Source: Pseudanabaena sp. PCC 6802 (GTDB lineage Bacteria > Cyanobacteriota > Cyanobacteriia > Pseudanabaenales > Pseudanabaenaceae). From it: a DNA stretch of 64,000 nucleotides. The stretch lies in assembly GCF_000332175.1 (NCBI RefSeq), contig NZ_KB235914.1, positions 2,047,368 through 2,111,367 of the forward strand, given 5' to 3'. The notes beneath the pieces were generated by a model. The model saw nothing but the letters and a program-made list of their open reading frames with translations, had not been told where the DNA came from and ran no database searches. Shown here piece by piece: positions 1 to 64,000 of this stretch. Numbering within the stretch: the first letter of the stretch is position 1; every line of letters starts with the position of its first letter. The translations under genes and the position numbers were made by a program.

Positions 1-692
1 GGGAATAGGGCTTCCAGGTTGTGCGCGATCGCTTGCTCCAGTGGGATAAATGTATGTCCTGGTGCATCTGGAATGGGGACAAATCGAGGCAGAAGATGGG
101 GCACCTTGACGCGGGCGAAATGCTTTTCATCGGTGTGCTCATCGTAAACAACTACTGCAAGACTAAGGCTGAGATTGGAAATATAGGGGAATGGATGTCC
201 GGGGTCAACTGCTAGTGGGGTAAGGACAGGGAAAAGCTGACTTTGAAAGTATTCCTTTAGGTGCTTTTCGTGCTTAGCACTCAGATCGCTATAGTCAAGG
301 ATATGAATATCTGCTTGCTTGAGCTCGACGCGAAGTTGTTGTTCAAAACTAACGTGTTGCTGTTTAACGAGGGGTAGTAGGGCAGTGCGAATCGCCTTGA
401 GTTGTGCGGGTAAGGTAAGTCCATCATCTGTGAGGATGTCCAGGCCATCAGCAATCTTCTTTTTGGCGCGGGATACCCGCACCATAAAAAACTCATCCAG
501 GTTAGTACTAAAAATTGAGAAAAATTTAACTCGTTCCAACAGAGGCGTACGAGGGTCAAGTCCTTCACTTAAAACTCTTTGATTAAATGCAATCCAACTT
601 AACTCGCGATTGAATAGATGCGAGGGATTAACTTGTTGGTTTAACAGAATCGTTCCTTTAGGCTTGGCAACAGTTCTTCTAGCTCTGGGCAT
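1..692 (-). CDS. ppk1: Polyphosphate kinase 1, N-terminal 230 residues (cut by window edge)
   Basis: The minus-strand frame is open from an ATG at 692 to the window edge, so only the first 230 codons are visible and no stop is seen. The N-terminal PPK1 hallmarks are present: NRELSWIAFNQRVL near residue 29 and a TNLDEFFMVRVSRAKKK stretch near residue 62. PPK1 reversibly polymerises the ATP gamma-phosphate into polyphosphate on a phospho-histidine that lies further downstream and is outside this window. The gene is divergent from the Nudix gene, with about 310 bp between them. Family assignment is firm; completeness of the rest cannot be judged. Confidence 0.93.
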   Translation of the reverse strand, partial: MPRARRTVAKPKGTILLNQQVNPSHLFNRELSWIAFNQRVLSEGLDPRTPLLERVKFFSIFSTNLDEFFMVRVSRAKKKIADGLDILTDDGLTLPAQLKAIRTALLPLVKQQHVSFEQQLRVELKQADIHILDYSDLSAKHEKHLKEYFQSQLFPVLTPLAVDPGHPFPYISNLSLSLAVVVYDEHTDEKHFARVKVPHLLPRFVPIPDAPGHTFIPLEQAIAHNLEALF

Positions 693-1004
693 TGATACCT
701 TCTTGGGAATAGAGATAAAGGTTTGCACAAATTTGTACGGGTATTATACTCTAAGCTATTAGCAGCCGTTAGTCAGTATTGCAGGACTCAACCTCTTTTA
801 CTAAATCCGGGGTGTGTGGCGATCGCTGCTTGAATGCGCCTGTAGCGAGGTAGTGGTATACAAGTAAGGATCGAAGTGGGGTTGTAGGGAATGCGCACCT
901 GCTTGGGGGCTTGCACCCACCCCCCAATCGTTAAATATCCTTACTTCTTCAGGACTACCAAAAATACATAGTCACCTGAAAGGCAGTAGGCAAAGAGTAA
1001 AAAC
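693..1004. other. Intergenic gap between ppk1 and Nudix gene
   Basis: This is a non-coding divergent interval. It contains one GCGATCGC-type HIP1 site and a C-rich run near 900-930. It must hold the promoters of both flanking genes, but I see no convincing operator or RNA gene. Confidence 0.6.
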
Positions 1005-1460
1005 ATGAAACATCTCTGGTACTTAGTCCAAAATATCCTGGGTGTAATCTTTCGCCATCCTATTACAGGGGCAAGCATTATTTCCCTCATGCCTGACGGA
1101 CGTATAGTGCTGATTAAAAGAATTGACAGCGGTCAGTGGGGGCTGCCGGGAGGTATGGTGAATTGGGGTGAGGATATCGCTACTGCCGTGCAACGAGAGT
1201 TGCGCGAGGAAACAGGGCTGGAAGTAGTGAAAATTTCCAGATTGGTGGGGGTTTACTCATCGCCAGAGCGCGATCCGAGAATTCACTCCATCTGCGTCGT
1301 GGTAGAAGCCCAGGTGACAGGGGAGATGGTGGTAGGCGATCGCCATGAAGTTGCTGACGTGCAGGCATTTACAGCGGACTCTCTGCCACTGGGCAACCTT
1401 GCCCACGATCACGATCGCCAATTACAGGATTACTTCTCGAACAAAACCACCTTGGCCTGA
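1005..1460 (+). CDS. Nudix hydrolase
   Basis: A 151-residue protein with a complete Nudix box, G-x5-E-x7-RELREETGL, at about residues 49-71. The box binds the catalytic metal that cleaves a nucleoside diphosphate linked to another moiety. The size equals a bare Nudix domain with no extra targeting domain, so the substrate cannot be named. The start is the ATG at 1005, about 20 bp after a GGCAG-rich stretch. It stands alone between ppk1 (divergent) and the flavin hydroxylase (same strand, 174 bp downstream). No signal peptide or membrane segment is seen, so it is probably cytosolic. Confidence 0.88.
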   Translation: MKHLWYLVQNILGVIFRHPITGASIISLMPDGRIVLIKRIDSGQWGLPGGMVNWGEDIATAVQRELREETGLEVVKISRLVGVYSSPERDPRIHSICVVVEAQVTGEMVVGDRHEVADVQAFTADSLPLGNLAHDHDRQLQDYFSNKTTLA

Positions 1461-1532
1461 TCGTCTGCCATTTTGTCCGTGCTTTGACACCTCTACCAAA
1501 TTTGCCAGGTTGGTTCGCTAGGCACAAAGTTC

Positions 1533-1557
1533 AGGGCTGGCACGGAGGCACAGCCCC
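1533..1557. repeat. Short intergenic imperfect palindrome
   Basis: AGGGCTG and CAGCCCCT form an imperfect stem around a GGAGGC centre, between the Nudix and hydroxylase genes. It resembles the small GC-rich intergenic palindromes scattered in cyanobacterial genomes. A similar one lies between the muramidase gene and recN. It could act as a weak terminator, but no T run follows. Confidence 0.35.
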
Positions 1558-1634
1558 TACAAATACTTACGCATAACCTGGGGCTGCTATACTCGTAGGT
1601 AATCATTAACTTATATAAAGAAAATTATAAGAAC

Positions 1635-2957
1635 ATGTTTGATGTCTTGATCGTAGGGGCGGGCATGGTTGGTGCTAGCCTGGCCTGCGCTCTGGGAGAC
1701 AAAAATAATCCAGGTAACCGCAGCCTCAAGGTTGGTATTATTGAAGCGCGTTCCGATCTACTCCAGGGGCAGTTTGGTGCAGATGGTCGTGCCAGCGCGA
1801 TCGCGCTGGGATCGAGTTATATTTGGCAAAACATCGGCGTTTGGGATGCTATGTATCGCCGTGGCGTTACGCCGATGCACTGCGTTCAGGTATCTGATGG
1901 CGATTATCCGCACAAAGTAAAGCTTCTGCGCGAGGACGTGGGTAAAGAAGCACTGGGCTACATTGTGGAGAATCGAGTCACACAGGAGTCTCTGTGGGAG
2001 TTTATGCGTGAATGCAGCAATATTGAGTGGATCTGCCCCGCCAAGATTAAAAACATCTCATGGGTAGATGCAGACGGGTCGGCTAATTTAGGGAATGTGG
2101 GAGTGCAGCTACCAGCACAGGATTCCGCCCCTGCGACTCATCTTCAACAATCAATTCAGGTGCAAATTAATTCGGATATTGGCGATCGATGGCTGAGTGC
2201 CAAGTTACTAGTTGCTGCCGATGGAGGTCGCTCGATCGTGCGCCAGTTGGCAGGAATTCCCACTAGCGAGAGGCTTTACAACCAGACCTGCATAGTCGTT
2301 ACGGTCAAGCATGAATATCCCCACTGTAATACTGCCTACGAGAGATTCCAGAGCAGCGGGCCATTTGCCATTTTGCCCCTGAGCGGCGATCGCTCCTGCA
2401 TCGTCTGGACGGCTACCAGTGCTGAAGCTCCGGTATTAATGGCTCTCGATGAAGTCGAATTTATGCGCGAGCTGTCAAAAAAATTTGGCGGACATCTGGG
2501 CAAACTGACACTGGAAACTAGATACACAGAGCGGGCAACCTACGTGCCCCGCTGGATGCACGCTCAGACCTATATTCAACCGCGCTTGGCACTAATTGGC
2601 GATGCTGCCCATACCACTCACCCCGTAGCCGGACAGGGCATGAATTTGGGTATCCGCGATGTTAGTGCGATCGCGGAAATCTTACTCGATGCTTACCATA
2701 AAGGCGAAGATATTGGCTCTACGAACGTACTGACGAGCTATCAGACCCGTCGCCGCCTGGATAACCTGGGAGTAATTACGGTTACGGATCTGACCAATCG
2801 CCTCTTTTCCAATCAATTCATTCTATTCAAATGGATGCGGCGGGTCGGCTTAGCAATCTTGACAGTGAAGCCATTTAAGCAACTATTGATGTATTTTATG
2901 ATGGGTTTAGCGAGCAGGGAACCGCATCTATCAGTAACATTGAAGAACAACAATTAA
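1635..2957 (+). CDS. FAD-dependent monooxygenase, UbiH/UbiF/COQ6 family
   Basis: A 440-residue class A flavoprotein hydroxylase. The N-terminus carries the dinucleotide-binding GAGMVGASLA (residues 8-17). The second FAD signature, LIGDAAHTTHPVAGQGMNLG, lies near residues 323-342. In other bacteria this family hydroxylates the ring of ubiquinone precursors. Cyanobacteria make plastoquinone, so the true substrate is uncertain; a role in quinone or tocopherol metabolism is inference only. Length fits the family. The gene converges on purM, leaving only about 40 bp between the two stops. Confidence 0.85.
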   Translation: MFDVLIVGAGMVGASLACALGDKNNPGNRSLKVGIIEARSDLLQGQFGADGRASAIALGSSYIWQNIGVWDAMYRRGVTPMHCVQVSDGDYPHKVKLLREDVGKEALGYIVENRVTQESLWEFMRECSNIEWICPAKIKNISWVDADGSANLGNVGVQLPAQDSAPATHLQQSIQVQINSDIGDRWLSAKLLVAADGGRSIVRQLAGIPTSERLYNQTCIVVTVKHEYPHCNTAYERFQSSGPFAILPLSGDRSCIVWTATSAEAPVLMALDEVEFMRELSKKFGGHLGKLTLETRYTERATYVPRWMHAQTYIQPRLALIGDAAHTTHPVAGQGMNLGIRDVSAIAEILLDAYHKGEDIGSTNVLTSYQTRRRLDNLGVITVTDLTNRLFSNQFILFKWMRRVGLAILTVKPFKQLLMYFMMGLASREPHLSVTLKNNN

Positions 2958-2995
2958 AGATTCGGTCCAAGCGATCGCTAATCCATATAAATCTC

Positions 2996-4027
2996 CTAAA
3001 GACCTGCGATCTCACCATTCCCTTCAATTACTTCGCCAATATGATAAGCAGGAATATCTCGTTGCTCGAACCAAGCTATTGTTCCATCCCGTTGCGATGG
3101 AGCTACGATCGCTACCATCCCAATTCCCATGTTAAAGGTATTGAACATTTCGGCTCGAGCGACATTTCCCTGCTCTGCCAACCAAGTGAAAATCGGCAAG
3201 ACATCCCAACTATTGGGCATTATCTGCACGGATTTACCTTCACCCAAACAGCGAGGCAGGTTTTCAGGAATGCCTCCACCCGTAATGTGGGCCAGGGCAT
3301 GGATATCCAGCCCCGCTCGTATAGCATCCAGAACGGGACGCACGTAGATGCGTGTAGGAGTCAGTAGAACTTCGCCCAAACTTAGATCGGCGGTTGCCGC
3401 AGAGAGATTAGGGCGATCGCTCCAGTTCCAACCCTCATCGGCAACAATCTTGCGGACTAAACTAAATCCGTTGCTATGCACGCCAGAGCTGGCTAACCCG
3501 ATCGCAGCATCGCCAATCTCTACCTGCCTGCCGTTGAGGATGCGATCTTTCTCGACAATGCCAACGCAGAAACCTGCGAGATCGTATTCACCATCATCAT
3601 AGAATCCAGGCATCTCAGCCGTTTCTCCACCAATTAGGGCGCAGCCTGCCATTTCACAGCCGCTAGCAATTCCTTTGACTACTTCAGTTAGTTGGTCGGG
3701 ATTCAGCTTGCCCGTTGCCAGATAATCCAAAAAGAATAAGGGTTCGGCTCCAGATGTTAAAACGTCGTTTACGCACATGGCGACGAGATCGATACCTACC
3801 GTATCGTGGCGATCGCAGATCTGGGCTAGCTTCAGTTTAGTGCCAACGCCATCGGTACCAGATACCAGGACTGGTTGCCGATAACCCGTGGGAAGTTCAA
3901 ATAGACCGCCAAAGCCGCCCAAATTCCCCATAACGCCCGGTCTGCGCGTGCGATCCACCAGAGCGCGAATCTGCTCTACAAATGTCCGACCTGCTTCAAT
4001 ATCAACGCCTGCTTGCCGATAATCCAC
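2996..4027 (-). CDS. purM: Phosphoribosylformylglycinamidine cyclo-ligase (AIR synthetase)
   Basis: A full-length 343-residue AIR synthetase. It converts FGAM and ATP to AIR, the fifth step of purine synthesis, in the cytosol. Recognisable features are the [17 protein letters not shown]-binding segment near residue 55, the [18 protein letters not shown] block, GGETAEMPG near residue 137, and [13 protein letters not shown] in the C-terminal domain. It starts 13 bp after the proC stop and is probably the last gene of a pipY-sepF-proC-purM run, although the wider gaps upstream may hold separate promoters. Confidence 0.97.
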
Positions 4028-4039
4028 TGAACCTATTTC

Positions 4040-4837
4040 CTAGCTCTTTCCTAATTCTTCTGCTCGCCGCGTTGCAGCCACAACCGCATCAATAAGTCCA
4101 GACCGCACTCCCGATCGCTCTAGCTGGGCAATTCCCGCGATCGTCGTACCACCTGGACTCGTCACCCGATCTTTTAACTCTGCCGGGTGCAAACCTGACG
4201 TAGAAATAAGTTGGGCTGTACCTAAAACTGTTTGTATAGCTAGCTTTGTGGCGATCGCTCGCGGTAGACCCGCTGCCACACCACCATCTGCCAATGCCTC
4301 AATCACGATTGACACGTAGCCCGGACCCGAACCAGACAGCCCCGTAACGGCATTCATCAGCGACTCGGGCAATTCCACTACCTCACCAATTGCCGAAAAA
4401 ATTGCGATCGCTATTTCCCGATGAGACCGATCGGCTGATGCTCCCATTGCTAGAGCGGTAACCCCGGCTCCGACTTGGGCTGGAGTATTAGGCATCGCTC
4501 TGATTATAGCTTTCGATATAATTGCAGATTCTAACTGTGCGAGAGTTACACCAGCTAATATAGATATAACTAGAGGCACGGAAGTAGACGACAAACCCTC
4601 AACTGCCTGCGCGCATATTTGAGGTTTAACCGCTAATATCGCCACTTCACCCACTGATGCTAAAGCATTAACATCAGTTACTCGAACGCCATATTGCTTG
4701 GCAATGTAGTTGCGTCGATCTGGTTGAGGGTCGCTGACGCAAATCTCTTGAGCCGAGTAAACTCCCTTAGATAGCACTCCTGAGAGAATCGCTTCTCCCA
4801 TTACGCCACCACCAATTATGCCCAAACGAATTGTCAA
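4040..4837 (-). CDS. proC: Pyrroline-5-carboxylate reductase
   Basis: A 265-residue NAD(P)H-dependent enzyme for the last step of proline synthesis. The N-terminal Rossmann motif is GIIGGGVMGEAIL. The conserved SGSGPGYV segment lies near residue 169 and the C-terminal DRVTSPGGTTIAGI signature near residue 226. Length matches the family. It sits between sepF and purM on the same strand; proximity of proC to sepF and a YggS-type gene is a widespread bacterial arrangement. Confidence 0.96.
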   Translation of the reverse strand: MTIRLGIIGGGVMGEAILSGVLSKGVYSAQEICVSDPQPDRRNYIAKQYGVRVTDVNALASVGEVAILAVKPQICAQAVEGLSSTSVPLVISILAGVTLAQLESAIISKAIIRAMPNTPAQVGAGVTALAMGASADRSHREIAIAIFSAIGEVVELPESLMNAVTGLSGSGPGYVSIVIEALADGGVAAGLPRAIATKLAIQTVLGTAQLISTSGLHPAELKDRVTSPGGTTIAGIAQLERSGVRSGLIDAVVAATRRAEELGKS

Positions 4838-4947
4838 TTATGCCTCTATCTTCCAGATATGTAACTTGCCATGCCTAAGTTAGACTAATTAAATGACATT
4901 TCATTTACTACTAGTTGATGTTTACCGCGCACGTTTACCGTACAAAT

Positions 4948-5541
4948 TTATTGTGCAAAACGAGCGATCGGGGCTTCCGTCGACCAGGCTGGGGCTGGGG
5001 CGGTCGGACGAGTTACTCTAGCTGGCTGAGGAACGACAACTGGTTCTGCCACTGTCGCTTGGGTAACCACCTGCACGCAAGATGGAGCAAACAAAAAGAT
5101 GCTATCGCCAATTCTTTCTTGATGACCGTCGATCGCATAGGTACCGCCAGCCACAAAATCTACTGCTCTCTGGGCTTGATCCGGTTCCATCATCGTCAAA
5201 TTCAAGACTACAGACTTGCGTTCGCGCAGGGCTTGAATTGCCTGGGGCATCTCTTCAAAACTGCGAGGTTCCATTAATATAACTTGGGCGGCTCCGTTAC
5301 TAGCTCCGGGCATTCCAATTACATTACTCATACTTTCCATATTTCCTCTGGATGTGCTGGGTATCAGTCTATCTCTATTGCGACGCGGTTGTGCAGTTTC
5401 TTCTTCAACAGCTACAGAAGAATTTTCCTCTTGATAGATGTTTTGATAGTCGTTGCTGCTATCAACTTCGTCATACTCATAATCATACTCTTGCTGCTCT
5501 GAAAGACCAACGAAATCTTTGAGCTTACCGAAGATTCCCAT
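4948..5541 (-). CDS. sepF: Cell-division protein SepF (Cdv2)
   Basis: A 197-residue FtsZ-binding division protein. An acidic, low-complexity linker (residues about 15-75) is followed by the conserved DUF552 core. The core includes [16 protein letters not shown], a [20 protein letters not shown] segment and [11 protein letters not shown]. In cyanobacteria, which lack FtsA, SepF is the main FtsZ tether or bundler. The N-terminal [14 protein letters not shown] is an amphipathic membrane-targeting helix typical of SepF. The C-terminal tail past residue about 155 is Pro/Ala/Val-rich and variable. Confidence 0.95.
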
Positions 5542-5987
5542 TACTGTAACTCCTGAATAACTCCTCGTGGGACATTTTTTGAAATCACAAAACTCAGAAA
5601 TACCTAGATATTTAAGGTTTTGTTAATAGTTGAAATCAATAGAAAACAAACTGCGCTACGTCTAAACTCCCTAAACGTAACTTGTCAAAAGCTAATTGAT
5701 GTGAGTCAAAAACTTTACCCGCTGAATCTAACCGATCTTCCTAAAAAAAGCTAGACCTTGGGAAATTTTTTTTGGAAATATTTGTAAAGCTGAATTAGTC
5801 TAATAATCAGCTATTTTTTAACAAGGGTAACGGAATATTGACTATCGTAACGATGAAATAATTATTTTGTAAGGACGCTTAAGGAAACATTAAGATTAAA
5901 AGATGCTTGCAGTTATGTAGTATGGGCAGGGTTAAAGCACTGCCAGGTCAGGTATTCAGTAAGCATTCGCGTAATTTAGATCGGCAT
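5542..5987. other. AT-rich intergenic gap upstream of sepF
   Basis: About 446 bp lie between the pipY stop and the sepF start. The gap is AT-rich and contains a small stem (AGCTGA...TCAGCT, 5792-5815, with an inner ATTAG/CTAAT pair) followed on the plus strand by a T run. It is long enough to hold an independent sepF promoter. I see no ORF or known RNA. Confidence 0.4.
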
Positions 5988-6641
5988 TCAGTTAAAGACA
6001 GAGTTACCAATCCGAACTATTGTTGCACCAGACTTCACGGCGATCGGGTAGTCGCCTGACATACCCATAGATAAGTGTTGTAAGTTAGGAAATCCTCGAT
6101 CTCTAAGCTTTTGGGCCAACTCGGCTACTTGCATAAACGTGCTGGCAGATGCAACTTCATCTAAGCCTAAAGGCAAGATAGTCATTAGTCCGACTATATT
6201 CAGGTTTTGGCATTCTTTAATTACAGCTAGATCGGACATCAATTCTGCTTCGTACCACCCGGATTTGTGGGGATCTTCTGCCAGTTTTACTTGCAAACAA
6301 ATTTTTGGAGATTTTCCTATTTCTTTGACTAATCGATCCAATTGTTGTGCTAAGCTTACTCGATCTACGGAATGAATCCAATCAAAACACTGAATTGCTG
6401 CTTTGGCTTTATTACTTTGCAAATGACCGATCATGTGCCAAGTAATATCTTTTAAATCTTGTAGTTCCTGTTGTTTTTTTTGAGCTTCCTGTACTTTTGA
6501 TTCGCCGAAATCCCTAATGCCTGCGGCATAGGCTTCGCGCATTGCTGACACAGATGCATACTTACTAACTGCAACTAGCTTGACTCGATCGGGTAAGGTT
6601 TGTGCGATCGCAGCAACCCGCTCGCCAATAGACTTTTCCAT
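5988..6641 (-). CDS. pipY: PLP homeostasis protein, YggS/PipY (COG0325) family
   Basis: A 217-residue single-domain TIM-barrel protein that binds pyridoxal phosphate and has no known catalytic activity. It is thought to buffer PLP and affect amino-acid balance. The PLP lysine is Lys27 in VKLVAVSKYAS, followed by the conserved FGESKVQEAQKKQ segment and the C-terminal LSMGMSGDYPIAVKSGAT signature. In several cyanobacteria pipX precedes this gene, but no pipX-like ORF is visible here. It heads the cluster with sepF, proC and purM. Confidence 0.93.
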   Translation of the reverse strand: MEKSIGERVAAIAQTLPDRVKLVAVSKYASVSAMREAYAAGIRDFGESKVQEAQKKQQELQDLKDITWHMIGHLQSNKAKAAIQCFDWIHSVDRVSLAQQLDRLVKEIGKSPKICLQVKLAEDPHKSGWYEAELMSDLAVIKECQNLNIVGLMTILPLGLDEVASASTFMQVAELAQKLRDRGFPNLQHLSMGMSGDYPIAVKSGATIVRIGNSVFN

Positions 6642-6843
6642 GTCATCATTACAATCCCCATAATCTCCTCATTATTCCAAACGAACGGGAAGCGAGCATG
6701 TATTTGCATGACGCTCTTATCCCTTCAATCGCATTAGATAACACCACTTCGATAGCAAAAGATGACAGATAGAAGATCTAGCAATTGCAACGAACATAGC
6801 GCCCTTAACTAGATCTCGATCGGGTCACCCACAACCGATAACA

Positions 6844-6871
6844 GAATTTAGCACAATGAATTTAGCACAAT
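6844..6871. repeat. Perfect 14-bp tandem repeat in the pipY-zur divergent region
   Basis: GAATTTAGCACAAT occurs twice back to back, at 6844-6857 and 6858-6871. The copies lie about 95-120 bp upstream of zur in the 324-bp pipY/zur divergent gap, where a regulator could bind. They do not resemble the palindromic Zur box. The rest of the gap holds no ORF. Confidence 0.45.
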
Positions 6872-6965
6872 ATTTAGAAATTGCATGTTAGGCAAAATTT
6901 TTTTTTAAGCTTTTGCACGGCATATAGTTTTCGGTAATGTAGAGATACCACTTCGCACAGCCGCT

Positions 6966-7424
6966 ATGAAGGTAAAACTGACCCGCAGCCAGGAAAAAGT
7001 TTTGCATCTGCTACAGCAGACAAATCAGGCAATTTCAGCTCAGGGGATTTATGCAGAGTTAAGGAGCGATCGCGCCCCTGTTGGTTTAGCGACGGTTTAT
7101 CGTTCCCTGGAGGTGCTCAAACTTCAAGGGTTGATTAAATCGTTAACTTTGCCCAATGGAGAGGCTGTCTACAGCGTCATGCCTGCGGATAAGCATCATC
7201 TGAATTGCTTGAACTGCGGCATATCTTTGCCAATAGAGAGTTGTCCGGTTCACGAACTAGGTAATCAGCTACAACAAGCACATAACTTCAAGATTTACTA
7301 CCATACCTTAGAGTTTTTTGGACTGTGTCCCCAGTGCCAAGATCGCAGTCAAGATCCCCACCTGGAAGCGCAAGTGAAGTCAAACGATTTAACACACGAT
7401 CGCCACAAATGTGCCGATTGTTGA
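6966..7424 (+). CDS. zur: Zinc uptake regulator Zur (FurB), Fur family
   Basis: A 152-residue Fur-family repressor. The winged-helix domain occupies the first ~80 residues, with recognition-helix segment GLATVYRSLEVLKLQGLIK. The dimerisation domain carries two CxxC zinc sites (CLNC, CPQC) and the HH motif in DKHHLNCLNC. The sequence style (SQEKVLHLL, LEFFGLCPQC) fits cyanobacterial Zur/FurB better than FurA. The C-terminus ends with His and Cys residues (HDRHKCADC). It would repress zinc import genes when zinc is sufficient. Confidence 0.82.
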   Translation: MKVKLTRSQEKVLHLLQQTNQAISAQGIYAELRSDRAPVGLATVYRSLEVLKLQGLIKSLTLPNGEAVYSVMPADKHHLNCLNCGISLPIESCPVHELGNQLQQAHNFKIYYHTLEFFGLCPQCQDRSQDPHLEAQVKSNDLTHDRHKCADC

Positions 7425-7488
7425 TTAATTTTTAACAAATAAGGGGATCCTGAGCTATATAATCAACGGGGAGTATGAGGAGTTAGTG

Positions 7489-8235
7489 ATGCGCAAGTCC
7501 AAACTTTTATGCGTACTTCTGGCTGTGGCGGGGCTAGTCCCAACCGTCGCAACCGTAGATACAGCAGAAGCCCAAGAGTCGTCTTGTTTCATGGTTACTC
7601 CTTCGGGTGACTACATGGATCTAAGCGGTCTTTGCAAAAAAAATCCACCACCACAGAAACCCAAACCGCCAAAACCATCTGCTAAGGCAAGATATGCCAA
7701 GCAATCGCCCAGCTATCCCATCCTGTCCTACCCTAGCGAAGTAAATTTGCTGGCTTTCTTAAGGGTAATTCGCTACGCTGAGGGCACTGACAGTTCTGAT
7801 GGTTACAACATTCAGTTTACGGGGGTCAGGTTCAGCAGCTTTGCCGATCATCCGCGCCGCGTTATTTGTAGCTACTATCGCGGTAAAGAGTTGTGCTCGT
7901 CTGCTGCTGGGGCTTATCAGTTTTTAGAAACCACCTGGGATGACGTGGCGAGCAGTATTGGGGCTGGCGACTTCAGGCCGGAGTGGCAAGATCGCGCCGC
8001 AGTCGAACTGATCCGGCGGGCAGGAGCATTAAATGACGTGCTATCGGGTCGGGTTGAGGATGCGATCGCTAAGGTGTCTCCTGTATGGGCGAGTTTCCCG
8101 CGTTGGTATGGCGACTATTCGGGCGAGTACGGTCAGGCAGTCGTACCTATGGACGAACTCGTCCAGGAGTTCCGCAGGCAGCAACAGATAGTTGCCGCGA
8201 GCCTACCGCGTAGCGGTCGAGTATCGTCTCGGTGA
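7489..8235 (+). CDS. Secreted lysozyme-like muramidase (GH104 / lambda-R-like)
   Basis: A 248-residue protein starting at ATG 7489, which has a GAGG-like ribosome site just upstream; an adjacent GTG at 7486 is less likely. An N-terminal signal peptide (basic KSKLL, then a hydrophobic core ending near AEAQ) is followed by a Pro/Lys-rich linker and a domain of about 150 residues. That domain matches lambda-endolysin-like GH104 enzymes: FLRVIRYAEGT with the likely catalytic Glu, FADHPRR, SSAAGAYQFLETTWD and WQDRAAVELI. It probably trims peptidoglycan in the periplasm. It is domesticated: host context, no holin nearby. Confidence 0.82.
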   Translation: MRKSKLLCVLLAVAGLVPTVATVDTAEAQESSCFMVTPSGDYMDLSGLCKKNPPPQKPKPPKPSAKARYAKQSPSYPILSYPSEVNLLAFLRVIRYAEGTDSSDGYNIQFTGVRFSSFADHPRRVICSYYRGKELCSSAAGAYQFLETTWDDVASSIGAGDFRPEWQDRAAVELIRRAGALNDVLSGRVEDAIAKVSPVWASFPRWYGDYSGEYGQAVVPMDELVQEFRRQQQIVAASLPRSGRVSSR

Positions 8236-8298
8236 TAAAGCACGGGGCACTGTTTTCTCTGCAATTCCCTCCCGCGATCGCCCAAGATCCAGGGCAGG

Positions 8299-8316
8299 CA
8301 GGGGTGCGCTGCCCCT
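8299..8316. repeat. Small palindrome between convergent muramidase and recN genes
   Basis: AGGGG and CCCCT bracket TGCGCTG in the 136-bp gap between two convergent stops, where a bidirectional terminator would be expected. No T run follows, so termination is only possible. It is similar in style to the palindrome at 1533-1557. Confidence 0.3.
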
Positions 8317-8371
8317 ACGATTATCAGAATTATTGGGGGCTTTGGGTTGAGGGCAAGCACAAGGCATTGCC

Positions 8372-10150
8372 CTACGAAACTGCTCGCAGGATCTGCTGCT
8401 TTAATTCCTGTGCCTGACTGAGTAAAGATTCTGCAAACACCACGGCGCTATCTTTTAATTTGCCTTTTTTCTTGCTTGTCTCCAGGGTAACGCTGCCACC
8501 GCCTGCTAGTTGGGCGAGTTCCTGTTTGCGCCGATCGGGGTCTAATAGTTGCACCTGTACTGTCGTGCGTTCCGCGATCGCATCGACACCATTCGAGATA
8601 GCAACAGGATCGGCAATTACGTGCTTGGAGACGTGAAAGTGGCAATCGGCGATCGCGGCGACAATCGGTTGGTGAGTTACGCAGAGTACCTGACGGGCGC
8701 GAGCGAGTTGATAGAGTTGCAGCGCGATCGCCTGCGATACGCGCCCGGATACGCCCACGTCAATTTCATCGAATACGAGGGTGCCAATCGGATCGATCTG
8801 GGCAAAGCAAGTCTTTAACGCTAGCAAAAAGCGGCTCATTTCGCCGCCGGAAGCAGTTTCGTGCAGCGGTTGCAGCGGTTCGCCTGGATTAGGGCTAAAC
8901 TCGAACACGATCCGATCTGCACCCGTAGCATTTGGTTCGATTGCGGTAAATGCCACGCGAAATTGCACTTTCTCCATCGCTAGGGATTTTAAACCAGCAA
9001 TTAATTTCTGCTCTAGTTGTGCGGCGGCGGCTTGGCGTAGCTCGGTCAGGGTACGGCAGGCAACTTGTAAAGCTTTGAGGTCGGCAGCGGCAATTTTTTC
9101 TAGCTCTTCAATTGACTGTGGCTCGTTTGTCAGCTCGTCCAATTCTTGTTGCAGTTTTTGGGCGTAGGCGATCGCGTCGGATAAGTTCGGCCCGTACTTG
9201 CGGCAAATTTGCTTCAGCAATCTAATGCGATCTTCAATTTCTTCTAGTCGTTCCGGTTCGCTTTCGAGGCGATCGCTGTAGGCATTAATCTGCCTGCCTG
9301 CCTCTTCTACCTGCGCTAGCGCTCCCGCAACCAGTTCCAGAATACCCGACAAGCTATCGTCAACTGCGACCATATCGTTGAGAACCGCTTCAGCTTTACC
9401 CAGAAGGTCGGCACAGGCAACCCCGGAGTCGTTTTGGTATAAAGCCTCGTAGACTTGATAGCTTTGCTGTTGCAGATCGACGCTGTGGGCGAGGCGGGTG
9501 CGCTCGTGCTCCAGTTCGATCGTCTCATTAGCACCAGTAAGGGCAGCCGCATCGAGTTCTTGAATTTGATATTGCAGGATGTCGATCTGTTGGAGCCGAG
9601 TGCGATCGCGATTTTGTCGTTCTACGAGTTGCCTGTGCGATCGCTCTTTAATTTCAAATAACTGAGCCACTTGTTGGCGCTGCTGCCATAGCTGCTCGCC
9701 ACCAAAACTATCGAGCCATTCGCGCTGCATGGTGCCGCGTCCCAACAAAACGGTCTGCCCCTGGGCGGTAATTTCAACCAACTGCTCGCGCAGAGCATCG
9801 ATTTGTTGCTTATTTACAATTACACCATTGAGGCGAGTGCGATTGTTTCGCGCAGTAATTTCGCGACTGCACACTAATAAACTGTCTTCGAGCAGGTCGA
9901 TTTCCTGTTGGACGAGCCAATCCATAATGCCGCGATCGGCAATCTGAAACGTAGCTTCCACCATGCCCCGTTCCTTGCCAGTCCGCAACGCCCGTGCCGA
10001 GACTTTGCCACCGAGGGCAGCATCGAGGGCATCGAGAATAATGGACTTACCCGCGCCTGTCTCGCCCGTCATGATATTCAGCCCCGGATATAGCTCCAGT
10101 TCCAAGCTGTCAATTAAAGCAAAGTTTTCAATTTTCAGGCTTAAGAGCAT
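8372..10150 (-). CDS. recN: DNA repair protein RecN
   Basis: A 592-residue SMC-like ATPase of double-strand-break repair. The Walker A motif is GETGAGKS (residues 29-36) after IENFALIDSLELEL. A central coiled-coil region spans about residues 160-360. The C-terminal ATPase half carries the ABC signature TASGGEMSRFLLALK, Walker B LVFDEIDVGVSG and the HQPIVAAIADCHF switch region. Length is normal. The C-terminal 70 residues are Gln/Lys-rich, as in other cyanobacterial RecN. It is divergent from the small gene at 10489. Confidence 0.97.
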   Translation of the reverse strand: MLLSLKIENFALIDSLELELYPGLNIMTGETGAGKSIILDALDAALGGKVSARALRTGKERGMVEATFQIADRGIMDWLVQQEIDLLEDSLLVCSREITARNNRTRLNGVIVNKQQIDALREQLVEITAQGQTVLLGRGTMQREWLDSFGGEQLWQQRQQVAQLFEIKERSHRQLVERQNRDRTRLQQIDILQYQIQELDAAALTGANETIELEHERTRLAHSVDLQQQSYQVYEALYQNDSGVACADLLGKAEAVLNDMVAVDDSLSGILELVAGALAQVEEAGRQINAYSDRLESEPERLEEIEDRIRLLKQICRKYGPNLSDAIAYAQKLQQELDELTNEPQSIEELEKIAAADLKALQVACRTLTELRQAAAAQLEQKLIAGLKSLAMEKVQFRVAFTAIEPNATGADRIVFEFSPNPGEPLQPLHETASGGEMSRFLLALKTCFAQIDPIGTLVFDEIDVGVSGRVSQAIALQLYQLARARQVLCVTHQPIVAAIADCHFHVSKHVIADPVAISNGVDAIAERTTVQVQLLDPDRRKQELAQLAGGGSVTLETSKKKGKLKDSAVVFAESLLSQAQELKQQILRAVS

Positions 10151-10488
10151 AAGCAGACTCGCAACTATTTGCTAGGGCAATCCTAGCCTAAATTTCTGCT
10201 GTTAGCGATAGTTAGCAATCGGCTGGTAGTTACCCAGAAAGTTTCTGGATAACTTCAAAAGGAGAGTTATGCAGAACATTTCTGCATATTTCCTTAAAAT
10301 GGGGAAAATTCTTGTATAAGCACCTGTAAATGGCGATCGTGTGGAAATTTTCCATATAATCACAAGTTGTACTGCTTTGACTACAGTTCACAGGAGTTTG
10401 TCAGTTAGCAGTATTATCTAAGATGCAAAATGTCAAATAATAACCTACGATCGAAGTGAGATTTAACTTCAAATGAGGTCTATTGAAA
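10151..10488. other. Divergent intergenic region, recN / small regulator
   Basis: About 340 bp without a gene. It contains AT-rich stretches and must carry both promoters. No recognisable LexA box or RNA gene was seen. Confidence 0.4.
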
Positions 10489-10701
10489 ATGCCAGAACAG
10501 TTAGAAGAACGGGTAGCCCATTTAGAAGCTGAATTTAAACAGCTAAAACATAGAGTAGAAAGGGGGTTTTTCTCTAGCCCTTGGTGGGAGAAAGTTGCTG
10601 GGACATTTGCTGACAAGTCAGCTTATGATGAGGCAATGCGGTTAGGGCGCGAGTATCGCGATTCTCTCCGCCAAAGCCCTACAGAACCATCTGATGAGTA
10701 G
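10489..10701 (+). CDS. Small antitoxin-like protein, possibly orphaned
   Basis: A 70-residue acidic protein starting at ATG 10489; a TTG six bases upstream is less likely. An N-terminal heptad-like helix (LEERVAHLEAEFKQLKHRVE) precedes WWEKVAGTF and a C-terminal AYDEAMRLGREYRDSLR. That last segment resembles the tail of antitoxins paired with PIN-domain (VapC-type) toxins in cyanobacteria. In those pairs the toxin follows directly, but here the next 90 bp hold no PIN ORF, so the toxin seems lost. Function is inferred from pattern memory only. Confidence 0.45.
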   Translation: MPEQLEERVAHLEAEFKQLKHRVERGFFSSPWWEKVAGTFADKSAYDEAMRLGREYRDSLRQSPTEPSDE

Positions 10702-10793
10702 ATGTATATTCAATGGAATACATCAAATCAAGTGCAACCCATCAGAGAAATTGAAAACACAAATTCACCCTTGGGATTCTACAAAAGCGCAAA

Positions 10794-11489
10794 ATGCTAT
10801 ACCTTGCCTTAAGTTGTTTGCAGGGAAGAGAGATATTACCTGCTGCTCAAGAATTGATTGAATTAGAAATCGACGGTTTGCAGTTAACCCCTGGGAACTT
10901 TCCTTCTGATGGATTTAAAGAATGCCTAGCTGAGCAGAAAATTATGGCCAGGACCCATCACGGATTCAATTGGCAGGGTATAAGACAAAGGGTTTGGAAT
11001 GCAGAATTAGATTGTCTAGTAAAAGCAGATTCCGTTCATCCACCTCATATCAAATCTAACCAAAATCAAGCAGAAACTGAGCGGATTTGGCAACGGAAAG
11101 CTGAGCAGGGAAATTATCAAAATATTTTATTGGAAACCATGTATTCAGGCTACTTCTTAGGTAGCGATCGCCAAATTCTCTGGGCAATGGAAATAGGCTT
11201 GAATTTGGCAGTGGATGTTTCCCATATTTATATTCAAATTTGTCAAGGCACATTGAATCTTTCTACTTGGCAGAAACTACAGGAATACTCCAACATTGGC
11301 GAGTTTCATCTCTCTGCCAACAATGGGAATGGTGATATACATCAACCATTGATTGAGAGTACTTTTGGCTTAGACTGGGTACGCGATCGCTCCCAAAGCA
11401 ATCCAGAGATCCCAATAATTCTAGAATGCTATATGCACAGTCTCACCTTTACACAACGTCAACAACAAGTAAAATTCCTAAAAGAATAG
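10794..11489 (+). CDS. Unknown protein, possible xylose-isomerase-like TIM barrel
   Basis: A 231-residue soluble protein. Alternating short beta/alpha segments carry possible metal ligands spaced as in xylose-isomerase/AP-endonuclease-2 or DUF692-type barrels: THHGFNW near residue 56, LAVDVSHIYI near residue 142, EFHLSANNGNGDIHQ near residue 173 and ILECYMHSL near residue 207. These enzymes use such His/Glu/Asp positions to bind two or three metal ions. No substrate can be proposed. The downstream acidic protein gene starts 30 bp later, and the two may form an operon. Confidence 0.4.
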   Translation: MLYLALSCLQGREILPAAQELIELEIDGLQLTPGNFPSDGFKECLAEQKIMARTHHGFNWQGIRQRVWNAELDCLVKADSVHPPHIKSNQNQAETERIWQRKAEQGNYQNILLETMYSGYFLGSDRQILWAMEIGLNLAVDVSHIYIQICQGTLNLSTWQKLQEYSNIGEFHLSANNGNGDIHQPLIESTFGLDWVRDRSQSNPEIPIILECYMHSLTFTQRQQQVKFLKE

Positions 11490-11519
11490 TTGCAAAGATA
11501 ACGCTGGAGCGAGTAAACC

Positions 11520-12041
11520 ATGAGTACAAAATATCTCTATACCCAAGAACAAGCAGCAGAATTGCGTGAAAAATTGATCGCCAATGTCATATTTCCTCAA
11601 GTTAAATTAGTTTTTGCGAAATACAACCAACTTAACTCAGCAATGTTTTTAGTAGCTCAGTATTGGGCAGATGAAGCAAGCGATGCTGTGCATTACCAAC
11701 TATTGTTGTCAGTATTGTCGACTCCAGTAATTCCGGAAGAAGATGACCTTGACTCCGATCCTGTAAATTTACCCGGTCTGCAAAATTCATGGGAACTATT
11801 AGACTCTCTAGATGAGGATGAAGATGAACTAGGATTTTACTGGAATGACAACGGAGACGCTATTGCAGCGTTTGCAGCATTTTGCAAAGAAGATGCTCAT
11901 CAGGAAATGGATGGATTGGAAGCCTACTCGCCCTACGCAGTTTTTAGACGCAAAGAGTCGGAAATTGAAATCGAAATTGTCGGCGAAATGCTTCGCCCTT
12001 GGGCAGATGGAATGCGCCCCGAAGAATGGGAAGAAGAATAA
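11520..12041 (+). CDS. Acidic protein of unknown function
   Basis: A 173-residue very acidic protein. An N-terminal mainly helical part (TQEQAAELREKLIANVI) is followed by an Asp/Glu-rich central segment (PEEDDLDSD, LDEDEDELGFYWND) and a C-terminal part ending RPEEWEEE. No transmembrane segment and no recognised motif. It lies 30 bp after the TIM-barrel-like gene. The partner and role are unknown. Confidence 0.55.
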   Translation: MSTKYLYTQEQAAELREKLIANVIFPQVKLVFAKYNQLNSAMFLVAQYWADEASDAVHYQLLLSVLSTPVIPEEDDLDSDPVNLPGLQNSWELLDSLDEDEDELGFYWNDNGDAIAAFAAFCKEDAHQEMDGLEAYSPYAVFRRKESEIEIEIVGEMLRPWADGMRPEEWEEE

Positions 12042-12268
12042 CTCGAAATCACGATTAGTAAACTCAGGACGTTCTCAATACCAGGAATAAGCTCGATCGA
12101 TTTGAGCTTCAGCAATTAGAACCCATGAGAGATCAGGGCATAACATCACTGCAACCATGTAGTGACCACATTAACCTTTCGCACTTACCAAACATTCAAA
12201 AAAACAGTTCGGGCATTGCGATAATGATACCAAATCCGGTATTTCTACCCCCTTTAAGAAGATATCAA

Positions 12269-12466
12269 TTATCCAGTTTTTAGAGCGACAGGATCGGGCC
12301 ACCAATGGAAATTGGTCAGCGCCTGAATCTGAGGTTGCATCTGGTGGAGAATGCAACAGCGTTGGGCAAGGGTCTCTTCTAAATGCTCTATTGCATCACT
12401 ACCCCAAACACTATACGTTAAGGCATCAATGAAAAATTTACAGCAAGAAAAAATGCAATTGGATGG
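12269..12466 (-). pseudogene. Possible remnant of a small conserved gene
   Basis: A minus-strand frame between a TAA near 12,466 and a TAA at 12,269-12,271 reads like real protein (DALTYSVWGSDAIEHLEE ... FHWWPDPVALKTG) but has no in-frame ATG. It could be a decayed gene end or a small ORF using a rare start. It sits in the 462-bp gap before tRNA-Met, which otherwise holds nothing I can name. Confidence 0.3.
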
Positions 12467-12503
12467 TTATGCACGTGCAACTAGGGCTATACTAGATCGA
12501 AGT

Positions 12504-12577
12504 GGCAGCATAGCTCAGATGGTTAGAGCGACGGTCTCATAATCCGTAGGTCCCCAGTTCAAGTCTGGGTGCTGCTA
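12504..12577 (+). tRNA. tRNA-Met (CAU), elongator type
   Basis: A 74-nt cloverleaf. The acceptor stem GGCAGCA pairs with TGCTGCT, followed by discriminator A at 12577. The D-arm is GCTC-AGATGGTTA-GAGC. The anticodon loop CTCATAA gives CAU. The T-arm has GTTCAAG in its loop. CCA is not encoded. A G·U first pair and ordinary stem pairing favour elongator Met over initiator; tRNA-Ile2 with a modified C34 cannot be fully excluded. The prophage end lies 377 bp downstream, so the tRNA is not its attachment site. Confidence 0.93.
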
Positions 12578-12954
12578 TTAGGTTTCAGGGTTTTCGATCT
12601 AGGACGCATCCTAGTTTGCATCCTACTTTTATCTCGGTTAGGACATTACCTTTTTTGCAGGTATCGCTTATGTGCAGGGGTTGCTAACCATTGCCTTAAG
12701 TCGTCTTCACTGAATAGGTATGTCCTTCCAGAAAAAGTGTAATGAACTGTTTCATGTATGTAGGGAAGCAGCCGAAGTTACCGTCAATTTCTATTAACAG
12801 AGGTTAATGTTAGAAAAAAAAGGCTGAAAGCGCCTCACCACAAATGTTTGAGTTATTGTCAATAAGCATTTTATATTCGTTTCATTTTTACATATCCGTT
12901 GTCAATAACACGAAACGTCGTCAGGGAAGGAGTTTGATTGTTGACGAATTATAA
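12578..12954. other. Non-coding flank between tRNA-Met and the prophage
   Basis: There is no convincing gene. The stretch contains two copies of TTGTCAATAA (12856-12865, 12899-12908). It also contains two sequences resembling transposase sites but lying outside the prophage terminus: GTTTCATTTTTACA (12879-12892) and GTTTGATTGTTG (12932-12943). Confidence 0.5.
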
Positions 12955-13026
12955 TGTAAAAATCAAACGCAGTCTCTGAGCATAGTCTAAAATCAAACCC
13001 TCTCCCTGCAAGCGTTTGATTTTTAC
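12955..13026 (+). repeat. Prophage terminus at window left (phage right end), transposase sites
   Basis: The terminal TGTAAAAATCAAAC lies at 12955-12968. Related sites follow: TAAAATCAAAC (12988-12998, same orientation) and GTTTGATTTTTAC (13014-13026, inverted), the last starting at position 60 from the end. Mu-type ends begin with TG and hold several transposase-binding sites. The flanking 5 bp are TATAA. Confidence 0.75.
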
Positions 13027-13044
13027 ACGGATTTAGGTGAAAAA

Positions 13045-13081
13045 GTATATCCGCCAAGCCGCAAAAGCTGGGCGGATATAC
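13045..13081. promoter_or_regulatory. Inverted repeat next to the phage right-end gene promoter
   Basis: GTATATCCGCCAAGC (13045-13059) and GCTGGGCGGATATAC (13067-13081) are inverted with one mismatch across a 7-nt spacer. It overlaps the start of the GGATATACAATATGTC promoter block at 13074-13089. It could be an operator or a cruciform/terminator structure that insulates the phage end. Confidence 0.55.
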
Positions 13082-13114
13082 AATATGTCTTGTCCAATCG
13101 ACACGAGCATTATT

Positions 13115-13366
13115 ATGGCAGATACAGAAGCTAGGCTTTTAATCCTTGAGGCGTTTGAATTCTGGAGGCAAGAGCAAGTCACGTTGGCAACGGTGGCGGA
13201 TTTGAATTTTGTGGATTTGTACGAGAAAAGGCAGATCATTTTGCCGGAATGGGTTTACGAGTCTTGTCCCGCCATATCTCGATCAACGCTCCACAGATGG
13301 CGGAAACTTTACAAGCAGCAGAGCTTGGGCAAGCGCAACGGTAAACGATACCAGCTAGCCAGCTAA
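13115..13366 (+). CDS. Small HTH protein resembling a transposase DNA-binding domain
   Basis: An 83-residue protein starting at ATG 13115; the frame is open further upstream, but the promoter block at 13074-13089 lies inside that extension. The segment ISRSTLHRWRKLYKQQ near residues 58-73 is a helix-turn-helix of the kind found near the N-terminus of Mu-type transposases (compare LSRSTLKNWQKRL in this prophage's MuA). It is the outermost plus-strand gene at the phage right end, where Mu-like phages carry dispensable genes. A role as regulator or binding-site competitor is inference. Confidence 0.5.
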   Translation: MADTEARLLILEAFEFWRQEQVTLATVADLNFVDLYEKRQIILPEWVYESCPAISRSTLHRWRKLYKQQSLGKRNGKRYQLAS

Positions 13367-13370
13367 GCAT

Positions 13371-14057
13371 TCAAAAAATTCTGCCCCAACCTGAGCGAAA
13401 TCCTTCGGGTAGCCACCGAGATTTGAAAATTTTTCTGCTATAAACAACCGATCTGCCATTCTCCACAGCACTTAGATAGCCGTCTTTTAGATCGCCATAA
13501 GGGTCGTGACAGACGTAAGCACCGTCTTCATGCCTGCCAATCACGCAAATTACATGGCCGCCAGTGGGCGCTTCTTCTGTACCTCTATGAAGTATTGCGA
13601 TAGGCACGGGTTTTCCGTGGGCAAGTTGGGTGTCTATATCGGTAAAGCCCAGATCTGTCCTCCAGATCGACTCCAGTCCATAGAACTTAAGAGCCAGGGT
13701 TTGGGCTTCATGACTGACGGTGTCACCATACTCCAGTACCTTTGCGAGATACTCGTCATCGCCCGATATATTAGCCCCAAGAAACTTGGCTGCCATTGCA
13801 CAGCTAGAGGAATTGCAGGTTCGGTCTGGCATTGTGTAGTTGTCGGTTTGCGGGTAGAAAGGCACGCCCAATACTTGGGGAGAGTAAACTACAGGCTGCC
13901 GCTTTCCTTGCGGAGCAAGCTTGAACGTACCTGCATGTGTTGAGTTCAGTAGATCTGCGAGCTTTTTGACCTCGCAGTTGGTGGGCACCGATCTAATAGC
14001 AATACCACCATCCATCTCGTAAATCGTCCCATCGCCAAAGAAATCAAGCCAGGTCAT
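13371..14057 (-). CDS. Phage endolysin, C39-like cysteine peptidase
   Basis: A 228-residue protein with a papain-like C39_2-type domain from about residue 64. The catalytic Cys81 is in RTCNSSSCAMAAKFL, the His168 candidate in TGGHVICVIG and the Asp185 candidate in HDPYGD. It most likely cuts peptidoglycan peptide bonds. The first ~60 residues form a separate short N-terminal module. It overlaps the putative holin gene by 4 bp, making a lysis pair at the end of the late operon. A related protein is encoded at 62807-63439. Confidence 0.75.
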   Translation of the reverse strand: MTWLDFFGDGTIYEMDGGIAIRSVPTNCEVKKLADLLNSTHAGTFKLAPQGKRQPVVYSPQVLGVPFYPQTDNYTMPDRTCNSSSCAMAAKFLGANISGDDEYLAKVLEYGDTVSHEAQTLALKFYGLESIWRTDLGFTDIDTQLAHGKPVPIAILHRGTEEAPTGGHVICVIGRHEDGAYVCHDPYGDLKDGYLSAVENGRSVVYSRKIFKSRWLPEGFRSGWGRIF

Positions 14058-14383
14058 GGGCGGCCTCCAATTAACTTAGACAAAAAGCCAGCGCGAGAAG
14101 CCTGAACCAGATCTTCCTTATCGGGACCAGGTAATCCTTTGGGAGTGTACAAGTCTCCGACGTTGACCCTTCCAGCTATGGCCGCTAAAGCGCCGCCCCC
14201 CGTGACTAAATGGGTCAAGCCAATGAGCAAGCGCTCAACATCCCTAATATCCTGGGCGCTTTCCGGTAGATGGCGGGCGGCAATATTGGCAACCGGTGGC
14301 ACGACGACACCCACGACAAGGGCGCAGATCGCAACTAGCGACCCGCGAACAGAGGAGGATTCGAGAAAGCTTTTGGGTTTCAT
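14054..14383 (-). CDS. Putative holin
   Basis: A 109-residue protein with two hydrophobic segments, GSLVAICALVVGVVVPPVA near residues 14-32 and LLIGLTHLVTGGGALAAIAG near residues 52-71, and a polar C-terminus. Size, topology and position directly before the endolysin (ATG overlap) support a holin that opens the membrane for lysis. There is no sequence-family match I can name. Confidence 0.6.
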   Translation of the reverse strand: MKPKSFLESSSVRGSLVAICALVVGVVVPPVANIAARHLPESAQDIRDVERLLIGLTHLVTGGGALAAIAGRVNVGDLYTPKGLPGPDKEDLVQASRAGFLSKLIGGRP

Positions 14384-14841
14384 GGAGTTAGCTTGCCTAG
14401 TTCGGTGAGCGTAATGGCAGCGGTGTAGAGTTTACCATCGCGGCCAAAATCGATATTTGCGCCAACGAGGAACTTGGCGAAGTAAGCAAGGGAGCCGTCA
14501 ACCCCAGATGCGATGGTGCCAACACTTTGCCTTGTGGGAGAGGCTTCAAACTCTACAAGCTTGTCAATTTCGTCGATTAGGGTAACGCCAGTGAAAGTCC
14601 CTAAACGGATGGCTTTGTCTTGCTGTGCGGTTATCTTACTTAGTCCCAAGTAAAAATCCTCGTAACCAATCGAACTAAAGCTCCACAGGTGTTTCGCTTC
14701 GCCGCTTGGGGCGGCGATCAGAGAGTTCAGATTAAGGGTGTGCCTGAAGCTCGGACGCTGATCGCTTACCTCAATACGAGGCGTGTAGCTGGTGAAGCGT
14801 TTGAGAGTGACTGTTGTAGCGCCAAGAGTTAAGGTGAGCAT
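14380..14841 (-). CDS. Tail-region structural protein, unknown
   Basis: A 153-residue beta-rich protein (TLTLGATTVTLKRF, IRLGTFTGVTLIDEID). It lies between the lectin-like tail protein block and the lysis genes, overlapping the holin start by 4 bp. The position suggests a tail-tip or fibre accessory protein. No known domain is recognised. Confidence 0.5.
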   Translation of the reverse strand: MLTLTLGATTVTLKRFTSYTPRIEVSDQRPSFRHTLNLNSLIAAPSGEAKHLWSFSSIGYEDFYLGLSKITAQQDKAIRLGTFTGVTLIDEIDKLVEFEASPTRQSVGTIASGVDGSLAYFAKFLVGANIDFGRDGKLYTAAITLTELGKLTP

Positions 14842-14845
14842 AGGA

Positions 14846-15148
14846 CTACCTCGGGACTTTGTAAGATTTACCGATCGCCGAGTACTTGGGCATCACAACA
14901 CCAACGATTTCGCCGATCCTGAGGCTGGCATTACTCTCGTAGTCTGTAAAAACCCTTGAGCCATCCGATAGCTCAAGCTCGTATTTGCCGTTAGCTGGAT
15001 CGCGGCGGATAAACCTACCAGTGGAGGTGGCACGATTGCGCTCCCGCAGCTCGCGAGCGGCGACTTTTTGAGAGCGATCGCTACTCTTGCGGAGAGATTC
15101 CGATTGAGCTAGGCGCAGGGCCTCAGGCAGGCTTGATAGGGGTGCCAT
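14846..15148 (-). CDS. Small tail-region protein, unknown
   Basis: About 100 residues, with the start taken at ATG 15148 (MAPLSSLPEAL), which overlaps the upstream gene by 26 bp. A charged helical N-terminal half is followed by a small beta-like domain (GRFIRRDPANGKYELELSDG, then SLRIGEIVGVVMPKYSAIG), possibly OB- or SH3-like. Such small barrels occur in tail and baseplate proteins. The gene links the lectin-like gene and the 14380 gene in the late operon. Confidence 0.5.
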   Translation of the reverse strand: MAPLSSLPEALRLAQSESLRKSSDRSQKVAARELRERNRATSTGRFIRRDPANGKYELELSDGSRVFTDYESNASLRIGEIVGVVMPKYSAIGKSYKVPR

Positions 15149-16016
15149 TAAATTTCGGGTTCCTAATCTCATGTTTTTGGGTAAAGCTGCCAGTTGCCCC
15201 TCGAATTGCTAGATAGTAGCCCGTCGGCAGCGCGACATTTGCGCCGAAAGATTGGCCTGCAATCCTGGCTTCAATTTGCCTGCCATTGTACTTGACCTGA
15301 GCGGATTGGAAGTTCGTAGACCGCAAGGAAGCGATCTTGGGAGACTGGTAGATTATGCCATTGTCGGGATTTAAGATTTTCAAGCAGGGGTGCGGTGTTG
15401 GCTCGTTGGGATAAGTGTCGATAGTCACCGCCCATCCTTGTGTAGGATTCGGCAGCCCGAGAGCTTCGCCAGGGCCGCCCAGATCCTTACTGGGCAAATA
15501 AGTAATCGCTATGCCATCTCCGTAGTAAAGTTCGCCCGCGATCTCGAAGCCAGTACCGCCGAACAGCCGGAACTCGAACGCAATTTCCCATTGCTTGAGG
15601 CTAATAGGATTGGACAAAACGATGCCGCCTATTTTCTGAATCCCGATGTCGGGAATCAGCTTGATTACGTCCTTGTCTATTTGAGCTACCCCTTCCAAGC
15701 CAGCGGCAACAAACTTTTCTTCTTTCTTGATAACTTGAACTGCTGGCCTTGGACGCGATCGCCAGATTTCCCTAAAAAGCCCTTGCGTTGGTACCGGGCC
15801 AATCGCTTCGCCAATTCTGGGGGCGGAATTGCTGACGAGCGAGCCGCCACTGAGTACGCTGTTACCAAGGGTTTGGTATTTGGAGGTACCGCTCGCCACG
15901 TCGTAGCCCGCGTAGGCGGCAGGCAAAATCGCCTCTTCAGCCTCCGCCTCTCTTTGCGCAAGCTTGCGGAGGCGATCGCTCGTCTTTTGTTGGGAGGCTA
16001 GGTAGGCGCTGTTCAT
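15123..16016 (-). CDS. Tail-tip protein with L-type-lectin-like domain
   Basis: A 297-residue protein. The N-terminal ~100 residues are helical and charged. Residues about 128-295 look like an L-type lectin/concanavalin jelly roll: WEIAFEFRLFG, GDGIAITYLP (166-175) and WAVTIDTYPNE (195-205), followed by beta strands. These are the conserved GDG-(I/A)-F and V-x-(F/I)-D-T-(Y/W) positions of such lectins. Located after the tail hub genes, it is a candidate receptor-binding protein that recognises host surface sugar. This is inferred from motif pattern only. Confidence 0.55.
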   Translation of the reverse strand: MNSAYLASQQKTSDRLRKLAQREAEAEEAILPAAYAGYDVASGTSKYQTLGNSVLSGGSLVSNSAPRIGEAIGPVPTQGLFREIWRSRPRPAVQVIKKEEKFVAAGLEGVAQIDKDVIKLIPDIGIQKIGGIVLSNPISLKQWEIAFEFRLFGGTGFEIAGELYYGDGIAITYLPSKDLGGPGEALGLPNPTQGWAVTIDTYPNEPTPHPCLKILNPDNGIIYQSPKIASLRSTNFQSAQVKYNGRQIEARIAGQSFGANVALPTGYYLAIRGATGSFTQKHEIRNPKFNGTPIKPA

Positions 16017-16378
16017 GGGAAAGCGGTGTAGACAAAGCTATCAATAGAGATTTGCTGGTTGAGCAGGATAGTAGTCGTGTTCAAAGCCAGATCGCCATCG
16101 CCATCCGCGATACTGACGGTGCCGCCAAATTTGAGTAAATCGCCGCTGGTAGTAGCTTCAAAGCGGACAGCGGTGCCCGAGGCTACGGCTGTAGCGGGGC
16201 CGATCGAATTGGCGGTAGCAGATCCGCTTGCCGCCGCTGGAGCGAGCGGATTGGGTAGCGTAAAGGTGGCAAGGAGAACGTTGGCATTGTCGTAGATTTT
16301 GATTTTGCCACCGTTGAGCGAAGACAGAACCGTATCTACATGCGCGTTGCGGACTGCGGTGGTGTGAGTTAATGCCAT
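16013..16378 (-). CDS. Tail-region structural protein, unknown
   Basis: About 121 residues from ATG 16378 (MALTHTTAVRNAHVD). It is an Ala/Thr/Gly-rich beta protein with TTILLNQQISIDSFVYTAFP at its C-terminus. Proteins of this type occur in phage tail-fibre regions and as decoration proteins. It overlaps the start of the lectin-like gene by 4 bp. Role unknown. Confidence 0.5.
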   Translation of the reverse strand: MALTHTTAVRNAHVDTVLSSLNGGKIKIYDNANVLLATFTLPNPLAPAAASGSATANSIGPATAVASGTAVRFEATTSGDLLKFGGTVSIADGDGDLALNTTTILLNQQISIDSFVYTAFP

Positions 16379-16380
16379 AT

Positions 16381-16809
16381 TTAAAATCCGTAAACAAACC
16401 AAAAATCAACAACCGCATCGGCACCTCCAGCCTCAGCGACGAATTGGCCGCGCACGAACTGCGCTGGCACCAGAATTGGATTTGAGACAAAGTAAACCCC
16501 GTTAGTCGTTACGTTTATGTCAGCGCCGATCTTCGCCCAATTTGCGCCATCGGGGCTAATCTCGACATTCAAATCGACCGAGGTATTAATCGAATCGACC
16601 TTGTAGTAAATCCCGATTTTGTTGTGCCCATAGCACGGGAAGTCGGCTGTGAAGCCCGGATCGACAAGCTGATAGGTATTTACGACCTGTCGAATTCCGA
16701 TCAAACTCGTCAAGCTATTCGGCGCGTAAGGATCGACGTTACTGCCAGCTCCTTCCGCTTTGAGATAAACCTCTGCGCCGTCTGCGTTTCTCGCCTTAAT
16801 ATTTGCCAC
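16381..16809 (-). CDS. Tail-region beta-sandwich protein, unknown
   Basis: A 142-residue protein. The start is the GTG at 16809 (VANIKARNADG), which overlaps the TAG of the upstream gene by one base and has GGAG just before it; the longer frame shadows the upstream gene. DLNVEISPDGANWAKIGADI is typical of jelly-roll or discoidin-like virion proteins. Probably part of the tail tip. Confidence 0.5.
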   Translation of the reverse strand: MANIKARNADGAEVYLKAEGAGSNVDPYAPNSLTSLIGIRQVVNTYQLVDPGFTADFPCYGHNKIGIYYKVDSINTSVDLNVEISPDGANWAKIGADINVTTNGVYFVSNPILVPAQFVRGQFVAEAGGADAVVDFWFVYGF

Positions 16810-18833
16810 TACAGTACTCCTAAAGTAAGCGAATTTTCGCGCAAGTCGATCCTGAAATCTATTGCGCCAGGGTCGGTATAAGCGTATGCGGTCGCCGCCA
16901 GTTCGCAGATGCCGCAAGTCGCCAACAGGACGTTGCCGGACACCTCGCCTTCTGCCGCCACAGAGCAGGCACCTACATTTGCCGCCAGTTGTGCGCGTAA
17001 CAGAGGATTTACCAACTGCACGCCGTTGGCCTCGATCAGGATGCCATTGGCGACGATGTAGGACTCGGTTTGGGTGTGGCTGTAGGTAAGGCCGTCCAAT
17101 AGCAGTTTATAGGTGGCACCCTTATAGACTGCATCCACGCGCATGAGGGGCTTTACAGAGCTAGACAGCCAGGCATCCGACACGCGGAAGCCTATTCTGC
17201 GCCCGAATCGCCTGCCTACGATCAGGCGATTAAAAATCAGTCCATACTGGTATAGCTGCTCGTTTGAGGTGCAGCCTTCGACTGAGATAGGCCGCTTGCG
17301 CTGCACAAAGCCACCTCCCGCCAAAGGCTGGGTAAGCACCGCCGCTTTGATTTGGCGTTCCTTTTGCGAGCGATCTGGATTGCGGTATTCGACGGCGGGC
17401 GGTTGTAGATCCGGGGTATTGCCGCGCTGTACGATGTCATCCCTACTCGGATCGCTGGCGGGAGCGTAGGGCTGCACCACATCGGGGTTTACCCTCACCC
17501 AGGCCACGCGATAGCGCTCCGTAGCGACCCAAATCCCGGATTTAGGCGGATCTTCCCGCCAATTTTTCTGGTAGCTTTCGCTAAAGCGCATCGACTTAAA
17601 GACCCCATCATTGGGGCTGACGCGGATGCCCACTTCCCTCGTTTCGGAGTCGATCGATTCGACCAGATTATCGGACGAGTATTTCCAGGTAATAATCTCT
17701 TCCTTAGTCTGGATAGGTGCGGTACTTGGATTCTCTGTGTAAACCAGCGTAATTGGCTCGGAGACCCGGATCTCCCGCCTGAAAATTCGCCCGAGATTAT
17801 CGAACCACGATAGGTCGTCGGTCGTGGTGACGGTTATTAGCCGCAGAGGATCGGCAATAATTCCGCCCCCAAGATTACTTACGTTGCCGCCAGATTCGGA
17901 GGGCTTGGGAGGCTTTGCAGCAACGAAAGGCTTCTCGATAGTCGTGACTACTCTTTGCCGCCGAGTGACCGGATCGTAGCCGTAATCAATTATGGTCTTG
18001 CGCTCTTTGATTACCGATCGGTAGGGCTGGTTATTGCCCGGCAGAAACTCGCCCACCGTCCCGTACTCCACCAAAGTGGTAGTGCTACCAAGATTCGGAT
18101 TAATCAAATCGTAAGCCACGCCGCTGACGATCAGTTCCTCAACGGGGATTTCGTTGCCTTTGCTCGGCTCCCAGATCGTTTCGTCTTTGCCTACTTCAAG
18201 GCTGAGATAAGCTGCCTGCGCAAAGTCGATCGCCGTATTCCGCGCCGTGCCAGAGCTATCGCAGTAGAGAAATTGATTCACTGCGCGAGCCAGGGTGCCT
18301 GCTTGCTCGGCGTACCCACCGCCGCGTTTGGGCAGCGGGTAGTCAAAGGAGCCGCTAATCGAGGTCAGCGAGTGGGGGATTTGGGCAGCGTCAAGGATTC
18401 TGCCGATTACAGTGTGGCGCGGGGTGCTCACGCCGATCTGTACGCCAGACACGTCGCTGTCTGGCTCGCGGAAATTGTTGAGCGAAATAGCACAGCCAAG
18501 CTGGATAGCGAAGTCGCTGTTAATCTCCGCGTCGGTTGGCTCGTCAAGGATATAAAGCTTGCCGCATGGGTGGTTCGCGAACGTGCCGGAATCGTTGCGT
18601 ACCTGCACCTGTACGCTCTGTCCCCGCGCCCACTGAGTGGGGTTGAGTTCGTAGCGCGGATCGCTAGGCAGTGCGTTGAAATTGGCTGGCAGCGATAGCG
18701 TGAGTTTAGCCTCAATTTCGATCAAGCCATCGTCAAGCTCGGTGTACCCCGTCGTAAACTCGGTCACCCAGTCACTCCAGTCCTGGGTGCCGATAATTAC
18801 GGATAAAGCCTTGGCGGCGATGATGGTCGTCAT
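16809..18833 (-). CDS. Tail hub / tail-associated structural protein
   Basis: A 674-residue protein encoded directly after the tape measure, overlapping it by 4 bp. In siphophage gene order this slot holds the distal tail or tail hub protein. The first half is rich in beta strands with QSVQVQVRNDSGTF and GKLYILDEPTDAE, and the C-terminal third has repeated VRV/VGR-like segments. No enzyme motif is seen. Assignment rests on position and size. Confidence 0.6.
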   Translation of the reverse strand: MTTIIAAKALSVIIGTQDWSDWVTEFTTGYTELDDGLIEIEAKLTLSLPANFNALPSDPRYELNPTQWARGQSVQVQVRNDSGTFANHPCGKLYILDEPTDAEINSDFAIQLGCAISLNNFREPDSDVSGVQIGVSTPRHTVIGRILDAAQIPHSLTSISGSFDYPLPKRGGGYAEQAGTLARAVNQFLYCDSSGTARNTAIDFAQAAYLSLEVGKDETIWEPSKGNEIPVEELIVSGVAYDLINPNLGSTTTLVEYGTVGEFLPGNNQPYRSVIKERKTIIDYGYDPVTRRQRVVTTIEKPFVAAKPPKPSESGGNVSNLGGGIIADPLRLITVTTTDDLSWFDNLGRIFRREIRVSEPITLVYTENPSTAPIQTKEEIITWKYSSDNLVESIDSETREVGIRVSPNDGVFKSMRFSESYQKNWREDPPKSGIWVATERYRVAWVRVNPDVVQPYAPASDPSRDDIVQRGNTPDLQPPAVEYRNPDRSQKERQIKAAVLTQPLAGGGFVQRKRPISVEGCTSNEQLYQYGLIFNRLIVGRRFGRRIGFRVSDAWLSSSVKPLMRVDAVYKGATYKLLLDGLTYSHTQTESYIVANGILIEANGVQLVNPLLRAQLAANVGACSVAAEGEVSGNVLLATCGICELAATAYAYTDPGAIDFRIDLRENSLTLGVL

Positions 18834-21800
18834 AGGCGGGCGAGCCTCATCTGCTGGCGACTATTCTCGTGGAGGAACCTGACGGCCTCGCCTGTGGGGT
18901 CGGGGGCGCTGATATTGAGACTTTGGATCGTGGTACTGGAGGAACTATTCGTCGAGGTCGGTGATTGTACGCGGAAGTTGGGGGCGCTGCGGCCAAGGTT
19001 GCCGAGATCGCTCTGGTAGATTTGCGAGCTAAACAGTCCTGCCAGCAGCGTTTTGGCATCCACCACCAGATTGCGGTAGATGCCCTGATCGCCTTTTTCT
19101 GCGGATTTCTGGGCTTTGTTCGCCAGGGCGCGAGCTGTCTCCAAATTGCCCTGCGATAGTTCTTGGGCGATTTCACCGACTGCATTGCGGATGAGTTCTA
19201 CGCCCAGTTTGGCGTTAGAGATTTGATTAGCGGCGTTGAAGCTAAGCCCAGAACCTTTGCCGAATTCCTTGGACAGGATTTCATTGAGGCCACTCATTGT
19301 GTTAATCAGCGAGGCTTGCACGAAATCTTTGAGGCCGCCTGTACCCTGCGCGAAAGCGCCAACAAATTTGGCGGATTCGGGATTAGAAAGGACGTGAGTA
19401 CCCCGATCCGTAACGTTGATAAGCTCGGGGCCGCGCTCGCCTACTAGGGCGATGCCGGATTTGATCGGCTTACCGCGAGTGCCGGAGGCAAAGCCCCCTA
19501 CCAATTTCTGGCGCTTCAGTTCCTCGGTATTCTTGAGGATCTCTTCTAGCGTACTGCCTGCAACTGTTTGTCCGGTCTGGGCTACCGCAATCCGCTGGCC
19601 AAGCACTGATTTGGCAAATTCCGCGACCTGTCCGTTGAGGGCGGTAGAAGCCGCTTCGCCGAAGAGTTGGGCGGCTTCTTTATAGTCAAACTCTGCGCCC
19701 CCAATATTGATTTTTTCGGTACTGGATAGCCCTGCCTTGGAAAGCTCTTCGGCACGAGCTTTAAAGATAAAGGCTGCTTTCTCGAATTCGTTGGTGAGTC
19801 CTTGCGAGGCGGCAACTGCCTGCTGTTGAGCGACTGTTTGTCCAGGCGAGCTACCGATAATGCCATCTGCAGCTTTAGCCTCTGTCTGAATATTGCCGCC
19901 AAGTCCAGTGGCAGAACCCTGAAAACGGGTTGCGCCGTTGGCAAACGCCGCTTTGACCGCCAACGCTTGGGAGAGAAGCGCCTTTGTGTTCTCGACCATG
20001 CCAGCGATCGCCTGATTTAAGAGGTCGGCAGCGGTTACTGCTTTCTCAAATCCAGTGGCGATATTGTCCCCTGTTGCTTTGCCTAGCATTGCAGCTAGGT
20101 CGAGTTCCTTATTGAGTTCCTCGCTAAAATCGGAGCTTTTATCGAGTTGGGCGTTGAGATTGGTAATCGTGCCGTCACTGAGCTTGATTACTTCGGAAGT
20201 TGCGCCAAACTTCTTATTGAGATCGTCAACCGTCCTAATCGAATCACCTAGCTTTTGATTGACGGAAACGATACTGCCATCAGTTAACCTTACGACTTCG
20301 GGCGTGGACTTAAGGCTATCGTTCAGCGTCGAAGCACTGACAGAAGCGTTGGTTAATCCGGTGTTGAGGATTGGGATTTGGGCGTTGACATTACCAAAGG
20401 ATTGGGCGATCGCCCCGATATTAGTCGTGGTTTGATTTGCGTTTGCATTGATGCCGCCAAACACTTCTTTTAGCACGTCCGCTGCCGTAGCAGTCTGGCG
20501 TGTCTCGCGGGTTTGCTGCTGCTGGGTCAATACCGTCTGTTTTTGCAGCTCGTTAAGCTGATTGGTACGGGCGATGCTCTCGTCATCGAGCCTGAGCTTC
20601 TCTTCAGCCGCCGATACCACCTGCTTTTGCAAGTCCAGCTCGCCAGCCGTCACGCCTGGCTTTTGTTGGAGTTTGAGCAGGTTCAGGCGCTCCTGTTTCA
20701 GCGCGATATCATCCTGAATCTTTTGCCTTTCCAACTCTGCTACTTTGAGTTGCTGAGTAATATCCAGCTCTTTGAGCTTGGCAGCAAAAACTCGTTCTTC
20801 GTTGATGGCCTCCTGCTGCTGGATTTGCAGTTTGAGCTGCTGGGACTCGCGTTGAAGTCCCAGTGCTTCGGTAATTTTGAGTTGATTTTCCAGGCGGGAT
20901 TTGGCGAGGTTGCCCTGCGCTTCTTCCAGTCCCGATTGAGCGCTCAGAAGTTCGGCGCTACTCCTCAAACTCGTGAGAATTTTGTCCTGCGCGGCGATAC
21001 GAGCATCGCCTTGCAGCTTGGCAACGCGCCCTTGTTCCTCTAATCCCGCGACTACCTGCGCTCTCAGCGCGTCTTCAGCAGCTCGCACTTTTTCAATGCG
21101 TTGGAGGTTAGCGGTGGCCAGTTCGTCGTTTAGCGAGATTAGCTTTTTCTGCCCTTCCTCAGGCGATAGCTTGCCTGCCGCTTGGGCTGCCTGGACTGCG
21201 GCAATCTCGTCTTTGATTGCCTGAACGCGAGCGATCGAGGCATTTTTTTCGATCTCTGTAATGCGCTTCGCCTCGACTTCACGCGCTAGGCCCTGCTCTT
21301 TAATCGCGGCAATCTGATTCGCGGCTGTAATTTTTACTATCGCCTCAGCCCTATTATTAGCCTCCTCAACTGCGGCTAAAGCTTTCTTTTCACCTTCTTC
21401 CCTTTGCTTGATTTGAGACTCAGCCAGGGATTTGCGGGCATCAAAACCCGCCTTTTCAACCGCCAAAATTTCGTCGTTGACCTTTTTGATTTTCTCCTTA
21501 TCGGTTTCACCTACCAGCTTGGCACGCAGTACTGGTATTTGAAGTTCCGCTAGCTTGATGCGATCGCGGAATCCCTCTTCCTCAATCCTGAGTAACTCTG
21601 CCTGTGCTTCCTTGGCTGAGGTCGCGCCTTTAGCTTGCGATTCCTTAATCAGTACGGATTGCTCGGTAATGCGCCGCGTAATCCCATCCGTATTTTTTTT
21701 GTAGGCTTCGGTAAGCTCTTCGAGAGTTTTAGTCGCCTGCTTTTGCGCAGTTGCGGCCTGTGCGGTCTTTTTCGCGTCTTCCTCCAGGAAAACAATGCGG

Positions 21801-24445
21801 CCTTGGAAAGTCGCCTTTTGCCCTTCCAGTAAGCGAATCGTTGCATCTATCTGCGCCTGTAGTTCGGCATCGGCGGTTTTGACTTTGCGAAGGGATTCTA
21901 TTTGAGCGTTGAGGCTGGCTATCTGGGTTTCGGCCTCCTTGCGGAACGCGGCGATGCCATTAGCTCCCAGCTTGGCGGCCTCTCCTGCCTCCAGGGTCAC
22001 CAGTCCATATTTGCCCAGGATTGCCTGTCCGCGATTAAGGGAGATACTGAGCGCATCGAATGTTTCCGAGAATTTAATTTGCTGCGCTTGTGCTTCCGCT
22101 TGCGCTTTAGTAATCTGCGCGGTCTTACCAGTATTTTTGGCAATCTGATCGCCGAAGCGATCGCTAGCATCGGCAGCACCCTCGGCAAGATTTTTCCAGT
22201 TAATAAATGCTGTAGCAATTTGATCTATCGGGTTCTTGGCACGATTCATGCCCTTAGCCAGGGCATCAACCGAATCATTAAATAAATCTACGGCGCTGCC
22301 ATTTTCGTAAATCGTAATACCAAAAAGCTTGAACGATTCTCTTCCCTTTTCGACACTTACCCCCGTCGCCGCGATCGCCGCATCTAAGCTTTTACTGAAT
22401 TCGTCGAAGATCTTGATACCTACAAGTTGGTCTAGCCCTTGCAGGAACGTGTCGATGATGCTGCGACCTGCTTCAAAGGAGCCGTAGAAGATCGCGACCG
22501 TGGCCGCAGATTGAAGCAAAGCTGGAACAAATGTCTTGAGATGCTTAACCACCGCAGCCAAAACATTAGAAAGGACGGGCAGCACTTCCTTTGCCAGAAA
22601 TGCGGCAGTTGCGGTAAATGCCTTGGCAATCAGGCCAGCAATTCCCAAGCCTTCACCAAATAGCTTGACAGACCCTACCGCGGTCAGCATTTTTTGAGCA
22701 ATAACCGCAACAATCGAAGCTGTTTCAGCTATTCCCGTTACAAAGATTCCAATGCTTTTGATTTGATAAACGAGAATTGTATTTAGGAAAGTCATTGCCG
22801 CGCCCAGAGCCGCCTGCGCACCCGCCAGAACGCCAGCCTTTATAGCAGCCAGATCCAGACTCAAGCTGTATGCCGTAGTCGTGCCCGTCAATAGACCCAT
22901 GACCGCACTTAACGCTTGCACTGCAACCGCCTGCGCTGTTTGCAATCCGGTAAGAATTGCTGTCCTGGCGCTGGTTAGATCGAGCGTAACGTTTAGCACC
23001 TTAAACGTCGCGTCATAGCCAGCGATCAGTTTTTCGGCTATAAATACTCCAGCTACCCCCGCCGCCAGCCTGACCACTGTGGCAATCAATTCCTTAATGG
23101 TATTAATTACGCCGCCAATCGCGCCATCAAGGCCCTGGAAAGCAGCAACTTGTTGAACGGGATTCAAAATCTCGAAAACGCCTAAAACCTGCTTGCCCGC
23201 AAAAAGCAGCGTCTTCACCCATTCTGAGGCATCTCGGCCAATTCCAATAAAAGTCTCCCTAAAGCGATTTTGAAAAGACTGGAGCTGGTTGTCGACACTC
23301 CCGGTAACCGAATTAAAAGCCTTATCCAGCGCTCCTGTTTCCGTTTTGAGCGACACGATCGCCTTTTGGAAATCCGCCATATTGTTGGCGGTGGCTGGCA
23401 GGATAGCGGAAACCGCCTCGACCGAACCAAATAATTTATTGAGGACTTCCGGGGTTGCACCACCCTTATCGGCGATATCCCTTAACACGCCAGCCAGCCC
23501 CTTGGATTTGAGAGCGGCGGAGTCGAATTGGATACCTAAAGCTTTCGCTTGCTCTACCGCCTGCGACGAAGGGGTAAGGATTGCCGAGATTGCCTGACGA
23601 AGACCCGTGATCGTTTCGCTAGCGCCAAGCCCCTTGGTTGTGGCAACCGAAATTACGGCATTGAGTTCGGTGAGTCCCACGCCCGCCTGCGCGGCAATCG
23701 TGGCAACCTGCCCGATCGAGCGCCCGTACTGATCGACCGTAATCTTCCCTAAATTTTGGGTTTGGATCAGTTCGTTGGCGATCGCCGCCGCTTCGCTGGC
23801 ATCTTTGCCGTAGGCGTTCAGGATTGTGGTTACAGCATCGGACGCAACTCCCAGGTCGGTAAACCCAGCTTTGGCTAGCTTTACGGAGCTAGCGAGGATC
23901 GCCGAAACATCTGCAGTTTTACTGAAACCCGCAGAAAGTACGTCATAAGAACTATTTAGTAAGATGGTCGAGGAATACTGATTTTTTGTCTCGCCTGCCA
24001 GTCGCTGCATCTGACTGGCTAACGCATCTGCTTCGTTGGTCAGCGTCCCCACCTTGGCGCGAGCGTTGTCAAATTCCTTGAAAGCGCCAAACGCCTCTTT
24101 TCTGATCGTCTCAAAGGTCGGGATAGTAATCCCGCCAAATTCTTCTAATCCTTGTTTTACTGTATTGACGCTATCGTTTAGGTTGGTAAATACAGTAGCT
24201 GCCGTAGTGACGACTTCGTAGATATCCAAGAATATGCCGGGCAATTTGGCGTAACCAACTGTTAAAGCAGCGGTTTCTACCAGAACCGCATTGAAACTCT
24301 TTAACTGCTCGTCTGCAAATCCAACGCTTTCCTGGAAAGCCTTGCTATTGGCAACCAATTCAAACAAAGCGCCGCTAGTCTGCCGAAAAGTCTTTAGCGC
24401 TTGATCGGCTTTAGCGGTTATGAGGATTTGCAGATCCTGAGCCAT
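18830..24445 (-). CDS. Tail tape measure protein
   Basis: An 1871-residue protein. A TP901-type tape-measure core lies at about residues 130-400 (ADALASQMQRLAGET, TILNAYGKDASEAA, GLTELNAVISVATTKGLG). Several hydrophobic Ala/Val-rich segments occur at about 440-720. A long coiled coil follows (about 870-1330, rich in E/K/Q, AELERQKIQDD). A Gly-rich end contains GFASGTRGKPIKSGIALVGERGPEL, typical of tape-measure C-termini. Tape length sets tail length; at roughly 0.15 nm per residue this predicts a tail near 280 nm. No sheath gene is present, so the tail is likely non-contractile. Confidence 0.92.
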   Translation of the reverse strand: MAQDLQILITAKADQALKTFRQTSGALFELVANSKAFQESVGFADEQLKSFNAVLVETAALTVGYAKLPGIFLDIYEVVTTAATVFTNLNDSVNTVKQGLEEFGGITIPTFETIRKEAFGAFKEFDNARAKVGTLTNEADALASQMQRLAGETKNQYSSTILLNSSYDVLSAGFSKTADVSAILASSVKLAKAGFTDLGVASDAVTTILNAYGKDASEAAAIANELIQTQNLGKITVDQYGRSIGQVATIAAQAGVGLTELNAVISVATTKGLGASETITGLRQAISAILTPSSQAVEQAKALGIQFDSAALKSKGLAGVLRDIADKGGATPEVLNKLFGSVEAVSAILPATANNMADFQKAIVSLKTETGALDKAFNSVTGSVDNQLQSFQNRFRETFIGIGRDASEWVKTLLFAGKQVLGVFEILNPVQQVAAFQGLDGAIGGVINTIKELIATVVRLAAGVAGVFIAEKLIAGYDATFKVLNVTLDLTSARTAILTGLQTAQAVAVQALSAVMGLLTGTTTAYSLSLDLAAIKAGVLAGAQAALGAAMTFLNTILVYQIKSIGIFVTGIAETASIVAVIAQKMLTAVGSVKLFGEGLGIAGLIAKAFTATAAFLAKEVLPVLSNVLAAVVKHLKTFVPALLQSAATVAIFYGSFEAGRSIIDTFLQGLDQLVGIKIFDEFSKSLDAAIAATGVSVEKGRESFKLFGITIYENGSAVDLFNDSVDALAKGMNRAKNPIDQIATAFINWKNLAEGAADASDRFGDQIAKNTGKTAQITKAQAEAQAQQIKFSETFDALSISLNRGQAILGKYGLVTLEAGEAAKLGANGIAAFRKEAETQIASLNAQIESLRKVKTADAELQAQIDATIRLLEGQKATFQGRIVFLEEDAKKTAQAATAQKQATKTLEELTEAYKKNTDGITRRITEQSVLIKESQAKGATSAKEAQAELLRIEEEGFRDRIKLAELQIPVLRAKLVGETDKEKIKKVNDEILAVEKAGFDARKSLAESQIKQREEGEKKALAAVEEANNRAEAIVKITAANQIAAIKEQGLAREVEAKRITEIEKNASIARVQAIKDEIAAVQAAQAAGKLSPEEGQKKLISLNDELATANLQRIEKVRAAEDALRAQVVAGLEEQGRVAKLQGDARIAAQDKILTSLRSSAELLSAQSGLEEAQGNLAKSRLENQLKITEALGLQRESQQLKLQIQQQEAINEERVFAAKLKELDITQQLKVAELERQKIQDDIALKQERLNLLKLQQKPGVTAGELDLQKQVVSAAEEKLRLDDESIARTNQLNELQKQTVLTQQQQTRETRQTATAADVLKEVFGGINANANQTTTNIGAIAQSFGNVNAQIPILNTGLTNASVSASTLNDSLKSTPEVVRLTDGSIVSVNQKLGDSIRTVDDLNKKFGATSEVIKLSDGTITNLNAQLDKSSDFSEELNKELDLAAMLGKATGDNIATGFEKAVTAADLLNQAIAGMVENTKALLSQALAVKAAFANGATRFQGSATGLGGNIQTEAKAADGIIGSSPGQTVAQQQAVAASQGLTNEFEKAAFIFKARAEELSKAGLSSTEKINIGGAEFDYKEAAQLFGEAASTALNGQVAEFAKSVLGQRIAVAQTGQTVAGSTLEEILKNTEELKRQKLVGGFASGTRGKPIKSGIALVGERGPELINVTDRGTHVLSNPESAKFVGAFAQGTGGLKDFVQASLINTMSGLNEILSKEFGKGSGLSFNAANQISNAKLGVELIRNAVGEIAQELSQGNLETARALANKAQKSAEKGDQGIYRNLVVDAKTLLAGLFSSQIYQSDLGNLGRSAPNFRVQSPTSTNSSSSTTIQSLNISAPDPTGEAVRFLHENSRQQMRLARL

Positions 24446-24446
24446 G

Positions 24447-24821
24447 TTATGCCGCCTCTACAATTTCCACGGCAGCTTTAGGCGATTCAACGCCAAGCTC
24501 TTTTGCTAATGCCTCAGCTTCAGGAACCTTCTGCATTTCCGCAGCGCAAAAGGCAAATGCCCTCACGAGAATATTGAGCGGCAATCTACGAACGTTTTCG
24601 ACTGTCCATTCGGGATCGACGCGGGAACGCATAAATATACCGACAATCTCCGTCACGATGTCCGCATTAGCTAAAGGGTTTGCCTTCAGCTCCTCTTCCG
24701 ATAAATACCGTACTTCTTTGAGCTGCAGCATCTCGTCAACGGTAACGGTTTCGTAACTAGGGATTTTGACTGATGGCGACAATTCGCATCCTCCAGTCCC
24801 AAACTCAGAAAAATTAATCAC
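24447..24821 (-). CDS. Tail protein preceding tape measure, unknown
   Basis: A 124-residue acidic helical protein (VDEMLQLKEVRYLSEEELKA) ending two bases before the tape-measure ATG. The position, between the G/GT chaperone frame and the tape measure, suggests another tail assembly factor. No family recognised. Confidence 0.55.
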   Translation of the reverse strand: MINFSEFGTGGCELSPSVKIPSYETVTVDEMLQLKEVRYLSEEELKANPLANADIVTEIVGIFMRSRVDPEWTVENVRRLPLNILVRAFAFCAAEMQKVPEAEALAKELGVESPKAAVEIVEAA

Positions 24822-24834
24822 GCTTTGCGCTCCT

Positions 24835-25266
24835 TTAATCTGTCGCTAACCTAATCAGTTCAAGATCCAATTCATTTAAAGCCAACTGCGGAATCTTGCC
24901 TTCCGCCTCCAACTCCAACACGATCCGCGCCGATCGCCTATCCACCAATTCCCTTGCCTCCTGCCGAGCTTGCAGCCGCGCAACTGGATTAAACCACTCG
25001 TGTTTGGGATTTTTCTCCCCAGCAATCTGACAAATCGCAGTACCCAGATTGGCGATCGCCGCGACTACCAGATTCGATCGCCCCATCTCGATTTCATCAA
25101 TTGCTCTGAGGGCTTGATTGATAATTACGATTGGGGTGTGCTGGAATCTTCCTGCGGCGAAGCGCCGCTCGTTGGGGTAGTAGTACTGGAGCCGGAAGAA
25201 GACTGCTCCCCAATCGGTTTTTTTTCGTCGCCTCCAGCCTCCTCCAGCTCTTCTACGGGCTCCCAT
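24835..25266 (-). CDS. T-frame of tail assembly chaperone (expressed as G-T fusion by -1 frameshift)
   Basis: This frame overlaps the G gene and is offset by -1. Its own ATG lies inside G without a good ribosome site. At 25225-25218 the minus strand has eight A residues; G reads GAA-AAA-AAA-CCG, and a -1 slip on A-AAA-AAA gives AAA-ACC-GAT into this frame. The fusion would be about 238 residues: 111 from G and 127 from T. This G/GT arrangement ahead of the tape measure is a widely conserved siphophage strategy for tail chaperones. Confidence 0.75.
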   Translation of the reverse strand: MGARRRAGGGWRRRKKTDWGAVFFRLQYYYPNERRFAAGRFQHTPIVIINQALRAIDEIEMGRSNLVVAAIANLGTAICQIAGEKNPKHEWFNPVARLQARQEARELVDRRSARIVLELEAEGKIPQLALNELDLELIRLATD

Positions 25267-25550
25267 TGCCGCATTTCGCCGATCATGAAGTTCTTGGCAG
25301 CTTCGATCAGGTGCATGGGCAGGCGATCTAAATCCAGAGCGTCGATCAGCTCTGGCCTGAAGTGATTCTCGGGACGCTTCAACCCCATGCGAATTAGATC
25401 GAAATATGTCACCCCTTCTTTGCTGATGGACTCCTGTTCGGCAACAGTCAGACTGCCGTATTTCGGTATGCGCAAATCGAGCGTTTCACTGTCCATGCGG
25501 ACGGCACAAACATTGCACCACTCCTTAATCTCCAACTCAAACGCTTGCAA
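25125..25550 (-). CDS. Tail assembly chaperone G-like protein
   Basis: A 141-residue protein. The first ~95 residues fold as a mixed domain (LRIPKYGSLTVAEQESISKEG). The C-terminal tail is disordered and Ser/Thr-rich (SSSGSSTTTPTSGASPQEDS) and would be lost in the frameshifted G-T product. Slip site at 25218-25225. It overlaps the 68-aa upstream gene by 14 bp. Confidence 0.7.
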   Translation of the reverse strand: MQAFELEIKEWCNVCAVRMDSETLDLRIPKYGSLTVAEQESISKEGVTYFDLIRMGLKRPENHFRPELIDALDLDRLPMHLIEAAKNFMIGEMRQWEPVEELEEAGGDEKKPIGEQSSSGSSTTTPTSGASPQEDSSTPQS

Positions 25551-25743
25551 GAGACACCTCTAAATCGTAAATAATCCCTGGCTCTATGCCAGTCAAATCC
25601 ACTTCCAATCGCTCCTCACTATCCACGTCTTTGAGGGATACCCGCCCCTGAGGCTCACTCAGCACGAGAATCCCGATCGCTACGCAACCATCGCGAACGC
25701 GCAGATTAATCGCGTAAACGCCCTTAGCCTGCGCCGCTCGCAT
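25537..25743 (-). CDS. Small tail protein, unknown
   Basis: A 68-residue protein starting at an ATG that overlaps the stop of the tail tube gene. Two or three predicted strands (CVAIGILVLSEPQGRVSLKD) are visible. It sits between the tail tube and the chaperones. No family recognised. Confidence 0.5.
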   Translation of the reverse strand: MRAAQAKGVYAINLRVRDGCVAIGILVLSEPQGRVSLKDVDSEERLEVDLTGIEPGIIYDLEVSLASV

Positions 25744-26756
25744 TAGGTGGGCTGAGCGTCGATTGTGGTCACCTTGCCAAGGAAAGCGAATTCGCGATCG
25801 CGGGTGATGAAGCCTTCGTTTTCGGCGGTATCGTTATCGCCAGTCACCACGCCCGCTCCCCAGATGATTTCGCCAGACTTGTAAGCGGCACTGGGAGGAT
25901 CGAAGCGGCGCTCCAGGATAACCTCGTTACCCGCTTCGCCTGCCCAAGCAAGCGTGAGGCCGCCAGCATTTTTGTATGCGAAGTTGCCCGGCAAGGCGAT
26001 GCTTTTTTCGCCGCCAGTGATCACCCCATCTCTGTCCGAGCCACTGTTGTAGTCGGTTGCCGCCGCCAGGTTGTAGCTCCGACTGATGCCCGAGTTGGTC
26101 AGGTCAAAGACGTAGACTGGGAACTCGGCAGTGGAGCCAGCGGGGATCTTCTCTGGCAAAGACTCGACAGCCAGGGAGGTGGAGCCAACCGGGGCATTAG
26201 CGCTCAGCTTCGCAATAAACTCGAAATCGTCCGAGTCGTTGAACATCAGGTACTGATTTGCCTGCATCTCGGTCGTGGTCGGACGGAGAAGGCTGATCGA
26301 GACTGCACCTTTCGCCCCTGTGGCAGCGCCGGATACGGCGGTATTAGCCAGGGTGCCAGGAGCGGGTGCCACGGTCGTACCGATAGCGAAAGTGGTGTCG
26401 CTAACTAGGTAGAAAGTGCGATCGCCCCCACTACCGACACCTGGCGCGGTCGCCTTGACCGCGACACCAGCCTTCATAATCACCGCAATCAAGCCGTCGC
26501 GAATCGTTTCGTTCGTGTCCGCGCCCGTGGCGACGTAGGTGTAGTTGATGGAGGCAATCGGAATCGTATAGCTACCTGCGGTGGCAGTACCGCCAATAGT
26601 AATTAGCGAGTTAAACCCGCTCGTATATAAAATTTGATCGGCCAGTCGTGCTCGGGAATTCACGGGCGGAATCCCAACGTACACCTTCGCCTCGCGCCCC
26701 CGAATCTTCTTGCGATTCAGGTCGATAGTTCCTCGTTTCCCTTTAGTAAGCGGCAT
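25743..26756 (-). CDS. Probable major tail tube protein
   Basis: A 337-residue Gly/Ala/Thr-rich beta protein. Its N-terminal part (GTIDLNRKKIRGREAKVYVG) is followed by an inserted Ig-like segment and a C-terminal FAYKNAGGLTLAWAGEAGNEV. It lies between the gp37-like tail terminator and the G/GT chaperones, which is the tail tube slot in siphophages. Assignment rests on position, size and composition. Confidence 0.6.
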   Translation of the reverse strand: MPLTKGKRGTIDLNRKKIRGREAKVYVGIPPVNSRARLADQILYTSGFNSLITIGGTATAGSYTIPIASINYTYVATGADTNETIRDGLIAVIMKAGVAVKATAPGVGSGGDRTFYLVSDTTFAIGTTVAPAPGTLANTAVSGAATGAKGAVSISLLRPTTTEMQANQYLMFNDSDDFEFIAKLSANAPVGSTSLAVESLPEKIPAGSTAEFPVYVFDLTNSGISRSYNLAAATDYNSGSDRDGVITGGEKSIALPGNFAYKNAGGLTLAWAGEAGNEVILERRFDPPSAAYKSGEIIWGAGVVTGDNDTAENEGFITRDREFAFLGKVTTIDAQPT

Positions 26757-27162
26757 CTACAATCACCTCAAAAATCAATGAATAAACCCAAATCCCAGAC
26801 TCATTGAGAGCCTGGGTGACAAACTTTTGCCCGCGCCACTGCATTTCGTTGCAGTATTCGAGCGGTGCCCATCTCGCCAGCTTCGCTCGAATCGCTTCGA
26901 GCAACGGATAGGCTTTCGAGTGCTGTCGCAGATCTTCGTACTTCACCAGCACCTCAAAGATCACCGATTCCATTTCCGAGTTGTAGTCAGGGCGCAGGCT
27001 TTGAGAGGATTGGTAGTTCACGAATACCGCGCCCTTGCTGATCGGTCTGGCCAGCTCGCTAGCGTCTAACGCACCGATCCGCACGTTATGCGCGGAGGCT
27101 AGCGGGGCAAGGCGCTCCAGGATAGCCCGTTCGATTTCTGCTAGGCGTGATTCAGAAGCCAC
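26743..27162 (-). CDS. Mu gp37-like (DUF1834) tail terminator-type protein
   Basis: A protein of about 139 residues starting at GTG 27162 (VASESRLAEIERAIL), 11 bases after a GGAGG; the longer frame upstream shadows the DUF1320 gene. The pattern LAEIERAILERL ... VFVNYQSSQSLRPD ... FEVLVKYEDLRQHSKAYPLLEAI resembles Mu gp37/DUF1834 proteins, thought to act at head-tail joining or tail termination. It overlaps the tail tube gene by 14 bp. Confidence 0.7.
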   Translation of the reverse strand: MASESRLAEIERAILERLAPLASAHNVRIGALDASELARPISKGAVFVNYQSSQSLRPDYNSEMESVIFEVLVKYEDLRQHSKAYPLLEAIRAKLARWAPLEYCNEMQWRGQKFVTQALNESGIWVYSLIFEVIVDAAY

Positions 27163-27604
27163 GCAAAAAATCCTCCGCAAATATTCCCCTGCCCTCGGAA
27201 ACCTGGATATCGCCCTTGGCGGTCTCGATCGCCACAGGTGGTGTCGCGCCACTCAAGCCGAGCGACATTTTGCAAGCGCCGATTAGCTTTAGCTGAGCGA
27301 TCGCTTCGTCAGCCCTGCGAATCACGTCTTCGCGAGCGGAGATCGAATCCATGCGCCGTCTAGCGAGATCCAAAACATAGCCCTTTAACAAAGGTGGCTT
27401 GGGGTCGGCAAACGGCATTTGCTCTGCGACGGCGGGACAAGTGGCGATCATGCCATCGACGATTGCTTCCGCGTCGGCAATATTGCGATTGAGGTTGGCG
27501 CTATTGATCTCGGTTGCCGAAGCATCCCAAAGATTGGATAGCTGCACGACCTCCTCGTAACCGAAGGCATCGACAAAATCCTGTTGAGTGGCGTATCTAC
27601 CCAT
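27152..27604 (-). CDS. Mu gp36-like (DUF1320) head-tail connector
   Basis: A 150-residue protein with the DUF1320 pattern: YATQQDFVDAFGYEEVVQLSN at the N-terminus, then a mostly helical body (NRNIADAEAIVDGMI, LDLARRRMDSISAREDVIRRAD). In Mu this gene follows the capsid gene and encodes a connector. A long perfect palindrome lies just upstream of its start. Confidence 0.8.
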   Translation of the reverse strand: MGRYATQQDFVDAFGYEEVVQLSNLWDASATEINSANLNRNIADAEAIVDGMIATCPAVAEQMPFADPKPPLLKGYVLDLARRRMDSISAREDVIRRADEAIAQLKLIGACKMSLGLSGATPPVAIETAKGDIQVSEGRGIFAEDFLRGF

Positions 27605-27620
27605 ACTTTTGTTCCTTAGA

Positions 27621-27648
27621 TCAAATCCGACAACGTTGTCGGATTTGA
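27621..27648. repeat. 28-bp perfect palindrome, copy 1 (intergenic)
   Basis: The core CCGACAACGTTGTCGG is flanked by TCAAAT and ATTTGA, making a perfect 28-bp palindrome. It lies between the 27653 gene and the DUF1320 gene. Closely similar copies occur at 37013, 43317, 49612 and (variant) 52346. This is the only perfect copy outside coding sequence. Confidence 0.9.
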
Positions 27649-27652
27649 TTTT

Positions 27653-27838
27653 TTATTTACTCTCGACAGGTGCTGGTTCCTTGGACTTGACAGAAGGCTT
27701 AGTGTCAGGCTTTTCAGGCGGCACATCGAGCGTTCCAGACATGGTCATCGCTAATTCCTCAGGCATCTCGACTTTGTCGCCTGGTTGGTAGGTGCGTCCG
27801 TCGTAGCTCAGCCATCCCAATACCTTAAATTCTTTCAA
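27653..27838 (-). CDS. Small phage protein, paralogue of the adjacent 27849 gene
   Basis: A 61-residue protein with a small beta-like N-terminal domain (FKVLGWLSYDGRTYQPGDKVEMPEELA) and a Pro/Lys/Ser-rich tail. It has the same layout as the next gene upstream (NSPLYHDGKRYEPGGIVEM), so the two arose by tandem duplication. It lies between capsid and connector genes. Role unknown; possibly a head completion or decoration component. Confidence 0.6.
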   Translation of the reverse strand: MKEFKVLGWLSYDGRTYQPGDKVEMPEELAMTMSGTLDVPPEKPDTKPSVKSKEPAPVESK

Positions 27839-27848
27839 GCTTCACCTC

Positions 27849-28040
27849 CTATTTCGCTACAGGCTTATCTTCACTCGACGGCTTTTCGGCGGGCTTCGCC
27901 GGAGCCTTTTCGGGGATCTGGTCGCCCAGTACGTCCCGTGGCAATCCTTCAGCCAGGTCGGCGACCATCTCAACTATCCCACCCGGCTCGTACCGCTTCC
28001 CATCGTGATACAGGGGTGAATTTACTTTGTATTTCGGCAT
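27849..28040 (-). CDS. Small phage protein, paralogue of the adjacent 27653 gene
   Basis: A 63-residue protein of the same family as the following gene, with conserved DGKRYEPGG-x-VEM and a Pro/Ala/Lys-rich disordered tail. It starts directly after the capsid gene. Similar short proteins occur at this position in other Mu-like phages, but their function is not established. Confidence 0.6.
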   Translation of the reverse strand: MPKYKVNSPLYHDGKRYEPGGIVEMVADLAEGLPRDVLGDQIPEKAPAKPAEKPSSEDKPVAK

Positions 28041-28049
28041 TTCGGCCTC

Positions 28050-28985
28050 CTAAGCAACAGCATTTTGGATAAAGTAACCAGCCAGATTAGCAACAACCAC
28101 CTCTTTAACGGACTCGCCCACGCGGACGCGAATGCCGCCGTAGAGGCCGATATCTGGATCTTCGCGGGTACCAGCCACTTTTTTGCCGAACTGAGCCGTC
28201 ATCATAAATGACAGTCCCTTGCGGAAATTTGCCAAAGGATCGACTCGAAGCAGCCAAACATGCTTGCCCCAAATATAGCTGCGTGCAGCGGCTTGACCTT
28301 CTTTCGATGAGTCGTACCAGCCTTTACCAATCACGCAGCCCTTCAAGCCAAAGAAATCGGCTACCGCCTGCTGAGAAGCCATGCCATTTGTTACACCAGC
28401 ATTGCCGAATAAGGCGTTGATGATTTTGGGATGGGTGCGCAGCTTTGTCCAGGCTAGCTGTCCGGCTACCAAATGCGTAAAGGTTACTGGCGCAGAATCA
28501 AGCGCCGTGGTGATCGTGCCAACCGGGTCGCTATTGGTAAAATCCGAAAACTGTGAAGTGCCCGAAAGCGTGACGCGGTTGGTAGTCGGGAAAGTGGCAA
28601 GCGTTGACATGGTTGTGGCAACGCGCAACTCTCGATCGCGCATCACATCGTCGGTCAAGGCTTCTACTGCGTCGCTCGCCAAATCCACGCCCGGAACCTG
28701 ATTCATCACATCCTTGTAAGGAATTGGATCTTCAAGCCCGTAATCTTCTGTAGAAACGGTTTTCAGAGTACTGGTGTACTCGACCTCGTTTGGCCTGGAT
28801 GTGCGGCCCACCTTCGTATCTGGAATCCTGAATGCCTGGTCGATACTGTACTCGCGATAATCAAACTGGCTCTGTGGCACGATGATGCGCGGCGAAATTA
28901 TATCGGCGATATAGTCGTCGTTGCGATACGCGATCGCAATGCCGGACTCCCTTGGCTTAAACTCAAATGGCGCTTGTGGTGCCAT
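28050..28985 (-). CDS. Major capsid protein (Mu T-like)
   Basis: A 311-residue protein after the protease/scaffold and DUF2190 genes. It has an N-terminal FEFKPRESGIAIAYRNDDYIAD segment, then YREYSIDQAFRIPDTKVGR, and a C-terminal core with THPKIINALFGNAGV and VDPLANFRKGLSFMM. Length and pattern match the HK97-fold major heads of Mu-like phages. It forms the icosahedral shell and does not carry an obvious pro-domain; Mu T is also made with a separate scaffold. Confidence 0.85.
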   Translation of the reverse strand: MAPQAPFEFKPRESGIAIAYRNDDYIADIISPRIIVPQSQFDYREYSIDQAFRIPDTKVGRTSRPNEVEYTSTLKTVSTEDYGLEDPIPYKDVMNQVPGVDLASDAVEALTDDVMRDRELRVATTMSTLATFPTTNRVTLSGTSQFSDFTNSDPVGTITTALDSAPVTFTHLVAGQLAWTKLRTHPKIINALFGNAGVTNGMASQQAVADFFGLKGCVIGKGWYDSSKEGQAAARSYIWGKHVWLLRVDPLANFRKGLSFMMTAQFGKKVAGTREDPDIGLYGGIRVRVGESVKEVVVANLAGYFIQNAVA

Positions 28986-29000
28986 ACTTCCTCCCTATAA

Positions 29001-29381
29001 TTAACCCTGAACAGATCCTTTGGCCACATCGACAAATCCAATGTCGCCCAACACGCCGGAAACAAAAGCCGTGCCGATGATGCGATTGTTTGCGCCCGCA
29101 GCGGGCGCGGCGGCAACTGCTCGCCCCTGAGCGTCCGAGGTCAGCAGAGCGCCCCTGGTTATCGTGCCGCCATACTCAACCTTTTGCAGCCCGTTGAGAT
29201 AGCCATCCACCCGATCGCCGACCGCATCCGCGCCCAGGATTCCGGTAACGCCGATCAGGGCATCGGTAGCTGCCGTGGCCAAAACTACGGAGCCGTCAGC
29301 CGAGCCAAATTTAAAGATCCGATATCTGGGAATCGCGCCCTCGGCGGTGAAATTCTTGGCCAAACCCATTGATTGCGACAT
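29001..29381 (-). CDS. Capsid decoration protein, DUF2190 family
   Basis: A 126-residue beta-barrel-like protein. The pattern IFKFGSADGSVVLATAATDALIGVTG, EYGGTITRGALLTSDAQGRAVAA and NRIIGTAF is typical of DUF2190, small outer capsid decoration proteins. It lies between protease and major capsid genes, as in other Mu-like heads. Confidence 0.82.
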   Translation of the reverse strand: MSQSMGLAKNFTAEGAIPRYRIFKFGSADGSVVLATAATDALIGVTGILGADAVGDRVDGYLNGLQKVEYGGTITRGALLTSDAQGRAVAAAPAAGANNRIIGTAFVSGVLGDIGFVDVAKGSVQG

Positions 29382-29392
29382 AGTTCCTCGCC

Positions 29393-30463
29393 CTAAATTT
29401 TCAATTCTCTAGCGGCTTCGGCAAACGAGATTTCGATGCCTTCGGCTTTGCGCTTGTTTCTGTGCTCGGTGATTTTGCGGGCGATCGCTTCGGCATCGCT
29501 CGCATCCACCTGCTCCTGACCCGCACTGGATTCTTTGAACTCCACAATCGCCGCGCGGTTTTCCAAGGATTTCTTGAACAGATCCAGTGGCGACTCGGAT
29601 TTACGATCGCCGCCTTCGCCGAATTCCACGGGCTGCGAATCCGCCAGCGCCTGCATCGTCGCTAGCAGCGCTGGCTTTTCGCCAGGCGTAACCTTGCCTG
29701 CATTGCTTAGCTTGTCAAAGAATTCCGAGAATTCTATGGTTTTCAAGTCTTTCTCGCGTTTGGCGAGCGCCGCCGCCCACGCTTCAAGTTCTTGTTTTCT
29801 CGCGTCAAGCTCTTGTTTTCTTGCTTCTTCTTCGGCGGTCATTGTCACCTCGCTATAACTTTGCTCCATCACTCCTGTCATTGCCGCCTTCTCCTGTATG
29901 GGAGCGGCAATCATCGCCTCGATTAGATGTCGAGGCAAAAACTTCTCGGCGACTTCAACGCCCTTTTCTTCGATCATGAAGTCGCGCACGCCCGACATCG
30001 CCTGGGCGATCGCGCTATCCATCCAGCCACTAAAACTTATTTCCCCAAACTCAATGCAAACTTCCTCTTCCTCGCCCTCAGTAAAACTGGGCGACTCCAT
30101 ACCCTTGACTCCAGGAATCTGGACGGCAGCAAGGTGCCTGATTCCCCACTTACCTGGAACTGGGTTTGCTTTATCACTGGGGGCGTACAACCTGGCACTC
30201 AGCTTGGGATACCTACCTGCGTTTACAGCTTCGGCAAACTCGGTCACTACCCTGTGAGGCAGCGCGTAGAGCTTCTCACCGACCGCGAACACGGCTTTAA
30301 CCAAACCCTGGTTGGGCTTGCTTTCGTCGTGCCCGATCAGGATAGGCGCTTCGTGGCGATTGCGATCGTAGGTCGCCGCCATTTCCTGGATATCGGCGGC
30401 GGTGAACGTGCGTTCAACGCCCCGAGAATCTACGTGTTTTCCCGCCCTGATAATCTCCAGCAT
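29393..30463 (-). CDS. Mu gpI-like head maturation protease / scaffold
   Basis: A 356-residue protein. The N-terminal protease part starts with FTAADIQEMAATYDRNRHEAPILIGHDES (His in GHDES) and continues KLSARLYAPSDKANPVPGKWGIRHLAAVQIPG, the Mu gpI protease pattern. The C-terminal third is a Glu/Lys/Arg-rich coiled coil (EEARKQELDARKQELEAW), the scaffold portion. In Mu an internal start makes the scaffold alone; an ATG near residue 195-204 could do the same here. Confidence 0.88.
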   Translation of the reverse strand: MLEIIRAGKHVDSRGVERTFTAADIQEMAATYDRNRHEAPILIGHDESKPNQGLVKAVFAVGEKLYALPHRVVTEFAEAVNAGRYPKLSARLYAPSDKANPVPGKWGIRHLAAVQIPGVKGMESPSFTEGEEEEVCIEFGEISFSGWMDSAIAQAMSGVRDFMIEEKGVEVAEKFLPRHLIEAMIAAPIQEKAAMTGVMEQSYSEVTMTAEEEARKQELDARKQELEAWAAALAKREKDLKTIEFSEFFDKLSNAGKVTPGEKPALLATMQALADSQPVEFGEGGDRKSESPLDLFKKSLENRAAIVEFKESSAGQEQVDASDAEAIARKITEHRNKRKAEGIEISFAEAARELKI

Positions 30464-30502
30464 TTCTAGTCAGCAAAATCGGCGTAAATTATATATCGCT
30501 AA

Positions 30503-30823
30503 CTACCTTTCGGCTTTGACAGTGAAGTAGGCCTCCAGCAGACTTCCATTGCACTCGAACTTTAGCTCCACGCGATAGACCGCGCGATCCTGTAAATCCC
30601 TCAACAGCGGTAGCCTAGCCTTGGTTCCACTGAATTCAACCGTACCGCTCGGCATCACCGATGCGGTCATGTCGGCGTAAGCACCGCCATCTTCGCCGAC
30701 CAGAAAAACCTTTACCTGCGGGTTTTGCGGAGCGCTGCACCAATTCGCGCAATCCACCTCGTAGGCGATCGCCTCGTCAACCCCCTGCCTCTGCTGCCCC
30801 TCTCGCACTGTTCTGCTAGCCAC
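30503..30823 (-). CDS. Small structural protein, unknown
   Basis: A 106-residue beta-rich protein (NPQVKVFLVGEDGGAYADM, RVELKFECNGSLLEAYFTVK) that may form an Ig-like sandwich. It overlaps the repeat-protein gene by 8 bp. Function unknown; probably a virion accessory protein. Confidence 0.5.
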   Translation of the reverse strand: MASRTVREGQQRQGVDEAIAYEVDCANWCSAPQNPQVKVFLVGEDGGAYADMTASVMPSGTVEFSGTKARLPLLRDLQDRAVYRVELKFECNGSLLEAYFTVKAER

Positions 30824-32051
30824 CGCGTTCCTCCAGATTTAAGTTAAAATCTCGCTTCTCTAGCGATAGATCGAACAGGCGCTCGTCCAGCGTCAAGCCC
30901 TGCGACCTTGCATACAAGCTCAAAGCCACCACGGCGGCTATCTGCGTCCCGATCGAGCTATCGCTGACCAGCGCCAGGGCTTTGGCGAGCGATACTGCCG
31001 TCTCGTAACTGATGCCGCCCATAACACCAAACGCCAGCGCTTTCGCGACCTCGGTTACCGCACTTAAATCTGCTTGGGCTTCAGCGCCAAAGCCCGCCGC
31101 CATCGCCAGGTTTAGCGCTTCTTCCTGCGCGATCGTCACGCCCACCGACAACGCCAGTGTCACAGCTAGTGCCGTCCCCGCCTCCAGAGAGGTACTGGCG
31201 ACAGAAGTAAGTGCCAAGCTGCGTGCCAGGGCGGCAGCGCAAACCAGTGTGGCGGTATTGTCGAGGGTTATCCCCTCGGTACGCGCCAGGGCAAGCGTGG
31301 CATTTATGATGCCTGCAACCGAGAAATCGGTTGCAAACCCTTCGGTGCGCGAAAAGGCTTGCAATGCCCCCAGGTCGGCATTTGCGCTAGGCGCGACTGC
31401 GTTTGACTGCGCCAAATCCAATGCCGCCACAAAATCGATCGCCGCCGCCTCCGACATCCCCGCCGATCGCGCCAAACTCACCGCGCTATCAAGAACGCTT
31501 GCCGCACTAGCCGTTAAACCTTCGGTACGGGCTAGAGCGAGCAGCGTTACTAACGAGGCGATCGCCACAGTCCCGAAACCCTCGGTACGCGCCAGAGCCG
31601 CATCTACGCTTAAGTCGCTATTCACGATCCAGGTCGCTGCCAGCACCCTAGCCAGCGGCAGCGCACCATCAATCGTCATCCCCGCCGCGAAGCTTAAGCC
31701 AAGGGATTTGGCGATCGTCACGGAGCTATCGATCGCGCCACCAGCAACAGTGGCGAGCTGCAGCGTTCTAGCAAAAATCTGAGAGGCCGCATTCAGATCG
31801 GCAATATTGCCGCCGTCAAATCCCGCAGTTTTGCCAAACGCCATGCCTGCGTCCAGGACGGCATTGTTGAGAGTAGCAAAATTTTCGATCCTCTCAAACG
31901 CGGCAGCAACCTCGTAAATATTGGAATTGGAATCGTAGTACTGATCGGCCAGGATCGCCCCGATTCCAGGAAAAGGTGTACCTCGAAGCGGTGGTGCAAA
32001 CAAATTGTTTGCACCCGGTTTTCGGAATCTCAACTGCTTGTATACACCCAT
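30816..32051 (-). CDS. Repetitive phage protein, ~20-residue repeats (fibre-like)
   Basis: A 411-residue protein. From about residue 50 to 385 it is built of some 14 degenerate repeats of about 20-21 residues, consensus LARTEG-(F/L)-T-x-x-A-x-A-x-L-x-x-A-x-x. The clearest units are ALARTEGLTASAASVLDSA and ALARTEGITLDNTATLV. It ends with FDLSLEKRDFNLNLEERGG, a beta-type tail. Such repeats form long fibres or rods. It lies in the head module with two other unknown structural genes, so it may be a head or tail fibre. Confidence 0.6.
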   Translation of the reverse strand: MGVYKQLRFRKPGANNLFAPPLRGTPFPGIGAILADQYYDSNSNIYEVAAAFERIENFATLNNAVLDAGMAFGKTAGFDGGNIADLNAASQIFARTLQLATVAGGAIDSSVTIAKSLGLSFAAGMTIDGALPLARVLAATWIVNSDLSVDAALARTEGFGTVAIASLVTLLALARTEGLTASAASVLDSAVSLARSAGMSEAAAIDFVAALDLAQSNAVAPSANADLGALQAFSRTEGFATDFSVAGIINATLALARTEGITLDNTATLVCAAALARSLALTSVASTSLEAGTALAVTLALSVGVTIAQEEALNLAMAAGFGAEAQADLSAVTEVAKALAFGVMGGISYETAVSLAKALALVSDSSIGTQIAAVVALSLYARSQGLTLDERLFDLSLEKRDFNLNLEERGG

Positions 32052-32857
32052 CAGCCTTGCACCAAATTCCAGGAACCCGTAAACGTGCCAGACGTGGCGT
32101 TACTCAGCAGCGCCGCAAACCAGAGGCAGGCATCGTCGTAGATACGCGGCAAGCCCGTTCCCGCGAAATCCAGGTTCGCGCCAATGTTGACCTGGCCCAT
32201 TGCAGCAGTCAAGATGCGCCTGGCGCAGGTCACGCCGAAGTTGCCCGCCGTGCCAGTACTCCCGGAAAGTGTGACATTTGTCACGGTCTTGATTGGTTGT
32301 CCTGCGTTCGGAATAATCCTGAAAAGCCTACTCGGTTGGTTGGCGGGTGAAGCCCCTCCCATAACAATTGCAGGAGCATTTCTAGCAACGTCATTTTGAT
32401 CGGTGTAAGCGACAGTAGCGTTGGCAGCGGTAGTGCCGATCGCCGTATAAATCTCAAAAAACCACTCGACATCGCTGCCGTCAACAGCCGCGCCTCTATT
32501 GGCGGGAATCACGCCATTAATAGCTTGCGCCGATCCCGCCACCGTACCGCTCAATCCGCCCATATGACCCAGGCGATCGTACAGCGTCAGGTAGTGCGAA
32601 GCGCTGCCCGCACAATTAAAATTACTCAAATACGAAAGCGCGGGCGCAGTCGGATTGGCAAACGGCCACCCGCCTGCCGTAGCGTCTGTGCAAGTAGCCC
32701 ATACCCCGGGCGCACTGCCTGCAGCAGGGAAGCCAGCACTCAGCCACAGCGACGATAGCGCTCCGGCCAGTTGCGTGCTGGGGCCAGTCTTGGACAGTAG
32801 GCCCAGTTGGGCGGTGGGCAGCGCCGCGACCAACTGGTCGTAGTTGGAGATAGTCAT
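32051..32857 (-). CDS. Phage structural protein, unknown
   Basis: A 268-residue Gly/Ala/Ser/Thr-rich protein (HYLTLYDRLGHMGGLSGT, WFFEIYTAIGTTAANATVAYTDQ). Composition and context point to a virion surface or fibre protein. Its stop overlaps the start of the repeat protein gene by one base. No family recognised. Confidence 0.55.
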   Translation of the reverse strand: MTISNYDQLVAALPTAQLGLLSKTGPSTQLAGALSSLWLSAGFPAAGSAPGVWATCTDATAGGWPFANPTAPALSYLSNFNCAGSASHYLTLYDRLGHMGGLSGTVAGSAQAINGVIPANRGAAVDGSDVEWFFEIYTAIGTTAANATVAYTDQNDVARNAPAIVMGGASPANQPSRLFRIIPNAGQPIKTVTNVTLSGSTGTAGNFGVTCARRILTAAMGQVNIGANLDFAGTGLPRIYDDACLWFAALLSNATSGTFTGSWNLVQG

Positions 32858-33369
32858 TAGCTTGCGGTGAGGGTAATTGTGACGTTTAAGGTATCGCCAT
32901 TAACAACGGAGCGATTGCCGCCCGTGAAGTTACCTTCGCCGTACAGTATCCCCGATGTGCCCGTGGCAGCGGTGCAGATAAAAGCGCCCGCCACGGTATT
33001 GTTAGCGAGGATCGGGAATACCGCTTTACTGGCGGAGTTATCCACGGAGCCAGCAGCTACGGTACCTAGAGTCAGTGCCTGACGGTTGCCAGTGTAGGCC
33101 GTGCCCGGCGCTAGCTCAGTCCAGCCCGCGTGGCTTGCGAGTGTATCGCCTGCGGCGTAGGTGGGAGCGGAGGCACCGTTCACCAGGCCTACAAACCACG
33201 AAGCGGTATAAGCAGAAGCTTTAAAGTGCTTGTTGAGCGAATCGTTCAGGCCTTCTGTAGTGACGAGGTTGTCAAACTCCTCAGCCCACTTGAGGTTGCC
33301 GTCTTTGTCGAAGCATTCGACAACGTAATGGTTTTCGAGCGTGCGCGTACCCAGTTCTACTACCTGCAT
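32857..33369 (-). CDS. Phage structural protein, unknown
   Basis: A 170-residue protein. EEFDNLVTTEGLNDSLNKHFKA is followed by a beta-rich body with WFVGLVNGASAPTYAAGDTL, GWTELAPGTAYTGNRQAL and SKAVFPILANNTVAGAFIC. This layout recurs in phage proteins near head-tail or fibre genes, but no function is established. It overlaps the next gene start by one base. Confidence 0.55.
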   Translation of the reverse strand: MQVVELGTRTLENHYVVECFDKDGNLKWAEEFDNLVTTEGLNDSLNKHFKASAYTASWFVGLVNGASAPTYAAGDTLASHAGWTELAPGTAYTGNRQALTLGTVAAGSVDNSASKAVFPILANNTVAGAFICTAATGTSGILYGEGNFTGGNRSVVNGDTLNVTITLTAS

Positions 33370-33425
33370 GTGTTTTCCGTGTAAAGCGGGTAGATTTTAT
33401 ACGCTGCCCGGCGATGCGGCTCTCG

Positions 33426-33878
33426 CTACTCGCCAATAAAGTCTTCAATAATCGCTACTATCTCTTCTACGTCAGCATCGCTTACCCCCAAGAAAGGTCG
33501 AGCGGGAATATTTCGCCTCGGAGCGCCTAGCTGATGGATAGCACCCAGACTGTACGCGCCGATGGCGACGTTCGTGCCGATCGCTACGCCATCTTTGCCC
33601 TGGAGCTGATAGGCGATCGACGCTCGCAAATCGCCTTTGAATTGCAGGATCTTGTCAATGCCCCGCCGCTTCTGCTTTTGCGCTGCGTATTTGGGGCTTA
33701 ACGCTCTCCACGCCGATCCGTCAGGACTGGATTCGTTGGCGAAGTTTTCTTCCGCGCGCATGCGCATGTATTCGCCGATGTTTCGCATGGCAGGCGAAAG
33801 GTCGCTCGTCTTTTCTGCCAGCCTTTGCAGGGCTTCGTTAATCTCGCGATCGTCTACCGTGATTTCCAAGAATGCCAT
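33426..33878 (-). CDS. Mu gpG-like virion morphogenesis protein
   Basis: A 150-residue protein matching the Mu gpG (Phage_tail_S) pattern: LEITVDDREINEALQRLAEK at the N-terminus, then SSPDGSAWRALSPKYAAQK, ILQFKGDLRASIAYQ and the C-terminal RNIPARPFLGVSDADVEEI. It acts in head-tail assembly in this family. It lies 3 bp after gpF. Confidence 0.85.
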   Translation of the reverse strand: MAFLEITVDDREINEALQRLAEKTSDLSPAMRNIGEYMRMRAEENFANESSPDGSAWRALSPKYAAQKQKRRGIDKILQFKGDLRASIAYQLQGKDGVAIGTNVAIGAYSLGAIHQLGAPRRNIPARPFLGVSDADVEEIVAIIEDFIGE

Positions 33879-33881
33879 AGG

Positions 33882-36812
33882 TCAATCGATCTCCCGTACA
33901 ACAAACTTGCCGTCCTCCTCAACCACCTGGTACCGATCGCCCAACTTCTTCTGCAAAGTTTCGGCCTGCTTGCGATTGGCATAGGGCTTGCCTACTTTGG
34001 ACAGCCAGCGATCGGCTTGCTTGGCGGTAAGCCCTGGAGGCAATTCCTTAGGCGGCGCAGGCAGCAAAGTCGGATCTTCCCCGTCTAGCTCCAAGCGAAA
34101 TCCGCCTCTTGCCGGTTTAAGCTTAAAACCAGGCAACTGATTGACAGCTTTTTCCGCTTCTTCTCTTTCCAAAAAAAGATAGCTTTGAATAGTTCTGATC
34201 GTGCGTCGAATATCCTCCCCACCTTTTCTCAGGATATTGCGCAGTGCAAACGGTGAAGCGCTTGACAGTTTACGCTTATCCAAGTATTCGTCCGCCGCGT
34301 CAACAGGCATTGCCTGAGATTTGTTGGGTTTTGGTTTACCAAGCTTGGAGGCAAATTTCTGGAATGCCGCGATCGCATCCTTGAGGTTGTTCTGCCCTTC
34401 TGGGGGTAGCACCTCTGGCGTAATCGCTTTAGGCTCCAGCTCAATCGCACTATAGCGATCGGTTCCACTCTTGGTTGGAGAGACAGGCACGATCTCTGCC
34501 CAGTCCTGACGTTTTAGCGCCCCTGGCGGAGTGATGGGGCCAATGAGCCGATCGGTTATTACCGCATTTTTATCCAGCTTGAGGTAATTAAAACCTTCCC
34601 GCCAGGCAACATTATCGGGATCGAAGCTGTCGGGGAATACTACCCCCTGCTTTTCTAGAAGCTCTTTCACCGCCTTGCACTGTTCTGGAGTCCAGAGATA
34701 CCCATCCGCCCTGGTAGGCTGGACGTTGAAAGTCCCAGCCGTCGCCCCTGTATTTTTGTTGATCCGAACGCGGTAATCGCCCAACCCTCGGCGAACGTTT
34801 ATCCCAAGCTGCGTGTACTCTTCTGGAGTAATCAGCCGCGTTTCTATCGGCTTTTTGACTGGCTTAGAGGGCTTTGTCCGTTTAGGCGCAGGAGCCTCAG
34901 GCTCCGACTTGCGAACCTCTTTAAGCAATTCTTCAGCATTTTCCACCTTAGGTTCTGACGGAACCCGCATAACGTTTGGCACTGGCTCAAGTTTTCCAGC
35001 CGCCTGAGTAGCGGGAACGCCATTAAAATCTTCTACTATCGCTCGGAAGACCTCCTTATTCGCCAGCCAGCTTTTGAGCAGGCCGCGATTGCCAAGCGCC
35101 GCTATCGAATCGTAGCGTCCGTGATAGATGCCCTTAAACAGCCGATCTTTATTGGCGCGCCTGGCAACTTTATGCAGGAGTTGATATTGGTCAATATCCG
35201 AAATATACCTACGATATTGCGTCTGTCCTAAATCGACTGGCGCAGAAATCCCGCCCAGCGTAATCACATTGTCAACTTCAATCTCCAGCGCTCGCAGTAT
35301 GCCTGCGATATCTTCTACCACCACCGCGCCTGCCGAGTGCCCCAAAAGGTTAACCTTGTTCGCGCCACGATCCAGGATCAGCCCGATTAGAGCCTTTGTC
35401 GATTCCGAGCTGAGTCCTAACGATTTTACGTGGACCTCAAGAATCCTTGACAGAAAGTTAGGCCCATCTTCAGTGACAATACTGTTAGCAGCCGCAACAA
35501 TCTCACCCTCTAGCCCTTGCTTCCGCAATCCCTCTGCCATTGAGGCAGAAGCCACAGCCCCTTCATCGCCAGCCCCACTCAAAACAACCGTTAAGGGCTT
35601 GTCTTTGACTTCAGTCGCCAGCAAGTCTCTGACCCTCTGCAATTTCTCCTCAGAAATTTCCGCGCGTATTTCGTCGGCAATTTTTTTATGTATCCCAGCC
35701 CGCCATGCCGCAGAAACCCTGGTAACCTCAGTTCCTATAATTTCTGGTGCTAGTGTCGCCGCTTTTATCCCAACCAAAACCGCGATCGCGCCAAACCCCA
35801 CCTTGCCCGCCAAATCGATAATGCCTTCCCTTTGCAGGTCGGACTGCATCCTGGACAGGATTTTCCGCCTTTTAAGGGCGCGATCGTCTTCTCTTTCTGT
35901 ATCGGTTTGGGGGACACAGCTATTCTCAAAATTATTGTCCGGCGCGATCCTGAATCTCTTGCCATCCACCTCAATCGTATCGCCCGGCCTGTAGCCCGTT
36001 TCCACCCGCAAGCCCCGTCGCTGCAAATCGCGATCGCTCAAACTAACCACGCCACAGTTGCACCCAAAGCCACAGGGCGGAAACATGCTATTCCACAAAG
36101 GATGGTCGGCGGGGAAGACCTTGCCGTCGAGCGCCAGGTGGACGGGACGGGGACTGCGGCTATTGCCGTGCCTCCACATCCATTTGTCGCGCTTCTCCAG
36201 TACCGCAGGGTCGGTCATTTGCTGGCAGCGGCCATCGGAGTAAGCACCCCTCAGGTTGGCTTGAAAGATAATGCCAGCCCGCCAATCGCGATCGCCTTTA
36301 TAGTTCCAGCCATACCTCGTGGCGATCGCGTCGAAATTTTTAGTAAATTCGGCGCGGCTCGTCCCTTCGGTCAGCGCCCGATCCACCTCTGCCCTGATGT
36401 CCCCCAAAACCGCAGCCTTGGCTCCAGCGACCGTAAAGTAGGCATCGTGTTCCGTTGCGGTCAAACTATCCCAGCGCCTGGTGGGGCGATTCTGCTTTTC
36501 GGAGAAATAATCGATCGCCTCCTGAAATGGCAGTAGCGCGTACTCCGCTTCGGCAAATTCGACTGTTTCACCATTAAGTACTAGCTGCTCGGATTCGTAC
36601 CAGCCAGCTAAAGCGCTAGCCGCCAGCGCGCTGGCAACCGAGCGATCCAGATCTTCAGAGTCCAGCTCGGGATAAATCTCAGCCAGGCGATCGTAGTATT
36701 CCTCCAGGTCGGCGCTTTCCCCCAGTAACTCCTTGCACTGCTCGAACCACCGCGCAAAGTAGGGTGCGGCAATTTCCCGCAGGCGATCGCTATAGCTATC
36801 AACTATATCCAT
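33882..36812 (-). CDS. Mu gpF-type head protein with internal alpha/beta-hydrolase segment
   Basis: A 976-residue protein, more than twice the usual length. Residues 1-310 are the Mu F minor head domain (NLRGAYSDGRCQQM, HLALDGKVFPADHPLW, then PPCGFGCNC). Residues about 400-575 look like a serine alpha/beta-hydrolase: strand PLTVVLSGAGDEG, nucleophile elbow NLLGHSAGAVVV with Ser493, strand NVITLGGISAPVD and a possible His564 in IYHGRYDSI. A Lys/Pro-rich linker (about 620-655) and a C-terminal unknown region follow. The hydrolase might modify host lipids after ejection; this is inference. It overlaps the portal stop by 14 bp. Confidence 0.8.
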   Translation of the reverse strand: MDIVDSYSDRLREIAAPYFARWFEQCKELLGESADLEEYYDRLAEIYPELDSEDLDRSVASALAASALAGWYESEQLVLNGETVEFAEAEYALLPFQEAIDYFSEKQNRPTRRWDSLTATEHDAYFTVAGAKAAVLGDIRAEVDRALTEGTSRAEFTKNFDAIATRYGWNYKGDRDWRAGIIFQANLRGAYSDGRCQQMTDPAVLEKRDKWMWRHGNSRSPRPVHLALDGKVFPADHPLWNSMFPPCGFGCNCGVVSLSDRDLQRRGLRVETGYRPGDTIEVDGKRFRIAPDNNFENSCVPQTDTEREDDRALKRRKILSRMQSDLQREGIIDLAGKVGFGAIAVLVGIKAATLAPEIIGTEVTRVSAAWRAGIHKKIADEIRAEISEEKLQRVRDLLATEVKDKPLTVVLSGAGDEGAVASASMAEGLRKQGLEGEIVAAANSIVTEDGPNFLSRILEVHVKSLGLSSESTKALIGLILDRGANKVNLLGHSAGAVVVEDIAGILRALEIEVDNVITLGGISAPVDLGQTQYRRYISDIDQYQLLHKVARRANKDRLFKGIYHGRYDSIAALGNRGLLKSWLANKEVFRAIVEDFNGVPATQAAGKLEPVPNVMRVPSEPKVENAEELLKEVRKSEPEAPAPKRTKPSKPVKKPIETRLITPEEYTQLGINVRRGLGDYRVRINKNTGATAGTFNVQPTRADGYLWTPEQCKAVKELLEKQGVVFPDSFDPDNVAWREGFNYLKLDKNAVITDRLIGPITPPGALKRQDWAEIVPVSPTKSGTDRYSAIELEPKAITPEVLPPEGQNNLKDAIAAFQKFASKLGKPKPNKSQAMPVDAADEYLDKRKLSSASPFALRNILRKGGEDIRRTIRTIQSYLFLEREEAEKAVNQLPGFKLKPARGGFRLELDGEDPTLLPAPPKELPPGLTAKQADRWLSKVGKPYANRKQAETLQKKLGDRYQVVEEDGKFVVREID

Positions 36813-38241
36813 TCAGTTTGCCCACCCGACTGGCGGCGATCGCGGCCTTGTCCATCAAGCCCTTAAACCGCTCCGTTGGCAGATCTGGGAACAGGCAATC
36901 CACCTTCTCCGCAAATTCCACTAAATCCTTAGACCCCGCCAATAGCTTCAGCGCATCGTTTTCCGCAAACTGAGGCGCGGTCGGAATTGCGCGATTGTCT
37001 GCGTTCGGCGGCAAATCCGACAACGTTGTCGGATTTGGAGCGGGCGGCTCGGGCTTAGGAATCTCCTCAAAATCCTCACCATAAATCTCGCGCACCGATT
37101 CCAAGCTGCGGCGAAAGCCCATGTCGAACAGGAGTTTGTCCGTAGCAGCGATAGAGGCCACGTCTTCCTCTTCCTCCGTTTTCCGCCACACCTGCGGCGG
37201 TTTCGCGTTAGGGAAATTCCAGAAGCACAGCCTTTTTGCCAGCACCTCGGTGTTGAAAGAGCCGCAGATCAGATCGGCATCGCCCTTCACCACCCGATCG
37301 CCCACATCCTGGTGTACCTGCGCCTGCGATAGTGAGGAGCCAGAGTCCGTGGTCATGGTTTGCGACAAGATAATCTTGCTAATCGCTTCGTTGCACTTGT
37401 CGTAGAGCGCGGCGTAGTCGGCGGTACCAGAACGACTCGCCTCGACCAACTCGATCAGGTAGCCCTGAGTCTTGGTGAAAGCAGCGCCAGCTCGGATTGA
37501 CTGCGCCAACTTCATGCCTTTCGCTTTCTCCTCCGGCCCCGCACCCACGGGCAGCTCCACCCCCGGTGTGGGTTGAGCGAATCTTTCTAGATAGGTGAGC
37601 CAATGCTGCAAATCTCCACGCTTAATCGCTACTGGCAGAGCCAGCCAATGCGCTAGCCCCAGGCCGTGCGGTTCGTCCGAGTTGTCCGCGCCCGTACAAA
37701 AGTGCCAACGGCGCGACCAGTGCAGTTCTTCGCCGTCGAACGCGTTCTCAAAAGTAATCAGGCGTGGCTCGAAATCTTGATTAAAGCCAAATCGACTGCG
37801 GTTGCGCACCCGAATACCACCTTTGAGCGGATCGAGAGTCCAGTAGCTGCCATCTGCCCGCAACATCAACTCGCCAAACGAGAATCCGTAAAAAGTGCCC
37901 CACAGCATTTCTTCCGTGATGCGATCGAAATCGATCGACGGCAACAGTTCGTCGCGCACCCAATCCGCCGCCTTGAGATCCTCGCTACTTTCGCCGCCAG
38001 CCACCACCTCGATCTCGCAGGACTTTACCGCCGAGATGCGCGACTGCATGCAGGCGTAGACCTGATCGTCGCGCTTGATCTCTTCGTAGTACTTCAGATC
38101 GCCGCCGCCCTTGATATTCAGGATCTCATCCTGACTTGGCAGCAATCCTGGATTCAAATAACCGCGCGTGATGTCCTTCGCGATCGGCGCAATCTCGACA
38201 TCGGCAAGCGGCTTCTTTTCAGCTTCGGTTAGATCCGCCAT
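36799..38241 (-). CDS. Portal protein, Mu gp29-like (DUF935)
   Basis: A 480-residue protein. DUF935 features include ITRGYLNPGLLPSQDEIL, a DDQVYACMQSRISAVKSCEIEV segment, YWTLDPLKGGIRVRN and the central GLGLAHWLALPVAIKRGDLQHWLTYLERFA. It forms the dodecameric DNA gate at the head vertex. A copy of the 24-bp palindrome lies in the C-terminal Pro-rich linker and is translated as NPTTLSD (about residue 402). Start one base after the terminase stop. Confidence 0.9.
   Translation of the reverse strand: MADLTEAEKKPLADVEIAPIAKDITRGYLNPGLLPSQDEILNIKGGGDLKYYEEIKRDDQVYACMQSRISAVKSCEIEVVAGGESSEDLKAADWVRDELLPSIDFDRITEEMLWGTFYGFSFGELMLRADGSYWTLDPLKGGIRVRNRSRFGFNQDFEPRLITFENAFDGEELHWSRRWHFCTGADNSDEPHGLGLAHWLALPVAIKRGDLQHWLTYLERFAQPTPGVELPVGAGPEEKAKGMKLAQSIRAGAAFTKTQGYLIELVEASRSGTADYAALYDKCNEAISKIILSQTMTTDSGSSLSQAQVHQDVGDRVVKGDADLICGSFNTEVLAKRLCFWNFPNAKPPQVWRKTEEEEDVASIAATDKLLFDMGFRRSLESVREIYGEDFEEIPKPEPPAPNPTTLSDLPPNADNRAIPTAPQFAENDALKLLAGSKDLVEFAEKVDCLFPDLPTERFKGLMDKAAIAASRVGKLNGYS
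37013..37036. repeat. Palindrome copy 2 (inside portal gene)
   Basis: A perfect 24-bp palindrome with core CCGACAACGTTGTCGG and AAAT/ATTT arms. It is in frame inside the portal gene in a Pro-rich linker and adds the peptide NPTTLSD. Confidence 0.9.
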
Positions 38242-39552
38242 CTAGAAAAACCCCGCTAGCAATGGTTCGGTTTGTCGCTCCCAAGCAATCTCGAAGTCCA
38301 GTGGCCCCGGATTACCGCTGGCAGCGTAGATAGCCAAAAAACAAGCCCATGCGCGATCGGCGTGACCCGCGCTATCGGAGTCGGCTTCAAAGCGAATACT
38401 GCCCATCGCGGTCGTCACTTTCCGCAGCTTGTGCAGGTCATTGCGGATCTCGGGGTCGCCCATAGGATTGCGAATCTTGCGATCCTCAAAAGCCTGTTTG
38501 CCGAGCGTGGCAAGATTCTGCTTGTTCGTCGCCGTAAAGAGTACGCCTTCTACGCGGCTTTCACCGTGGCGGCGTTGCGCGTCCTCGGTTGGCTTCTCGC
38601 CCATGCCCGTTTGATCCATCGCCCACCGCACGATTTTGTAGTGCTTGAATAGCTCGTCCATCACCGCATCCTGCTCGGCAAACGTAGCGCGTTTCAGTGC
38701 CACAATCTCCCGCGTCCACAGCACGTCGCCCACTTGCTCCAGCACCCACGCTACCCACAGGTCGTTGCGGCGGGCGATGTCGTTGCCCACAAAGCAAGGA
38801 CCGCCCTGATAGAGATCGCTAAAACCTGCGCCCTCGTGTTCGCACGCGCTAATCAAGTCGTAACTGAGCCAGGCACTGGCTTCGTCCAGCCACTGAAGTT
38901 CAAATTCCTGCGCCCAACCGTCAGGGTCGTTGAGGGCACGGCGCAAGCCTTCCACATCGCGCGGCAAGCCCTGGCGCACCGCTTCGTAAATATCGACGAC
39001 ATGCTTGCTCCAGGCATCGTCGCTGGCGGTCATCAGATCGTAAAACTTATTGCCCTTGCCGTTGGGTGTGGAAACGACGCGCAGCCGATGTCCGGCGCTA
39101 ATCACCGGGAACAGGGCTTGCCAAATCTTCCTGGAGTCCTGATGGAAAGCAAATTCATCCAGGAACACACTGGCACTAAAACCGCGTGCCGTATCGGGAT
39201 TAGCGGGCAATGCCGTAATCCTGCTACCGCCTGGCATCGTTACTTCCAGCGCCTTAAAACTGCCCTCATATTCATATTCCAGCGCCTCGAATCCCATCTG
39301 AAACGCCTTCAGGTGGCGCTTCACGCCCTCGTCCATCGCTTCCTTCGCCTGGCGCTCGCCGCGACTGAGGATTACCCAGCGCTCCTTTCTGCCGATCGCT
39401 TCCGCTTCCATACACCGCATCACGATTTCCAGCGTACTGGTGAAAGTCTTTCCGGTTTGGCGAGCGAACATGCCAATCTTAAAGCGACTCTCATCTTGCA
39501 GCCACTTTTGCTGGTAAGGGTAAAGGGTAATCGCCGGGCTAGAAGAGGCCAT
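38242..39552 (-). CDS. Terminase large subunit, Mu gp28-like
   Basis: A 436-residue packaging motor. ATPase motifs are FARQTGKT (residues 29-36) and Walker B VFLDEF (129-134), followed by coupling motif LRVVSTPNG. The C-terminal RNase-H-like nuclease starts at CFVGNDIARRNDLW with later acidic residues (AMDQTGMGEKP, HADRAWACFLA). Mu terminases cut host DNA outside the prophage ends for headful packaging. It overlaps the small terminase by 14 bp. Confidence 0.9.
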   Translation of the reverse strand: MASSSPAITLYPYQQKWLQDESRFKIGMFARQTGKTFTSTLEIVMRCMEAEAIGRKERWVILSRGERQAKEAMDEGVKRHLKAFQMGFEALEYEYEGSFKALEVTMPGGSRITALPANPDTARGFSASVFLDEFAFHQDSRKIWQALFPVISAGHRLRVVSTPNGKGNKFYDLMTASDDAWSKHVVDIYEAVRQGLPRDVEGLRRALNDPDGWAQEFELQWLDEASAWLSYDLISACEHEGAGFSDLYQGGPCFVGNDIARRNDLWVAWVLEQVGDVLWTREIVALKRATFAEQDAVMDELFKHYKIVRWAMDQTGMGEKPTEDAQRRHGESRVEGVLFTATNKQNLATLGKQAFEDRKIRNPMGDPEIRNDLHKLRKVTTAMGSIRFEADSDSAGHADRAWACFLAIYAASGNPGPLDFEIAWERQTEPLLAGFF

Positions 39553-40036
39553 AGATTTCCTCCTTCACCCGCTTCAGCGTCGCCGCGTCAATGCTTTTGG
39601 CACTGGATTCAAGCTGGGTAAATTTTGCTTCGATCTTCGCCTTCACCTCAGCTTTATATCTCAGCACCGAGATGTCGGCGCGGTTGATGTCCGCTACAGC
39701 TCGCGCCAGCTTCACCGGATCGGCCTCAGATTCCGCATCCATCAGCAGGTCGTAAAGTTTGTTTTGCACCAGGGCAGATAAAGCCCTGCCCATTACAGGC
39801 GTGTCTCCTGCCGCCTCTGCGATCGCGACCGCCTGGTCAGTCGCCACCGAAATTGCGTCCAGGTGCTTCTGCAACTTCTGTCCGTGTCGGTGTACCGCGC
39901 TGCGGCTGATCTGAAAGCCTTGCGCTTGCAGCCAGTCGGTTAGCTCGGTGTAGTTAGAGAAGCGGCTTTCGCGCAGTCGCTTCTCAAGCTCCGACTTAAC
40001 TTCTTCCGGCAGCATCGCCACGCTGGATCGATCCAC
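39539..40036 (-). CDS. Terminase small subunit-like, Mu gp27 (DUF3486)
   Basis: A 165-residue protein. MLPEEVKSELEKRLRESRFSNYTELTDWLQAQG and ISRSAVHRHGQKLQK form the DUF3486 DNA-binding head, followed by a helical tail (DLLMDAESEADPVKLARAVADINRADI). It sits directly before the large terminase as in Mu. Binds phage DNA to start packaging. Confidence 0.85.
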   Translation of the reverse strand: MDRSSVAMLPEEVKSELEKRLRESRFSNYTELTDWLQAQGFQISRSAVHRHGQKLQKHLDAISVATDQAVAIAEAAGDTPVMGRALSALVQNKLYDLLMDAESEADPVKLARAVADINRADISVLRYKAEVKAKIEAKFTQLESSAKSIDAATLKRVKEEIYGLF

Positions 40037-40353
40037 TACACCAGCCCCCAGTTCTTCGCAGGTCGAGCGATTGAGGGCGGCGCTTCGCAGTTGTATTCCA
40101 CTAGATCGGTGAGCTTATTGGTGCGTACTGCCAGCACGCTTTCGTCAATTAAAGTCTCCAGGGTGCAATATCCCGCACTAGCGAGATATTGCACCATCTC
40201 GCGTACTTCGTTGTCACTCAAGCCGCTCTTCATGTCGCGGGCGATCGCCCTAAACACCTTTTCGGATACGCCGATGTCGCGCCCGTTCCTAAGCGCCAAG
40301 CAAAAAGTCCATCGCAGTTCTCTCTTCCGGATATCGTCCAGAGCGCTACTCAT
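40036..40353 (-). CDS. Phage protein in Mu gp26-type slot, unknown
   Basis: A 105-residue helical protein (VSEKVFRAIARDMKSGLSDNEVREMVQYLASAGYC) with a possible winged-helix fold, then a short C-terminal region. It overlaps the small terminase start by one base. In Mu-like genomes this slot holds a small conserved protein of unclear role. Confidence 0.5.
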   Translation of the reverse strand: MSSALDDIRKRELRWTFCLALRNGRDIGVSEKVFRAIARDMKSGLSDNEVREMVQYLASAGYCTLETLIDESVLAVRTNKLTDLVEYNCEAPPSIARPAKNWGLV

Positions 40354-40765
40354 GTTGTTTTGTTCTCGTCAGTATAAAAAAAACTTCATCCATCCTGCGA
40401 TGCACTGCGTCAACTTTCCCCTCCAGTACCGCTGCGTTGCGGACGTAGTCCTCTTGCGGCACGTAGCGGTTGGCTTCCGCCCGCAGCTCCACCACTTGCT
40501 CCTTGACTTCCTCAATGCGATCGTCAAAATCGCGGCTCATATACTTCAGGCTTCCTTCCAGGGCTTTCCGGTGCTCTTCCGCTTTATCGAACTGGGAATC
40601 GATCTGCCCGATCGCTCGACCGAGAAACCACCTGATCAGCCCATAGGAAATCCCGGTAATCCCAGTCACTGCGCCGATCAAAATCCAGTCCCAGGTCAGG
40701 CCGCTGCTAGTCGGCGACGCTGGGGGCGCTGTCGGAATCTGCACTATCGTCGCGGAAGTTTTCAC
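40346..40765 (-). CDS. Membrane-anchored coiled-coil protein
   Basis: A 139-residue protein. A Pro/Thr/Ser-rich N-terminus is followed by one transmembrane segment (WILIGAVTGITGISYGLIRW, about residues 27-46) and a coiled coil (IGQIDSQFDKAEEHRKALE onward). The topology resembles Rz-like spanins or DUF2730-type Mu proteins located just before the terminase genes. The accessory-region gene at 62314 has a similar layout. Confidence 0.55.
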   Translation of the reverse strand: MKTSATIVQIPTAPPASPTSSGLTWDWILIGAVTGITGISYGLIRWFLGRAIGQIDSQFDKAEEHRKALEGSLKYMSRDFDDRIEEVKEQVVELRAEANRYVPQEDYVRNAAVLEGKVDAVHRRMDEVFFILTRTKQHE

Positions 40766-40979
40766 AAAGCCACTCTGCTCCTATTTCTACTGCCAGCGAT
40801 CGCGCCAGCATCCGCCAGTACCTGCACGGAATATAGTGCGTAGATTGTATACTGCGCCCCTCCCTTCGGCTCACGGCGGCAAGCCAAGCTTGCACCCGTT
40901 CGCCGCGCCAGGTAAGGCCGAGTTGCTCCAGCGCTACTTCCACGAAAGCGCGAGCGTCCGATATATCTTCTGCTAACAA
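40707..40979 (-). CDS. Small phage protein, unknown
   Basis: A 90-residue protein (ARAFVEVALEQLGLTWRGERVQAWLAAVSRREG). It overlaps the next gene by 59 bp, and another frame here (40762-41040) is considered its shadow. No family recognised. Choice between the two frames rests on operon spacing and composition. Confidence 0.4.
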   Translation of the reverse strand: MLAEDISDARAFVEVALEQLGLTWRGERVQAWLAAVSRREGRSIQSTHYIPCRYWRMLARSLAVEIGAEWLCENFRDDSADSDSAPSVAD

Positions 40980-41042
40980 AAAAATAAGGGGGCGAATCGC
41001 CCCCAGTCCGTGTCACAAACCAACCAACTGCAAACCGCAAAT

Positions 41043-41372
41043 CTATGCTACGGGTTCCGGCGCGGGGGCGGGTTCGTAAATCCCAACAACATTATCAATC
41101 GCCGTCTGAACCCCCGCCATCTCGCCAGCAAAATCCTGGGTCAGCTCTAGCTCGGCAATCCGAGTATTTAAAGCATCAATCGCGGCAGATAGACCCGCCA
41201 GGGCTTCGGTCACCTGGACTCTTTCTGCGGAAATAGTCGTATTTAGCTCTTCCAGCTTAGCGTTTAGTTCTTCGCGTGTAGCCATTGTTTTTTCGATTAC
41301 CTCTAGTTTTACTTTGACGTCTCGCAGTGCGCCGAGAGCAGCGACTAGCTCGACCAACAATTGGAGCAACAT
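41043..41372 (-). CDS. Coiled-coil phage protein, unknown
   Basis: A 109-residue protein from ATG 41372, which has GGAGACGAGA just upstream. Residues about 5-95 form one long coiled coil (KVKLEVIEKTMATREELNAK; ALNTRIAELELTQDF), ending in a Pro/Ala tail. Upstream extension of the frame overlaps the preceding gene and is not used. Confidence 0.5.
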   Translation of the reverse strand: MLLQLLVELVAALGALRDVKVKLEVIEKTMATREELNAKLEELNTTISAERVQVTEALAGLSAAIDALNTRIAELELTQDFAGEMAGVQTAIDNVVGIYEPAPAPEPVA

Positions 41373-41400
41373 TCTCGTCTCCGCAAAATCGCAGCGTAGA

Positions 41401-41598
41401 TTATATACCGCGTTCGCCAAGTGATTTTTCGATCGCACCAAAATCCCGCTTCGCCAATTGCGCGAACAGCGCCTGCTGCCCGAGGTATAGCAGGTGCAGA
41501 TCCTTGAGCAGTTTCCTGGCGCTTTCGAGGTCAACACCTTCTACTTGCTGGCAAAATAGCGCGTGCGCGAATTCTTTCTCCGGCGACAAATCACTCAT
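41401..41598 (-). CDS. Small phage protein, unknown
   Basis: A 65-residue helical protein (EKEFAHALFCQQVEGVDLES) that overlaps the GemA stop by 8 bp. It belongs to the middle-gene run between GemA and the terminase module. No family recognised. Confidence 0.5.
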   Translation of the reverse strand: MSDLSPEKEFAHALFCQQVEGVDLESARKLLKDLHLLYLGQQALFAQLAKRDFGAIEKSLGERGI

Positions 41599-42037
41599 AA
41601 ACTTCCGCTCCTACTCGTTTGCACCAAGCCTTCAGTCCCTCGATCGCGGGTCTTGCCGCTTCGTAGGTGACTATCCAGTCGATCGACTCAACGCCCGTTT
41701 GCTTTTTCAGCCAGGCGTTCAACCCCTTGCGCGTCCCGTCGCACGCGCCAGCGTCGCGTAGCAGGTACCAGAGTTTCCAGATCTTCTTCTGCTCGCGCGA
41801 GTTTTCGATCTGGCGCGACAATTTACTCCGCTTCACCTTCGGCATCCAGCCCTTCGCCCGAAACGAGTTCAGCACTGCATTTAGCTCGGAAAGGCCCATG
41901 CCTGCCGTGGATTCCTTGCGAGTCAGCGAAGCCAGAATCGTGCGATACGCTTCGTCGCTCAGGCCGAGATCGGCTTTGGCGATATGCACCAGAGCCTTCA
42001 GTCGGTTTGTTACGCTTTTCGGGGGCAAACTACTCAT
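41591..42037 (-). CDS. gemA: GemA (Mu gp16) regulatory protein
   Basis: A protein of about 148 residues from ATG 42037. The GemA pattern is clear: LKALVHIAKADLGLSDEAYR at the N-terminus, a central MGLSELNAVLNSFRAKGW and the C-terminal IWKLWYLLRDAGA ... GVESIDWIVTYEAARPAIEGLK. In Mu it modulates host gene expression and DNA topology. Its start overlaps the stop of the upstream membrane-protein gene. Confidence 0.85.
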   Translation of the reverse strand: MSSLPPKSVTNRLKALVHIAKADLGLSDEAYRTILASLTRKESTAGMGLSELNAVLNSFRAKGWMPKVKRSKLSRQIENSREQKKIWKLWYLLRDAGACDGTRKGLNAWLKKQTGVESIDWIVTYEAARPAIEGLKAWCKRVGAEVYE

Positions 42038-42263
42038 CGTTTTCTCCCTCCTGTTCATAGCCAAAAGCGCGATCGAAAGCATCTATTGAAGCTTCGCCGA
42101 CAAATTTTAAAAAATCAAAGAGCGCTTCGTCGATAGCGCGTAACGCCGTCACAGCAATCCCAAGTGGTGTCAGAAGGAGGGTCAGCATCGCCAAAACCAG
42201 CCAGAGGAAGAAGCTGCAGACCACCTCCAGGGTTCGCAATAGCCAATCAGGAATTCGATTCAT
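42030..42263 (-). CDS. Small membrane protein
   Basis: About 77 residues from ATG 42263, which follows a GGAGG. A hydrophobic stretch TLEVVCSFFLWLVLAMLTLLL continues to about residue 40, enough for one long or two short membrane helices. The C-terminus is acidic. Unknown role among the early/middle genes. Confidence 0.5.
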   Translation of the reverse strand: MNRIPDWLLRTLEVVCSFFLWLVLAMLTLLLTPLGIAVTALRAIDEALFDFLKFVGEASIDAFDRAFGYEQEGENDE

Positions 42264-42396
42264 CTTGAGCGACCTCCTCGGCATTAAGTGCTGCCAGCCT
42301 CCTGAGCGCGAATCGGCGCGAAACTTCCCTGAGAGCCGGATTGTAGGCTTGTCGCCTGTAGTGCTCCGCCAGCTCGTGCTTCAGGCTATTGTTCAT
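42247..42396 (-). CDS. Small phage protein, unknown
   Basis: A 49-residue basic-to-acidic helical protein (HELAEHYRRQAYNPALREVS) from ATG 42396 with GGGGAG upstream. An alternative start at 42447 or 42444 also has a good GGAGG and would extend it by about 17 residues. Overlaps the membrane-protein gene by 17 bp. Confidence 0.4.
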   Translation of the reverse strand: MNNSLKHELAEHYRRQAYNPALREVSRRFALRRLAALNAEEVAQDESNS

Positions 42397-42424
42397 GCTA
42401 TCTCCCCTCGGGTACGTCGTGTTT

Positions 42425-42625
42425 TCAATCAGTCTCTTCGCCATCATTTTCCTCCCTATCTTCTTCAAACTCTTGCAGCGCAGCCAGTGCCTCGATCATT
42501 GCCCCGAACTGTTCGCCTTCGCACAGGTAGTAGCCCGTGTCGAGATCCACCGAGTGCTCGACTGCGGCGATCGCACTGGCGGCGACATCGCACAGGTAAT
42601 CGCGCCAGGTCTTCACGGCTTCCAT
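42425..42625 (-). CDS. Small acidic phage protein, unknown
   Basis: A 66-residue protein (WRDYLCDVAASAIAAVEHSV), very acidic at its end (EFEEDREENDGEETD). It overlaps the methyltransferase stop by 13 bp. No family recognised. Confidence 0.45.
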   Translation of the reverse strand: MEAVKTWRDYLCDVAASAIAAVEHSVDLDTGYYLCEGEQFGAMIEALAALQEFEEDREENDGEETD

Positions 42626-43605
42626 ATAAACTCCTCAGCACTCTGCATGCCCGGAGCGCTAAGCCTGATATCAAAAATCGCATCGTAAATCTGGCGACGC
42701 GATTCTTCCTCGCCGTCGCGCAAGTAGGCGACGCGCCCGACAAGACGGTAAACCTTGTGAACGTAGGCTCCCATGAGGCCAAAGGCTTCCGCTCTTTGCT
42801 TGCTGGAAAAGAAGTCGAGCGGCAAAATAAACAGGCAGCGCCCGCTATGCTTTATCAAAGCCAGGCAGTGTGCCAAAATTGGCAGGGCTTTCGAGAAAGG
42901 CAAATTGCCGATCGCCACATCGTAAGTACAAAAATCCGTACAGGTCAAAATGTCGGCGTTACGCCACAAGTTCACTTTGTCCAGTAGTCCCTCCTCATAG
43001 CGGGCTTTATCAATTTCGTAGCAGACAGATCCTTCAGGTAGCCAGGCTGCAATCTGCCCCGTACCTGCGGTTGGCTCCAGTATCTTTTCCTCCTCCGGCT
43101 CTAGTAGAAGCGAAATTTCTTTAGCCAGCCAGCCTGGAGTCTCCCAATTGTCGGGATTCCAGTCATCTTTCTGTTCTGATTTTTTGGGCTTCAGCAGCGC
43201 TTTTGCCAGTTTCAGCGTCACCTCTCGATCTTGGGCTACCTCAATCGCGCTCTCCAGTACTTCATCGGGAGTACTGGGCGCGGTCAACAGGTAAAGTGCA
43301 GATGGCTGGATTTGCAAACCCGACAACGTTGTCGGATTTAGCCTTCTCGCCACCTGCATAAATCGCTGTGCCATGCGCTCGTCCCAGTCGAGTTCGCGTT
43401 TCATCCAGGCCAGAAACTCGCCGTGTTCGACCCGCTCCTTTACCTCCAGTAACATCGCGCCCACCGAGGCGATCGCGTAGGGAATGCGCTTCACCGTATT
43501 GCGGATTTCTTGGGCGCGATCGCGCAGGAAATCGCTGCTGTCGTCAACGACTTCAGACTCGACTACCTCCACTTCTCGCGCTTCTAGGGTCAAAATTTCC
43601 TCCAT
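42613..43605 (-). CDS. DUF3102-like domain fused to an N6-adenine-type methyltransferase
   Basis: A 330-residue protein. Residues about 25-140 match the DUF3102/ParB-like phage domain (GAMLLEVKERVEHGEFLAWM, IQPSALYLLTAPSTPDEV). Residues about 150-315 look like a gamma-type SAM methyltransferase, with motif I ILEPTAGTGQIA and catalytic-type motif IV AIGNLPFSKALP (an NPPF variant with Leu). The palindrome copy at 43317 lies within the first domain and encodes NPTTLSG. It may protect phage DNA or regulate early genes. The Leu in motif IV makes activity uncertain. Confidence 0.65.
   Translation of the reverse strand: MEEILTLEAREVEVVESEVVDDSSDFLRDRAQEIRNTVKRIPYAIASVGAMLLEVKERVEHGEFLAWMKRELDWDERMAQRFMQVARRLNPTTLSGLQIQPSALYLLTAPSTPDEVLESAIEVAQDREVTLKLAKALLKPKKSEQKDDWNPDNWETPGWLAKEISLLLEPEEEKILEPTAGTGQIAAWLPEGSVCYEIDKARYEEGLLDKVNLWRNADILTCTDFCTYDVAIGNLPFSKALPILAHCLALIKHSGRCLFILPLDFFSSKQRAEAFGLMGAYVHKVYRLVGRVAYLRDGEEESRRQIYDAIFDIRLSAPGMQSAEEFIWKP
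43317..43340. repeat. Palindrome copy 3 (inside DUF3102-methyltransferase gene)
   Basis: The core CCGACAACGTTGTCGG is preserved with slightly decayed arms (AACC / ATTT). It lies in frame and adds NPTTLSG to the protein between a helix (QRFMQVARRL) and the IQPSALYLL segment. Confidence 0.85.
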
Positions 43606-43608
43606 TCG

Positions 43609-44025
43609 CTAACCTCCAATCTTATTTTTCTCAACCATCTCGCGCAGGCGCTTCAGGTTTGCCTGCCTCTGTTCCGGCGTTATCGCAGCAGTAGACACAT
43701 CTCGATCGCCCACAACTCCAGCACCATCACTACACCCAGCAACAAGATCGCCAGCCATAGCGATGCCCGTGCCGAGCTTATCTTTGCGTTTTGCCTCATA
43801 TGCCTCCCACTGCAAAGTCACCAGTTCAAATCTTTCCAGGGCGAAGAAACCCTTATTAATCCAGGCTTTCGCGTCGGTTACGCCGTGCGGCTGCTTGCGC
43901 ACCTCCAGGTAGCGGCAAATCCAGCGCACGAAGTCCGGATCGAAATCGAAGAGCCTGGCGCTTACCTGCCACGGTTGCAGGCTGGCACCACTGCGAAACC
44001 TGGCAGCCATAGGATCGAATGTCAT
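43609..44025 (-). CDS. Phage early protein, unknown
   Basis: About 138 residues from ATG 44025, which follows a GGAGG and overlaps the upstream TGA (ATGA). Contains SLQPWQVSARLFDFDPDFVR and AWINKGFFALERFELVTLQW, then a low-complexity Gly/Ala region and a C-terminal helix EQRQANLKRLREMVEKNK. No family recognised. Confidence 0.5.
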   Translation of the reverse strand: MTFDPMAARFRSGASLQPWQVSARLFDFDPDFVRWICRYLEVRKQPHGVTDAKAWINKGFFALERFELVTLQWEAYEAKRKDKLGTGIAMAGDLVAGCSDGAGVVGDRDVSTAAITPEQRQANLKRLREMVEKNKIGG

Positions 44026-44537
44026 CGACAACCTCCTTGTTGCGTCAAAAACAACGAAATCGCCGCCGTCACCGCTCGCTCGGTATCCCATTCGGGGCGG
44101 GAATCGACGAAGCGGCGCAGCCGATCCCTCAGATCTTTAGGAATCTCCAAAATAATCGGCACCACTTCCGCAGGCGGCATGGGCGCGGAGCTGCCAACTG
44201 GTAGCCGTAGCTGCCCGACCAGATCTGGCATCGCTCGCTGCGCGATCGCCTTATCCACCTTTAGCCCGTGAAACGAGCGCCCGCGCAACAGCTTGCGCGT
44301 CGCCGCCAGCTCCTCTGGCGTTACCGCCCAGTAGTAACCCCAACTCGAATGTGACGCAATCGGGTAGCCCTCCAGGCGCAACTGCACCACGATTTCGCGG
44401 ATATTGCGATCGTCCGTGCCGTAGCGACAGCGGCGGTTGGAGATTAACTCGCAAATTTCAGCAGCTTTCAGCGCGTTGCTCGCGCCCTGGTGAGCAAAAA
44501 GCAAATCGCGAACGGAATCTAGATCCACAGGAGGCAT
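44022..44537 (-). CDS. Winged-helix-like phage early protein
   Basis: A 171-residue protein. The N-terminal ~80 residues read like a winged-helix (ALKAAEICELISNRR, IREIVVQLRLEGYPIAS). The C-terminal half has ILEIPKDLRDRLRRFVDSRPEWDTERAVTAA, resembling a ribbon-helix-helix or CopG-type segment. Probably DNA-binding. Coupled by ATGA to the next gene. Confidence 0.5.
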   Translation of the reverse strand: MPPVDLDSVRDLLFAHQGASNALKAAEICELISNRRCRYGTDDRNIREIVVQLRLEGYPIASHSSWGYYWAVTPEELAATRKLLRGRSFHGLKVDKAIAQRAMPDLVGQLRLPVGSSAPMPPAEVVPIILEIPKDLRDRLRRFVDSRPEWDTERAVTAAISLFLTQQGGCR

Positions 44538-44539
44538 GG

Positions 44540-44797
44540 TTAACCTCCCCTGGGCGGATGACAGTACTCAAGCAGCCACTCAAAGACCTCCAGCAATTCT
44601 GGCGGCAAAACCTCGCTATCCAAATCCACCGCAATCAGGAGTCCGCCACGCAAAGGCTTCTCTCCTCTGCGAGGAGAGAAGCCTTGAACCTCCGCGAGCT
44701 GCATACAGATACCGGGCTTCTTCCCAGACGCGACCACGAGGTGCTCGTAAGCAGTTTTAGAATACTCGGTAAGAAAATTTGTCCGCTCTTTTTTCAC
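44540..44797 (-). CDS. Small phage early protein, unknown
   Basis: About 85 residues from GTG 44797, which follows GGAGGTGTAATC. Contains NFLTEYSKTAYEHLVVASGKK and VLPPELLEVFEWLLEYC. No family recognised. Confidence 0.4.
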   Translation of the reverse strand: MKKERTNFLTEYSKTAYEHLVVASGKKPGICMQLAEVQGFSPRRGEKPLRGGLLIAVDLDSEVLPPELLEVFEWLLEYCHPPRGG

Positions 44798-44799
44798 GA

Positions 44800-45711
44800 T
44801 TACACCTCCCCAACCAGGTGCCACATAAACTGTCCCGATTCGGCGAAGGCTTGCACGGTCGCCATCTGCTCGCGGCTCGCAAACTGCACTTCCGCGACTT
44901 CGGCGGCATAGTAGATCTCGATTACACCGAAGTCCTCTTCCGGCTCTGCCAGGGTACGCACGGGCACCTCCGAGCCGCAGATCGTGAGGCGTAGCGCCTC
45001 CAACCGCACTGCCTCGTTTTTAGCGCCCACCAGAAAATCAAAGATATTTACCGCGCTGTCGTTCTTGAAACTAGCGACGCATACCGCGTTGCGCCAATCT
45101 ACAAAAGCTAGATCCAGCCACGATTGCTTGCGCCGCCCCCACCGTTCGCCCTCGTCCCAGCGGTAGGCAAATGGTTGGGCGATCAGCTTCTCAGCGGTAG
45201 CGTAGCTGCCCACATAAAACTGGCCGTCGCTACCGTCGAAGCGATAGCGGATCGACCCCTGCGCTTCGTAAATCACACCGTCCGGCTTGGCGGTACGGGC
45301 ATACTCCGGCACGTTTAAAGTCGATAGATTCATTCTTTTTAACCTCCAATAAGTTTCTCTAAATCCTTTGCGGCGCTCCTTCTCTACCAGGCCGCGCCTG
45401 TGCATCAAGCCCAACGTCTGGCCGATGCGTCGGCGCGCCCTGTCCTTATCCGCGAATGGCAGCGCGTCCACAATTGCAGTCGTTGACTGCCATTCGCCCG
45501 TCAGCAGCCCTTTCAGGCAATCGCGCCCGTAGCATTCCCTCTCCACCTTGCCAACCACCCCATCCACCAGGGGCAGGGGATTGGCAAGGCCCCAATCGCG
45601 CAGATTTCGCTCCACTACCAGGCGGTTGTGCGCCGCCAGTAGCTCGGGATTTCGCAGCTCGAAACTCTTGCCGCGCCCCTGGCCAAAATCTACGGATTTA
45701 GGTTTATGCAT
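44800..45711 (-). CDS. Phage early protein, winged-helix N-terminus, probable internal start
   Basis: A 303-residue frame. Residues about 60-125 look like a winged helix (STTAIVDALPF, RRRIGQTLGLMHRRGLVEK). Residues 127-303 are a different, unknown domain. At the junction the DNA reads GGAGGTTAAAAAGAATG (ATG about 45333), a strong ribosome site inside the frame. A separate ~177-residue product (MNLSTLNVPEYART) is likely, or two ancestral genes have fused by loss of a stop. Overlaps the upstream gene by 8 bp. Confidence 0.5.
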   Translation of the reverse strand: MHKPKSVDFGQGRGKSFELRNPELLAAHNRLVVERNLRDWGLANPLPLVDGVVGKVERECYGRDCLKGLLTGEWQSTTAIVDALPFADKDRARRRIGQTLGLMHRRGLVEKERRKGFRETYWRLKRMNLSTLNVPEYARTAKPDGVIYEAQGSIRYRFDGSDGQFYVGSYATAEKLIAQPFAYRWDEGERWGRRKQSWLDLAFVDWRNAVCVASFKNDSAVNIFDFLVGAKNEAVRLEALRLTICGSEVPVRTLAEPEEDFGVIEIYYAAEVAEVQFASREQMATVQAFAESGQFMWHLVGEV

Positions 45712-45964
45712 ATGCCAGGAACTCCTCCTCCGGCTTGAGGTCGAGGGCTTTTAGCGAATCCGCGAACGCCTTGGCATGTTCGGCGCTCGTAAAACAAAAA
45801 CGGTGTAGGCTGCTATCCATAGACACTCCACCCAGGTACAGGGCAAAAAATTCCAACTCCTGGCGGGTTGTCAGAGGGCTTTGCCCCAGGTCGTGCACCG
45901 AAATTACGTGCGTCGCGCCTTCCAGGGCGGTCTGTCGTTTTCTCCACTCGTCGAGCCAGCTCAT
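45704..45964 (-). CDS. Small phage early protein, unknown
   Basis: An 86-residue protein (MSWLDEWRKRQTALEGATHV; HRFCFTSAEHAKAFADSLKA). It begins with an ATG overlapping the upstream stop. No family recognised. Confidence 0.45.
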   Translation of the reverse strand: MSWLDEWRKRQTALEGATHVISVHDLGQSPLTTRQELEFFALYLGGVSMDSSLHRFCFTSAEHAKAFADSLKALDLKPEEEFLAYA

Positions 45965-46392
45965 GCCGCACCTCCTACTAAAAAAGCTAGTTCTTGGATC
46001 TCAAACCTCGTTGCGCCAGCCGCGTCACGCACTTCCCTTGGCTGCCACCCCTGCCGTGCGGCAAAGGCATGAATCTCGCTCAGCAGCATCAAAATCGCGC
46101 GATCGGTACAGCGAATTACCACCTTCTGGTTGTAGGTTTGCCAATCCGGCGCGCCTGAAGCGATTAGCTGTGCTAGAGTTTCAACTTCAGCGTTCTGCTG
46201 TTGGCGCAAGCAGTTGATCCTGTCTTCCAAACATTGCAACTGCTTGCGTGTCAAGCGCTCTTTCAATTCGTTGAGGATCATGGTTTGCACCTGCGCAAAC
46301 GCTCGCGCCTGAGCGCAGTCAACGTGCGCGGCGTTTGCGTCCACCTCCAACTGCATCTCCTCAATCGTTGTCATCATTGTGATTTCGTCCAT
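45961..46392 (-). CDS. Coiled-coil phage early protein, unknown
   Basis: About 143 residues from ATG 46392, preceded by GGAGG; a TTG at 46404 opens the frame but is less likely. A central coiled coil (LNELKERLTRKQLQCLEDRI; NCLRQQQNAEVETL) is followed by DRAILMLLSEIHAFAARQGW. Size and coiled-coil nature recall Mu Gam, but I see no Gam signature, so no name is given. Confidence 0.45.
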   Translation of the reverse strand: MDEITMMTTIEEMQLEVDANAAHVDCAQARAFAQVQTMILNELKERLTRKQLQCLEDRINCLRQQQNAEVETLAQLIASGAPDWQTYNQKVVIRCTDRAILMLLSEIHAFAARQGWQPREVRDAAGATRFEIQELAFLVGGAA

Positions 46393-46924
46393 CTTTTCCT
46401 CCAAAAAATTGGTTTAAGTTGCAATCGAATGCGCGGCCATCGCCCAGGACTACGGGGCTACGAGGCCCCGTATCCCGCACCAGACGGTAGGTGTGATAAG
46501 CACCCGCCTTACCGCCGCCTTTGTTAGAAACGTGCACCCGCACGTAATCCACCTGTTTGAGCTTGTTCACATATCGCCCCACCGTGTCCTCGTGCAAGCC
46601 GCACACCATGGCGATATCGCCGACGGTGAAGGTTTTAAAAATTCGCATGGATCGCCAGATCTTTTCTTGAGCGCCCTCCTCAGCAGTCGCCAGCAGCTCC
46701 AGATCTGGCGCATCCACACGCGTGATGCGATATCTATCGCAGCTAGAATTGCCGTTTTTTCTGGCACCCGCCAGTTTCACAAACCCGGCAGCACACAGTT
46801 TTTTGAGGTACTTGCCCACCGTCGATTTGTCGCAGCCAGATTCCTTCGCAACTTCAGCAATCGTGAAACCGCGCTTCTTGTCGCACATTACGCCCCAGAT
46901 CAGGTTCAGTGCTCGGTGTCGCAT
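46361..46924 (-). CDS. Tandem winged-helix DNA-binding protein
   Basis: A 187-residue protein with two helix-turn-helix modules. The first is FTIAEVAKESGCDKSTVGKYL (about residues 20-40), with a wing ending YRITR. The second is FTVGDIAMVCGLHEDTVGRYV (about 98-118), with wing YHTYRLVR. Its start overlaps the MuB stop by one base, so translation is coupled. Possible early regulator. Confidence 0.6.
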   Translation of the reverse strand: MRHRALNLIWGVMCDKKRGFTIAEVAKESGCDKSTVGKYLKKLCAAGFVKLAGARKNGNSSCDRYRITRVDAPDLELLATAEEGAQEKIWRSMRIFKTFTVGDIAMVCGLHEDTVGRYVNKLKQVDYVRVHVSNKGGGKAGAYHTYRLVRDTGPRSPVVLGDGRAFDCNLNQFFGGKDGRNHNDDND

Positions 46925-47628
46925 TACTTATCTCCTTTTGCTAAAAACGGACGATCGCCCCACTGCTTCAGTTCGATCCGATCGATGCCCTTGCCCTTGG
47001 CGTATTTTTCGATCCGCGATAGCGCGATCTTGCACTGGGCAATGCTGCCCTTTGCTTCCGCCAGGAATGCCGCCACCAGATCCTCGGCAACTTCCACCTC
47101 GCACACCGCATCCGCCAGCAACTGCGCGTCCTCCAGGTCAATCGCCTGGAAGCAAATCCGCTGCGTCACGCGGCGGTCTAGTTGCTGGCGTTGCTCCAGG
47201 CGACGATCGCACCCCTGCATCCCAATCAGCACCACGGGCAAATCCGCCAGGTCGTGGATATCCCGCAGAGTCTCCACCAGCTTCAGGTTGCCGAATAGGT
47301 AGTCCGCTTCGTCAACGAAGAGACTCTTGCCTGTCGAAGCCATGCGCGCCACCACCGCATCCAGGTTTTTAGCAACCGAATGGCGCGGCTCGCCGCCTAG
47401 CTCGATCAGGATCTTCGATAGCATTGCCGAGGGAGTCCAGACCGCATTGGCGCGGACATAGATGCCGCGATGCTGATTCAGCAGCCACGACACCGCCGTA
47501 CTTTTGCCCGCGCCCGTGAACCCGTGCACCAGCCCCATGCGCGGGATCGTGGGATCGGCATCGCGCAGCGCCTGATAAAGCGCCTGAAAGTTAGAAAGGT
47601 TTTTGACTTTTGCTAGAATTGGCCGCAT
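46924..47628 (-). CDS. MuB-like AAA+ transposition ATPase
   Basis: A 234-residue AAA+ ATPase. Walker A is GFTGAGKS (residues 36-43), Walker B LFVDEAD (103-109). A helical C-terminal part follows (FLAEAKGSIAQCKIALSRIEKYAKGKG). MuB-type ATPases bind target DNA, deliver it to the transposase and give target immunity. A GGAGT ribosome site precedes ATG 47628. Located right after MuA. Confidence 0.9.
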   Translation of the reverse strand: MRPILAKVKNLSNFQALYQALRDADPTIPRMGLVHGFTGAGKSTAVSWLLNQHRGIYVRANAVWTPSAMLSKILIELGGEPRHSVAKNLDAVVARMASTGKSLFVDEADYLFGNLKLVETLRDIHDLADLPVVLIGMQGCDRRLEQRQQLDRRVTQRICFQAIDLEDAQLLADAVCEVEVAEDLVAAFLAEAKGSIAQCKIALSRIEKYAKGKGIDRIELKQWGDRPFLAKGDK

Positions 47629-47688
47629 ACTTACTCCTACTAATGACGTGTTGACCTCAAAGCCTCGGGAGCCTCACTCCCGAGGCTT

Positions 47689-49914
47689 TTAAACTGCTTT
47701 TTGCTGAATAATTTCGGTGGCACCCAGCCACTCAATAAACGCGGCATACTCCTCTTCTTGCCTGTCGTCGTCGCAATGAAATCGAGCCAAAGCGCGTCCC
47801 TCCGCCCACCGCAGACACAGCCGCGCCATCCCCCGATCCGCCTCGTCGCACGGCAAGCCCTTTTTCCAGGCGCGAAATACCTTTCGCAGTTCCGGCTTGC
47901 CCTCGACAATGTCTTGCGATGGCTTGCGTTCCGGTTCTTGCAAAAAGGCAACGTGTCGCGCCCTGGCTCCCTCGTCGTAGTGCGGCTCCGGCACCGGAGC
48001 CAGCGCCTCCAGAGTCCTGGCCGCCTCGTGCAGCGCCTCGGCTGCGTACTCTTCACTGCTTTTGGGTAGCGAGGTCAGCTTGCCGTTGCGCCGCTCGGCA
48101 GCGGACAACATCTCATCAACCACGTCCCCAACGTTAGCTTTCTTGGCAAGGGCCTTGAGGGCTTTCTTGCCCGCCTGGATGCGCTCTTTCTGCTTCCGCT
48201 TGGCGACAACCGCAGTCTTGGCGCGATCCATGCCCGTGCGTTCCGGGTTCTCGGCGACGCAGATAAATTTGCCGTCGCCGTCATATATATAGATGCGGCC
48301 CAGGTCGGCGGGGTCGAGACGCGCCTGCACTGGCTGCCCGATATAAGCCTCCAGCTCCACCGCAATAAACCAGCCGCCCTCGATCTGCACGCCGCGCTTC
48401 TGTACGGTGCGCGTACCGCCTTCCGCCATCAGCACGTCCAGCAGCCGCTCGTCACTGACCGTGCGAATCGCGCCTTGCGATCCGGTGTAGATCTCGAATG
48501 GGGTCTTGCCGCCATGCGCGGTTTTGGCTTCGTGGTGGTACTTATCGCACCAGCGATCCGCAAAGCTTTGCAGTTGCTCGCTGGTCATACCCACTTCCAC
48601 CACGCCGTCCTTTTGGTAAAGCCTCTCGCTAAAGGATTTTTGGGCGCGGAGTTCCTGGCGATCTGCCACGTTGTGCCCGGTATACCCAGGTAGCAACTCC
48701 AGCAAACCGCTCGAAAAAGTCCTAAAAAATCGCTCGACATAGGGCTTTTGCCAGGGACTGAACGGCGCGCACAGATCCCGTTCGATCCGCAAGTCATCCA
48801 GCACCCGCGTTATATGGCGGCTGGTATAGTCTTTACCGTTATCGGTCTTTATCGCTTCCGGTACGCCCCACGCCAGGATGGCGCGGCGCAAAAGCGCCAG
48901 GATCGCCACGGAGCGCGAGGTCTTCGTCACCAGCAGCATGGCGCGGCGACTAAACACGTCCACTACCGCCACCAGGTGGTAGCGACCGTCTGCGCACATC
49001 ACGTCGGCAGGCGTGGAGTCGAGCTGCCAGAGTTGATTCAGGCGATCGATCCCTTCGGAATAGCTGCCAAACGCGGCCATATGCTTGCTCTTAAACTTGT
49101 CGGGGTTACTCACCGCCGCGAATAGCTGGGCGTTCGTTCGCTTCCAGTCGCGCACCCACCGCGCTACGGTCGATACACTGGGCAGCGCCGAATCAGCAAA
49201 CCGCGCGTGCATCGCCTCATGGATCTGGACGGCACGGCAGTGCGGGTATTTCGCCACCATGCCCAGCGTGAAATTTCTCAGCTCTTCCTCGGTGTCTATT
49301 ACTTTGCCAGCCCGTCCCCTATTCTTAGGCTTTAGTCCCTCAAATCCTTCGGTTTCGAGGCGCTTTTGCCAGTTTTTCAGGGTAGAGCGACTCAGTTTAG
49401 GCTCCTGCGTCCGTATCCACTGCGGTAGTTCGACTTCGCCGTTATTGTATTTGACGGCGAAATTTTCCTCGCATCTAAGCCTGCTCAAGCCTTCTAGCTT
49501 GCAAAAGCCCGTTTGTTCGGCGCGATCGTAAGCCTTCAGGATCTCGTACCGCGCTTCGGCGGTACGGTCTTTTTTGCTGGCTTTGGGATCTGGTGGTTCG
49601 ATTTCAAATCCGACAACGTTGTCGGATTTGGGAAACTCCGGCGCTACGGCAGGCGGCGTAGCGATCGGAGCTTGCAAACTAACTTCCAACAAGGAGTCAT
49701 CGCCTGCAAACTTGTCGGGGAAGCGCGCGCGGGCTGCTTCCTCAAATTCTGGTGTCCAGTAGCGATCGGGCAACTGGTACTCTTTGCCGCCGCCGCGTCC
49801 AATGCGATCGCGCGATCGCCAGGATTCGCGTATAGCCCTTTCCCGAACCCTGCGATCCGTGGAAGGCAGACCGATCAAACCCGCAAGTTCCAAGGAAGAA
49901 AAATATCCCTTCAT
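47689..49914 (-). CDS. MuA-like DDE transposase
   Basis: A 741-residue transposase. The N-terminal Mu-type DNA-binding domain is at about 1-50 (FSSLELAGLIGLPSTDRRVR). A second HTH at about 172-195 has LSRSTLKNWQKRLE. The rve catalytic core has D299 (WQLDSTP), D358 (KTDNGKDY) and E394 (KPYVERFFRTF). A C-terminal beta-barrel (QPVQARLDPADLGRIYIYDG) and a MuB-interaction tail follow. The palindrome at 49612 is translated as SDNVVGF (97-103) in a linker. ATGA overlap with the RHH gene. Confidence 0.93.
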   Translation of the reverse strand: MKGYFSSLELAGLIGLPSTDRRVRERAIRESWRSRDRIGRGGGKEYQLPDRYWTPEFEEAARARFPDKFAGDDSLLEVSLQAPIATPPAVAPEFPKSDNVVGFEIEPPDPKASKKDRTAEARYEILKAYDRAEQTGFCKLEGLSRLRCEENFAVKYNNGEVELPQWIRTQEPKLSRSTLKNWQKRLETEGFEGLKPKNRGRAGKVIDTEEELRNFTLGMVAKYPHCRAVQIHEAMHARFADSALPSVSTVARWVRDWKRTNAQLFAAVSNPDKFKSKHMAAFGSYSEGIDRLNQLWQLDSTPADVMCADGRYHLVAVVDVFSRRAMLLVTKTSRSVAILALLRRAILAWGVPEAIKTDNGKDYTSRHITRVLDDLRIERDLCAPFSPWQKPYVERFFRTFSSGLLELLPGYTGHNVADRQELRAQKSFSERLYQKDGVVEVGMTSEQLQSFADRWCDKYHHEAKTAHGGKTPFEIYTGSQGAIRTVSDERLLDVLMAEGGTRTVQKRGVQIEGGWFIAVELEAYIGQPVQARLDPADLGRIYIYDGDGKFICVAENPERTGMDRAKTAVVAKRKQKERIQAGKKALKALAKKANVGDVVDEMLSAAERRNGKLTSLPKSSEEYAAEALHEAARTLEALAPVPEPHYDEGARARHVAFLQEPERKPSQDIVEGKPELRKVFRAWKKGLPCDEADRGMARLCLRWAEGRALARFHCDDDRQEEEYAAFIEWLGATEIIQQKAV
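49612..49635. repeat. Palindrome copy 4 (inside transposase gene)
   Basis: A perfect palindrome with core CCGACAACGTTGTCGG and AAAT/ATTT arms. It is read in a different frame from the portal and methyltransferase copies (SDNVVGF instead of NPTTLSD) and falls in a linker between the first DNA-binding domain and the rest of the transposase. Confidence 0.9.
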
Positions 49915-50075
49915 GCGGCCTCTTCGTTAATCTTGTTCGCCTTTTCCTTTGCGGCGTTTCTCAGGAACTCTGATCGATTTTCGCCAAGAGCCCTCGCAGC
50001 CGCGTCAATTAAGTCAAACTCGGCATCCGACAAGCGGACAGGCAGGGTGCGCGTCTTAAGTTTGCTCCGAGTCAT
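49911..50075 (-). CDS. Ribbon-helix-helix regulator (Ner-position)
   Basis: A 54-residue protein from ATG 50075. LKTRTLPVRLSDAEFDLIDA is the beta strand plus first helix of a CopG/Arc-type fold, followed by NRSEFLRNAAKEKANK. It sits between repressor and transposase, the slot occupied by Ner in Mu, and is translationally coupled to the transposase. It probably represses early or repressor promoters. Confidence 0.7.
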   Translation of the reverse strand: MTRSKLKTRTLPVRLSDAEFDLIDAAARALGENRSEFLRNAAKEKANKINEEAA

Positions 50076-50122
50076 GTGCGGTGTATCGTACAGTATACAT
50101 TCTTTGTACAGTACACCGCACA
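50075..50122. promoter_or_regulatory. Early operator: 11-bp perfect inverted repeat
   Basis: TGTGCGGTGTA (50075-50085) and TACACCGCACA (50112-50122) flank a 26-bp centre that contains GTACAGTATACA and TTGTACAGTACAC, further half-site-like sequences. It overlaps the RHH gene start and a TATACAT -10-like element. A likely switch region for the repressor and RHH protein. Confidence 0.65.
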
Positions 50123-50204
50123 AACTCGTCAAGTAGGCGGCTATTGAAATTTACTTCAGGTGTACTCTATGCTATACATTAGAAATGTAAGGTGGAATAT
50201 TGCT

Positions 50205-50531
50205 ATGAACGCTCCAGTTATCACAACCGAAGGGAAGCGGCTCCTGGGCAAACTCCTCAAGGAGTCCAGGGAGGGGCTGGGACTATCCTTGGACAATCTT
50301 GTCTTACTGATCGAAAAACAAACGGGAAGAACCTTAAGCAAATCAACAATTAGCGGGCTAGAACGCGGCAACGCTAAGCCAGAGTGGGACACCCTATCTA
50401 TACTCGCATCAGCCAGGTATATAAAAAAAGAAACGGGATCGCCCTATGCAACCGCCGAACTATTTGAGATAGCCTGCCAATCTCAAGAAGATCGGGCAGC
50501 AAACTTTCGCCACGCGATCGGAGCAGCCTAA
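50205..50531 (+). CDS. Phage repressor, XRE-type HTH
   Basis: A 108-residue protein from ATG 50205 (AAGGTGG upstream). The HTH domain spans residues about 10-75: LLGKLLKESREGLGLSLDNL, then LSKSTISGLERGNAKPEWDT. It is divergent from the RHH-transposase operon and is probably the lysogeny repressor. It has no visible protease-cleavage domain, so induction by RecA is not suggested. Its stop codon starts the CGTCCGAG repeat array. Confidence 0.7.
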   Translation: MNAPVITTEGKRLLGKLLKESREGLGLSLDNLVLLIEKQTGRTLSKSTISGLERGNAKPEWDTLSILASARYIKKETGSPYATAELFEIACQSQEDRAANFRHAIGAA

Positions 50532-50698
50532 CGTCCGAGATCGTCCGAGTTAACGTCCGAGATCGTCCGAGTTAACGTCCGAGATCGTCCGAGTTAACGT
50601 CCGAGATCGTCCGAGATCGTCCGAGTTAACGTCCGAGATCGATCCAGTTAGCGTCCGAGTTAGCGTCCGAGTTAGCGTCCGAGTTAGCGTCCGAGTTA
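50532..50698. repeat. Tandem array of CGTCCGAG octamers
   Basis: Fourteen exact CGTCCGAG octamers lie directly after the repressor stop, plus one degenerate copy. The first ten alternate with ATC- (10-bp step) and TTAA- (12-bp step) spacers; the last four follow TTAG at a 12-bp step. Spacing close to a DNA turn puts the octamers on one face, as in iterons or operator arrays. No ORF of note. Confidence 0.9.
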
Positions 50699-50761
50699 GC
50701 GCTACAGAAAGCCAGAACATGGGTAAGCTCAATAGCACAATAGGGAATAGGAAATAAGCAC

Positions 50762-51154
50762 ATGGACTTTTTCAACGATCTCGCCAAAAATATTGAATCA
50801 GCCGCCAATCAAGCAGGTGAAGCGCTAAACCAGGCAGGCAAACTAATACAAGAAAACGCTAGCGGATTAGGCGAACAAGCAGGCAAGGCGTTGGAAGAAG
50901 CCAATAAAGTTGTCTCAGAAAAAGTAGACCCTGCCGCATTGGGTGCAGTTGCAGCAGGTGGCACGGCAGGCGCTGGAATATCTGCCCTTGTTGGCGGCAT
51001 GGGCTTAGCCATAGGCGGCACAGCCGTTGCAATTGGCATGGCTCCCGTAGCGATTGCGGGTGCAGTAGTTGGTTTAGGCGCATACGGGGTTAGCAAAGCT
51101 CTCGCCCCCCAAAATACAGGCGATGCAGACAACACGGACGCACAAGATAGCTAA
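50762..51154 (+). CDS. Glycine-zipper protein, cargo gene
   Basis: A 130-residue protein. The N-terminal ~55 residues form an amphipathic helix (AANQAGEALNQAGKLIQENA). Residues about 60-112 are a glycine-zipper hydrophobic region with GxxxG spacing (AAGGTAGAGISALVGGMGLA, then IAGAVVGLGAYGV). The end is acidic. Such proteins insert in membranes or form pores. Its TAA overlaps the ATG of the HNH gene by one base, so the two are made together. Function unknown. Confidence 0.6.
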   Translation: MDFFNDLAKNIESAANQAGEALNQAGKLIQENASGLGEQAGKALEEANKVVSEKVDPAALGAVAAGGTAGAGISALVGGMGLAIGGTAVAIGMAPVAIAGAVVGLGAYGVSKALAPQNTGDADNTDAQDS

Positions 51155-51492
51155 TGCCTAAATCCAAGCCCAATGCCCTACAAAAGCTTGTACGCGGAGC
51201 TATTCGCAGCTATCTTGCCCCAAAAAGAAAGAAGAAAAGAGTGGTAGTCGATCGACTCAAGCCTGCACAACCTTCACAGCCCCAGAAAACTACTCGCTCT
51301 ATCTCCCTAACAACCAGATACCTGATCCTTAAGCGAGACAACCGTCAATGCGTCATTTGCGGCAGGCAGCCTCCAGCCGTGAAGCTAGAAATAGACCACA
51401 TAATTCCATACTCAAAAGGAGGCAGCAACCATCCCAGCAACCTCCAAACCCTTTGCTTCGACTGCAATCGAGGCAAAGGAGCCAATCCCTAG
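51154..51492 (+). CDS. HNH endonuclease
   Basis: A 112-residue protein. A basic N-terminal part (PKSKPNALQKLVRGAIRSYL, PKRKKKR) is followed by an HNH domain: CVICG, LEIDHIIPYSKGGSNHPSNL and LQTLCFDCNRGKG, i.e. CxxC zinc ligands with the catalytic DH. HNH genes beside terminases aid packaging, but this one is at the opposite end with a membrane-type partner, so defence or exclusion is possible. This is inference. Confidence 0.8.
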   Translation: MPKSKPNALQKLVRGAIRSYLAPKRKKKRVVVDRLKPAQPSQPQKTTRSISLTTRYLILKRDNRQCVICGRQPPAVKLEIDHIIPYSKGGSNHPSNLQTLCFDCNRGKGANP

Positions 51493-51665
51493 CAACTCAT
51501 AGGCCAGTAGCTCGTAGTAGCTCGTAGCTCGTAGGGTGGGCGATCGCCTCACAGTATCTAATCACCTTGCAGATCCCGTACAGATCCCGCAATCAGCTCC
51601 ATCTCACGCAACTATCACGGCGATCTTTGCCGCACAAAAGCAATCCCCAGCCTTTTTTAGGCCGA

Positions 51666-51699
51666 GGATATACAATATGTCCTACCAATAAGACAAGGA
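51666..51699 (+). promoter_or_regulatory. KilA-N promoter block with inverted repeat
   Basis: GGATATACAATATGTC (51666-51681) is identical to 13074-13089 at the other prophage end. TATGTCC and GGACATA form an inverted repeat downstream, a likely operator. The homology continues to the start codon of the following gene. Confidence 0.6.
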
Positions 51700-51705
51700 C
51701 ATATT

Positions 51706-52239
51706 ATGACAGCATTTCCGGCTCACACACCCAACGGCTTTGCCATTAGACCTCGTCCAGGCGACGGGTATTTCGACGGCACCCTGATGTGCAAAGCCAA
51801 CGGCAAACTAATAGCTGACTACCTGCGCCTAGATTCCACCAAAGCTTACCTAGCAGCGCTTTCCTGTAATATGGGAATTCCCATATCACTTTTGATCGAA
51901 ACCAGGAAAGGCAACACCAAGAAATACGAGCAGGGTACTTGGGTGCACCCGCAGGTCGCGATCCACCTCGGTCAGTGGTGTAACCCCGAATTTGCGGTTT
52001 GGGTAACAAATCTAGTCTTTGACTGGCTCCAAGGTCAGCAGCCACTTTCACGAAAAGCGCTAGCCGACGACCTTGCGGAAGACATTTGCCAGCTTGGAGG
52101 GCATCTAGAAAGAGCCCAAGGCACTATCCACGCCCTGAATGAAGCGGTCGACTTTGGCATGTTTAGTGACGTGGCAGACATACTTCAAGCGCGGATCGAC
52201 AAAGCATACAAGATCGCAAAAGCTATCCTCTCAGCCTAA
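51706..52239 (+). CDS. KilA-N domain protein
   Basis: A 177-residue protein with a KilA-N domain at about residues 20-115: LDSTKAYLAALS, KGNTKKYEQGTWVHPQVAIHL and CNPEFAVWVTNLVFDWL. A helical C-terminal part follows (LAEDICQLGGHLERAQGT). KilA-N domains bind DNA and occur in phage proteins, sometimes with anti-repressor or host-killing roles. It is the outermost gene at the phage left end, flanked by CCAGTAGCTCGTA direct repeats. Confidence 0.8.
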   Translation: MTAFPAHTPNGFAIRPRPGDGYFDGTLMCKANGKLIADYLRLDSTKAYLAALSCNMGIPISLLIETRKGNTKKYEQGTWVHPQVAIHLGQWCNPEFAVWVTNLVFDWLQGQQPLSRKALADDLAEDICQLGGHLERAQGTIHALNEAVDFGMFSDVADILQARIDKAYKIAKAILSA

Positions 52240-52305
52240 TCCAGTAGCTCGTATGGCGGGTGTCAAATAACCGTCAAATAAAGCATCTCCCGCCCACCAG
52301 CACTT

Positions 52306-53073
52306 TCACCCCATTTCGCGAAGCGTGGGCGTAGGCTCAGTCACATAAAACCGATAACGTTGTCGGTTTATGCAACAATCAAACGACCTCCCAGAGCCAC
52401 TCAAAAAACCAAACCCGCCCCCAGAGCCAGTTTGATTTTTACATTTAACCCCCCAAAAAAATTCCAAAAATCCGCTTATTGAGAATAGCTTTTTTGCTCG
52501 CGATTTACACCGATCCAACAATGGCTGCTTTTTTTTCATTTTTACCGTCGAAGTGGGATCTGCCTCAAAGCCTCTCATCCCAATCAATCCCAGCAAATCC
52601 CGGTTGGTACCGCCGATCCAATAATGGTTGCGTGCATACACTCCGACTGCCGCTGCCGATAAGATTTCCACATCGAAGCGATAGCCCAATTGGCAGAGTC
52701 CGTGCAAAACTTTGGTAAGTCCTCCTGTGTAGAAAGCGCCTTTGACGTTCTCCCAAATGACAAATCTGGGCTTTGCTTCCTCGATAACTCGGAGCATCTC
52801 GAACCAGAGTCCTGAGCGATCGCCTGTAATTCCTGCACGTTTGCCAGCGAGGCTGAGGTCTTGGCAGGGAGATCCACCCGTGATGAGGTCAAATTGGTTT
52901 GGCTTGGCATGGAAAGTCCTGATATCTCTGTGGATGGGGATGGTGGGGAAGTTTTTTCGTAAAACATGGCAGCAATAGGGGTTGATTTCGACAAATTGTG
53001 CGGTCTCAATGCCGAGCGATTGGGCGGCAAGGCTAACGCCACCGATGCCAGAGAATAAGTCGAGGTATTTCAT
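52306..53073 (-). CDS. C5-cytosine DNA methyltransferase, 3' end replaced by prophage end
   Basis: A 255-codon frame. The first 210 codons are methyltransferase: motif I DLFSGIGGVSLA, motif IV TGGSPCQDLS with the catalytic Cys, motif VI VIWENVKG and a weak motif VIII ARNHYWIGG. The last 45 codons are read from the prophage terminus, so the target-recognition domain and motifs IX-X are missing. It is almost certainly inactive. Last gene of a tightly coupled operon (4-bp overlap upstream). Confidence 0.85.
   Translation of the reverse strand: MKYLDLFSGIGGVSLAAQSLGIETAQFVEINPYCCHVLRKNFPTIPIHRDIRTFHAKPNQFDLITGGSPCQDLSLAGKRAGITGDRSGLWFEMLRVIEEAKPRFVIWENVKGAFYTGGLTKVLHGLCQLGYRFDVEILSAAAVGVYARNHYWIGGTNRDLLGLIGMRGFEADPTSTVKMKKKQPLLDRCKSRAKKLFSISGFLEFFWGVKCKNQTGSGGGFGFLSGSGRSFDCCINRQRYRFYVTEPTPTLREMG
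52346..52372. repeat. Variant palindrome near prophage terminus
   Basis: ATAAAACCGATAACGTTGTC plus a following GGTTTAT form an imperfect palindrome with the same centre as the four internal copies. It is intergenic, adjacent to the terminal transposase sites. Confidence 0.7.
52373..52443 (-). repeat. Prophage terminus at window right (phage left end), transposase sites
   Basis: The terminal GTTTGATTTTTACA (52430-52443) reads inward as TGTAAAAATCAAAC. Further sites are AAAAAACCAAAC (52403-52414) and CAACAATCAAAC (52373-52384), which begins at position 60 from the end. The flanking 5 bp are TTTAA, one mismatch from TATAA at the other end. Confidence 0.75.
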
Positions 53074-53534
53074 CTACGCTCCTTCTTAATTGGCATGGAT
53101 AGTTGCTGGGTGAGGTGAGAAATTGACTGCCCGTAGTTGAGCCGTTTTGCTCTCTGGGCTGCCCATGTATCCCAATATTGTTTGTGCCACAGGTGCATCT
53201 GTTCGCAGTGAGCGGCTGTGAGGCGAATATCCCACTGAGCCTGATACTCTTGCTGGGTCATGACCTCACCACCGTGTTTTTGGGTATAGTCCTGCCGTTG
53301 GGCATCAGTGGCAAAGTAGGCATTCCTGTACTTTTCCCCGGCTTTGCAGTCGAGGCGCTGGCAGATGAAGGGTTTACCGTTCTTACCACTCACGAGTTGA
53401 CTCAGATAAGGGTTATCGACTAGTCCTCCGTCACAGCAGCAAAAAAATTTCCACTGAGGGCGGACATCGCGATCGCATCGCGAAGGAGCAGGAATAGCTA
53501 TCAGTTTTTCACCTTCGTCGAATTCGCCGCTCAT
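53070..53534 (-). CDS. Unknown protein with paired Cys motifs
   Basis: A 154-residue protein. Cys clusters (FFCCCDGGLVDNP near residue 31, ICQRLDCKAGEKY near residue 57) may bind zinc. A C-terminal helical region is rich in Gln, Trp and His (HCEQMHLWHKQYWDTW). It lies between the replication-initiator-like gene and the methyltransferase, overlapping the latter by 4 bp. Function unknown. Confidence 0.5.
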   Translation of the reverse strand: MSGEFDEGEKLIAIPAPSRCDRDVRPQWKFFCCCDGGLVDNPYLSQLVSGKNGKPFICQRLDCKAGEKYRNAYFATDAQRQDYTQKHGGEVMTQQEYQAQWDIRLTAAHCEQMHLWHKQYWDTWAAQRAKRLNYGQSISHLTQQLSMPIKKERR

Positions 53535-53536
53535 AA

Positions 53537-54442
53537 TTACCTCCTTCTCTGATAAGCGACGGCAAACTGGTATCGCTCCTCGTATTCGGGCGAAGTTTGG
53601 TCTATGCCGACTGTGAGCAGATGGGTCATGCCCTTAAACGGATCGCTGAGGATCGCTTCCCACTCGGCATATCTGCTGTCTGGCGAGGCAGTTTGCGGAT
53701 AGAGCCTCTGATACTCAGCTTCCAGGTGTTCAAGGCGCGAGAGTATCCAGGCGATCGGAGCTGCGGGTTGGTTGGGTAGCTTGTCCACCTGCTGCCAGCA
53801 GAAGTTTTTAAAGGTGTCATCCAGGGTTGACCAAATGCTGTCGGCGCGGCGAGATTTTTCTTTATTTCTCGGTTCTACAGAGGTTTTATCTGGAGTTTCT
53901 GCGTTATTTGAAAAATTTTCAAAATTCTCTCTCTCCACATTTTTTGTTGGCGCAGACAGAGAGAGATCCTTTTTAATTCCTTCTTCGTGGAATTCATTAT
54001 TTATATGTGTGCGATCGCCCATAAATGGTTCGCCCATTTGTGGTAAACCTGAAAGTGGCTGAAGTGCTTTTTGGGCAAGCGGTAGAGTGAGTTGTTCGAC
54101 TGGCTCGTGCTGCTGAATTTTTCGACCTTCAGGTAGTGGGTCAATGGGCAAGGGACGTTCGTATACTTCGTAGTCCCAAGATTGAAATTGTCCCGACGGC
54201 GATCGCTTAATGACGCGGCGCACGTAACCAAAATTGATTAGCTCGTCGATCGCAGAACGGATAGCGGAGATCCCATCTTTGACACGATCGGCGATCCAGT
54301 TCAAGTCAAAATGCCAATCTGGGGGAAAGGTGAGCAAGTAGCTATGCAAGCCGTGGGCGCGGAAGGACAAGCGCTCGTCACGCAAAATGTCATTGTCGAT
54401 TTGGGTAAAGCGGTTGCTGTGAATGGCATGAACGACGGTCAT
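53537..54442 (-). CDS. Helix-turn-helix replication-initiator-like protein
   Basis: A 301-residue protein. The first ~110 residues are a winged-helix domain (FTQIDNDILRDERLSFRAHG; LNWIADRVKDGISAIRSAID; FGYVRRVIKR), the layout of phage/plasmid initiators and DnaD-like proteins. A disordered linker and a C-terminal helical part (WQQVDKLPNQPAAPIAWILS) follow. It may recruit the replicative helicase for a plasmid-like element. Assignment by fold pattern only. Confidence 0.6.
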   Translation of the reverse strand: MTVVHAIHSNRFTQIDNDILRDERLSFRAHGLHSYLLTFPPDWHFDLNWIADRVKDGISAIRSAIDELINFGYVRRVIKRSPSGQFQSWDYEVYERPLPIDPLPEGRKIQQHEPVEQLTLPLAQKALQPLSGLPQMGEPFMGDRTHINNEFHEEGIKKDLSLSAPTKNVERENFENFSNNAETPDKTSVEPRNKEKSRRADSIWSTLDDTFKNFCWQQVDKLPNQPAAPIAWILSRLEHLEAEYQRLYPQTASPDSRYAEWEAILSDPFKGMTHLLTVGIDQTSPEYEERYQFAVAYQRRR

Positions 54443-54485
54443 AAATTACACTCCAGTTCAAAAATTAGTTATTTGGGGTTAGGGA

Positions 54486-54938
54486 TTAGTCAGCGTAGGG
54501 ATCTCCTTCTGGCAAATCTAAGGGGCGGGTGCCAGCGGCATTGCGATGCTTGAAATTTCGACGGCTGTGCGATCGCTTGCGCTGTTCGCGAGTGATAATT
54601 TTGCTGCCAATCGCCATGCGAATCGTCTTGACCAAGCTCTCCAACTGAGGCAGAACCGCCTCGATGTCCTCGTCGGTGACCGTGCGGAAATTGACCTGAG
54701 CGCGCCACTGCTCAAGTTTTTTGACAGCGACTGTTACAGGCGCTTCTTTGGGTAACAGGGGAATGCGGAAGATTTTGCAGACTTCCTGAGCGTATTTGGC
54801 AACGGGGACGCGATACTTTCCGCCTTTTGTAAACTCTGTCATCAGGCGAGTTGCAACACTAATTGCTCGTTGTCTGAGCGTTGGGTCGAGGGGCAGCAGG
54901 GGCTTTGTGCGAAAATCATGCTGTGGCGATAAGCTCAT
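54486..54938 (-). CDS. Unknown accessory-operon protein
   Basis: A 150-residue basic protein (LRQRAISVATRLMTEFTKGG; VPVAKYAQEVCKIFRIPLLP) with a very basic C-terminal part (TREQRKRSHSRRNFKHRN). Starts inside the stop of the 52-aa gene (ATGA). Possible DNA-binding partner of the initiator-like protein. No family recognised. Confidence 0.5.
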   Translation of the reverse strand: MSLSPQHDFRTKPLLPLDPTLRQRAISVATRLMTEFTKGGKYRVPVAKYAQEVCKIFRIPLLPKEAPVTVAVKKLEQWRAQVNFRTVTDEDIEAVLPQLESLVKTIRMAIGSKIITREQRKRSHSRRNFKHRNAAGTRPLDLPEGDPYAD

Positions 54939-55093
54939 TTCGATGCCTCCAGCTTTCTTTCTAGGGCTTCTGCTTCTTTGCGGAGTTTTTCGACGATATA
55001 AAGCTCGGTTAGTCTTTCGACTTCTGGCTTAATCGCGATCGGGATACGAACAACCGTACATTCCGCACTGGTCAATCTTTGCGGTCGTCTCAT
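54935..55093 (-). CDS. Small 52-residue protein, first gene of accessory operon
   Basis: ATG 55093 opens a 52-codon frame: MRRPQRLTSAECTVVRIPIA, then KPEVERLTELY and a helix (RKEAEALERKLEASK). VVRIPIAIKPEVERL resembles the strand-helix start of ribbon-helix-helix regulators. Its TGA overlaps the next ATG. It is the promoter-proximal gene facing the HTH gene at 55187, with shared operators between. Confidence 0.6.
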   Translation of the reverse strand: MRRPQRLTSAECTVVRIPIAIKPEVERLTELYIVEKLRKEAEALERKLEASK

Positions 55094-55100
55094 AAATATA

Positions 55101-55145
55101 CTTACCAGTCATTTGCTAGTAAGTTACATCTTACTTGGCGGTAAC
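55101..55145. promoter_or_regulatory. Divergent operator region 1 (AGTAAGTTACAT family)
   Basis: CTTACCAGT (55101-55109), AGTAAGTTACAT (55118-55129) and TTACTTGGCGGTAAC (55131-55145) are related half-sites between the divergent 54935 and 55187 genes. AGTAAGTTACAT recurs exactly, inverted, at 59855-59866. Confidence 0.6.
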
Positions 55146-55186
55146 TGCCATGTCAATATTGTGTTTGTTATCCTTTACGTACGTGT

Positions 55187-55597
55187 ATGGACTTACCTAG
55201 TTGGACTTTGCAGGAGGTATCTAAAGCTGGTAGCCTCAATAAGCTGGCTAAGGCGATTGGCCTTTCCAGGCAAACTTTGATGGACTGGCGCGATGCTAAG
55301 GCTAGTTTTCTCACGGATAAGGGTGCCAATGCGATCGCTAGATATTTGGGCTTGAATAAGCCGCCAGAGCAAATCAGAGAAATGTTTGGTATGCCTGCCC
55401 ATCCATACCTCTCAATTGGGGAAACTACAGTAGATAAGGGTAATGATGATTCAGTTGCGGCTTTACAGGGGCGCGTTGCTAAACTGGAGGAGGACAATCA
55501 ACTTTTTCGGGAAGAGATTGACGATCTTAGGGAATTAATTGATACTCTGGCGAATGAACTTCATGAAAGAATTAAATCGCGCAAAGTCAAAATTTAA
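55187..55597 (+). CDS. HTH regulator with C-terminal coiled coil
   Basis: A 136-residue protein. The HTH is at residues about 15-60: SLNKLAKAIGLSRQTLMDWR, then TDKGANAIARYLGL. A coiled coil from about residue 87 (LQGRVAKLEEDNQLFREEID) would mediate dimerisation. It is divergent from the five-gene operon and is the natural candidate to bind the operators at 55101-55145 and 59780-59872. Confidence 0.65.
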   Translation: MDLPSWTLQEVSKAGSLNKLAKAIGLSRQTLMDWRDAKASFLTDKGANAIARYLGLNKPPEQIREMFGMPAHPYLSIGETTVDKGNDDSVAALQGRVAKLEEDNQLFREEIDDLRELIDTLANELHERIKSRKVKI

Positions 55598-55754
55598 GAC
55601 GGTTGGGACTTACCTCCGTCTTTGCGATCTGTCGTTGGTGGGGCGATCGCTCGTCATCTCCTGTTCCGATCTTGTAGCAGATAGGCTTAAGTCCAGGTTA
55701 GATACTCTTGTCTTGTGCTTCGAGCATGTGGAGAAAATTGCAATTAATGGCTCA

Positions 55755-56951
55755 GGGAGCATCTCAGTTTTGCAAGGCAAGGTTAAGAGAGCCATTAAGG
55801 TAAGCAGAACGGTGTTTGAGGACTTGTGGCACATTATCACGGTTCCATTGAGCGCCAGAGATTTTGATGCGTCTAGCGATTTGCTTAACAGCAGATTCCA
55901 CTGCGCCAGAACCAATAGAGCAAATCTGCTCGGTTTGGAAATACCAATAATCAGGAATACGATGGCGATGCTTGTGCAGATAAGCAATAAAATTGATGCT
56001 CTGAGGACTAGCTAAGTGATTGAGCTCAGCAATAGCTGCAGTCACATTACCCCGCCACAAAAAAGCTTCGACCCCAGTCAAAAGTTGAGCTGTAGCCTCA
56101 ATTTTATGCAGGTTTTCCACCAAATGGAACCAGTCCAAGATTTCATAGCGACTATCAGGTATAGAGATCTGGGCAATAATATTCCAAATCCCATCATGTC
56201 CATCCCCAATACAGGTAACCATATCTGCTAAAGGCTGTCGATTTACCCAGTCTGTTAAGGCAATGTTATCTTGAAATGTGGCAAATATGGCTTGTCCATG
56301 CAAGTTCACAGCTTTATAGTCCTTCCACTCACTTGGCTGTCCAAGTGGCGTGCGCAGTCTGATTCTGCCTCCATCGACACTTAATTCCTCGACCGACTCT
56401 TCTACCTCTAGGGGGCTAAATTCATGGCGATGCACCAGGCGCTGTTGTGTACTGCGCGATATTTGCACTCCCATCAACATGGCTAAGTCTTTGGCGGCTT
56501 GTTCGTAGGATACATTCGCACTCAAGATCAGGCTACATCTTTCCACATACGGGCTCACCTGGCTATAGGGGGCTACTTTGAGCTTCTGCGCTTGCTTTTG
56601 CGTGAGGTGGAGCTGTCCGATGCTGCTTTGCACTCGCCTGCGGCGTCCTGCTTCTGTGCCCGTAACTGTGCGGATAAAAAACTCCCTATTTCTGGGCTGA
56701 CATGTTCGAGGATTTGCTGCCGCACAGCGATTTCGATCCCTTCCAAGCTGGTTAGTTGTTCCGATGGTGTATTCTGATAAAGGATGGCGGCAATAGCTTG
56801 AACGTGCGCTTGCATTTCTTTTTCCTGCTCTGGAGTCATGGTTGCTCTCCTTGGGGTTGGTTTCTCGTATTCCTATCTTCTGATTTCTTCCCCCTTTTGG
56901 CTACCCATCTATATTAAGCATTATTACTCAGTGCAAAGTTGAGATGCTCCC
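55755..56951 (-). mobile_element. ISKra4-family insertion sequence, 1197 bp
   Basis: The ends are inverted: left GGGAGCATCTCAGTTTTGCA (55755-55774), right TGCAAAGTTGAGATGCTCCC (56932-56951), 18 of 20 matching. An exact 8-bp target duplication, ATGGCTCA, lies at 55747-55754 and 56952-56959. One transposase in two frames. The perfect duplication points to a recent insertion. Confidence 0.93.
55764..56839 (-). CDS. ISKra4-family transposase (two frames joined by -1 frameshift)
   Basis: The first frame (56839 to 56573) starts MTPEQEKEMQAHVQAIAAIL. The second frame (to 55764) holds the catalytic part: VEELSVDGGRIRLRTP, TCIGDGHDGIWN, ILDWFHLVENLHK and IGSGAVESAVKQIARRIKIS, the ISKra4 signatures. 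The frames overlap at minus-strand T-TTT-TTA (56681-56675), a canonical -1 slip heptamer; slipping gives EFFIRTVTGTEAGRRRRVQ, the usual family sequence. Confidence 0.9.
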
Positions 56952-57175
56952 ATGGCTCAGTTGTGTTCGATGTGCCTTTACCAAAGATTCCCAAACTACC
57001 TGCCGCGCCAAAATCCTCTGGTGGTCTAAAAGTAGTAGCGATTTTGAAACCAACTAAGGAATTATTGGCGATGAAATTCCCGATAATTAATGTGAAGATA
57101 TAACACTCGGTGGAAACGATCATGTAGAGAACCTTGCAAGGTAGTTTTTGTCAGAGAACTACCAAACTCAGAAAA

Positions 57176-57820
57176 TTAGCTTTCGCTTGATTCGGGAAGT
57201 TCTGCGATCGCAGGCAGAGATGCAGACTGCAAAGCCTGTAGCTTCAAGTCATCCTTGAGCACCAACACGCAGTCATCGAGTAGCTTTGCCTCTAATTCGT
57301 GCAGAGGAAAGCGATAGTCGAAATCGAGAACAGCACATTTGTAGGTAGTGCCATCGGGCAGAGAGCCAGACTTCTGCACAAACTTTGCTTCCCAGACAAC
57401 TTCACGCGGATCGTAACCAGATACGACGATCTCAGCTACGCGATTGCCAAAATTCGATAGAGAGCCTTTTCGACCCGATGCTTGATTCTTGATCTTCGTA
57501 GCATAGACAAGGTTGGGTTTCAGCACCGATTCATCCAGCGGTACAAAGTAAATCGTTCCGATCTGAATATTGGCATTCTGAATTTCGGCATTTCTATAGG
57601 GATCGTGCTCCATCCCGAACTGGAAAGCCAAAATGTAGAACTCGATGGGATCGTTGCCAAGGGATTTTTCGCCCAACACCCAGGAACCATTTTGAGCGCA
57701 GTTCGCTTGGACAAATACGGGTACTTCAGGGATAAAGACCCCTTCAGGCGTAGGAGTTTTTGCAAAGAAAGGATGCCGCTCTAGCTCGGTTTGAGGTTGG
57801 ACTTTATTCTTGGTTGCCAT
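57176..57820 (-). CDS. Unknown protein of accessory operon
   Basis: A 214-residue soluble protein (FVQANCAQNGSWVLGEKSLG; EFYILAFQFGMEHDP; IGTIYFVPLDESVL). The style resembles uncharacterised plasmid-borne proteins of filamentous cyanobacteria found beside DUF932 genes. Preceded by intercistronic hairpin A (57877-57907). Role unknown. Confidence 0.5.
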   Translation of the reverse strand: MATKNKVQPQTELERHPFFAKTPTPEGVFIPEVPVFVQANCAQNGSWVLGEKSLGNDPIEFYILAFQFGMEHDPYRNAEIQNANIQIGTIYFVPLDESVLKPNLVYATKIKNQASGRKGSLSNFGNRVAEIVVSGYDPREVVWEAKFVQKSGSLPDGTTYKCAVLDFDYRFPLHELEAKLLDDCVLVLKDDLKLQALQSASLPAIAELPESSES

Positions 57821-57876
57821 AGGTTTGTTTCCTTTTCGATGAGTTAAGTTGAGTTAAGTTGAGTTGATTTGTTTTG

Positions 57877-57907
57877 TGCCTACAGCTTTTAACGTCATCA
57901 GTAGGCA
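57877..57907 (-). promoter_or_regulatory. Intercistronic hairpin A with conserved loop
   Basis: TGCCTAC (57877-57883) pairs with GTAGGCA (57901-57907). The 17-nt loop contains CTTTTAACGT on the plus strand, i.e. ACGTTAAAAG in the transcript. It begins 17 nt past the DUF932 stop. No U run follows, so it is not a simple terminator. Hairpins B and C share the loop. Confidence 0.7.
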
Positions 57908-57923
57908 TTGGACGAGAGAGGAG

Positions 57924-58853
57924 TTATAGATGCACAGACACAAGCTGTTGCATAAAGGCATCTTGCTTTTGCTTGCGACTGCCATAGCAGAGACTAGAGA
58001 ATGCAGTCTCAAGACTTCCTCTGACAGGTGAATGCCAGTTGATGTATTCCTTTACGGATTCCAATAGTCCATATGCGGTGCCGTAGGCAGATAGCAGATC
58101 GCTGCCCTTGCCATCTCCCAGAAATAGCTTTAGGCAAGTCTGCACAATTCGGGGTTGTGCTTCTAGTGGTTTATTGGGATCGCCAAAGGCTTTGATTAGA
58201 TGTAGTTCTGCTTCCTGCTTGGTGAGAGCAACATCGGCAAGGCGATTCGATACTTTCTCGTAATCTCTGACAGTTGCAAGAGCATGGGTCAAGATTCCTG
58301 CAATGCGAGACGCTACGCTAGCGCGCCCGCGCGTTTCGCTGTTATATTCAGAAACATGGTTGATGACTTGTTGTGATCGCCTCACGGATCTGGTCATACC
58401 GTTCGTGCAAACAAGGCGATTGAAATACAGATCGATCTGCAATCCTCTCCCGCACTCGTGCGATTCTGCAATCATCAGGTGTGCCTCCGTAATATCGCCA
58501 ACTTTCCTTACATCGATTTCGATGGGTAGTTTGCAGAAAGCGAACAGTTCTTTCCCTCCCTTCAGACAGCCGATGCGATCGATCTGCAAGTCATTTTGTG
58601 TGCAAAAAGTATGAAAAGTTTCGAGAATCTGGTGATTCTGGAAAGGCTTGCGCCATTTACCATAGACGCTTAGCATTTGTTGCGTGTCGCTGCGATAGGC
58701 AGCAAGGTATTCTTCGGTCGAGCAGTCATCAGCGTAGCGAATGGGAGAGAGTTCGACTGTCCAATCAAGTCCAGCCGCTTTGAGCTGGTCGTCAATGGTC
58801 ATACCCGATGCGATCGGCGTTCCTAGGTCGCGATACCATGTTCTCACTGTCAT
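57924..58853 (-). CDS. DUF932 phage/plasmid-like protein
   Basis: A 309-residue protein with DUF932 features: WTVELSPIRYADDCSTEEY, AYRSDTQQMLSVYGKWRKPF (like the nominal 'VVG..Y.p' segment), DLYFNRLVCTNGMTRSVRRS and a C-terminal NWHSPVRGSLETAFSSLCYG. Family members occur on plasmids and phages in many bacteria; their function is not known. Within the gene a cyanobacterial palindrome (GCTACGCTAGC) encodes GRASVAS. Confidence 0.8.
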   Translation of the reverse strand: MTVRTWYRDLGTPIASGMTIDDQLKAAGLDWTVELSPIRYADDCSTEEYLAAYRSDTQQMLSVYGKWRKPFQNHQILETFHTFCTQNDLQIDRIGCLKGGKELFAFCKLPIEIDVRKVGDITEAHLMIAESHECGRGLQIDLYFNRLVCTNGMTRSVRRSQQVINHVSEYNSETRGRASVASRIAGILTHALATVRDYEKVSNRLADVALTKQEAELHLIKAFGDPNKPLEAQPRIVQTCLKLFLGDGKGSDLLSAYGTAYGLLESVKEYINWHSPVRGSLETAFSSLCYGSRKQKQDAFMQQLVSVHL

Positions 58854-58894
58854 AATCTTGTTTCCTGAAATATTGAGGTTGAAATGTTCGGATT

Positions 58895-58923
58895 TGCCAG
58901 TCCTTTAACGTTGTTCACTGGCA
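58895..58923 (-). promoter_or_regulatory. Intercistronic hairpin B with conserved loop
   Basis: TGCCAGT (58895-58901) pairs with ACTGGCA (58917-58923). The 15-nt loop contains CCTTTAACGT, i.e. ACGTTAAAGG in the transcript. It begins 14 nt past the 58937 stop. The stem sequence differs from A and C while the loop is shared. Confidence 0.7.
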
Positions 58924-58936
58924 CAGAACGGAAGAA

Positions 58937-59236
58937 TTACCAGTTGCCCTGCGTAATCTCGGAAGCTAGTCTGTGGCGTTCTTCTTGCTCATCAAGCCAT
59001 AACTCGTATTCTTGCCAGTCTTCTTCAGTAGATTGAGGCTCTGGTAGTGGCAAAGCCTTCGCAAAGTAGCCAGTGTTTCTACCGTCAGACCAATAAGTAT
59101 CGAAATCAACGATGAGGTAATGGGTTTCGGTGCCATCAAAATCATCCTCATAGCAATACTCGTGATAGGGCAGAATAGGAACGCGATCTCGATTACGGGC
59201 TGAGGGAAACTGAGTGCATGGAGAAATGGTTTTCAT
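58937..59236 (-). CDS. Unknown accessory-operon protein
   Basis: A 99-residue acidic protein (YHEYCYEDDFDGTETHYLIV; STEEDWQEYELWLDEQEERH). No family recognised. Flanked by intercistronic hairpins B and C. Confidence 0.5.
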   Translation of the reverse strand: MKTISPCTQFPSARNRDRVPILPYHEYCYEDDFDGTETHYLIVDFDTYWSDGRNTGYFAKALPLPEPQSTEEDWQEYELWLDEQEERHRLASEITQGNW

Positions 59237-59267
59237 CGTGATATCCTATTGAGTGAAATGTTTTGAG

Positions 59268-59306
59268 CCGTCTTGAGTGAGCCTTTTATCGTCTTACTCA
59301 GGACGG
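59268..59306 (-). promoter_or_regulatory. Intercistronic hairpin C with conserved loop
   Basis: CCGTCTTGAGT (59268-59278) pairs with ACTCAGGACGG (59296-59306), 11 bp with one wobble. The 17-nt loop contains CCTTTTATCGT, i.e. ACGATAAAAGG in the transcript. It begins 6 nt past the SWIM gene stop. Confidence 0.7.
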
Positions 59307-59311
59307 TTTTG

Positions 59312-59734
59312 TTATGCCTGGGCAGCGATGTAAGAGCAAAGATCGCTAAAGCCAAGCTGAGCAAGCACAGCGTAGCCATGCTTGCAACATCCCTTACCGA
59401 AAAACTGCACTTGATTCTTGTAGTCATTGCACGCGCACTCGATACCTGTAGGTGTGGGAGTAGCGATGTATTGGGAATCTTTTTTGGGATTGCGTACCAC
59501 ATACCCGCCAACCATAGGAGCGCGAATTACTTGCAAGTCCTGAGCCTCAGACCTGCGGCGATCTACGAAGTGCTGTTTGAAAGCCTTGAAAGAAACCAAT
59601 CTGGGTCGCATACCTTTGACATAAACCCATACGCCAGTCGCCCAAATCTCGAACTTGACAACTGCACTTGCCGCTACGTTAAAAATCCGAGCGATCGCAG
59701 AAGCAGAGTAAAGAATGTTTTGAGAAGTAACCAT
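59312..59734 (-). CDS. SWIM-type zinc-finger protein
   Basis: A 140-residue protein from ATG 59734, which has GGAGG upstream; a TTG at 59782 opens the frame but would overlap the operators. The C-terminus has CACNDYKNQ then FGKGCCKHGYAVLAQLG, a SWIM-like CxC...CxH zinc site. SWIM fingers mediate DNA or protein binding. First gene of the DUF932 operon, under operator region 2. Confidence 0.6.
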   Translation of the reverse strand: MVTSQNILYSASAIARIFNVAASAVVKFEIWATGVWVYVKGMRPRLVSFKAFKQHFVDRRRSEAQDLQVIRAPMVGGYVVRNPKKDSQYIATPTPTGIECACNDYKNQVQFFGKGCCKHGYAVLAQLGFSDLCSYIAAQA

Positions 59735-59779
59735 TTGTGAAGTCCTCCGTGTATTTGTTTCTATACATGTAATTATATG

Positions 59780-59872
59780 CAACTTACTATCAAATTACCA
59801 GTAACTAACTATTGTTAATGCTTATAGAAATGGCTTTTAGGATAAGTTGCTTATATGTAACTTACTGGTAAC
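59780..59872. promoter_or_regulatory. Divergent operator region 2 (AGTAAGTTACAT family)
   Basis: GCAACTTAC (59780-59788), TTACCAGTAA (59796-59805) and ATGTAACTTACTGGTAA (59855-59871) lie between the SWIM and SLOG genes. TTACCAGTAA and TTACTGGTAA (59863-59872) are exact inverses. ATGTAACTTACT is the exact inverse of 55118-55129 in the other divergent region. Confidence 0.6.
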
Positions 59873-59912
59873 TCGTGGTATACTAGATTGATGAATTAGG
59901 AAGAAAAAGCCG

Positions 59913-60353
59913 ATGACTGTAGTTGGAGTAACTGGAACTCGCAAACTAAATGAGAGCGAAACAGCAAAAGCAATGAGAGAAATGCGATCGCTACTCGATA
60001 AAGCTACTAAACTGCACGTAGGAGATGCCACAGGAATAGACGCTCTCGCCCACAGATGTGCAAATGCAGCGATGGAAGTAGAACTGCACAAGACCGAGGG
60101 TAGAAAGCCCTACCAACTCCAGCAACGTAGCAAGCGCATGGTGGATGCTCTAGCAAAAGAGAATGGAATGCTCCATGCTTTCGTCAATAAGCCCTACCCT
60201 GGTGGTGTAACTGTGAACTCGTGGGCGGGGTCTGGAACTTGGGGGACTGTTCGCTATGCGATCGCCAAAGGCGTACCCGTAGAACTGCACTGGTTGATAG
60301 AACCTTGCAAGCTGCCAGACTGGATGATAGAAAAGCAGCTAACTCTCATTTAA
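59913..60353 (+). CDS. SLOG-domain protein
   Basis: A 146-residue protein with a Rossmann-like SLOG pattern: VVGVTGTRKLNE at the N-terminus, then LHVGDATGIDALAHRCA and the late GSGTWGTVRYAIAKGVPVEL. SLOG domains bind nucleotides or nucleotide-derived ligands and occur in DprA, lysine-decarboxylase-like and some defence proteins. Here it faces the SWIM-DUF932 operon. The specific role is unknown. Confidence 0.65.
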   Translation: MTVVGVTGTRKLNESETAKAMREMRSLLDKATKLHVGDATGIDALAHRCANAAMEVELHKTEGRKPYQLQQRSKRMVDALAKENGMLHAFVNKPYPGGVTVNSWAGSGTWGTVRYAIAKGVPVELHWLIEPCKLPDWMIEKQLTLI

Positions 60354-61118
60354 CAGGCAAGATCGGGCTTGACAGCCCTGCTACACTCGCACTCCACATG
60401 CTCCACACCACATCACAAAAATCAATCGCGTAGCGTCAGCTTGGTTCGCGGAATGAAGCACACGACAGCCGATGGAGCGCGGCACAAAAGCAGCGCATTT
60501 GATATGAATTGGAACAACAATTTTCTGATTTGCTGTCGGAGCGCAGCGGATGTCAGCAAAAATAAACAAATGTGAGCGCACGTAGCAACAACAGGGTAAT
60601 GACAAAATTGCGAAGTGCGCGAACTCCAAACAGTGCGGAGCGATAGTGAAGCTCAACAAATAAAGGTGACTTCTATGACGCGCTGCTGACTGCTGTGCTA
60701 GGCTGACGTATCCTGCGGAATGGAGCGCAGAATAATCGCGGTGAAACCGCGTCCGCTTTTCCCCGTGGGGGACGTAAGGGGACAAGCCCAGCGGCTTTGG
60801 AGCGATCTGCTCGGTGCGAATACTTGCAGCACTGAGCTAATAAATAGGTTGAGACGGTGCGATCGCTTTTATTGAGAGGCGATCGCTTGTTACAGAAGCA
60901 ACAAGCACGGTCGAATCCGATTCTTATTTGGGTGGTAAGCGGGTAGGCGCGGCTTCCGTGACCGATCGCGGTGGGGGGAGTAGATGCGGCGCGGTGGTGG
61001 GTGGGTAAGCCGCAAAAGTAATGGGGACTTTGCCCTCCAAGTGTCAGTCTTCGGGGATGGATGTGGATAAGGTTACAAAAAGTTGTTCGACAGGTGTAGT
61101 AACCCGTAAACTAATGCC
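60354..61118. other. Structured non-coding region
   Basis: About 765 bp without a supported ORF. Features: hairpins GGGCT/AGCCC (60365-60378), CGCGGT-GAA-ACCGCG (60737-60751), CCCC-GT-GGGG (60761-60770) and GCTCGGTGC/GCACTGAGC (60809-60837); several GGAGCGC or GGAGCGA words (60474, 60538, 60638, 60722, 60799); and one perfect DnaA box (TTATCCACA on minus, 61062-61070). Candidates are a non-coding RNA or an inactive replication origin. Confidence 0.45.
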
Positions 61119-62186
61119 TCAACGCTCGTTCTCAGTTTCCGAAATCGCTTCTATCTCTGAAGCTTTTGCTTCTAGTTCCATCTGTAACTGCTCTACCGTT
61201 GGCAAACTACCTTTTAAAGTTTCAGGTAGAACATCTTTGAGTTCGTAGGTTGAAACACCGATGGGCTTATTGATTTCCCGCAGAGCATATTCCACAATGG
61301 TTTTCTTTTTCCCTCTGCATAAAATGATCCCAATAGTCGGATTATCATTCTGATGGCGTAGCAGATCGTCAACTACAGAGGTATAAAAGTTCATCTTGCC
61401 TGAAAATTCGGGTTTGAAGGACTCCATTTTTAGATCGATGACCACATAGCAACGTAGTTTGACGTGGTAAAACAGCAGATCGATATAGAAGTCGTCGCCT
61501 TCAACTTCCAGGTGATACTGATTGCCCATAAACGCGAAACCTACGCCTAGTTCTAACAGGAACTCACGGATATGTTCGGTGAGAGCACGTTCTAGATCCC
61601 GTTCCACGGCCTCTCGTCCTAAACTGAGGAAATCGAAGTTGTACGGGTCTTTAAGTAGCTGCTGGGCAAGATCTGATTGAGGTTTGGGCAGCGATCGCGC
61701 AAAGTTAGTCGTTGCTTGTCCCTGCCGTTGGTACAGGTTGGTTTCGATGTGATGAATCAGGACATTGCGACTCCAGCCATACTCGATAGTTTGTTGGGTA
61801 TACCACAAGCGCTCTTGCGGGTCTTTAATATAATCTAGAATACGGACATTATGTCCCCAAGGAATTTGTCCAACAAGCTGTTGGACAATTTGCTCGTCAG
61901 GATAAGCTTCAGCAAAAGCCCTCATGTAGAGCAGGTTAGTGCGAGAAAAGCCTTTCATCTCTGGAAACTCGGCTTTCAGGTCTTTTGCCAATTTGTCGAT
62001 CACCTTTGCGCCCCAGCCCTGCTGTTGCTGACGGCTGAGAATGTCACGTCCGATTTGCCAGTAAAGCAGTACCAATTCTCGATTTACGGCCAGTGCTGCC
62101 CGTACTTGTGCCGTGCGGATGCGATTTTTTAGATCGCGCAGAAAGTCTTCATAGTCACCATTAAGCTTCAATAGGTCGGCTGCCAT
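61119..62186 (-). CDS. DUF1016 (YhcG-type) PD-(D/E)XK nuclease
   Basis: A 355-residue protein. The N-terminal DUF1016 part has VNRELVLLYWQIGRDILSRQ and FSRTNLLYMRAFAEAYP; the middle has WSRNVLIHHIETNLY. The C-terminal nuclease fold has DDFYIDLLFYH and YVVIDLKMESFKPEFSGKMN, the PD-(D/E)XK catalytic D...D-x-K. Family members occur in restriction-like and mobile-element contexts. Probably an accessory defence or element nuclease. Complete, no disruption. Confidence 0.8.
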   Translation of the reverse strand: MAADLLKLNGDYEDFLRDLKNRIRTAQVRAALAVNRELVLLYWQIGRDILSRQQQQGWGAKVIDKLAKDLKAEFPEMKGFSRTNLLYMRAFAEAYPDEQIVQQLVGQIPWGHNVRILDYIKDPQERLWYTQQTIEYGWSRNVLIHHIETNLYQRQGQATTNFARSLPKPQSDLAQQLLKDPYNFDFLSLGREAVERDLERALTEHIREFLLELGVGFAFMGNQYHLEVEGDDFYIDLLFYHVKLRCYVVIDLKMESFKPEFSGKMNFYTSVVDDLLRHQNDNPTIGIILCRGKKKTIVEYALREINKPIGVSTYELKDVLPETLKGSLPTVEQLQMELEAKASEIEAISETENER

Positions 62187-62313
62187 TACTTAAGCAAAAT
62201 CAATATCCTTAGCTTTATACCAGAAGTTAGGCATAGAATGTTCGGATGCAAAGGTTCTTGCAGCGTCAATCTTTAGAGGATAAGAGCGATCGCCTTGGCG
62301 ATTGAGATTGCCG

Positions 62314-62784
62314 TTAATCATGCTTCAAGGCTGTTAAGATTGCTTCGAGTACCTCGATCGTTCTGGCTTGATTTTGGGTGGACTGCTCAAATCCACGCGA
62401 GATCGCCTCGAATTGTTGTTGCTGAATTCCCTGTGTTTCGGCGATTCGCTGTTGCGTTTCAGCTAGATTTTCCAGGAGTTCCTCAGAGCGCTGTAACTCT
62501 TTGGCTAGCAAAGTATTTGTAAAGTCAGCCAGTAGCTTCTGGTCGCGTTCGTCGCGCAGGAGTTCTGCCTTCATGGATTGTTCTTTGCCTGCGATCGCTA
62601 GTTCGATCTCCTTCTGCCGCAATGCCCAGCGTTTATCGAGATAGGAAGGCAACCATTTCCCCAGCGCGATCGCAAAAGATACAACCACGAACCCAATTAT
62701 TCCAATATCCTGCCAGGCATACGGTGATAGGACTGGGAACTGTGGCTGTTGTGGTTGTGGCTGTGTTTGGATCTGAGCGATCAT
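62314..62784 (-). CDS. Membrane-anchored coiled-coil protein, lysis-module type
   Basis: A 156-residue protein. A Gln/Pro-rich N-terminus is followed by a transmembrane helix (IGIIGFVVVSFAIALGKWLP, about residues 28-47) and a long coiled coil (KRWALRQKEIELAIAGKEQS; LENLAETQQRIAETQGIQQQ). Adjacent to a C39-type endolysin, it may be a spanin- or holin-like partner. The layout parallels the prophage gene at 40346. Confidence 0.5.
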   Translation of the reverse strand: MIAQIQTQPQPQQPQFPVLSPYAWQDIGIIGFVVVSFAIALGKWLPSYLDKRWALRQKEIELAIAGKEQSMKAELLRDERDQKLLADFTNTLLAKELQRSEELLENLAETQQRIAETQGIQQQQFEAISRGFEQSTQNQARTIEVLEAILTALKHD

Positions 62785-62806
62785 AACTATTTCTCTTTTT
62801 GTAGAT

Positions 62807-63439
62807 CTATCTGGCTGGCTGAATAAAAAGCCTTCCCCAACCGCTTTTGTCGCCTTCTACTAGCCACCTGGCATTGAGCAAGGTTCTGCTGTAGATTGCA
62901 CCTTTACCGTTGTAGACATCGCTGGTATAGCCATCATTACAGTCCCCATATGGATCGTTGACGACGTAGTCACCGTTCTCAATCCTGCCAACTACGCAGA
63001 TGATATGTCCACCTGTCGGAGCTTCTAAGGAACCTCTATGTAGGATAGCAATTACAACGGGTAAATTTGCGGCTAAGGATTCATCGAGGTCATCGAAATC
63101 AAGATCTGTGTACCATGCAGAATCAATGCCATAGTCTGCCAGGGCTTCAGTCTGAGCAGAGTGGTCAGTGGTATCGCCATGAGTCAGCACAATTTGCAAA
63201 TACTCATCATCACTTGAGAGATTAGCCCCAAGAAACTTAGCCGCCATCGCACAACTAGAAGAGTTGCAGGTTCGATCTGGCATGGTGTAGTTATCGGTTT
63301 GCGGATAGAAAGGCACATCTAACTTGATGGCAGCTTTATCGACTGGGAAAATGCCTTCATAGGCTTTGCGCCCAACAGGTCTTTGGGGTTGCTTATTACT
63401 GGAGTTTAGACTAAAAAGTGGTAAAAAGCAGCCAGCCAT
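62807..63439 (-). CDS. C39-like peptidase, paralogue of the prophage endolysin
   Basis: A 210-residue protein. The core is nearly identical in motif to the prophage endolysin: VPFYPQTDNYTMPDRTC with catalytic Cys, NSSSCAMAAKFLGAN, APTGGHIICVVG and NDPYGD. The N-terminal ~45 residues differ. It lies with the 62314 gene as a two-gene lysis-type remnant or a domesticated cell-wall enzyme of another phage. Acts on peptidoglycan by inference. Confidence 0.7.
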   Translation of the reverse strand: MAGCFLPLFSLNSSNKQPQRPVGRKAYEGIFPVDKAAIKLDVPFYPQTDNYTMPDRTCNSSSCAMAAKFLGANLSSDDEYLQIVLTHGDTTDHSAQTEALADYGIDSAWYTDLDFDDLDESLAANLPVVIAILHRGSLEAPTGGHIICVVGRIENGDYVVNDPYGDCNDGYTSDVYNGKGAIYSRTLLNARWLVEGDKSGWGRLFIQPAR

Positions 63440-63497
63440 TGCAGACTGACCGCTTGATGATGGAAGCTGAAAAGACTATAAAATCAACAGCTTCATC

Positions 63498-64000
63498 ATG
63501 ATTAGTTTGGATAAACTTGAGCAATTTCGCAAGTACACGTACGAAATTATAGGGAACGGGAGAGATGCGCTGTTCGACTTGATGGATGCGGTACTGACGA
63601 GTCGGAGTGTTTCATCGTTTGTGGAACTTTCGTTAAGCCCATTATTTCGGAGGGAGTGGTCGAGTATCTATGAAGCACTGCAAGATAGTCATCCTCCACG
63701 TGAAGACTTGATGAAGCAATACATACAGCAAATGCCGGCAGCAGAGGTGACGATATTGGCGGGCGACCATACAGCCTGGTCGCGTCCCTATGCGGTGACA
63801 TTACAAGAACGCACCTACGAACATCAACCTCAACCGGGAGTAGGAAGCAAACCTGTTACGGTGGGGCAAGGATACAGCACAATTGCCTGGATTCCAGAGT
63901 CAGAAGGGAGTTTTGCCTTACCGTTGCGGCATGAGCGGATCACCAGTTTCGAGAACCCGATTCAGAAAGCCGCTAGTCAGTTACGCTTGGTTTGTGCGGA
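63498..64000 (+). CDS. Transposase N-terminal part (cut by window edge)
   Basis: ATG 63498 opens a frame to the window edge (167 codons visible). SSFVELSLSPLFRREWSSIY, then ILAGDHTAWSRPYAVTLQER and TVGQGYSTIAWIPESEGSF match a family of cyanobacterial DDE transposases; DHTAW likely carries the first catalytic Asp. The rest of the element is outside the window, and its left end must lie in 63440-63497. Confidence 0.8.
   Translation, partial: MISLDKLEQFRKYTYEIIGNGRDALFDLMDAVLTSRSVSSFVELSLSPLFRREWSSIYEALQDSHPPREDLMKQYIQQMPAAEVTILAGDHTAWSRPYAVTLQERTYEHQPQPGVGSKPVTVGQGYSTIAWIPESEGSFALPLRHERITSFENPIQKAASQLRLVCA

Follow-up and report, generated by a model that had tools for sequence, protein, structure and literature searches.

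Why does one palindromic DNA word recur at unrelated places within a single Mu-like prophage of Pseudanabaena sp. PCC 6802? In the whole stretch of DNA analysed here (the window, 64 kb), there are four exact copies of the word CCGACAACGTTGTCGG, at 27627, 37017, 43320 and 49610, and a fifth at 52351 that differs by a single base. An earlier note on this DNA had placed the palindromes at 27621, 37013, 43317 and 49612, with a variant at 52346, and the repeat proved to be real and its coordinates correct to within a few bases. The five window sites compare with 0.13 expected, and shuffled sequences reach at most one, so the copies exceed chance. When the whole host genome was searched, six exact copies of the 16-mer were found and every one is prophage-borne, four in the Mu-like prophage and two in a nearby prophage remnant about 22-29 kb past the window end, with none outside these two regions. 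Across 84,980 genomes the exact 16-mer was found in 93 stretches, about as many as chance would place in 257 billion bases for a word of this length, and only the extended AAAT..ATTT forms are informative in that search.

The first site is a perfect palindrome of 30 bp (27620-27649), intergenic and 15-45 bp upstream of a Mu gp36-like gene (27152-27604, minus strand) whose start at 27604 lies 15 bp from it. Two perfect 26-bp palindromes are found inside genes of the minus strand. One (37012-37037) encodes NPTTLSDL in the variable linker after the Portal_Mu domain (2.5e-85) of the Mu-like portal protein (36799-38241), and the other (49605-49630) encodes SDNVVGF in the linker that follows the N-terminal Mu DNA-binding domain of the Mu-like transposase (47689-49914), which also has Mu-transpos_C and rve domains. 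The copy at 43316-43339 is a 24-bp palindrome with 11 of 12 pairs, perfect over 16 bp (43320-43335) and encoding NPTTLSGL, in a minus-strand gene (42613-43605) for a fusion protein that is our candidate binder of all the palindromes. This protein joins a DUF3102 HTH domain (amino acids 39-92; 34.9 bits against the Pfam gathering cut-off of 24.4, 2.1e-8) to a downstream methyltransferase-like part (amino acids 141-297, phrog_799). A degenerate copy, TAAAACCGATAACGTTGTCGGTTTAT (52346-52371), lies near the 3' end of an open reading frame (52306-53073) that carries a partial C5-cytosine methylase domain. The earlier note had assigned three copies to linkers in portal, methyltransferase and transposase genes; this holds for the portal and the transposase, but its methyltransferase is the DUF3102 fusion, in which the copy stands at the end of the HTH part. 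Its inference that DNA rather than peptide is conserved was correct, and the two reading frames on which it was based are those of the exact copies (NPTTLS.. in the portal and DUF3102 genes, SDNVVGF in the transposase), the variant at 52346 using a third.

The site in the DUF3102 gene is conserved throughout the family. Among DUF3102 (PF11300) genes of Firmicutes and cyanobacteria, gathered by protein search and not by DNA, 60 of the 80 distinct domains have their best palindrome (24-26 bp) at HMM column 71, as does the window gene (L229 in the family set). This palindrome falls within columns 67-73 in 64 domains, 61 of which have at least 9 of 12 pairs, and away from the usual place in the remaining 16; a separate set obtained by tblastn carries the in-gene site in 10 of 10. 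Palindromy is kept while the stem sequences diverge widely between genes. In 44 of the 80 domains the observed palindrome score is reached in no more than 10 of 200 synonymous-codon shuffles, a count that, like those for covariation below, is not made up of independent cases, since many rows are paralogues from few genomes. The same core is also present twice in a DUF3102-like gene of Variovorax, read in a different frame and lying at a different place; the helix of its product likewise has Arg.

The two arms of the palindrome change together. Over 47 distinct sites arm pairing is 0.883; with the arms swapped it falls to 0.589, and none of 1000 swaps exceeds 0.649. Compensation can be seen, for example, where CCG..GCG has become CGG..GCC and the Ala codon has changed synonymously. 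The site also covaries with the protein, in that column 57 of the DUF3102 HTH predicts pair 9 of the palindrome in 88 of 90 rows, Arg occurring with C:G (35/35) and Asn with A:T (32/32), whereas the next-best predictor among columns not encoded by the palindrome reaches 0.756. In 35 rows outside rule discovery, Asn occurs with A in 16 of 16 and Arg with C in 8 of 8, although C was given in advance for six of these eight Arg rows because they were found by exact 16-mer search. On well-supported branches there are only five independent pairs for column 57 and pair 9, each agreeing with the rule (p = 0.0625), branch support being low in this phylogeny.

From this covariation we infer that the prophage's own DUF3102 HTH protein probably (at roughly 80%) binds the palindromes, one of which is kept in its own gene while the others are scattered through the element. 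Of the explanations offered earlier, that of a site bound by a phage protein is strongly supported, with the product of 42613-43605 as the candidate. A dimer of this protein would bind the palindrome with each subunit reading one half, and the column 57 residue of the recognition helix (Arg in the window protein) would set base pair 9 (C:G in the window). One site would be held at a fixed codon position within the DUF3102 gene, so that gene and site would travel and change together, and further copies would be spread over the element, some in short gaps between genes and others in linkers of other genes that can tolerate them. On the internal site the protein would most likely limit its own transcription, and on the other sites it may silence or structure the prophage, in the manner of a stoperator or a parS/KorB-type site.

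Extra sites in the 20-kb loci match the palindrome of the local DUF3102 gene. At up to three mismatches there are seven own-type sites, in 5 of 45 loci, compared with none in 1,578 trials with foreign palindromes; at up to five mismatches the excess disappears (7 own against 17 foreign in 1,578 trials), and 40 of the 45 loci are without any extra site. In phage L157/G093 the extra site mismatches its gene's own palindrome. Convergent genes flank several of the extra sites, a poor fit to a promoter operator, and arrays of many different palindromes in L086, L158 and L181 count against the proposed binder because one protein would not bind all of them by the rule.

The alternative that survives best, a mobile palindrome like the RPE or REP elements that inserts copies into genes and gaps, seems to us unlikely. 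It would account for one word of 24-26 bp at unrelated places in a single prophage, for the arrays in L086 and L158, and for the longer intergenic palindromes of some Firmicutes, in which the core is enclosed by TGTCCC/GGGACA arms with variable centres. The RPE-like element proposed in the earlier note is nevertheless unsupported, as the site in the DUF3102 gene is ancestral, with position and frame fixed across phyla, no insertion, and a peptide that belongs to the domain. Rickettsia palindromic elements are longer insertions; they share with our sites the in-frame palindrome in unrelated genes, but no clean insertion is visible in the transposase against its nearest homologue (a single one, 47% identical), which has a linker of near-equal length and lacks the site. 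The portal copy, which lies in a hypervariable linker, may be an insertion. REP/RAYT elements and cyanobacterial small dispersed repeats are likewise short dispersed palindromes, sometimes in intergenic arrays, but the present word is not abundant in the host chromosome, where its exact copies are confined to the prophages, and its in-gene position is family-wide. Nor would insertion predict a specificity tied to an HTH residue. No mobile-element gene, transposase or other, was found common to most of 40 Firmicutes loci. Of 19 intergenic TGTCCC-type sites, 6 come within two bases of a palindrome located in a gene of the same genome; we give this little weight, since some of the six fit another genome just as well and the lists of in-gene palindromes are not complete.

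A hairpin in the mRNA, acting in autoregulation, processing or frameshifting, is less probable still. It would suit sites that are in genes, transcribed and perfect in their stems, but coding-strand G-U is not clearly in excess of A-C among the mismatches at pairs 1-10 (12 G-T, 10 A-C), as expected for duplex DNA, the symmetry often continues through the centre so that a loop is absent, the copies between convergent genes do not fit, and the site covaries with a recognition helix. Slightly less credible again is a different protein, co-travelling with DUF3102, that reads the palindrome; no result here favours it, the covariation points to the DUF3102 recognition helix specifically, and few neighbouring genes are common across loci, the commonest in the 40 Firmicutes loci being shared by 12 and 11. 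Least probable is that NPxxLxDL is simply needed by the protein and the palindrome is a by-product of its codons, for although phage DUF3102 proteins do conserve the encoded segment, which is part of the domain, palindromy is lost on codon shuffling, is kept with very different peptides (NFQALGNL, DSNPDSNL, KSVNFTDL), and the same DNA word also occurs outside genes or in another frame.

If the palindromes are sites of the DUF3102 protein, the nearest parallels are with partition and repressor systems. Stoperators of the L5/BPs mycobacteriophages are repressor sites dispersed over short gaps in the genome of a temperate phage, an arrangement that the prophage sites resemble; L5 stoperator sites are short, asymmetric and oriented, whereas those of the prophage are palindromic and one lies inside the candidate binder's own gene. 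parS is near-invariant in sequence, whereas the DUF3102 site differs freely from gene to gene, changing along with the protein. The likeness to ParB-parS is in the HTH protein, the palindromic site and the one site within the gene of the (here putative) binder. In Bacillus subtilis, the parS-359 site lies inside parB, the gene of its own binder (PMC4442127). The best VIA match of the DUF3102 HTH to P1 ParB on DNA (1zx4) is weak (Z 4.8, 44 residues, rmsd 2.2) and below trust level, and a second, weaker structure model, made from a single sequence with no alignment, has its best Z (6.8) to Raf1 and 4.2 to ParB. Nothing was found at E under 0.1 in a PDB sequence search or at E under 0.001 with Foldseek, and Pfam found no ParB N-terminal (CTP-binding) domain in the window protein or in L011, in both of which its sole match is DUF3102.

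Among Mu-like phages, the BcepMu gp10/KS10 gp15 family is related to the Variovorax DUF3102-like protein. The analysis covered 19 kb of KS10, which contain no palindrome of at least 16 bp, and 21 kb of TJ1, which have a single 17-bp palindrome, unrelated to ours. Named phages gave no match to the prophage by Megablast, or to the window DUF3102 and L011 proteins by tblastn. The stretches scanned of four cyanobacterial Mu-like prophages (G174, G180, G200, G227) showed no DUF3102 match and no repeated palindrome. A repeated palindrome in the related Mu-like prophage G438 was set aside, as the repeat is scattered across the entire 50-kb contig.

The DUF3102 family is essentially undescribed, with few mentions in the literature searched and none in a title or abstract. 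Its genes appear to contain the binding site of their own product, at a constant position in the coding sequence, so that specificity would be readable from sequence for many members and both partners, the DNA-binding protein and its docking site, could be read from a single gene. More tentatively, and at somewhat less than even odds, DUF3102 genes may be self-contained address modules, each holding a reader and its DNA word in its own codons, the two changing together, with many orthogonal pairs per genome, elements that mark themselves by copies of the word, and a protein-DNA code legible in single genes. A family with the site in its own genes would be a natural source of candidate orthogonal repressor-operator pairs, and would offer a testable case in which constraint at the DNA level shapes a protein, the residues flanking the palindrome centre changing together.

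A palindrome is repeated along the window, as an earlier note had described, far more often than by chance, with five sites at up to three mismatches against 0.13 expected; none of 100 shuffles gave as many as five. Four of these sites (27620-27649, 37012-37037, 43316-43339 and 49605-49630) lie in a Mu-like prophage with a transposase, AAA ATPase, GemA, portal, terminase, gp36 and major head protein, and an IMG/VR contig (L010, L012, L021) contains this prophage too, all four sites included. In the whole Pseudanabaena genome the exact 16-mer occurs six times, always within 2,074,994-2,140,730 of contig C5: four copies fall in this prophage, and two lie about 22-29 kb past the window end, in the region of a second, decayed prophage. 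Tolerating two mismatches added only the degenerate variant at 52346-52371 (core at 52351), and among 57 other genomes examined a single copy was found in one. Abundance of HIP1 (GCGATCGC) is a cyanobacterial signature, and its excess in the whole window (76 copies against 2.3 expected) points to a cyanobacterial host.

The decayed prophage that retains the two exact palindromes (C5:2,123,000-2,143,000) is kin of the window prophage, with patches 85-95% identical, and holds several near-identical repeats of 0.9-1.2 kb that are likely insertion sequences, one of which recurs in the window at 55755-56954. The degenerate variant lies near the end of an ORF (52306-53073) that looks truncated, its similarity to the C5 cytosine methylase family being confined to residues 1-145. 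The prophage also contains a single 23-bp perfect palindrome (GGTGCAAACAAATTGTTTGCACC, 31993-32015) unrelated to the repeated one.

The copy at 43316-43339 lies, by domain matches, in a gene (42613-43605, reverse strand) for a DUF3102 domain (PF11300) with a methyltransferase-like part fused to it. Elements of Oscillospiraceae and Flavonifractor also carry the exact 16-mer, there at the homologous position of a DUF3102 gene, where it encodes NPTTLSDL. A relaxed pattern, with AAATCCG/CGGATTTG and the central CG fixed, retrieved 66 stretches of viral contigs; by our own count 36 of 69 distinct sites then lay in DUF3102 genes at the homologous position and 33 elsewhere, their inner bases being variable, yet with complementarity mostly kept. 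Because these loci had been picked by DNA, we collected DUF3102 genes again by protein. In that set the site was present in 10 of 10 viral relatives of locus L011, and PF11300 matches occurred in 6 of the 61 genomes searched from a single Firmicutes family; at phylum level the figures were 21 of 292 for the phylum of the window and 14 of 398 for the Firmicutes. After removal of fragments and duplicates, 80 distinct complete domains were kept from 136 matching ORFs. The best 24-bp palindrome was centred on column 71 of the profile in 60 of these and within columns 67-73 in 64 (61 of them scoring at least 9 of 12 pairs); in the other 16 it was located away from these columns, and palindromes of at least 9 of 12 pairs outside them were seen in only 2 of the 80. 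For 44 of the 80 domains, again by our own count, no more than 10 of 200 synonymous-codon shuffles within the domain scored as high as the real sequence. The in-gene palindromes are highly diverse in sequence (e.g. AAATTTCCAAGCGCTTGGAAATTT, AGATTCGAATCCGGATTCGAATCT, CAAATCGGTAAATTTTACCGATTTG), and across 47 distinct even-length sites a site's own arms paired at 0.883 of positions, versus 0.589 for swapped arms.

Five Firmicutes genomes (G630, G655, G704, G795 and G835) each have at least 10 DUF3102 genes, which carry a wide variety of in-gene palindromes and have few neighbours in common. Two DUF3102 remnants break at or beside the palindrome, one split into two frames near columns 67-69 (L404:2172-2623) and one of which, by eye, seemingly only the downstream part is left (L403:2281-2305), which suggests that the palindrome is an instability point.

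For 53 rows we correlated divergence of the half-site with divergence at each protein column, controlling for overall protein distance and omitting columns 69-74 from the ranking because the palindrome itself encodes them. The leading columns outside this stretch were 57 (0.51), 53, 52, 106 and 56, four of the five in the putative recognition helix. An Arg at column 57 is accompanied by C at pair 9 of the palindrome arm and an Asn by A; with Lys, His or Tyr the base is mostly A. Arg-G and Asn-A are textbook contacts. In 35 additional rows Arg predicted C in 8 of 8 and Asn predicted A in 16 of 16, six of the eight Arg rows coming from the exact 16-mer search, so that their C was preset. Column 57 classified pair 9 in 88 of 90 rows, all of even-length palindromes, to which the rule applies (odd-length ones, mostly cyanobacterial and in a different register, were excluded), and the best other column not encoded by the palindrome reached 0.756. 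Among representatives below 80% identity it was correct in 51 of 53 (Fisher 5e-12, a value that ignores shared descent). On a tree made without columns 50-76 there were 19 changes between Arg and non-Arg and 20 between C and non-C, and well-supported branches gave just five independent pairs, all in the predicted direction (p 0.0625). The window protein conforms to the rule, combining Arg with ACA, as does the Variovorax gene L113, which also has two copies of the window palindrome core near its start, in a different frame.

These data fit a dimeric helix-turn-helix protein, DUF3102, whose recognition helix would read each half of the palindrome. A role as RNA is less favoured than one as duplex DNA, since G-T and A-C mismatches are similar in number and the symmetry runs through the centre. 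A modest structure model of the window domain (pLDDT 67) gave P1 ParB on DNA as its best VIA match (Z 4.8, 44 residues), a predicted likeness that is suggestive only; a second, single-sequence model matched Raf1, DnaA domain IV and ParB, all weakly. In Bacillus subtilis, parS-359 lies within parB (PMC4442127), a precedent for a site inside the gene of its own, here putative, binder. Three papers of the literature searched mention DUF3102, in no case in the title or abstract, and our searches on in-gene sites, stoperators and recognition-helix coevolution found no description of its palindrome; in the KS10 paper a conserved hypothetical protein is matched to BcepMu gp10 (PMC2628397).

Sites also occur outside the fixed position. 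Across 45 loci of 20 kb, seven extra sites in five loci lay within three mismatches of the gene's own palindrome, while 1,578 trials with foreign palindromes gave none at three or fewer, 5 at four and 17 at five. Of the extra sites in the window, one precedes the gp36-like gene by 15 bp, one is in a hypervariable linker of the portal and one in a transposase linker, which in the nearest homologue is nearly equal in length and lacks the palindrome. The binding proposal accounts at most in part for one phage whose extra site fails to match its own gene's palindrome, for arrays of many differing palindromes (L086, L158, L181), and for longer intergenic palindromes with TGTCCC/GGGACA arms that carry such cores in DUF3102-rich Firmicutes genomes. 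Two of the arrays (L158:2290-2680 and L086:6955-7390) each comprise about 8-10 palindromes that differ in their stems and have CAAAT/ATTTG feet that stay constant; they lie upstream of what are, by eye, a BRO-N-like protein, which bears a DUF3102-like HTH, and an integrase-like gene, respectively. A 25-bp palindrome of a cyanobacterium (CTATCTGGCGGAATCCGCCAGATAG, G438:C34) is present, variants included, as six copies along 50 kb; these lie in gaps or in short ORFs and have the look of a host repeat. On a simple ORF map many of 34 extra sites fall in short gaps, often directly past a stop codon or ahead of a start, and some sit between convergent genes, which argues against plain promoter operators. 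The putative binding of DUF3102 to its palindromes may repress transcription, block elongation or organise DNA.

Follow-up and report, generated by a model that had tools for sequence, protein, structure and literature searches.

A coremin-like RNA, predicted to be an H-type pseudoknot, in the intercistronic gaps of a Pseudanabaena operon and of many phages

Three structured gaps in a Pseudanabaena operon

The locus lies in a 64,000-nt stretch of Pseudanabaena sp. PCC 6802 DNA (NZ_KB235914.1, 2,047,368-2,111,367; GCF_000332175.1), hereafter the window, and consists of a four-gene operon read from the minus strand in the order SWIM-like, 99 aa, DUF932, 214 aa. The SWIM-like gene occupies 59312-59782, its true start most likely lying downstream of 59782, near 59728-59740; its product carries an invariant CxC...CKH and had no Pfam or PHROG match. 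Behind it, on the same strand, come the 99-aa ORF (58937-59236), the DUF932 gene (57924-58853; PF06067, E = 4e-21; phrog_1221, E = 2e-30) and the 214-aa ORF (57176-57820). With DUF932 as query, no named genome contigs were found, only distant relatives on plasmids. The operon's neighbours in the window are phage-like (KilA-N, a cytosine methylase and a helicase loader/replication initiator), and the operon is present at 100% identity in an IMG/VR contig. Downstream of the 214-aa gene, two overlapping minus-strand ORFs (55764-56839) appear to resemble an insertion-sequence transposase.

An earlier note on this DNA had described a stem-loop in each of the three intercistronic gaps. All three were recovered on the minus strand, at 59306-59268 (HP1, beginning 5 nt past the TAA of the SWIM-like gene), 58923-58895 (HP2) and 57907-57877 (HP3). 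The 7-bp stems given for HP2 and HP3 are correct, whereas the 11 bp attributed to HP1 include one C.A mismatch; the loops, put at 15-17 nt, measure 17, 15 and 17 nt and do contain the common core ACG(U/A)UAAA in all three copies. No U-run stands 3' of any copy, as the note had also observed, so that intrinsic termination was rejected. Folding-energy z-scores were strong for HP1 (-4.1) and weak for HP2 (-1.6) and HP3 (-1.4). The exact loop pattern ACGWTAAARG occurs 27 times genome-wide, with only the three window copies inside strong stems; the other occurrences, lying outside such stems, were not accepted as further copies.

The description as hairpins with a conserved unpaired loop did not survive. 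In each copy the GACG or AACG of the loop is complementary to a CGUC or CGUU located 2-3 nt 5' of the stem (in HP1 this CGUC falls within the outer stem), and the structure is almost certainly an H-type pseudoknot in which this short helix, S1, is combined with S2, the stem of the earlier note. Pseudoknot 1 (59279-59305, minus strand, 3' of the SWIM-like gene) would pair CGUC 59305-59302 with GACG 59293-59290 in S1 and GAGU 59299-59296 with GCUC 59282-59279 in S2, its linker being AUAAAAG. Pseudoknot 2, 3' of the 99-aa gene (58895-58930, minus strand, linker UUAAAGG), would join CGUU 58930-58927 to AACG 58912-58909 and UGCCAGU 58923-58917 to ACUGGCA 58901-58895. For pseudoknot 3, 3' of the DUF932 gene (57877-57914, minus strand, linker UUAAAAGCU), the corresponding strands are CGUC 57914-57911 with GACG 57896-57893 and UGCCUAC 57907-57901 with GUAGGCA 57883-57877. 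A short AT-rich tandem repeat (GAGTTAAGTT, plus strand; 57830-57870) separates pseudoknot 3 from the start codon of the 214-aa gene.

The general layout runs from the 5' strand of S1 (NGNC) through CU, the 5' strand of S2 (GRGYA or longer), 0-4 nt, the 3' strand of S1 (GNCN) and an A-rich linker (UUAAA) to the 3' strand of S2. Written as a consensus for sense-oriented copies in the gaps between genes of phage and mobile-element operons, this is stop-(5-7 nt)-NGNC-CU-GRGYA-W-GNCN-UUAAA(C/A)-URCYC. A pseudoknot descriptor applied to the gap starts after each of the window's 271 ORFs that are 60 aa or longer matched exactly three times, at pseudoknots 1-3, and across 2521 stop codons in the fetched loci it gave 45 real matches against 2 in dinucleotide-shuffled gaps.

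Paralogues, cyanobacterial relatives and covariation

The same genome holds a second such operon (L044), whose DUF932 is 90% identical, and a third relative (L045). The gap 3' of the SWIM-like gene reads CGUCCUGAGC-AAGACGAAAAAGGCGCUC-GCUC in L044 and CGACCUGUGGCAAGUCGUUAAACUGCC in L045, and the second gap of L044 reads UGUCCGAUUGCAGUGAUGACAUUAAAAGCCGCUGC. Where stems differ among the paralogues the changes are compensatory, and each time the conserved portion of the loop (GACG, GUCG or GACA) is complementary to the bases 5' of the stem (CGUC, CGAC or UGUC); the structure is therefore read as a pseudoknot.

Gene order and content differ among the three operons: SWIM-97-183-DUF932 in L044 (2455-4898), SWIM-70-206-230 in L045 (6204-8338) and SWIM-99-DUF932-214 in the window (57176-59743). 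A conserved divergent 146-aa gene adjoins all of them, and they may be repeated phage-like islands. After DUF932, two paralogues carry GGGGAUGCGUGCAACAUCCCC-type repeats in place of a pseudoknot (L044:4905-4930; L045 about 6170-6195). The last gene of the window operon, encoding 214 aa, is followed by a plain hairpin, GGUAGUU-CUCUGACAAAA-ACUACC (57140-57163, minus strand), and a near-identical one stands 3' of the 183-aa gene of L044 (about 3895-3918). Their loop, CU(CU/CC)(G/A)ACAAAA, is kept between the paralogues, and the hairpin is possibly a degenerate relative of the pseudoknot.

Pseudoknot 1 has a competitor in the long hairpin CCGUCcUGAGU/ACUCAaGACGG (HP1; 59268-59306, minus strand; MFE -15.7 kcal/mol, z -4.1). 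The two are mutually exclusive, since the long stem and S1 compete for the same CGUC strand. A second, distal complement of the S1 5' strand, present in the window at 59268-59306, recurs in L044 (about 2888-2927) and in a further locus (L291, around 1499-1535), as well as in paralogue L045 and phage D6E, and the RNA of such copies could alternate between pseudoknot and long hairpin. A bistable switch as a general feature was rejected: the distal complement occurred in 7 of 44 copies against about 5% in shuffles, leaving the idea unsupported beyond the copies of this genome.

Of 390 cyanobacterial genomes, 40 contained relatives detected with a profile built from SWIM-like proteins (A1), as did 20 named contigs. 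Many of these have the element directly 3' of the SWIM stop codon, as in CGCC-CU-GGGCA-U-GGCG-UAAAAC-UGCCC, and others have plain hairpins at the same post-stop place. Five cyanobacterial contigs (L058, L089, L090, L092 and L093) carry a second conserved hairpin, CCCGUGACCGACCACACGGG, 3' of the pseudoknot.

The earlier note had proposed a covariance-model search of cyanobacterial genomes. Our model, R1, was built from nine cyanobacterial copies, all from other genomes, with the S2 pairs alone modelled; its best match in the 64-kb window was window copy 1 (21.3 bits), and it matched in 48 of the 390 genomes, the weakest of these matches possibly arising by chance. Copies cluster, with three per operon in genomes G260, G272 and G381 and, in G043, one on each side of a DUF932 gene. 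In the 44 distinct R1 matches, 90.2% of cells were paired, compared with 26-44% for slid versions, and 42 cells held double-sided changes as against 12.7 in shuffles. Pair 3-14 of S1 was C-G in 26 matches, A-U in 13 and U-A in 4, with one exception. Because R1 does not model S1, this covariation is non-circular support for the pseudoknot helix. The note was right in proposing selection on the RNA, and conservation in homologous operons was found in that the same element stands 3' of SWIM-like and DUF932 genes of other cyanobacteria.

One site behind each gene, in three related operons whose gene order varies, would also be expected of an attC-like single-stranded DNA recombination site that shuffles gene cassettes. 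The GTTRRRY/RYYYAAC core of such sites, however, is not conserved across the copies, and the transcript strand tolerates G.U more than A.C (26 versus 11 cells). On both grounds cassette recombination was set aside as having only a slight chance of being correct.

Distribution in phages and position between genes

Viral sequences were searched with GNCCTGRGYAWGNCNTTAAAMKRCYC, a pattern in which the variable positions of S1 are unconstrained. It was found in at least 120 stretches of IMG/VR, and its reversed form gave no match there. Among the matches listed, which comprise 86 distinct viral sites, the free pair 3-14 was A-U in 38, U-A in 36, C-G in 11 and U-G in one, and pair 1-16 took all four Watson-Crick forms, which together accounted for 61 sites. 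Window copy 1 itself fits the phage pattern with one mismatch, which none of 100 shuffles did.

Named phages were found by BLAST with consensus sequences and then inspected individually. They include phages of Staphylococcus, Streptococcus, Lactobacillus, Mycobacterium, Streptomyces, Roseobacter, cyanobacteria and Vibrio together with crAss-like viruses: SIO1, phiETA, D6E, Nostoc NMeng1, Molivia, the crAss-like cr7_1 and cr124_1, S-EIVl, Labelle, phiEF-1.1, Microcystis Mwe-JY13, a Vibrio breoganii phage, Stenotrophomonas BUCT702, Streptomyces ClubPenguin, Moorella MTATph1, Paracoccus ParMal1, Streptococcus Javan271 and MismyG, an Acutalibacteraceae phage, Latilactobacillus TMW 1.1365 P1 and Lentibacter ICBM2. 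S2 is weakened in Javan271, the Latilactobacillus phage and BUCT702, and the linker is longer in Molivia; a Rhizobium phage, matching only in part, was not counted. One consensus query had no match among 5,426 E. coli genomes. A 27-nt covarying RNA in phages of many bacterial phyla is apparently a general, overlooked part of phage operon design.

Neither the window copies nor those of cyanobacteria and phages matched any of 4227 Rfam models at permissive E-values, in agreement with the earlier note's suggestion of an undescribed element, and we found no paper on it in connection with phages or RNase J in the open-licence literature, where absence is not proof. Being a small H-type pseudoknot whose A-rich linker is invariant, the element might be a riboswitch or a self-cleaving ribozyme, and we take its fold (short S1, A-rich joint, pseudoknot S2) to resemble those of the fluoride and preQ1-I riboswitches and the pistol ribozyme. 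The missing Rfam match makes this highly improbable, however, as do downstream genes without a common pathway, the lack of a recognised catalytic or ligand core and the fact that nothing is conserved 3' of S2 that could form P2 and P3 of pistol.

Between the stop codon and S1 lie 5, 6 or 7 nt in 34 of 43 cyanobacterial loci (11, 17 and 6 loci, respectively), and in the viral sites among the matches listed the spacer likewise peaks at 5-7 nt; the distance from the element to the next start codon is variable. Such spacing to the stops of unrelated genes, with a variable distance to the next start, is what a pseudoknot acting on the terminating ribosome would show, whether it aids termination, prevents readthrough or post-termination scanning, or sets reinitiation on the next gene, and coremin, an RNA-virus element, blocks scanning ribosomes in vitro (PMC10520033). 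We nevertheless consider this unlikely. The stop codons before viral copies are mixed (TAA, TAG and TGA) and no reading frame is kept beyond the stop, the spacers measuring 5, 6 and 7 nt, which led us to reject readthrough; moreover, a close stop codon is missing in about half of the viral sites among the matches listed, several of these coming instead after a tRNA, hairpin or terminator-like sequence.

The genes on either side are diverse. Downstream, the commonest identified product is the head scaffolding protein (of the 78 downstream proteins considered, 6 were added by hand from named phages), and within structural modules a copy often lies directly 5' of scaffold or capsid genes, as in phiETA, D6E, phiEF-1.1, Javan271, MismyG and BUCT702. 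Among identified upstream products, Hsp20 is commonest, followed by minor head, head-maturation and DUF932 (phrog_1221) proteins, the last in 3 of 66 viral sites among the matches listed; because DUF932 adjoins the element in both, the window operon can be tied to the phage operons. Two viral contigs have a copy 12 nt past a tRNA-Lys (L190:3441 and L202:580), and in phages Molivia and cr124_1 (L293 and L309) copies stand directly 5' of tRNA genes.

REP and terminator hairpins protect the upstream cistron from 3'-5' exonucleases, and the element could similarly be a structured block that stabilises the 3' end of the gene before it. Its place directly past stop codons, the plain hairpins found there in other members of the SWIM family and the copies just 5' of tRNA genes, where RNase P would make a 3' end, are all consistent with this role. 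A plain hairpin would do for that purpose, however, and neither the conserved S1, CU and UUAAAC nor the copies that follow terminators or tRNAs and precede scaffold genes are explained by it, so that we regard a 3'-end stabiliser as rather improbable.

The element might alternatively be an operator through which a protein such as the SWIM-like or DUF932 product regulates its own operon, as T4 gene 32 does by means of a pseudoknot. Two or three copies per operon, the three viral sites with DUF932 upstream and the copies on both sides of that gene in G043 fit autoregulation, which we judge very unlikely all the same, as most copies lie in phages beside unrelated genes, without SWIM-like or DUF932 proteins. 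The earlier note's tie to this operon is likewise lost, and since the element occurs beside unrelated genes in many phages, binding by the SWIM-like protein is not a general explanation.

Proposed function and comparison with known RNAs

The reading that we put forward, and hold with roughly even confidence, is a coremin-like roadblock to 5'-3' decay (by RNase J), to ribosomes or to both, by which the cistrons of a message would behave separately. The fold of S1, A-rich linker and S2 would withstand unwinding from its 5' side; a 5'-3' exoribonuclease digesting the upstream cistron would halt at the element, and the downstream cistrons would persist as 5'-protected fragments. RNase J would be the blocked enzyme in cyanobacteria, Firmicutes, Actinobacteria and Alphaproteobacteria, and the same fold may also halt ribosomes as they move on from the upstream stop codon. 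The fixed post-stop spacing would leave upstream translation unhindered with almost no naked RNA 5' of the element. In the window, three copies would divide the SWIM-99-DUF932-214 message so that each cistron has a stability of its own; past tRNA-Lys, 3' processing of the tRNA would generate a new 5' end at the copy.

Several observations point to such a roadblock, namely the resemblance to coremin, the position before scaffold or capsid genes and after tRNAs, the RNase J encoded by the host genome (TIGR00649, 647 bits) and the lack of a match in E. coli. Against it we count the copies in phages of the gammaproteobacteria Vibrio breoganii and Stenotrophomonas, which to our knowledge lack RNase J, the departure from the coremin loop rule, the missing fixed hp2 and the long hairpin that competes at HP1. 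A 5'-3' roadblock alone also fails to explain the tight 5-7 nt spacing, and because this fixed spacing suggests contact with the terminating ribosome, action on that ribosome is kept as the main rival. Among the functions named in the earlier note, a role in stability or processing is still the class with the best support.

To the broader proposition, that one coremin-type pseudoknot, carried by prophage-like elements and by dsDNA phages with hosts in many bacterial phyla, blocks RNase J, ribosomes or both and so partitions polycistronic mRNA, we give somewhat less than even credence. If true, phages would share, by convergence or descent, the device with which plant and fungal RNA viruses counter Xrn1, and coremin would be a minimal version of the element, its loop G..A pairing with the spacer U..C. 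Should 5'-3' decay be blocked, the element would be the bacterial-virus counterpart of xrRNAs, would explain how scaffold and capsid cistrons can be expressed apart from their operon and would provide the coremin problem with a minimal structure. It would also be a compact part for tuning operons.

Two classes of known RNA occupy comparable positions. With REP and intrinsic-terminator hairpins the element has in common that it is a structured intercistronic RNA past a stop codon; it differs in its predicted pseudoknot, covarying S1, fixed linker and absent U-run. Frameshift and readthrough pseudoknots, which lie about 5-8 nt from the decoding site, have the same H-type topology and a similar spacer, but the element follows the ordinary terminal stops of many genes and the frame is not conserved.

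The closest comparison is with coremin (GUCCGAAGACGUUAAACUAC), which consists of a 4-bp hairpin with the loop YGAD or YGNNAD, a spacer of 8-10 nt and a second hairpin (PMC10520033). Coremin, known from BNYVV RNA3, cucumoviruses and related RNA viruses (PMC10520033, PMC5869530), stalls Xrn1, a 5'-3' exonuclease, and hinders scanning by ribosomes in vitro; as of the same study it had no solved structure (PMC10520033). The searches in that study covered RNA viruses, and neither phages nor RNase J is mentioned in it (PMC10520033); within the open-licence literature, where absence is again not proof, we found no paper joining coremin with either. Both RNAs have a 4-bp first stem with GUC/GAC, a loop starting with C and ending in A-W and then, in many copies of the element, (G)UUAAACU(A/G)C, and both are intergenic or in a 3' UTR. 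The G-N-C core of coremin's hp1 is present in S1 (NGNC/GNCN), where the inner pairs are near-invariant and position 3 covaries. The 8-nt loop of the element lies within the tested coremin range, lengths of 4 and 6-8 nt having worked (PMC10520033). Individual copies can be set beside coremin directly: a typical phage copy reads CGUCCUGAGCAUGACGUUAAACUACUC, the phage site GUCC-UGAGCAU-GACGUUAAACUACUC resembles GUCCGAAGACGUUAAACUAC, and the loop of window copy 1, CUGAGUAA, compares with CGAGUAA, that of a natural Xrn1-resistant coremin (PMC10520033).

The differences are equally specific. The loop of the element, C-U-G-R-G-Y-A-W, departs from YGAD/YGNNAD in having U at position 2 (fixed by the pattern in the viral set, and found in nearly all R1 matches), and a coremin with its G shifted to loop position 3 failed to stop Xrn1 (PMC10520033). 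After S1, many copies have UUAAACU(A/G)C and others, as in the window, the variant AAAAGGC. In place of a separate fixed hp2, the 3' strand of the element pairs with the loop over 4-8 bp (S2), a further hairpin following in some loci only. The carriers of the element are dsDNA phages and bacterial elements. On these features the element is classed as coremin-like rather than as coremin, with U at loop position 2 and S2 replacing hp2. In coremin, the C and U of the spacer GUUAAACUAC are essential, their mutation abolishing stalling (PMC10520033), and the essential G..A of the coremin loop may pair with the U..C of this spacer and so form a minimal S2; the phage element would be its lengthened form.
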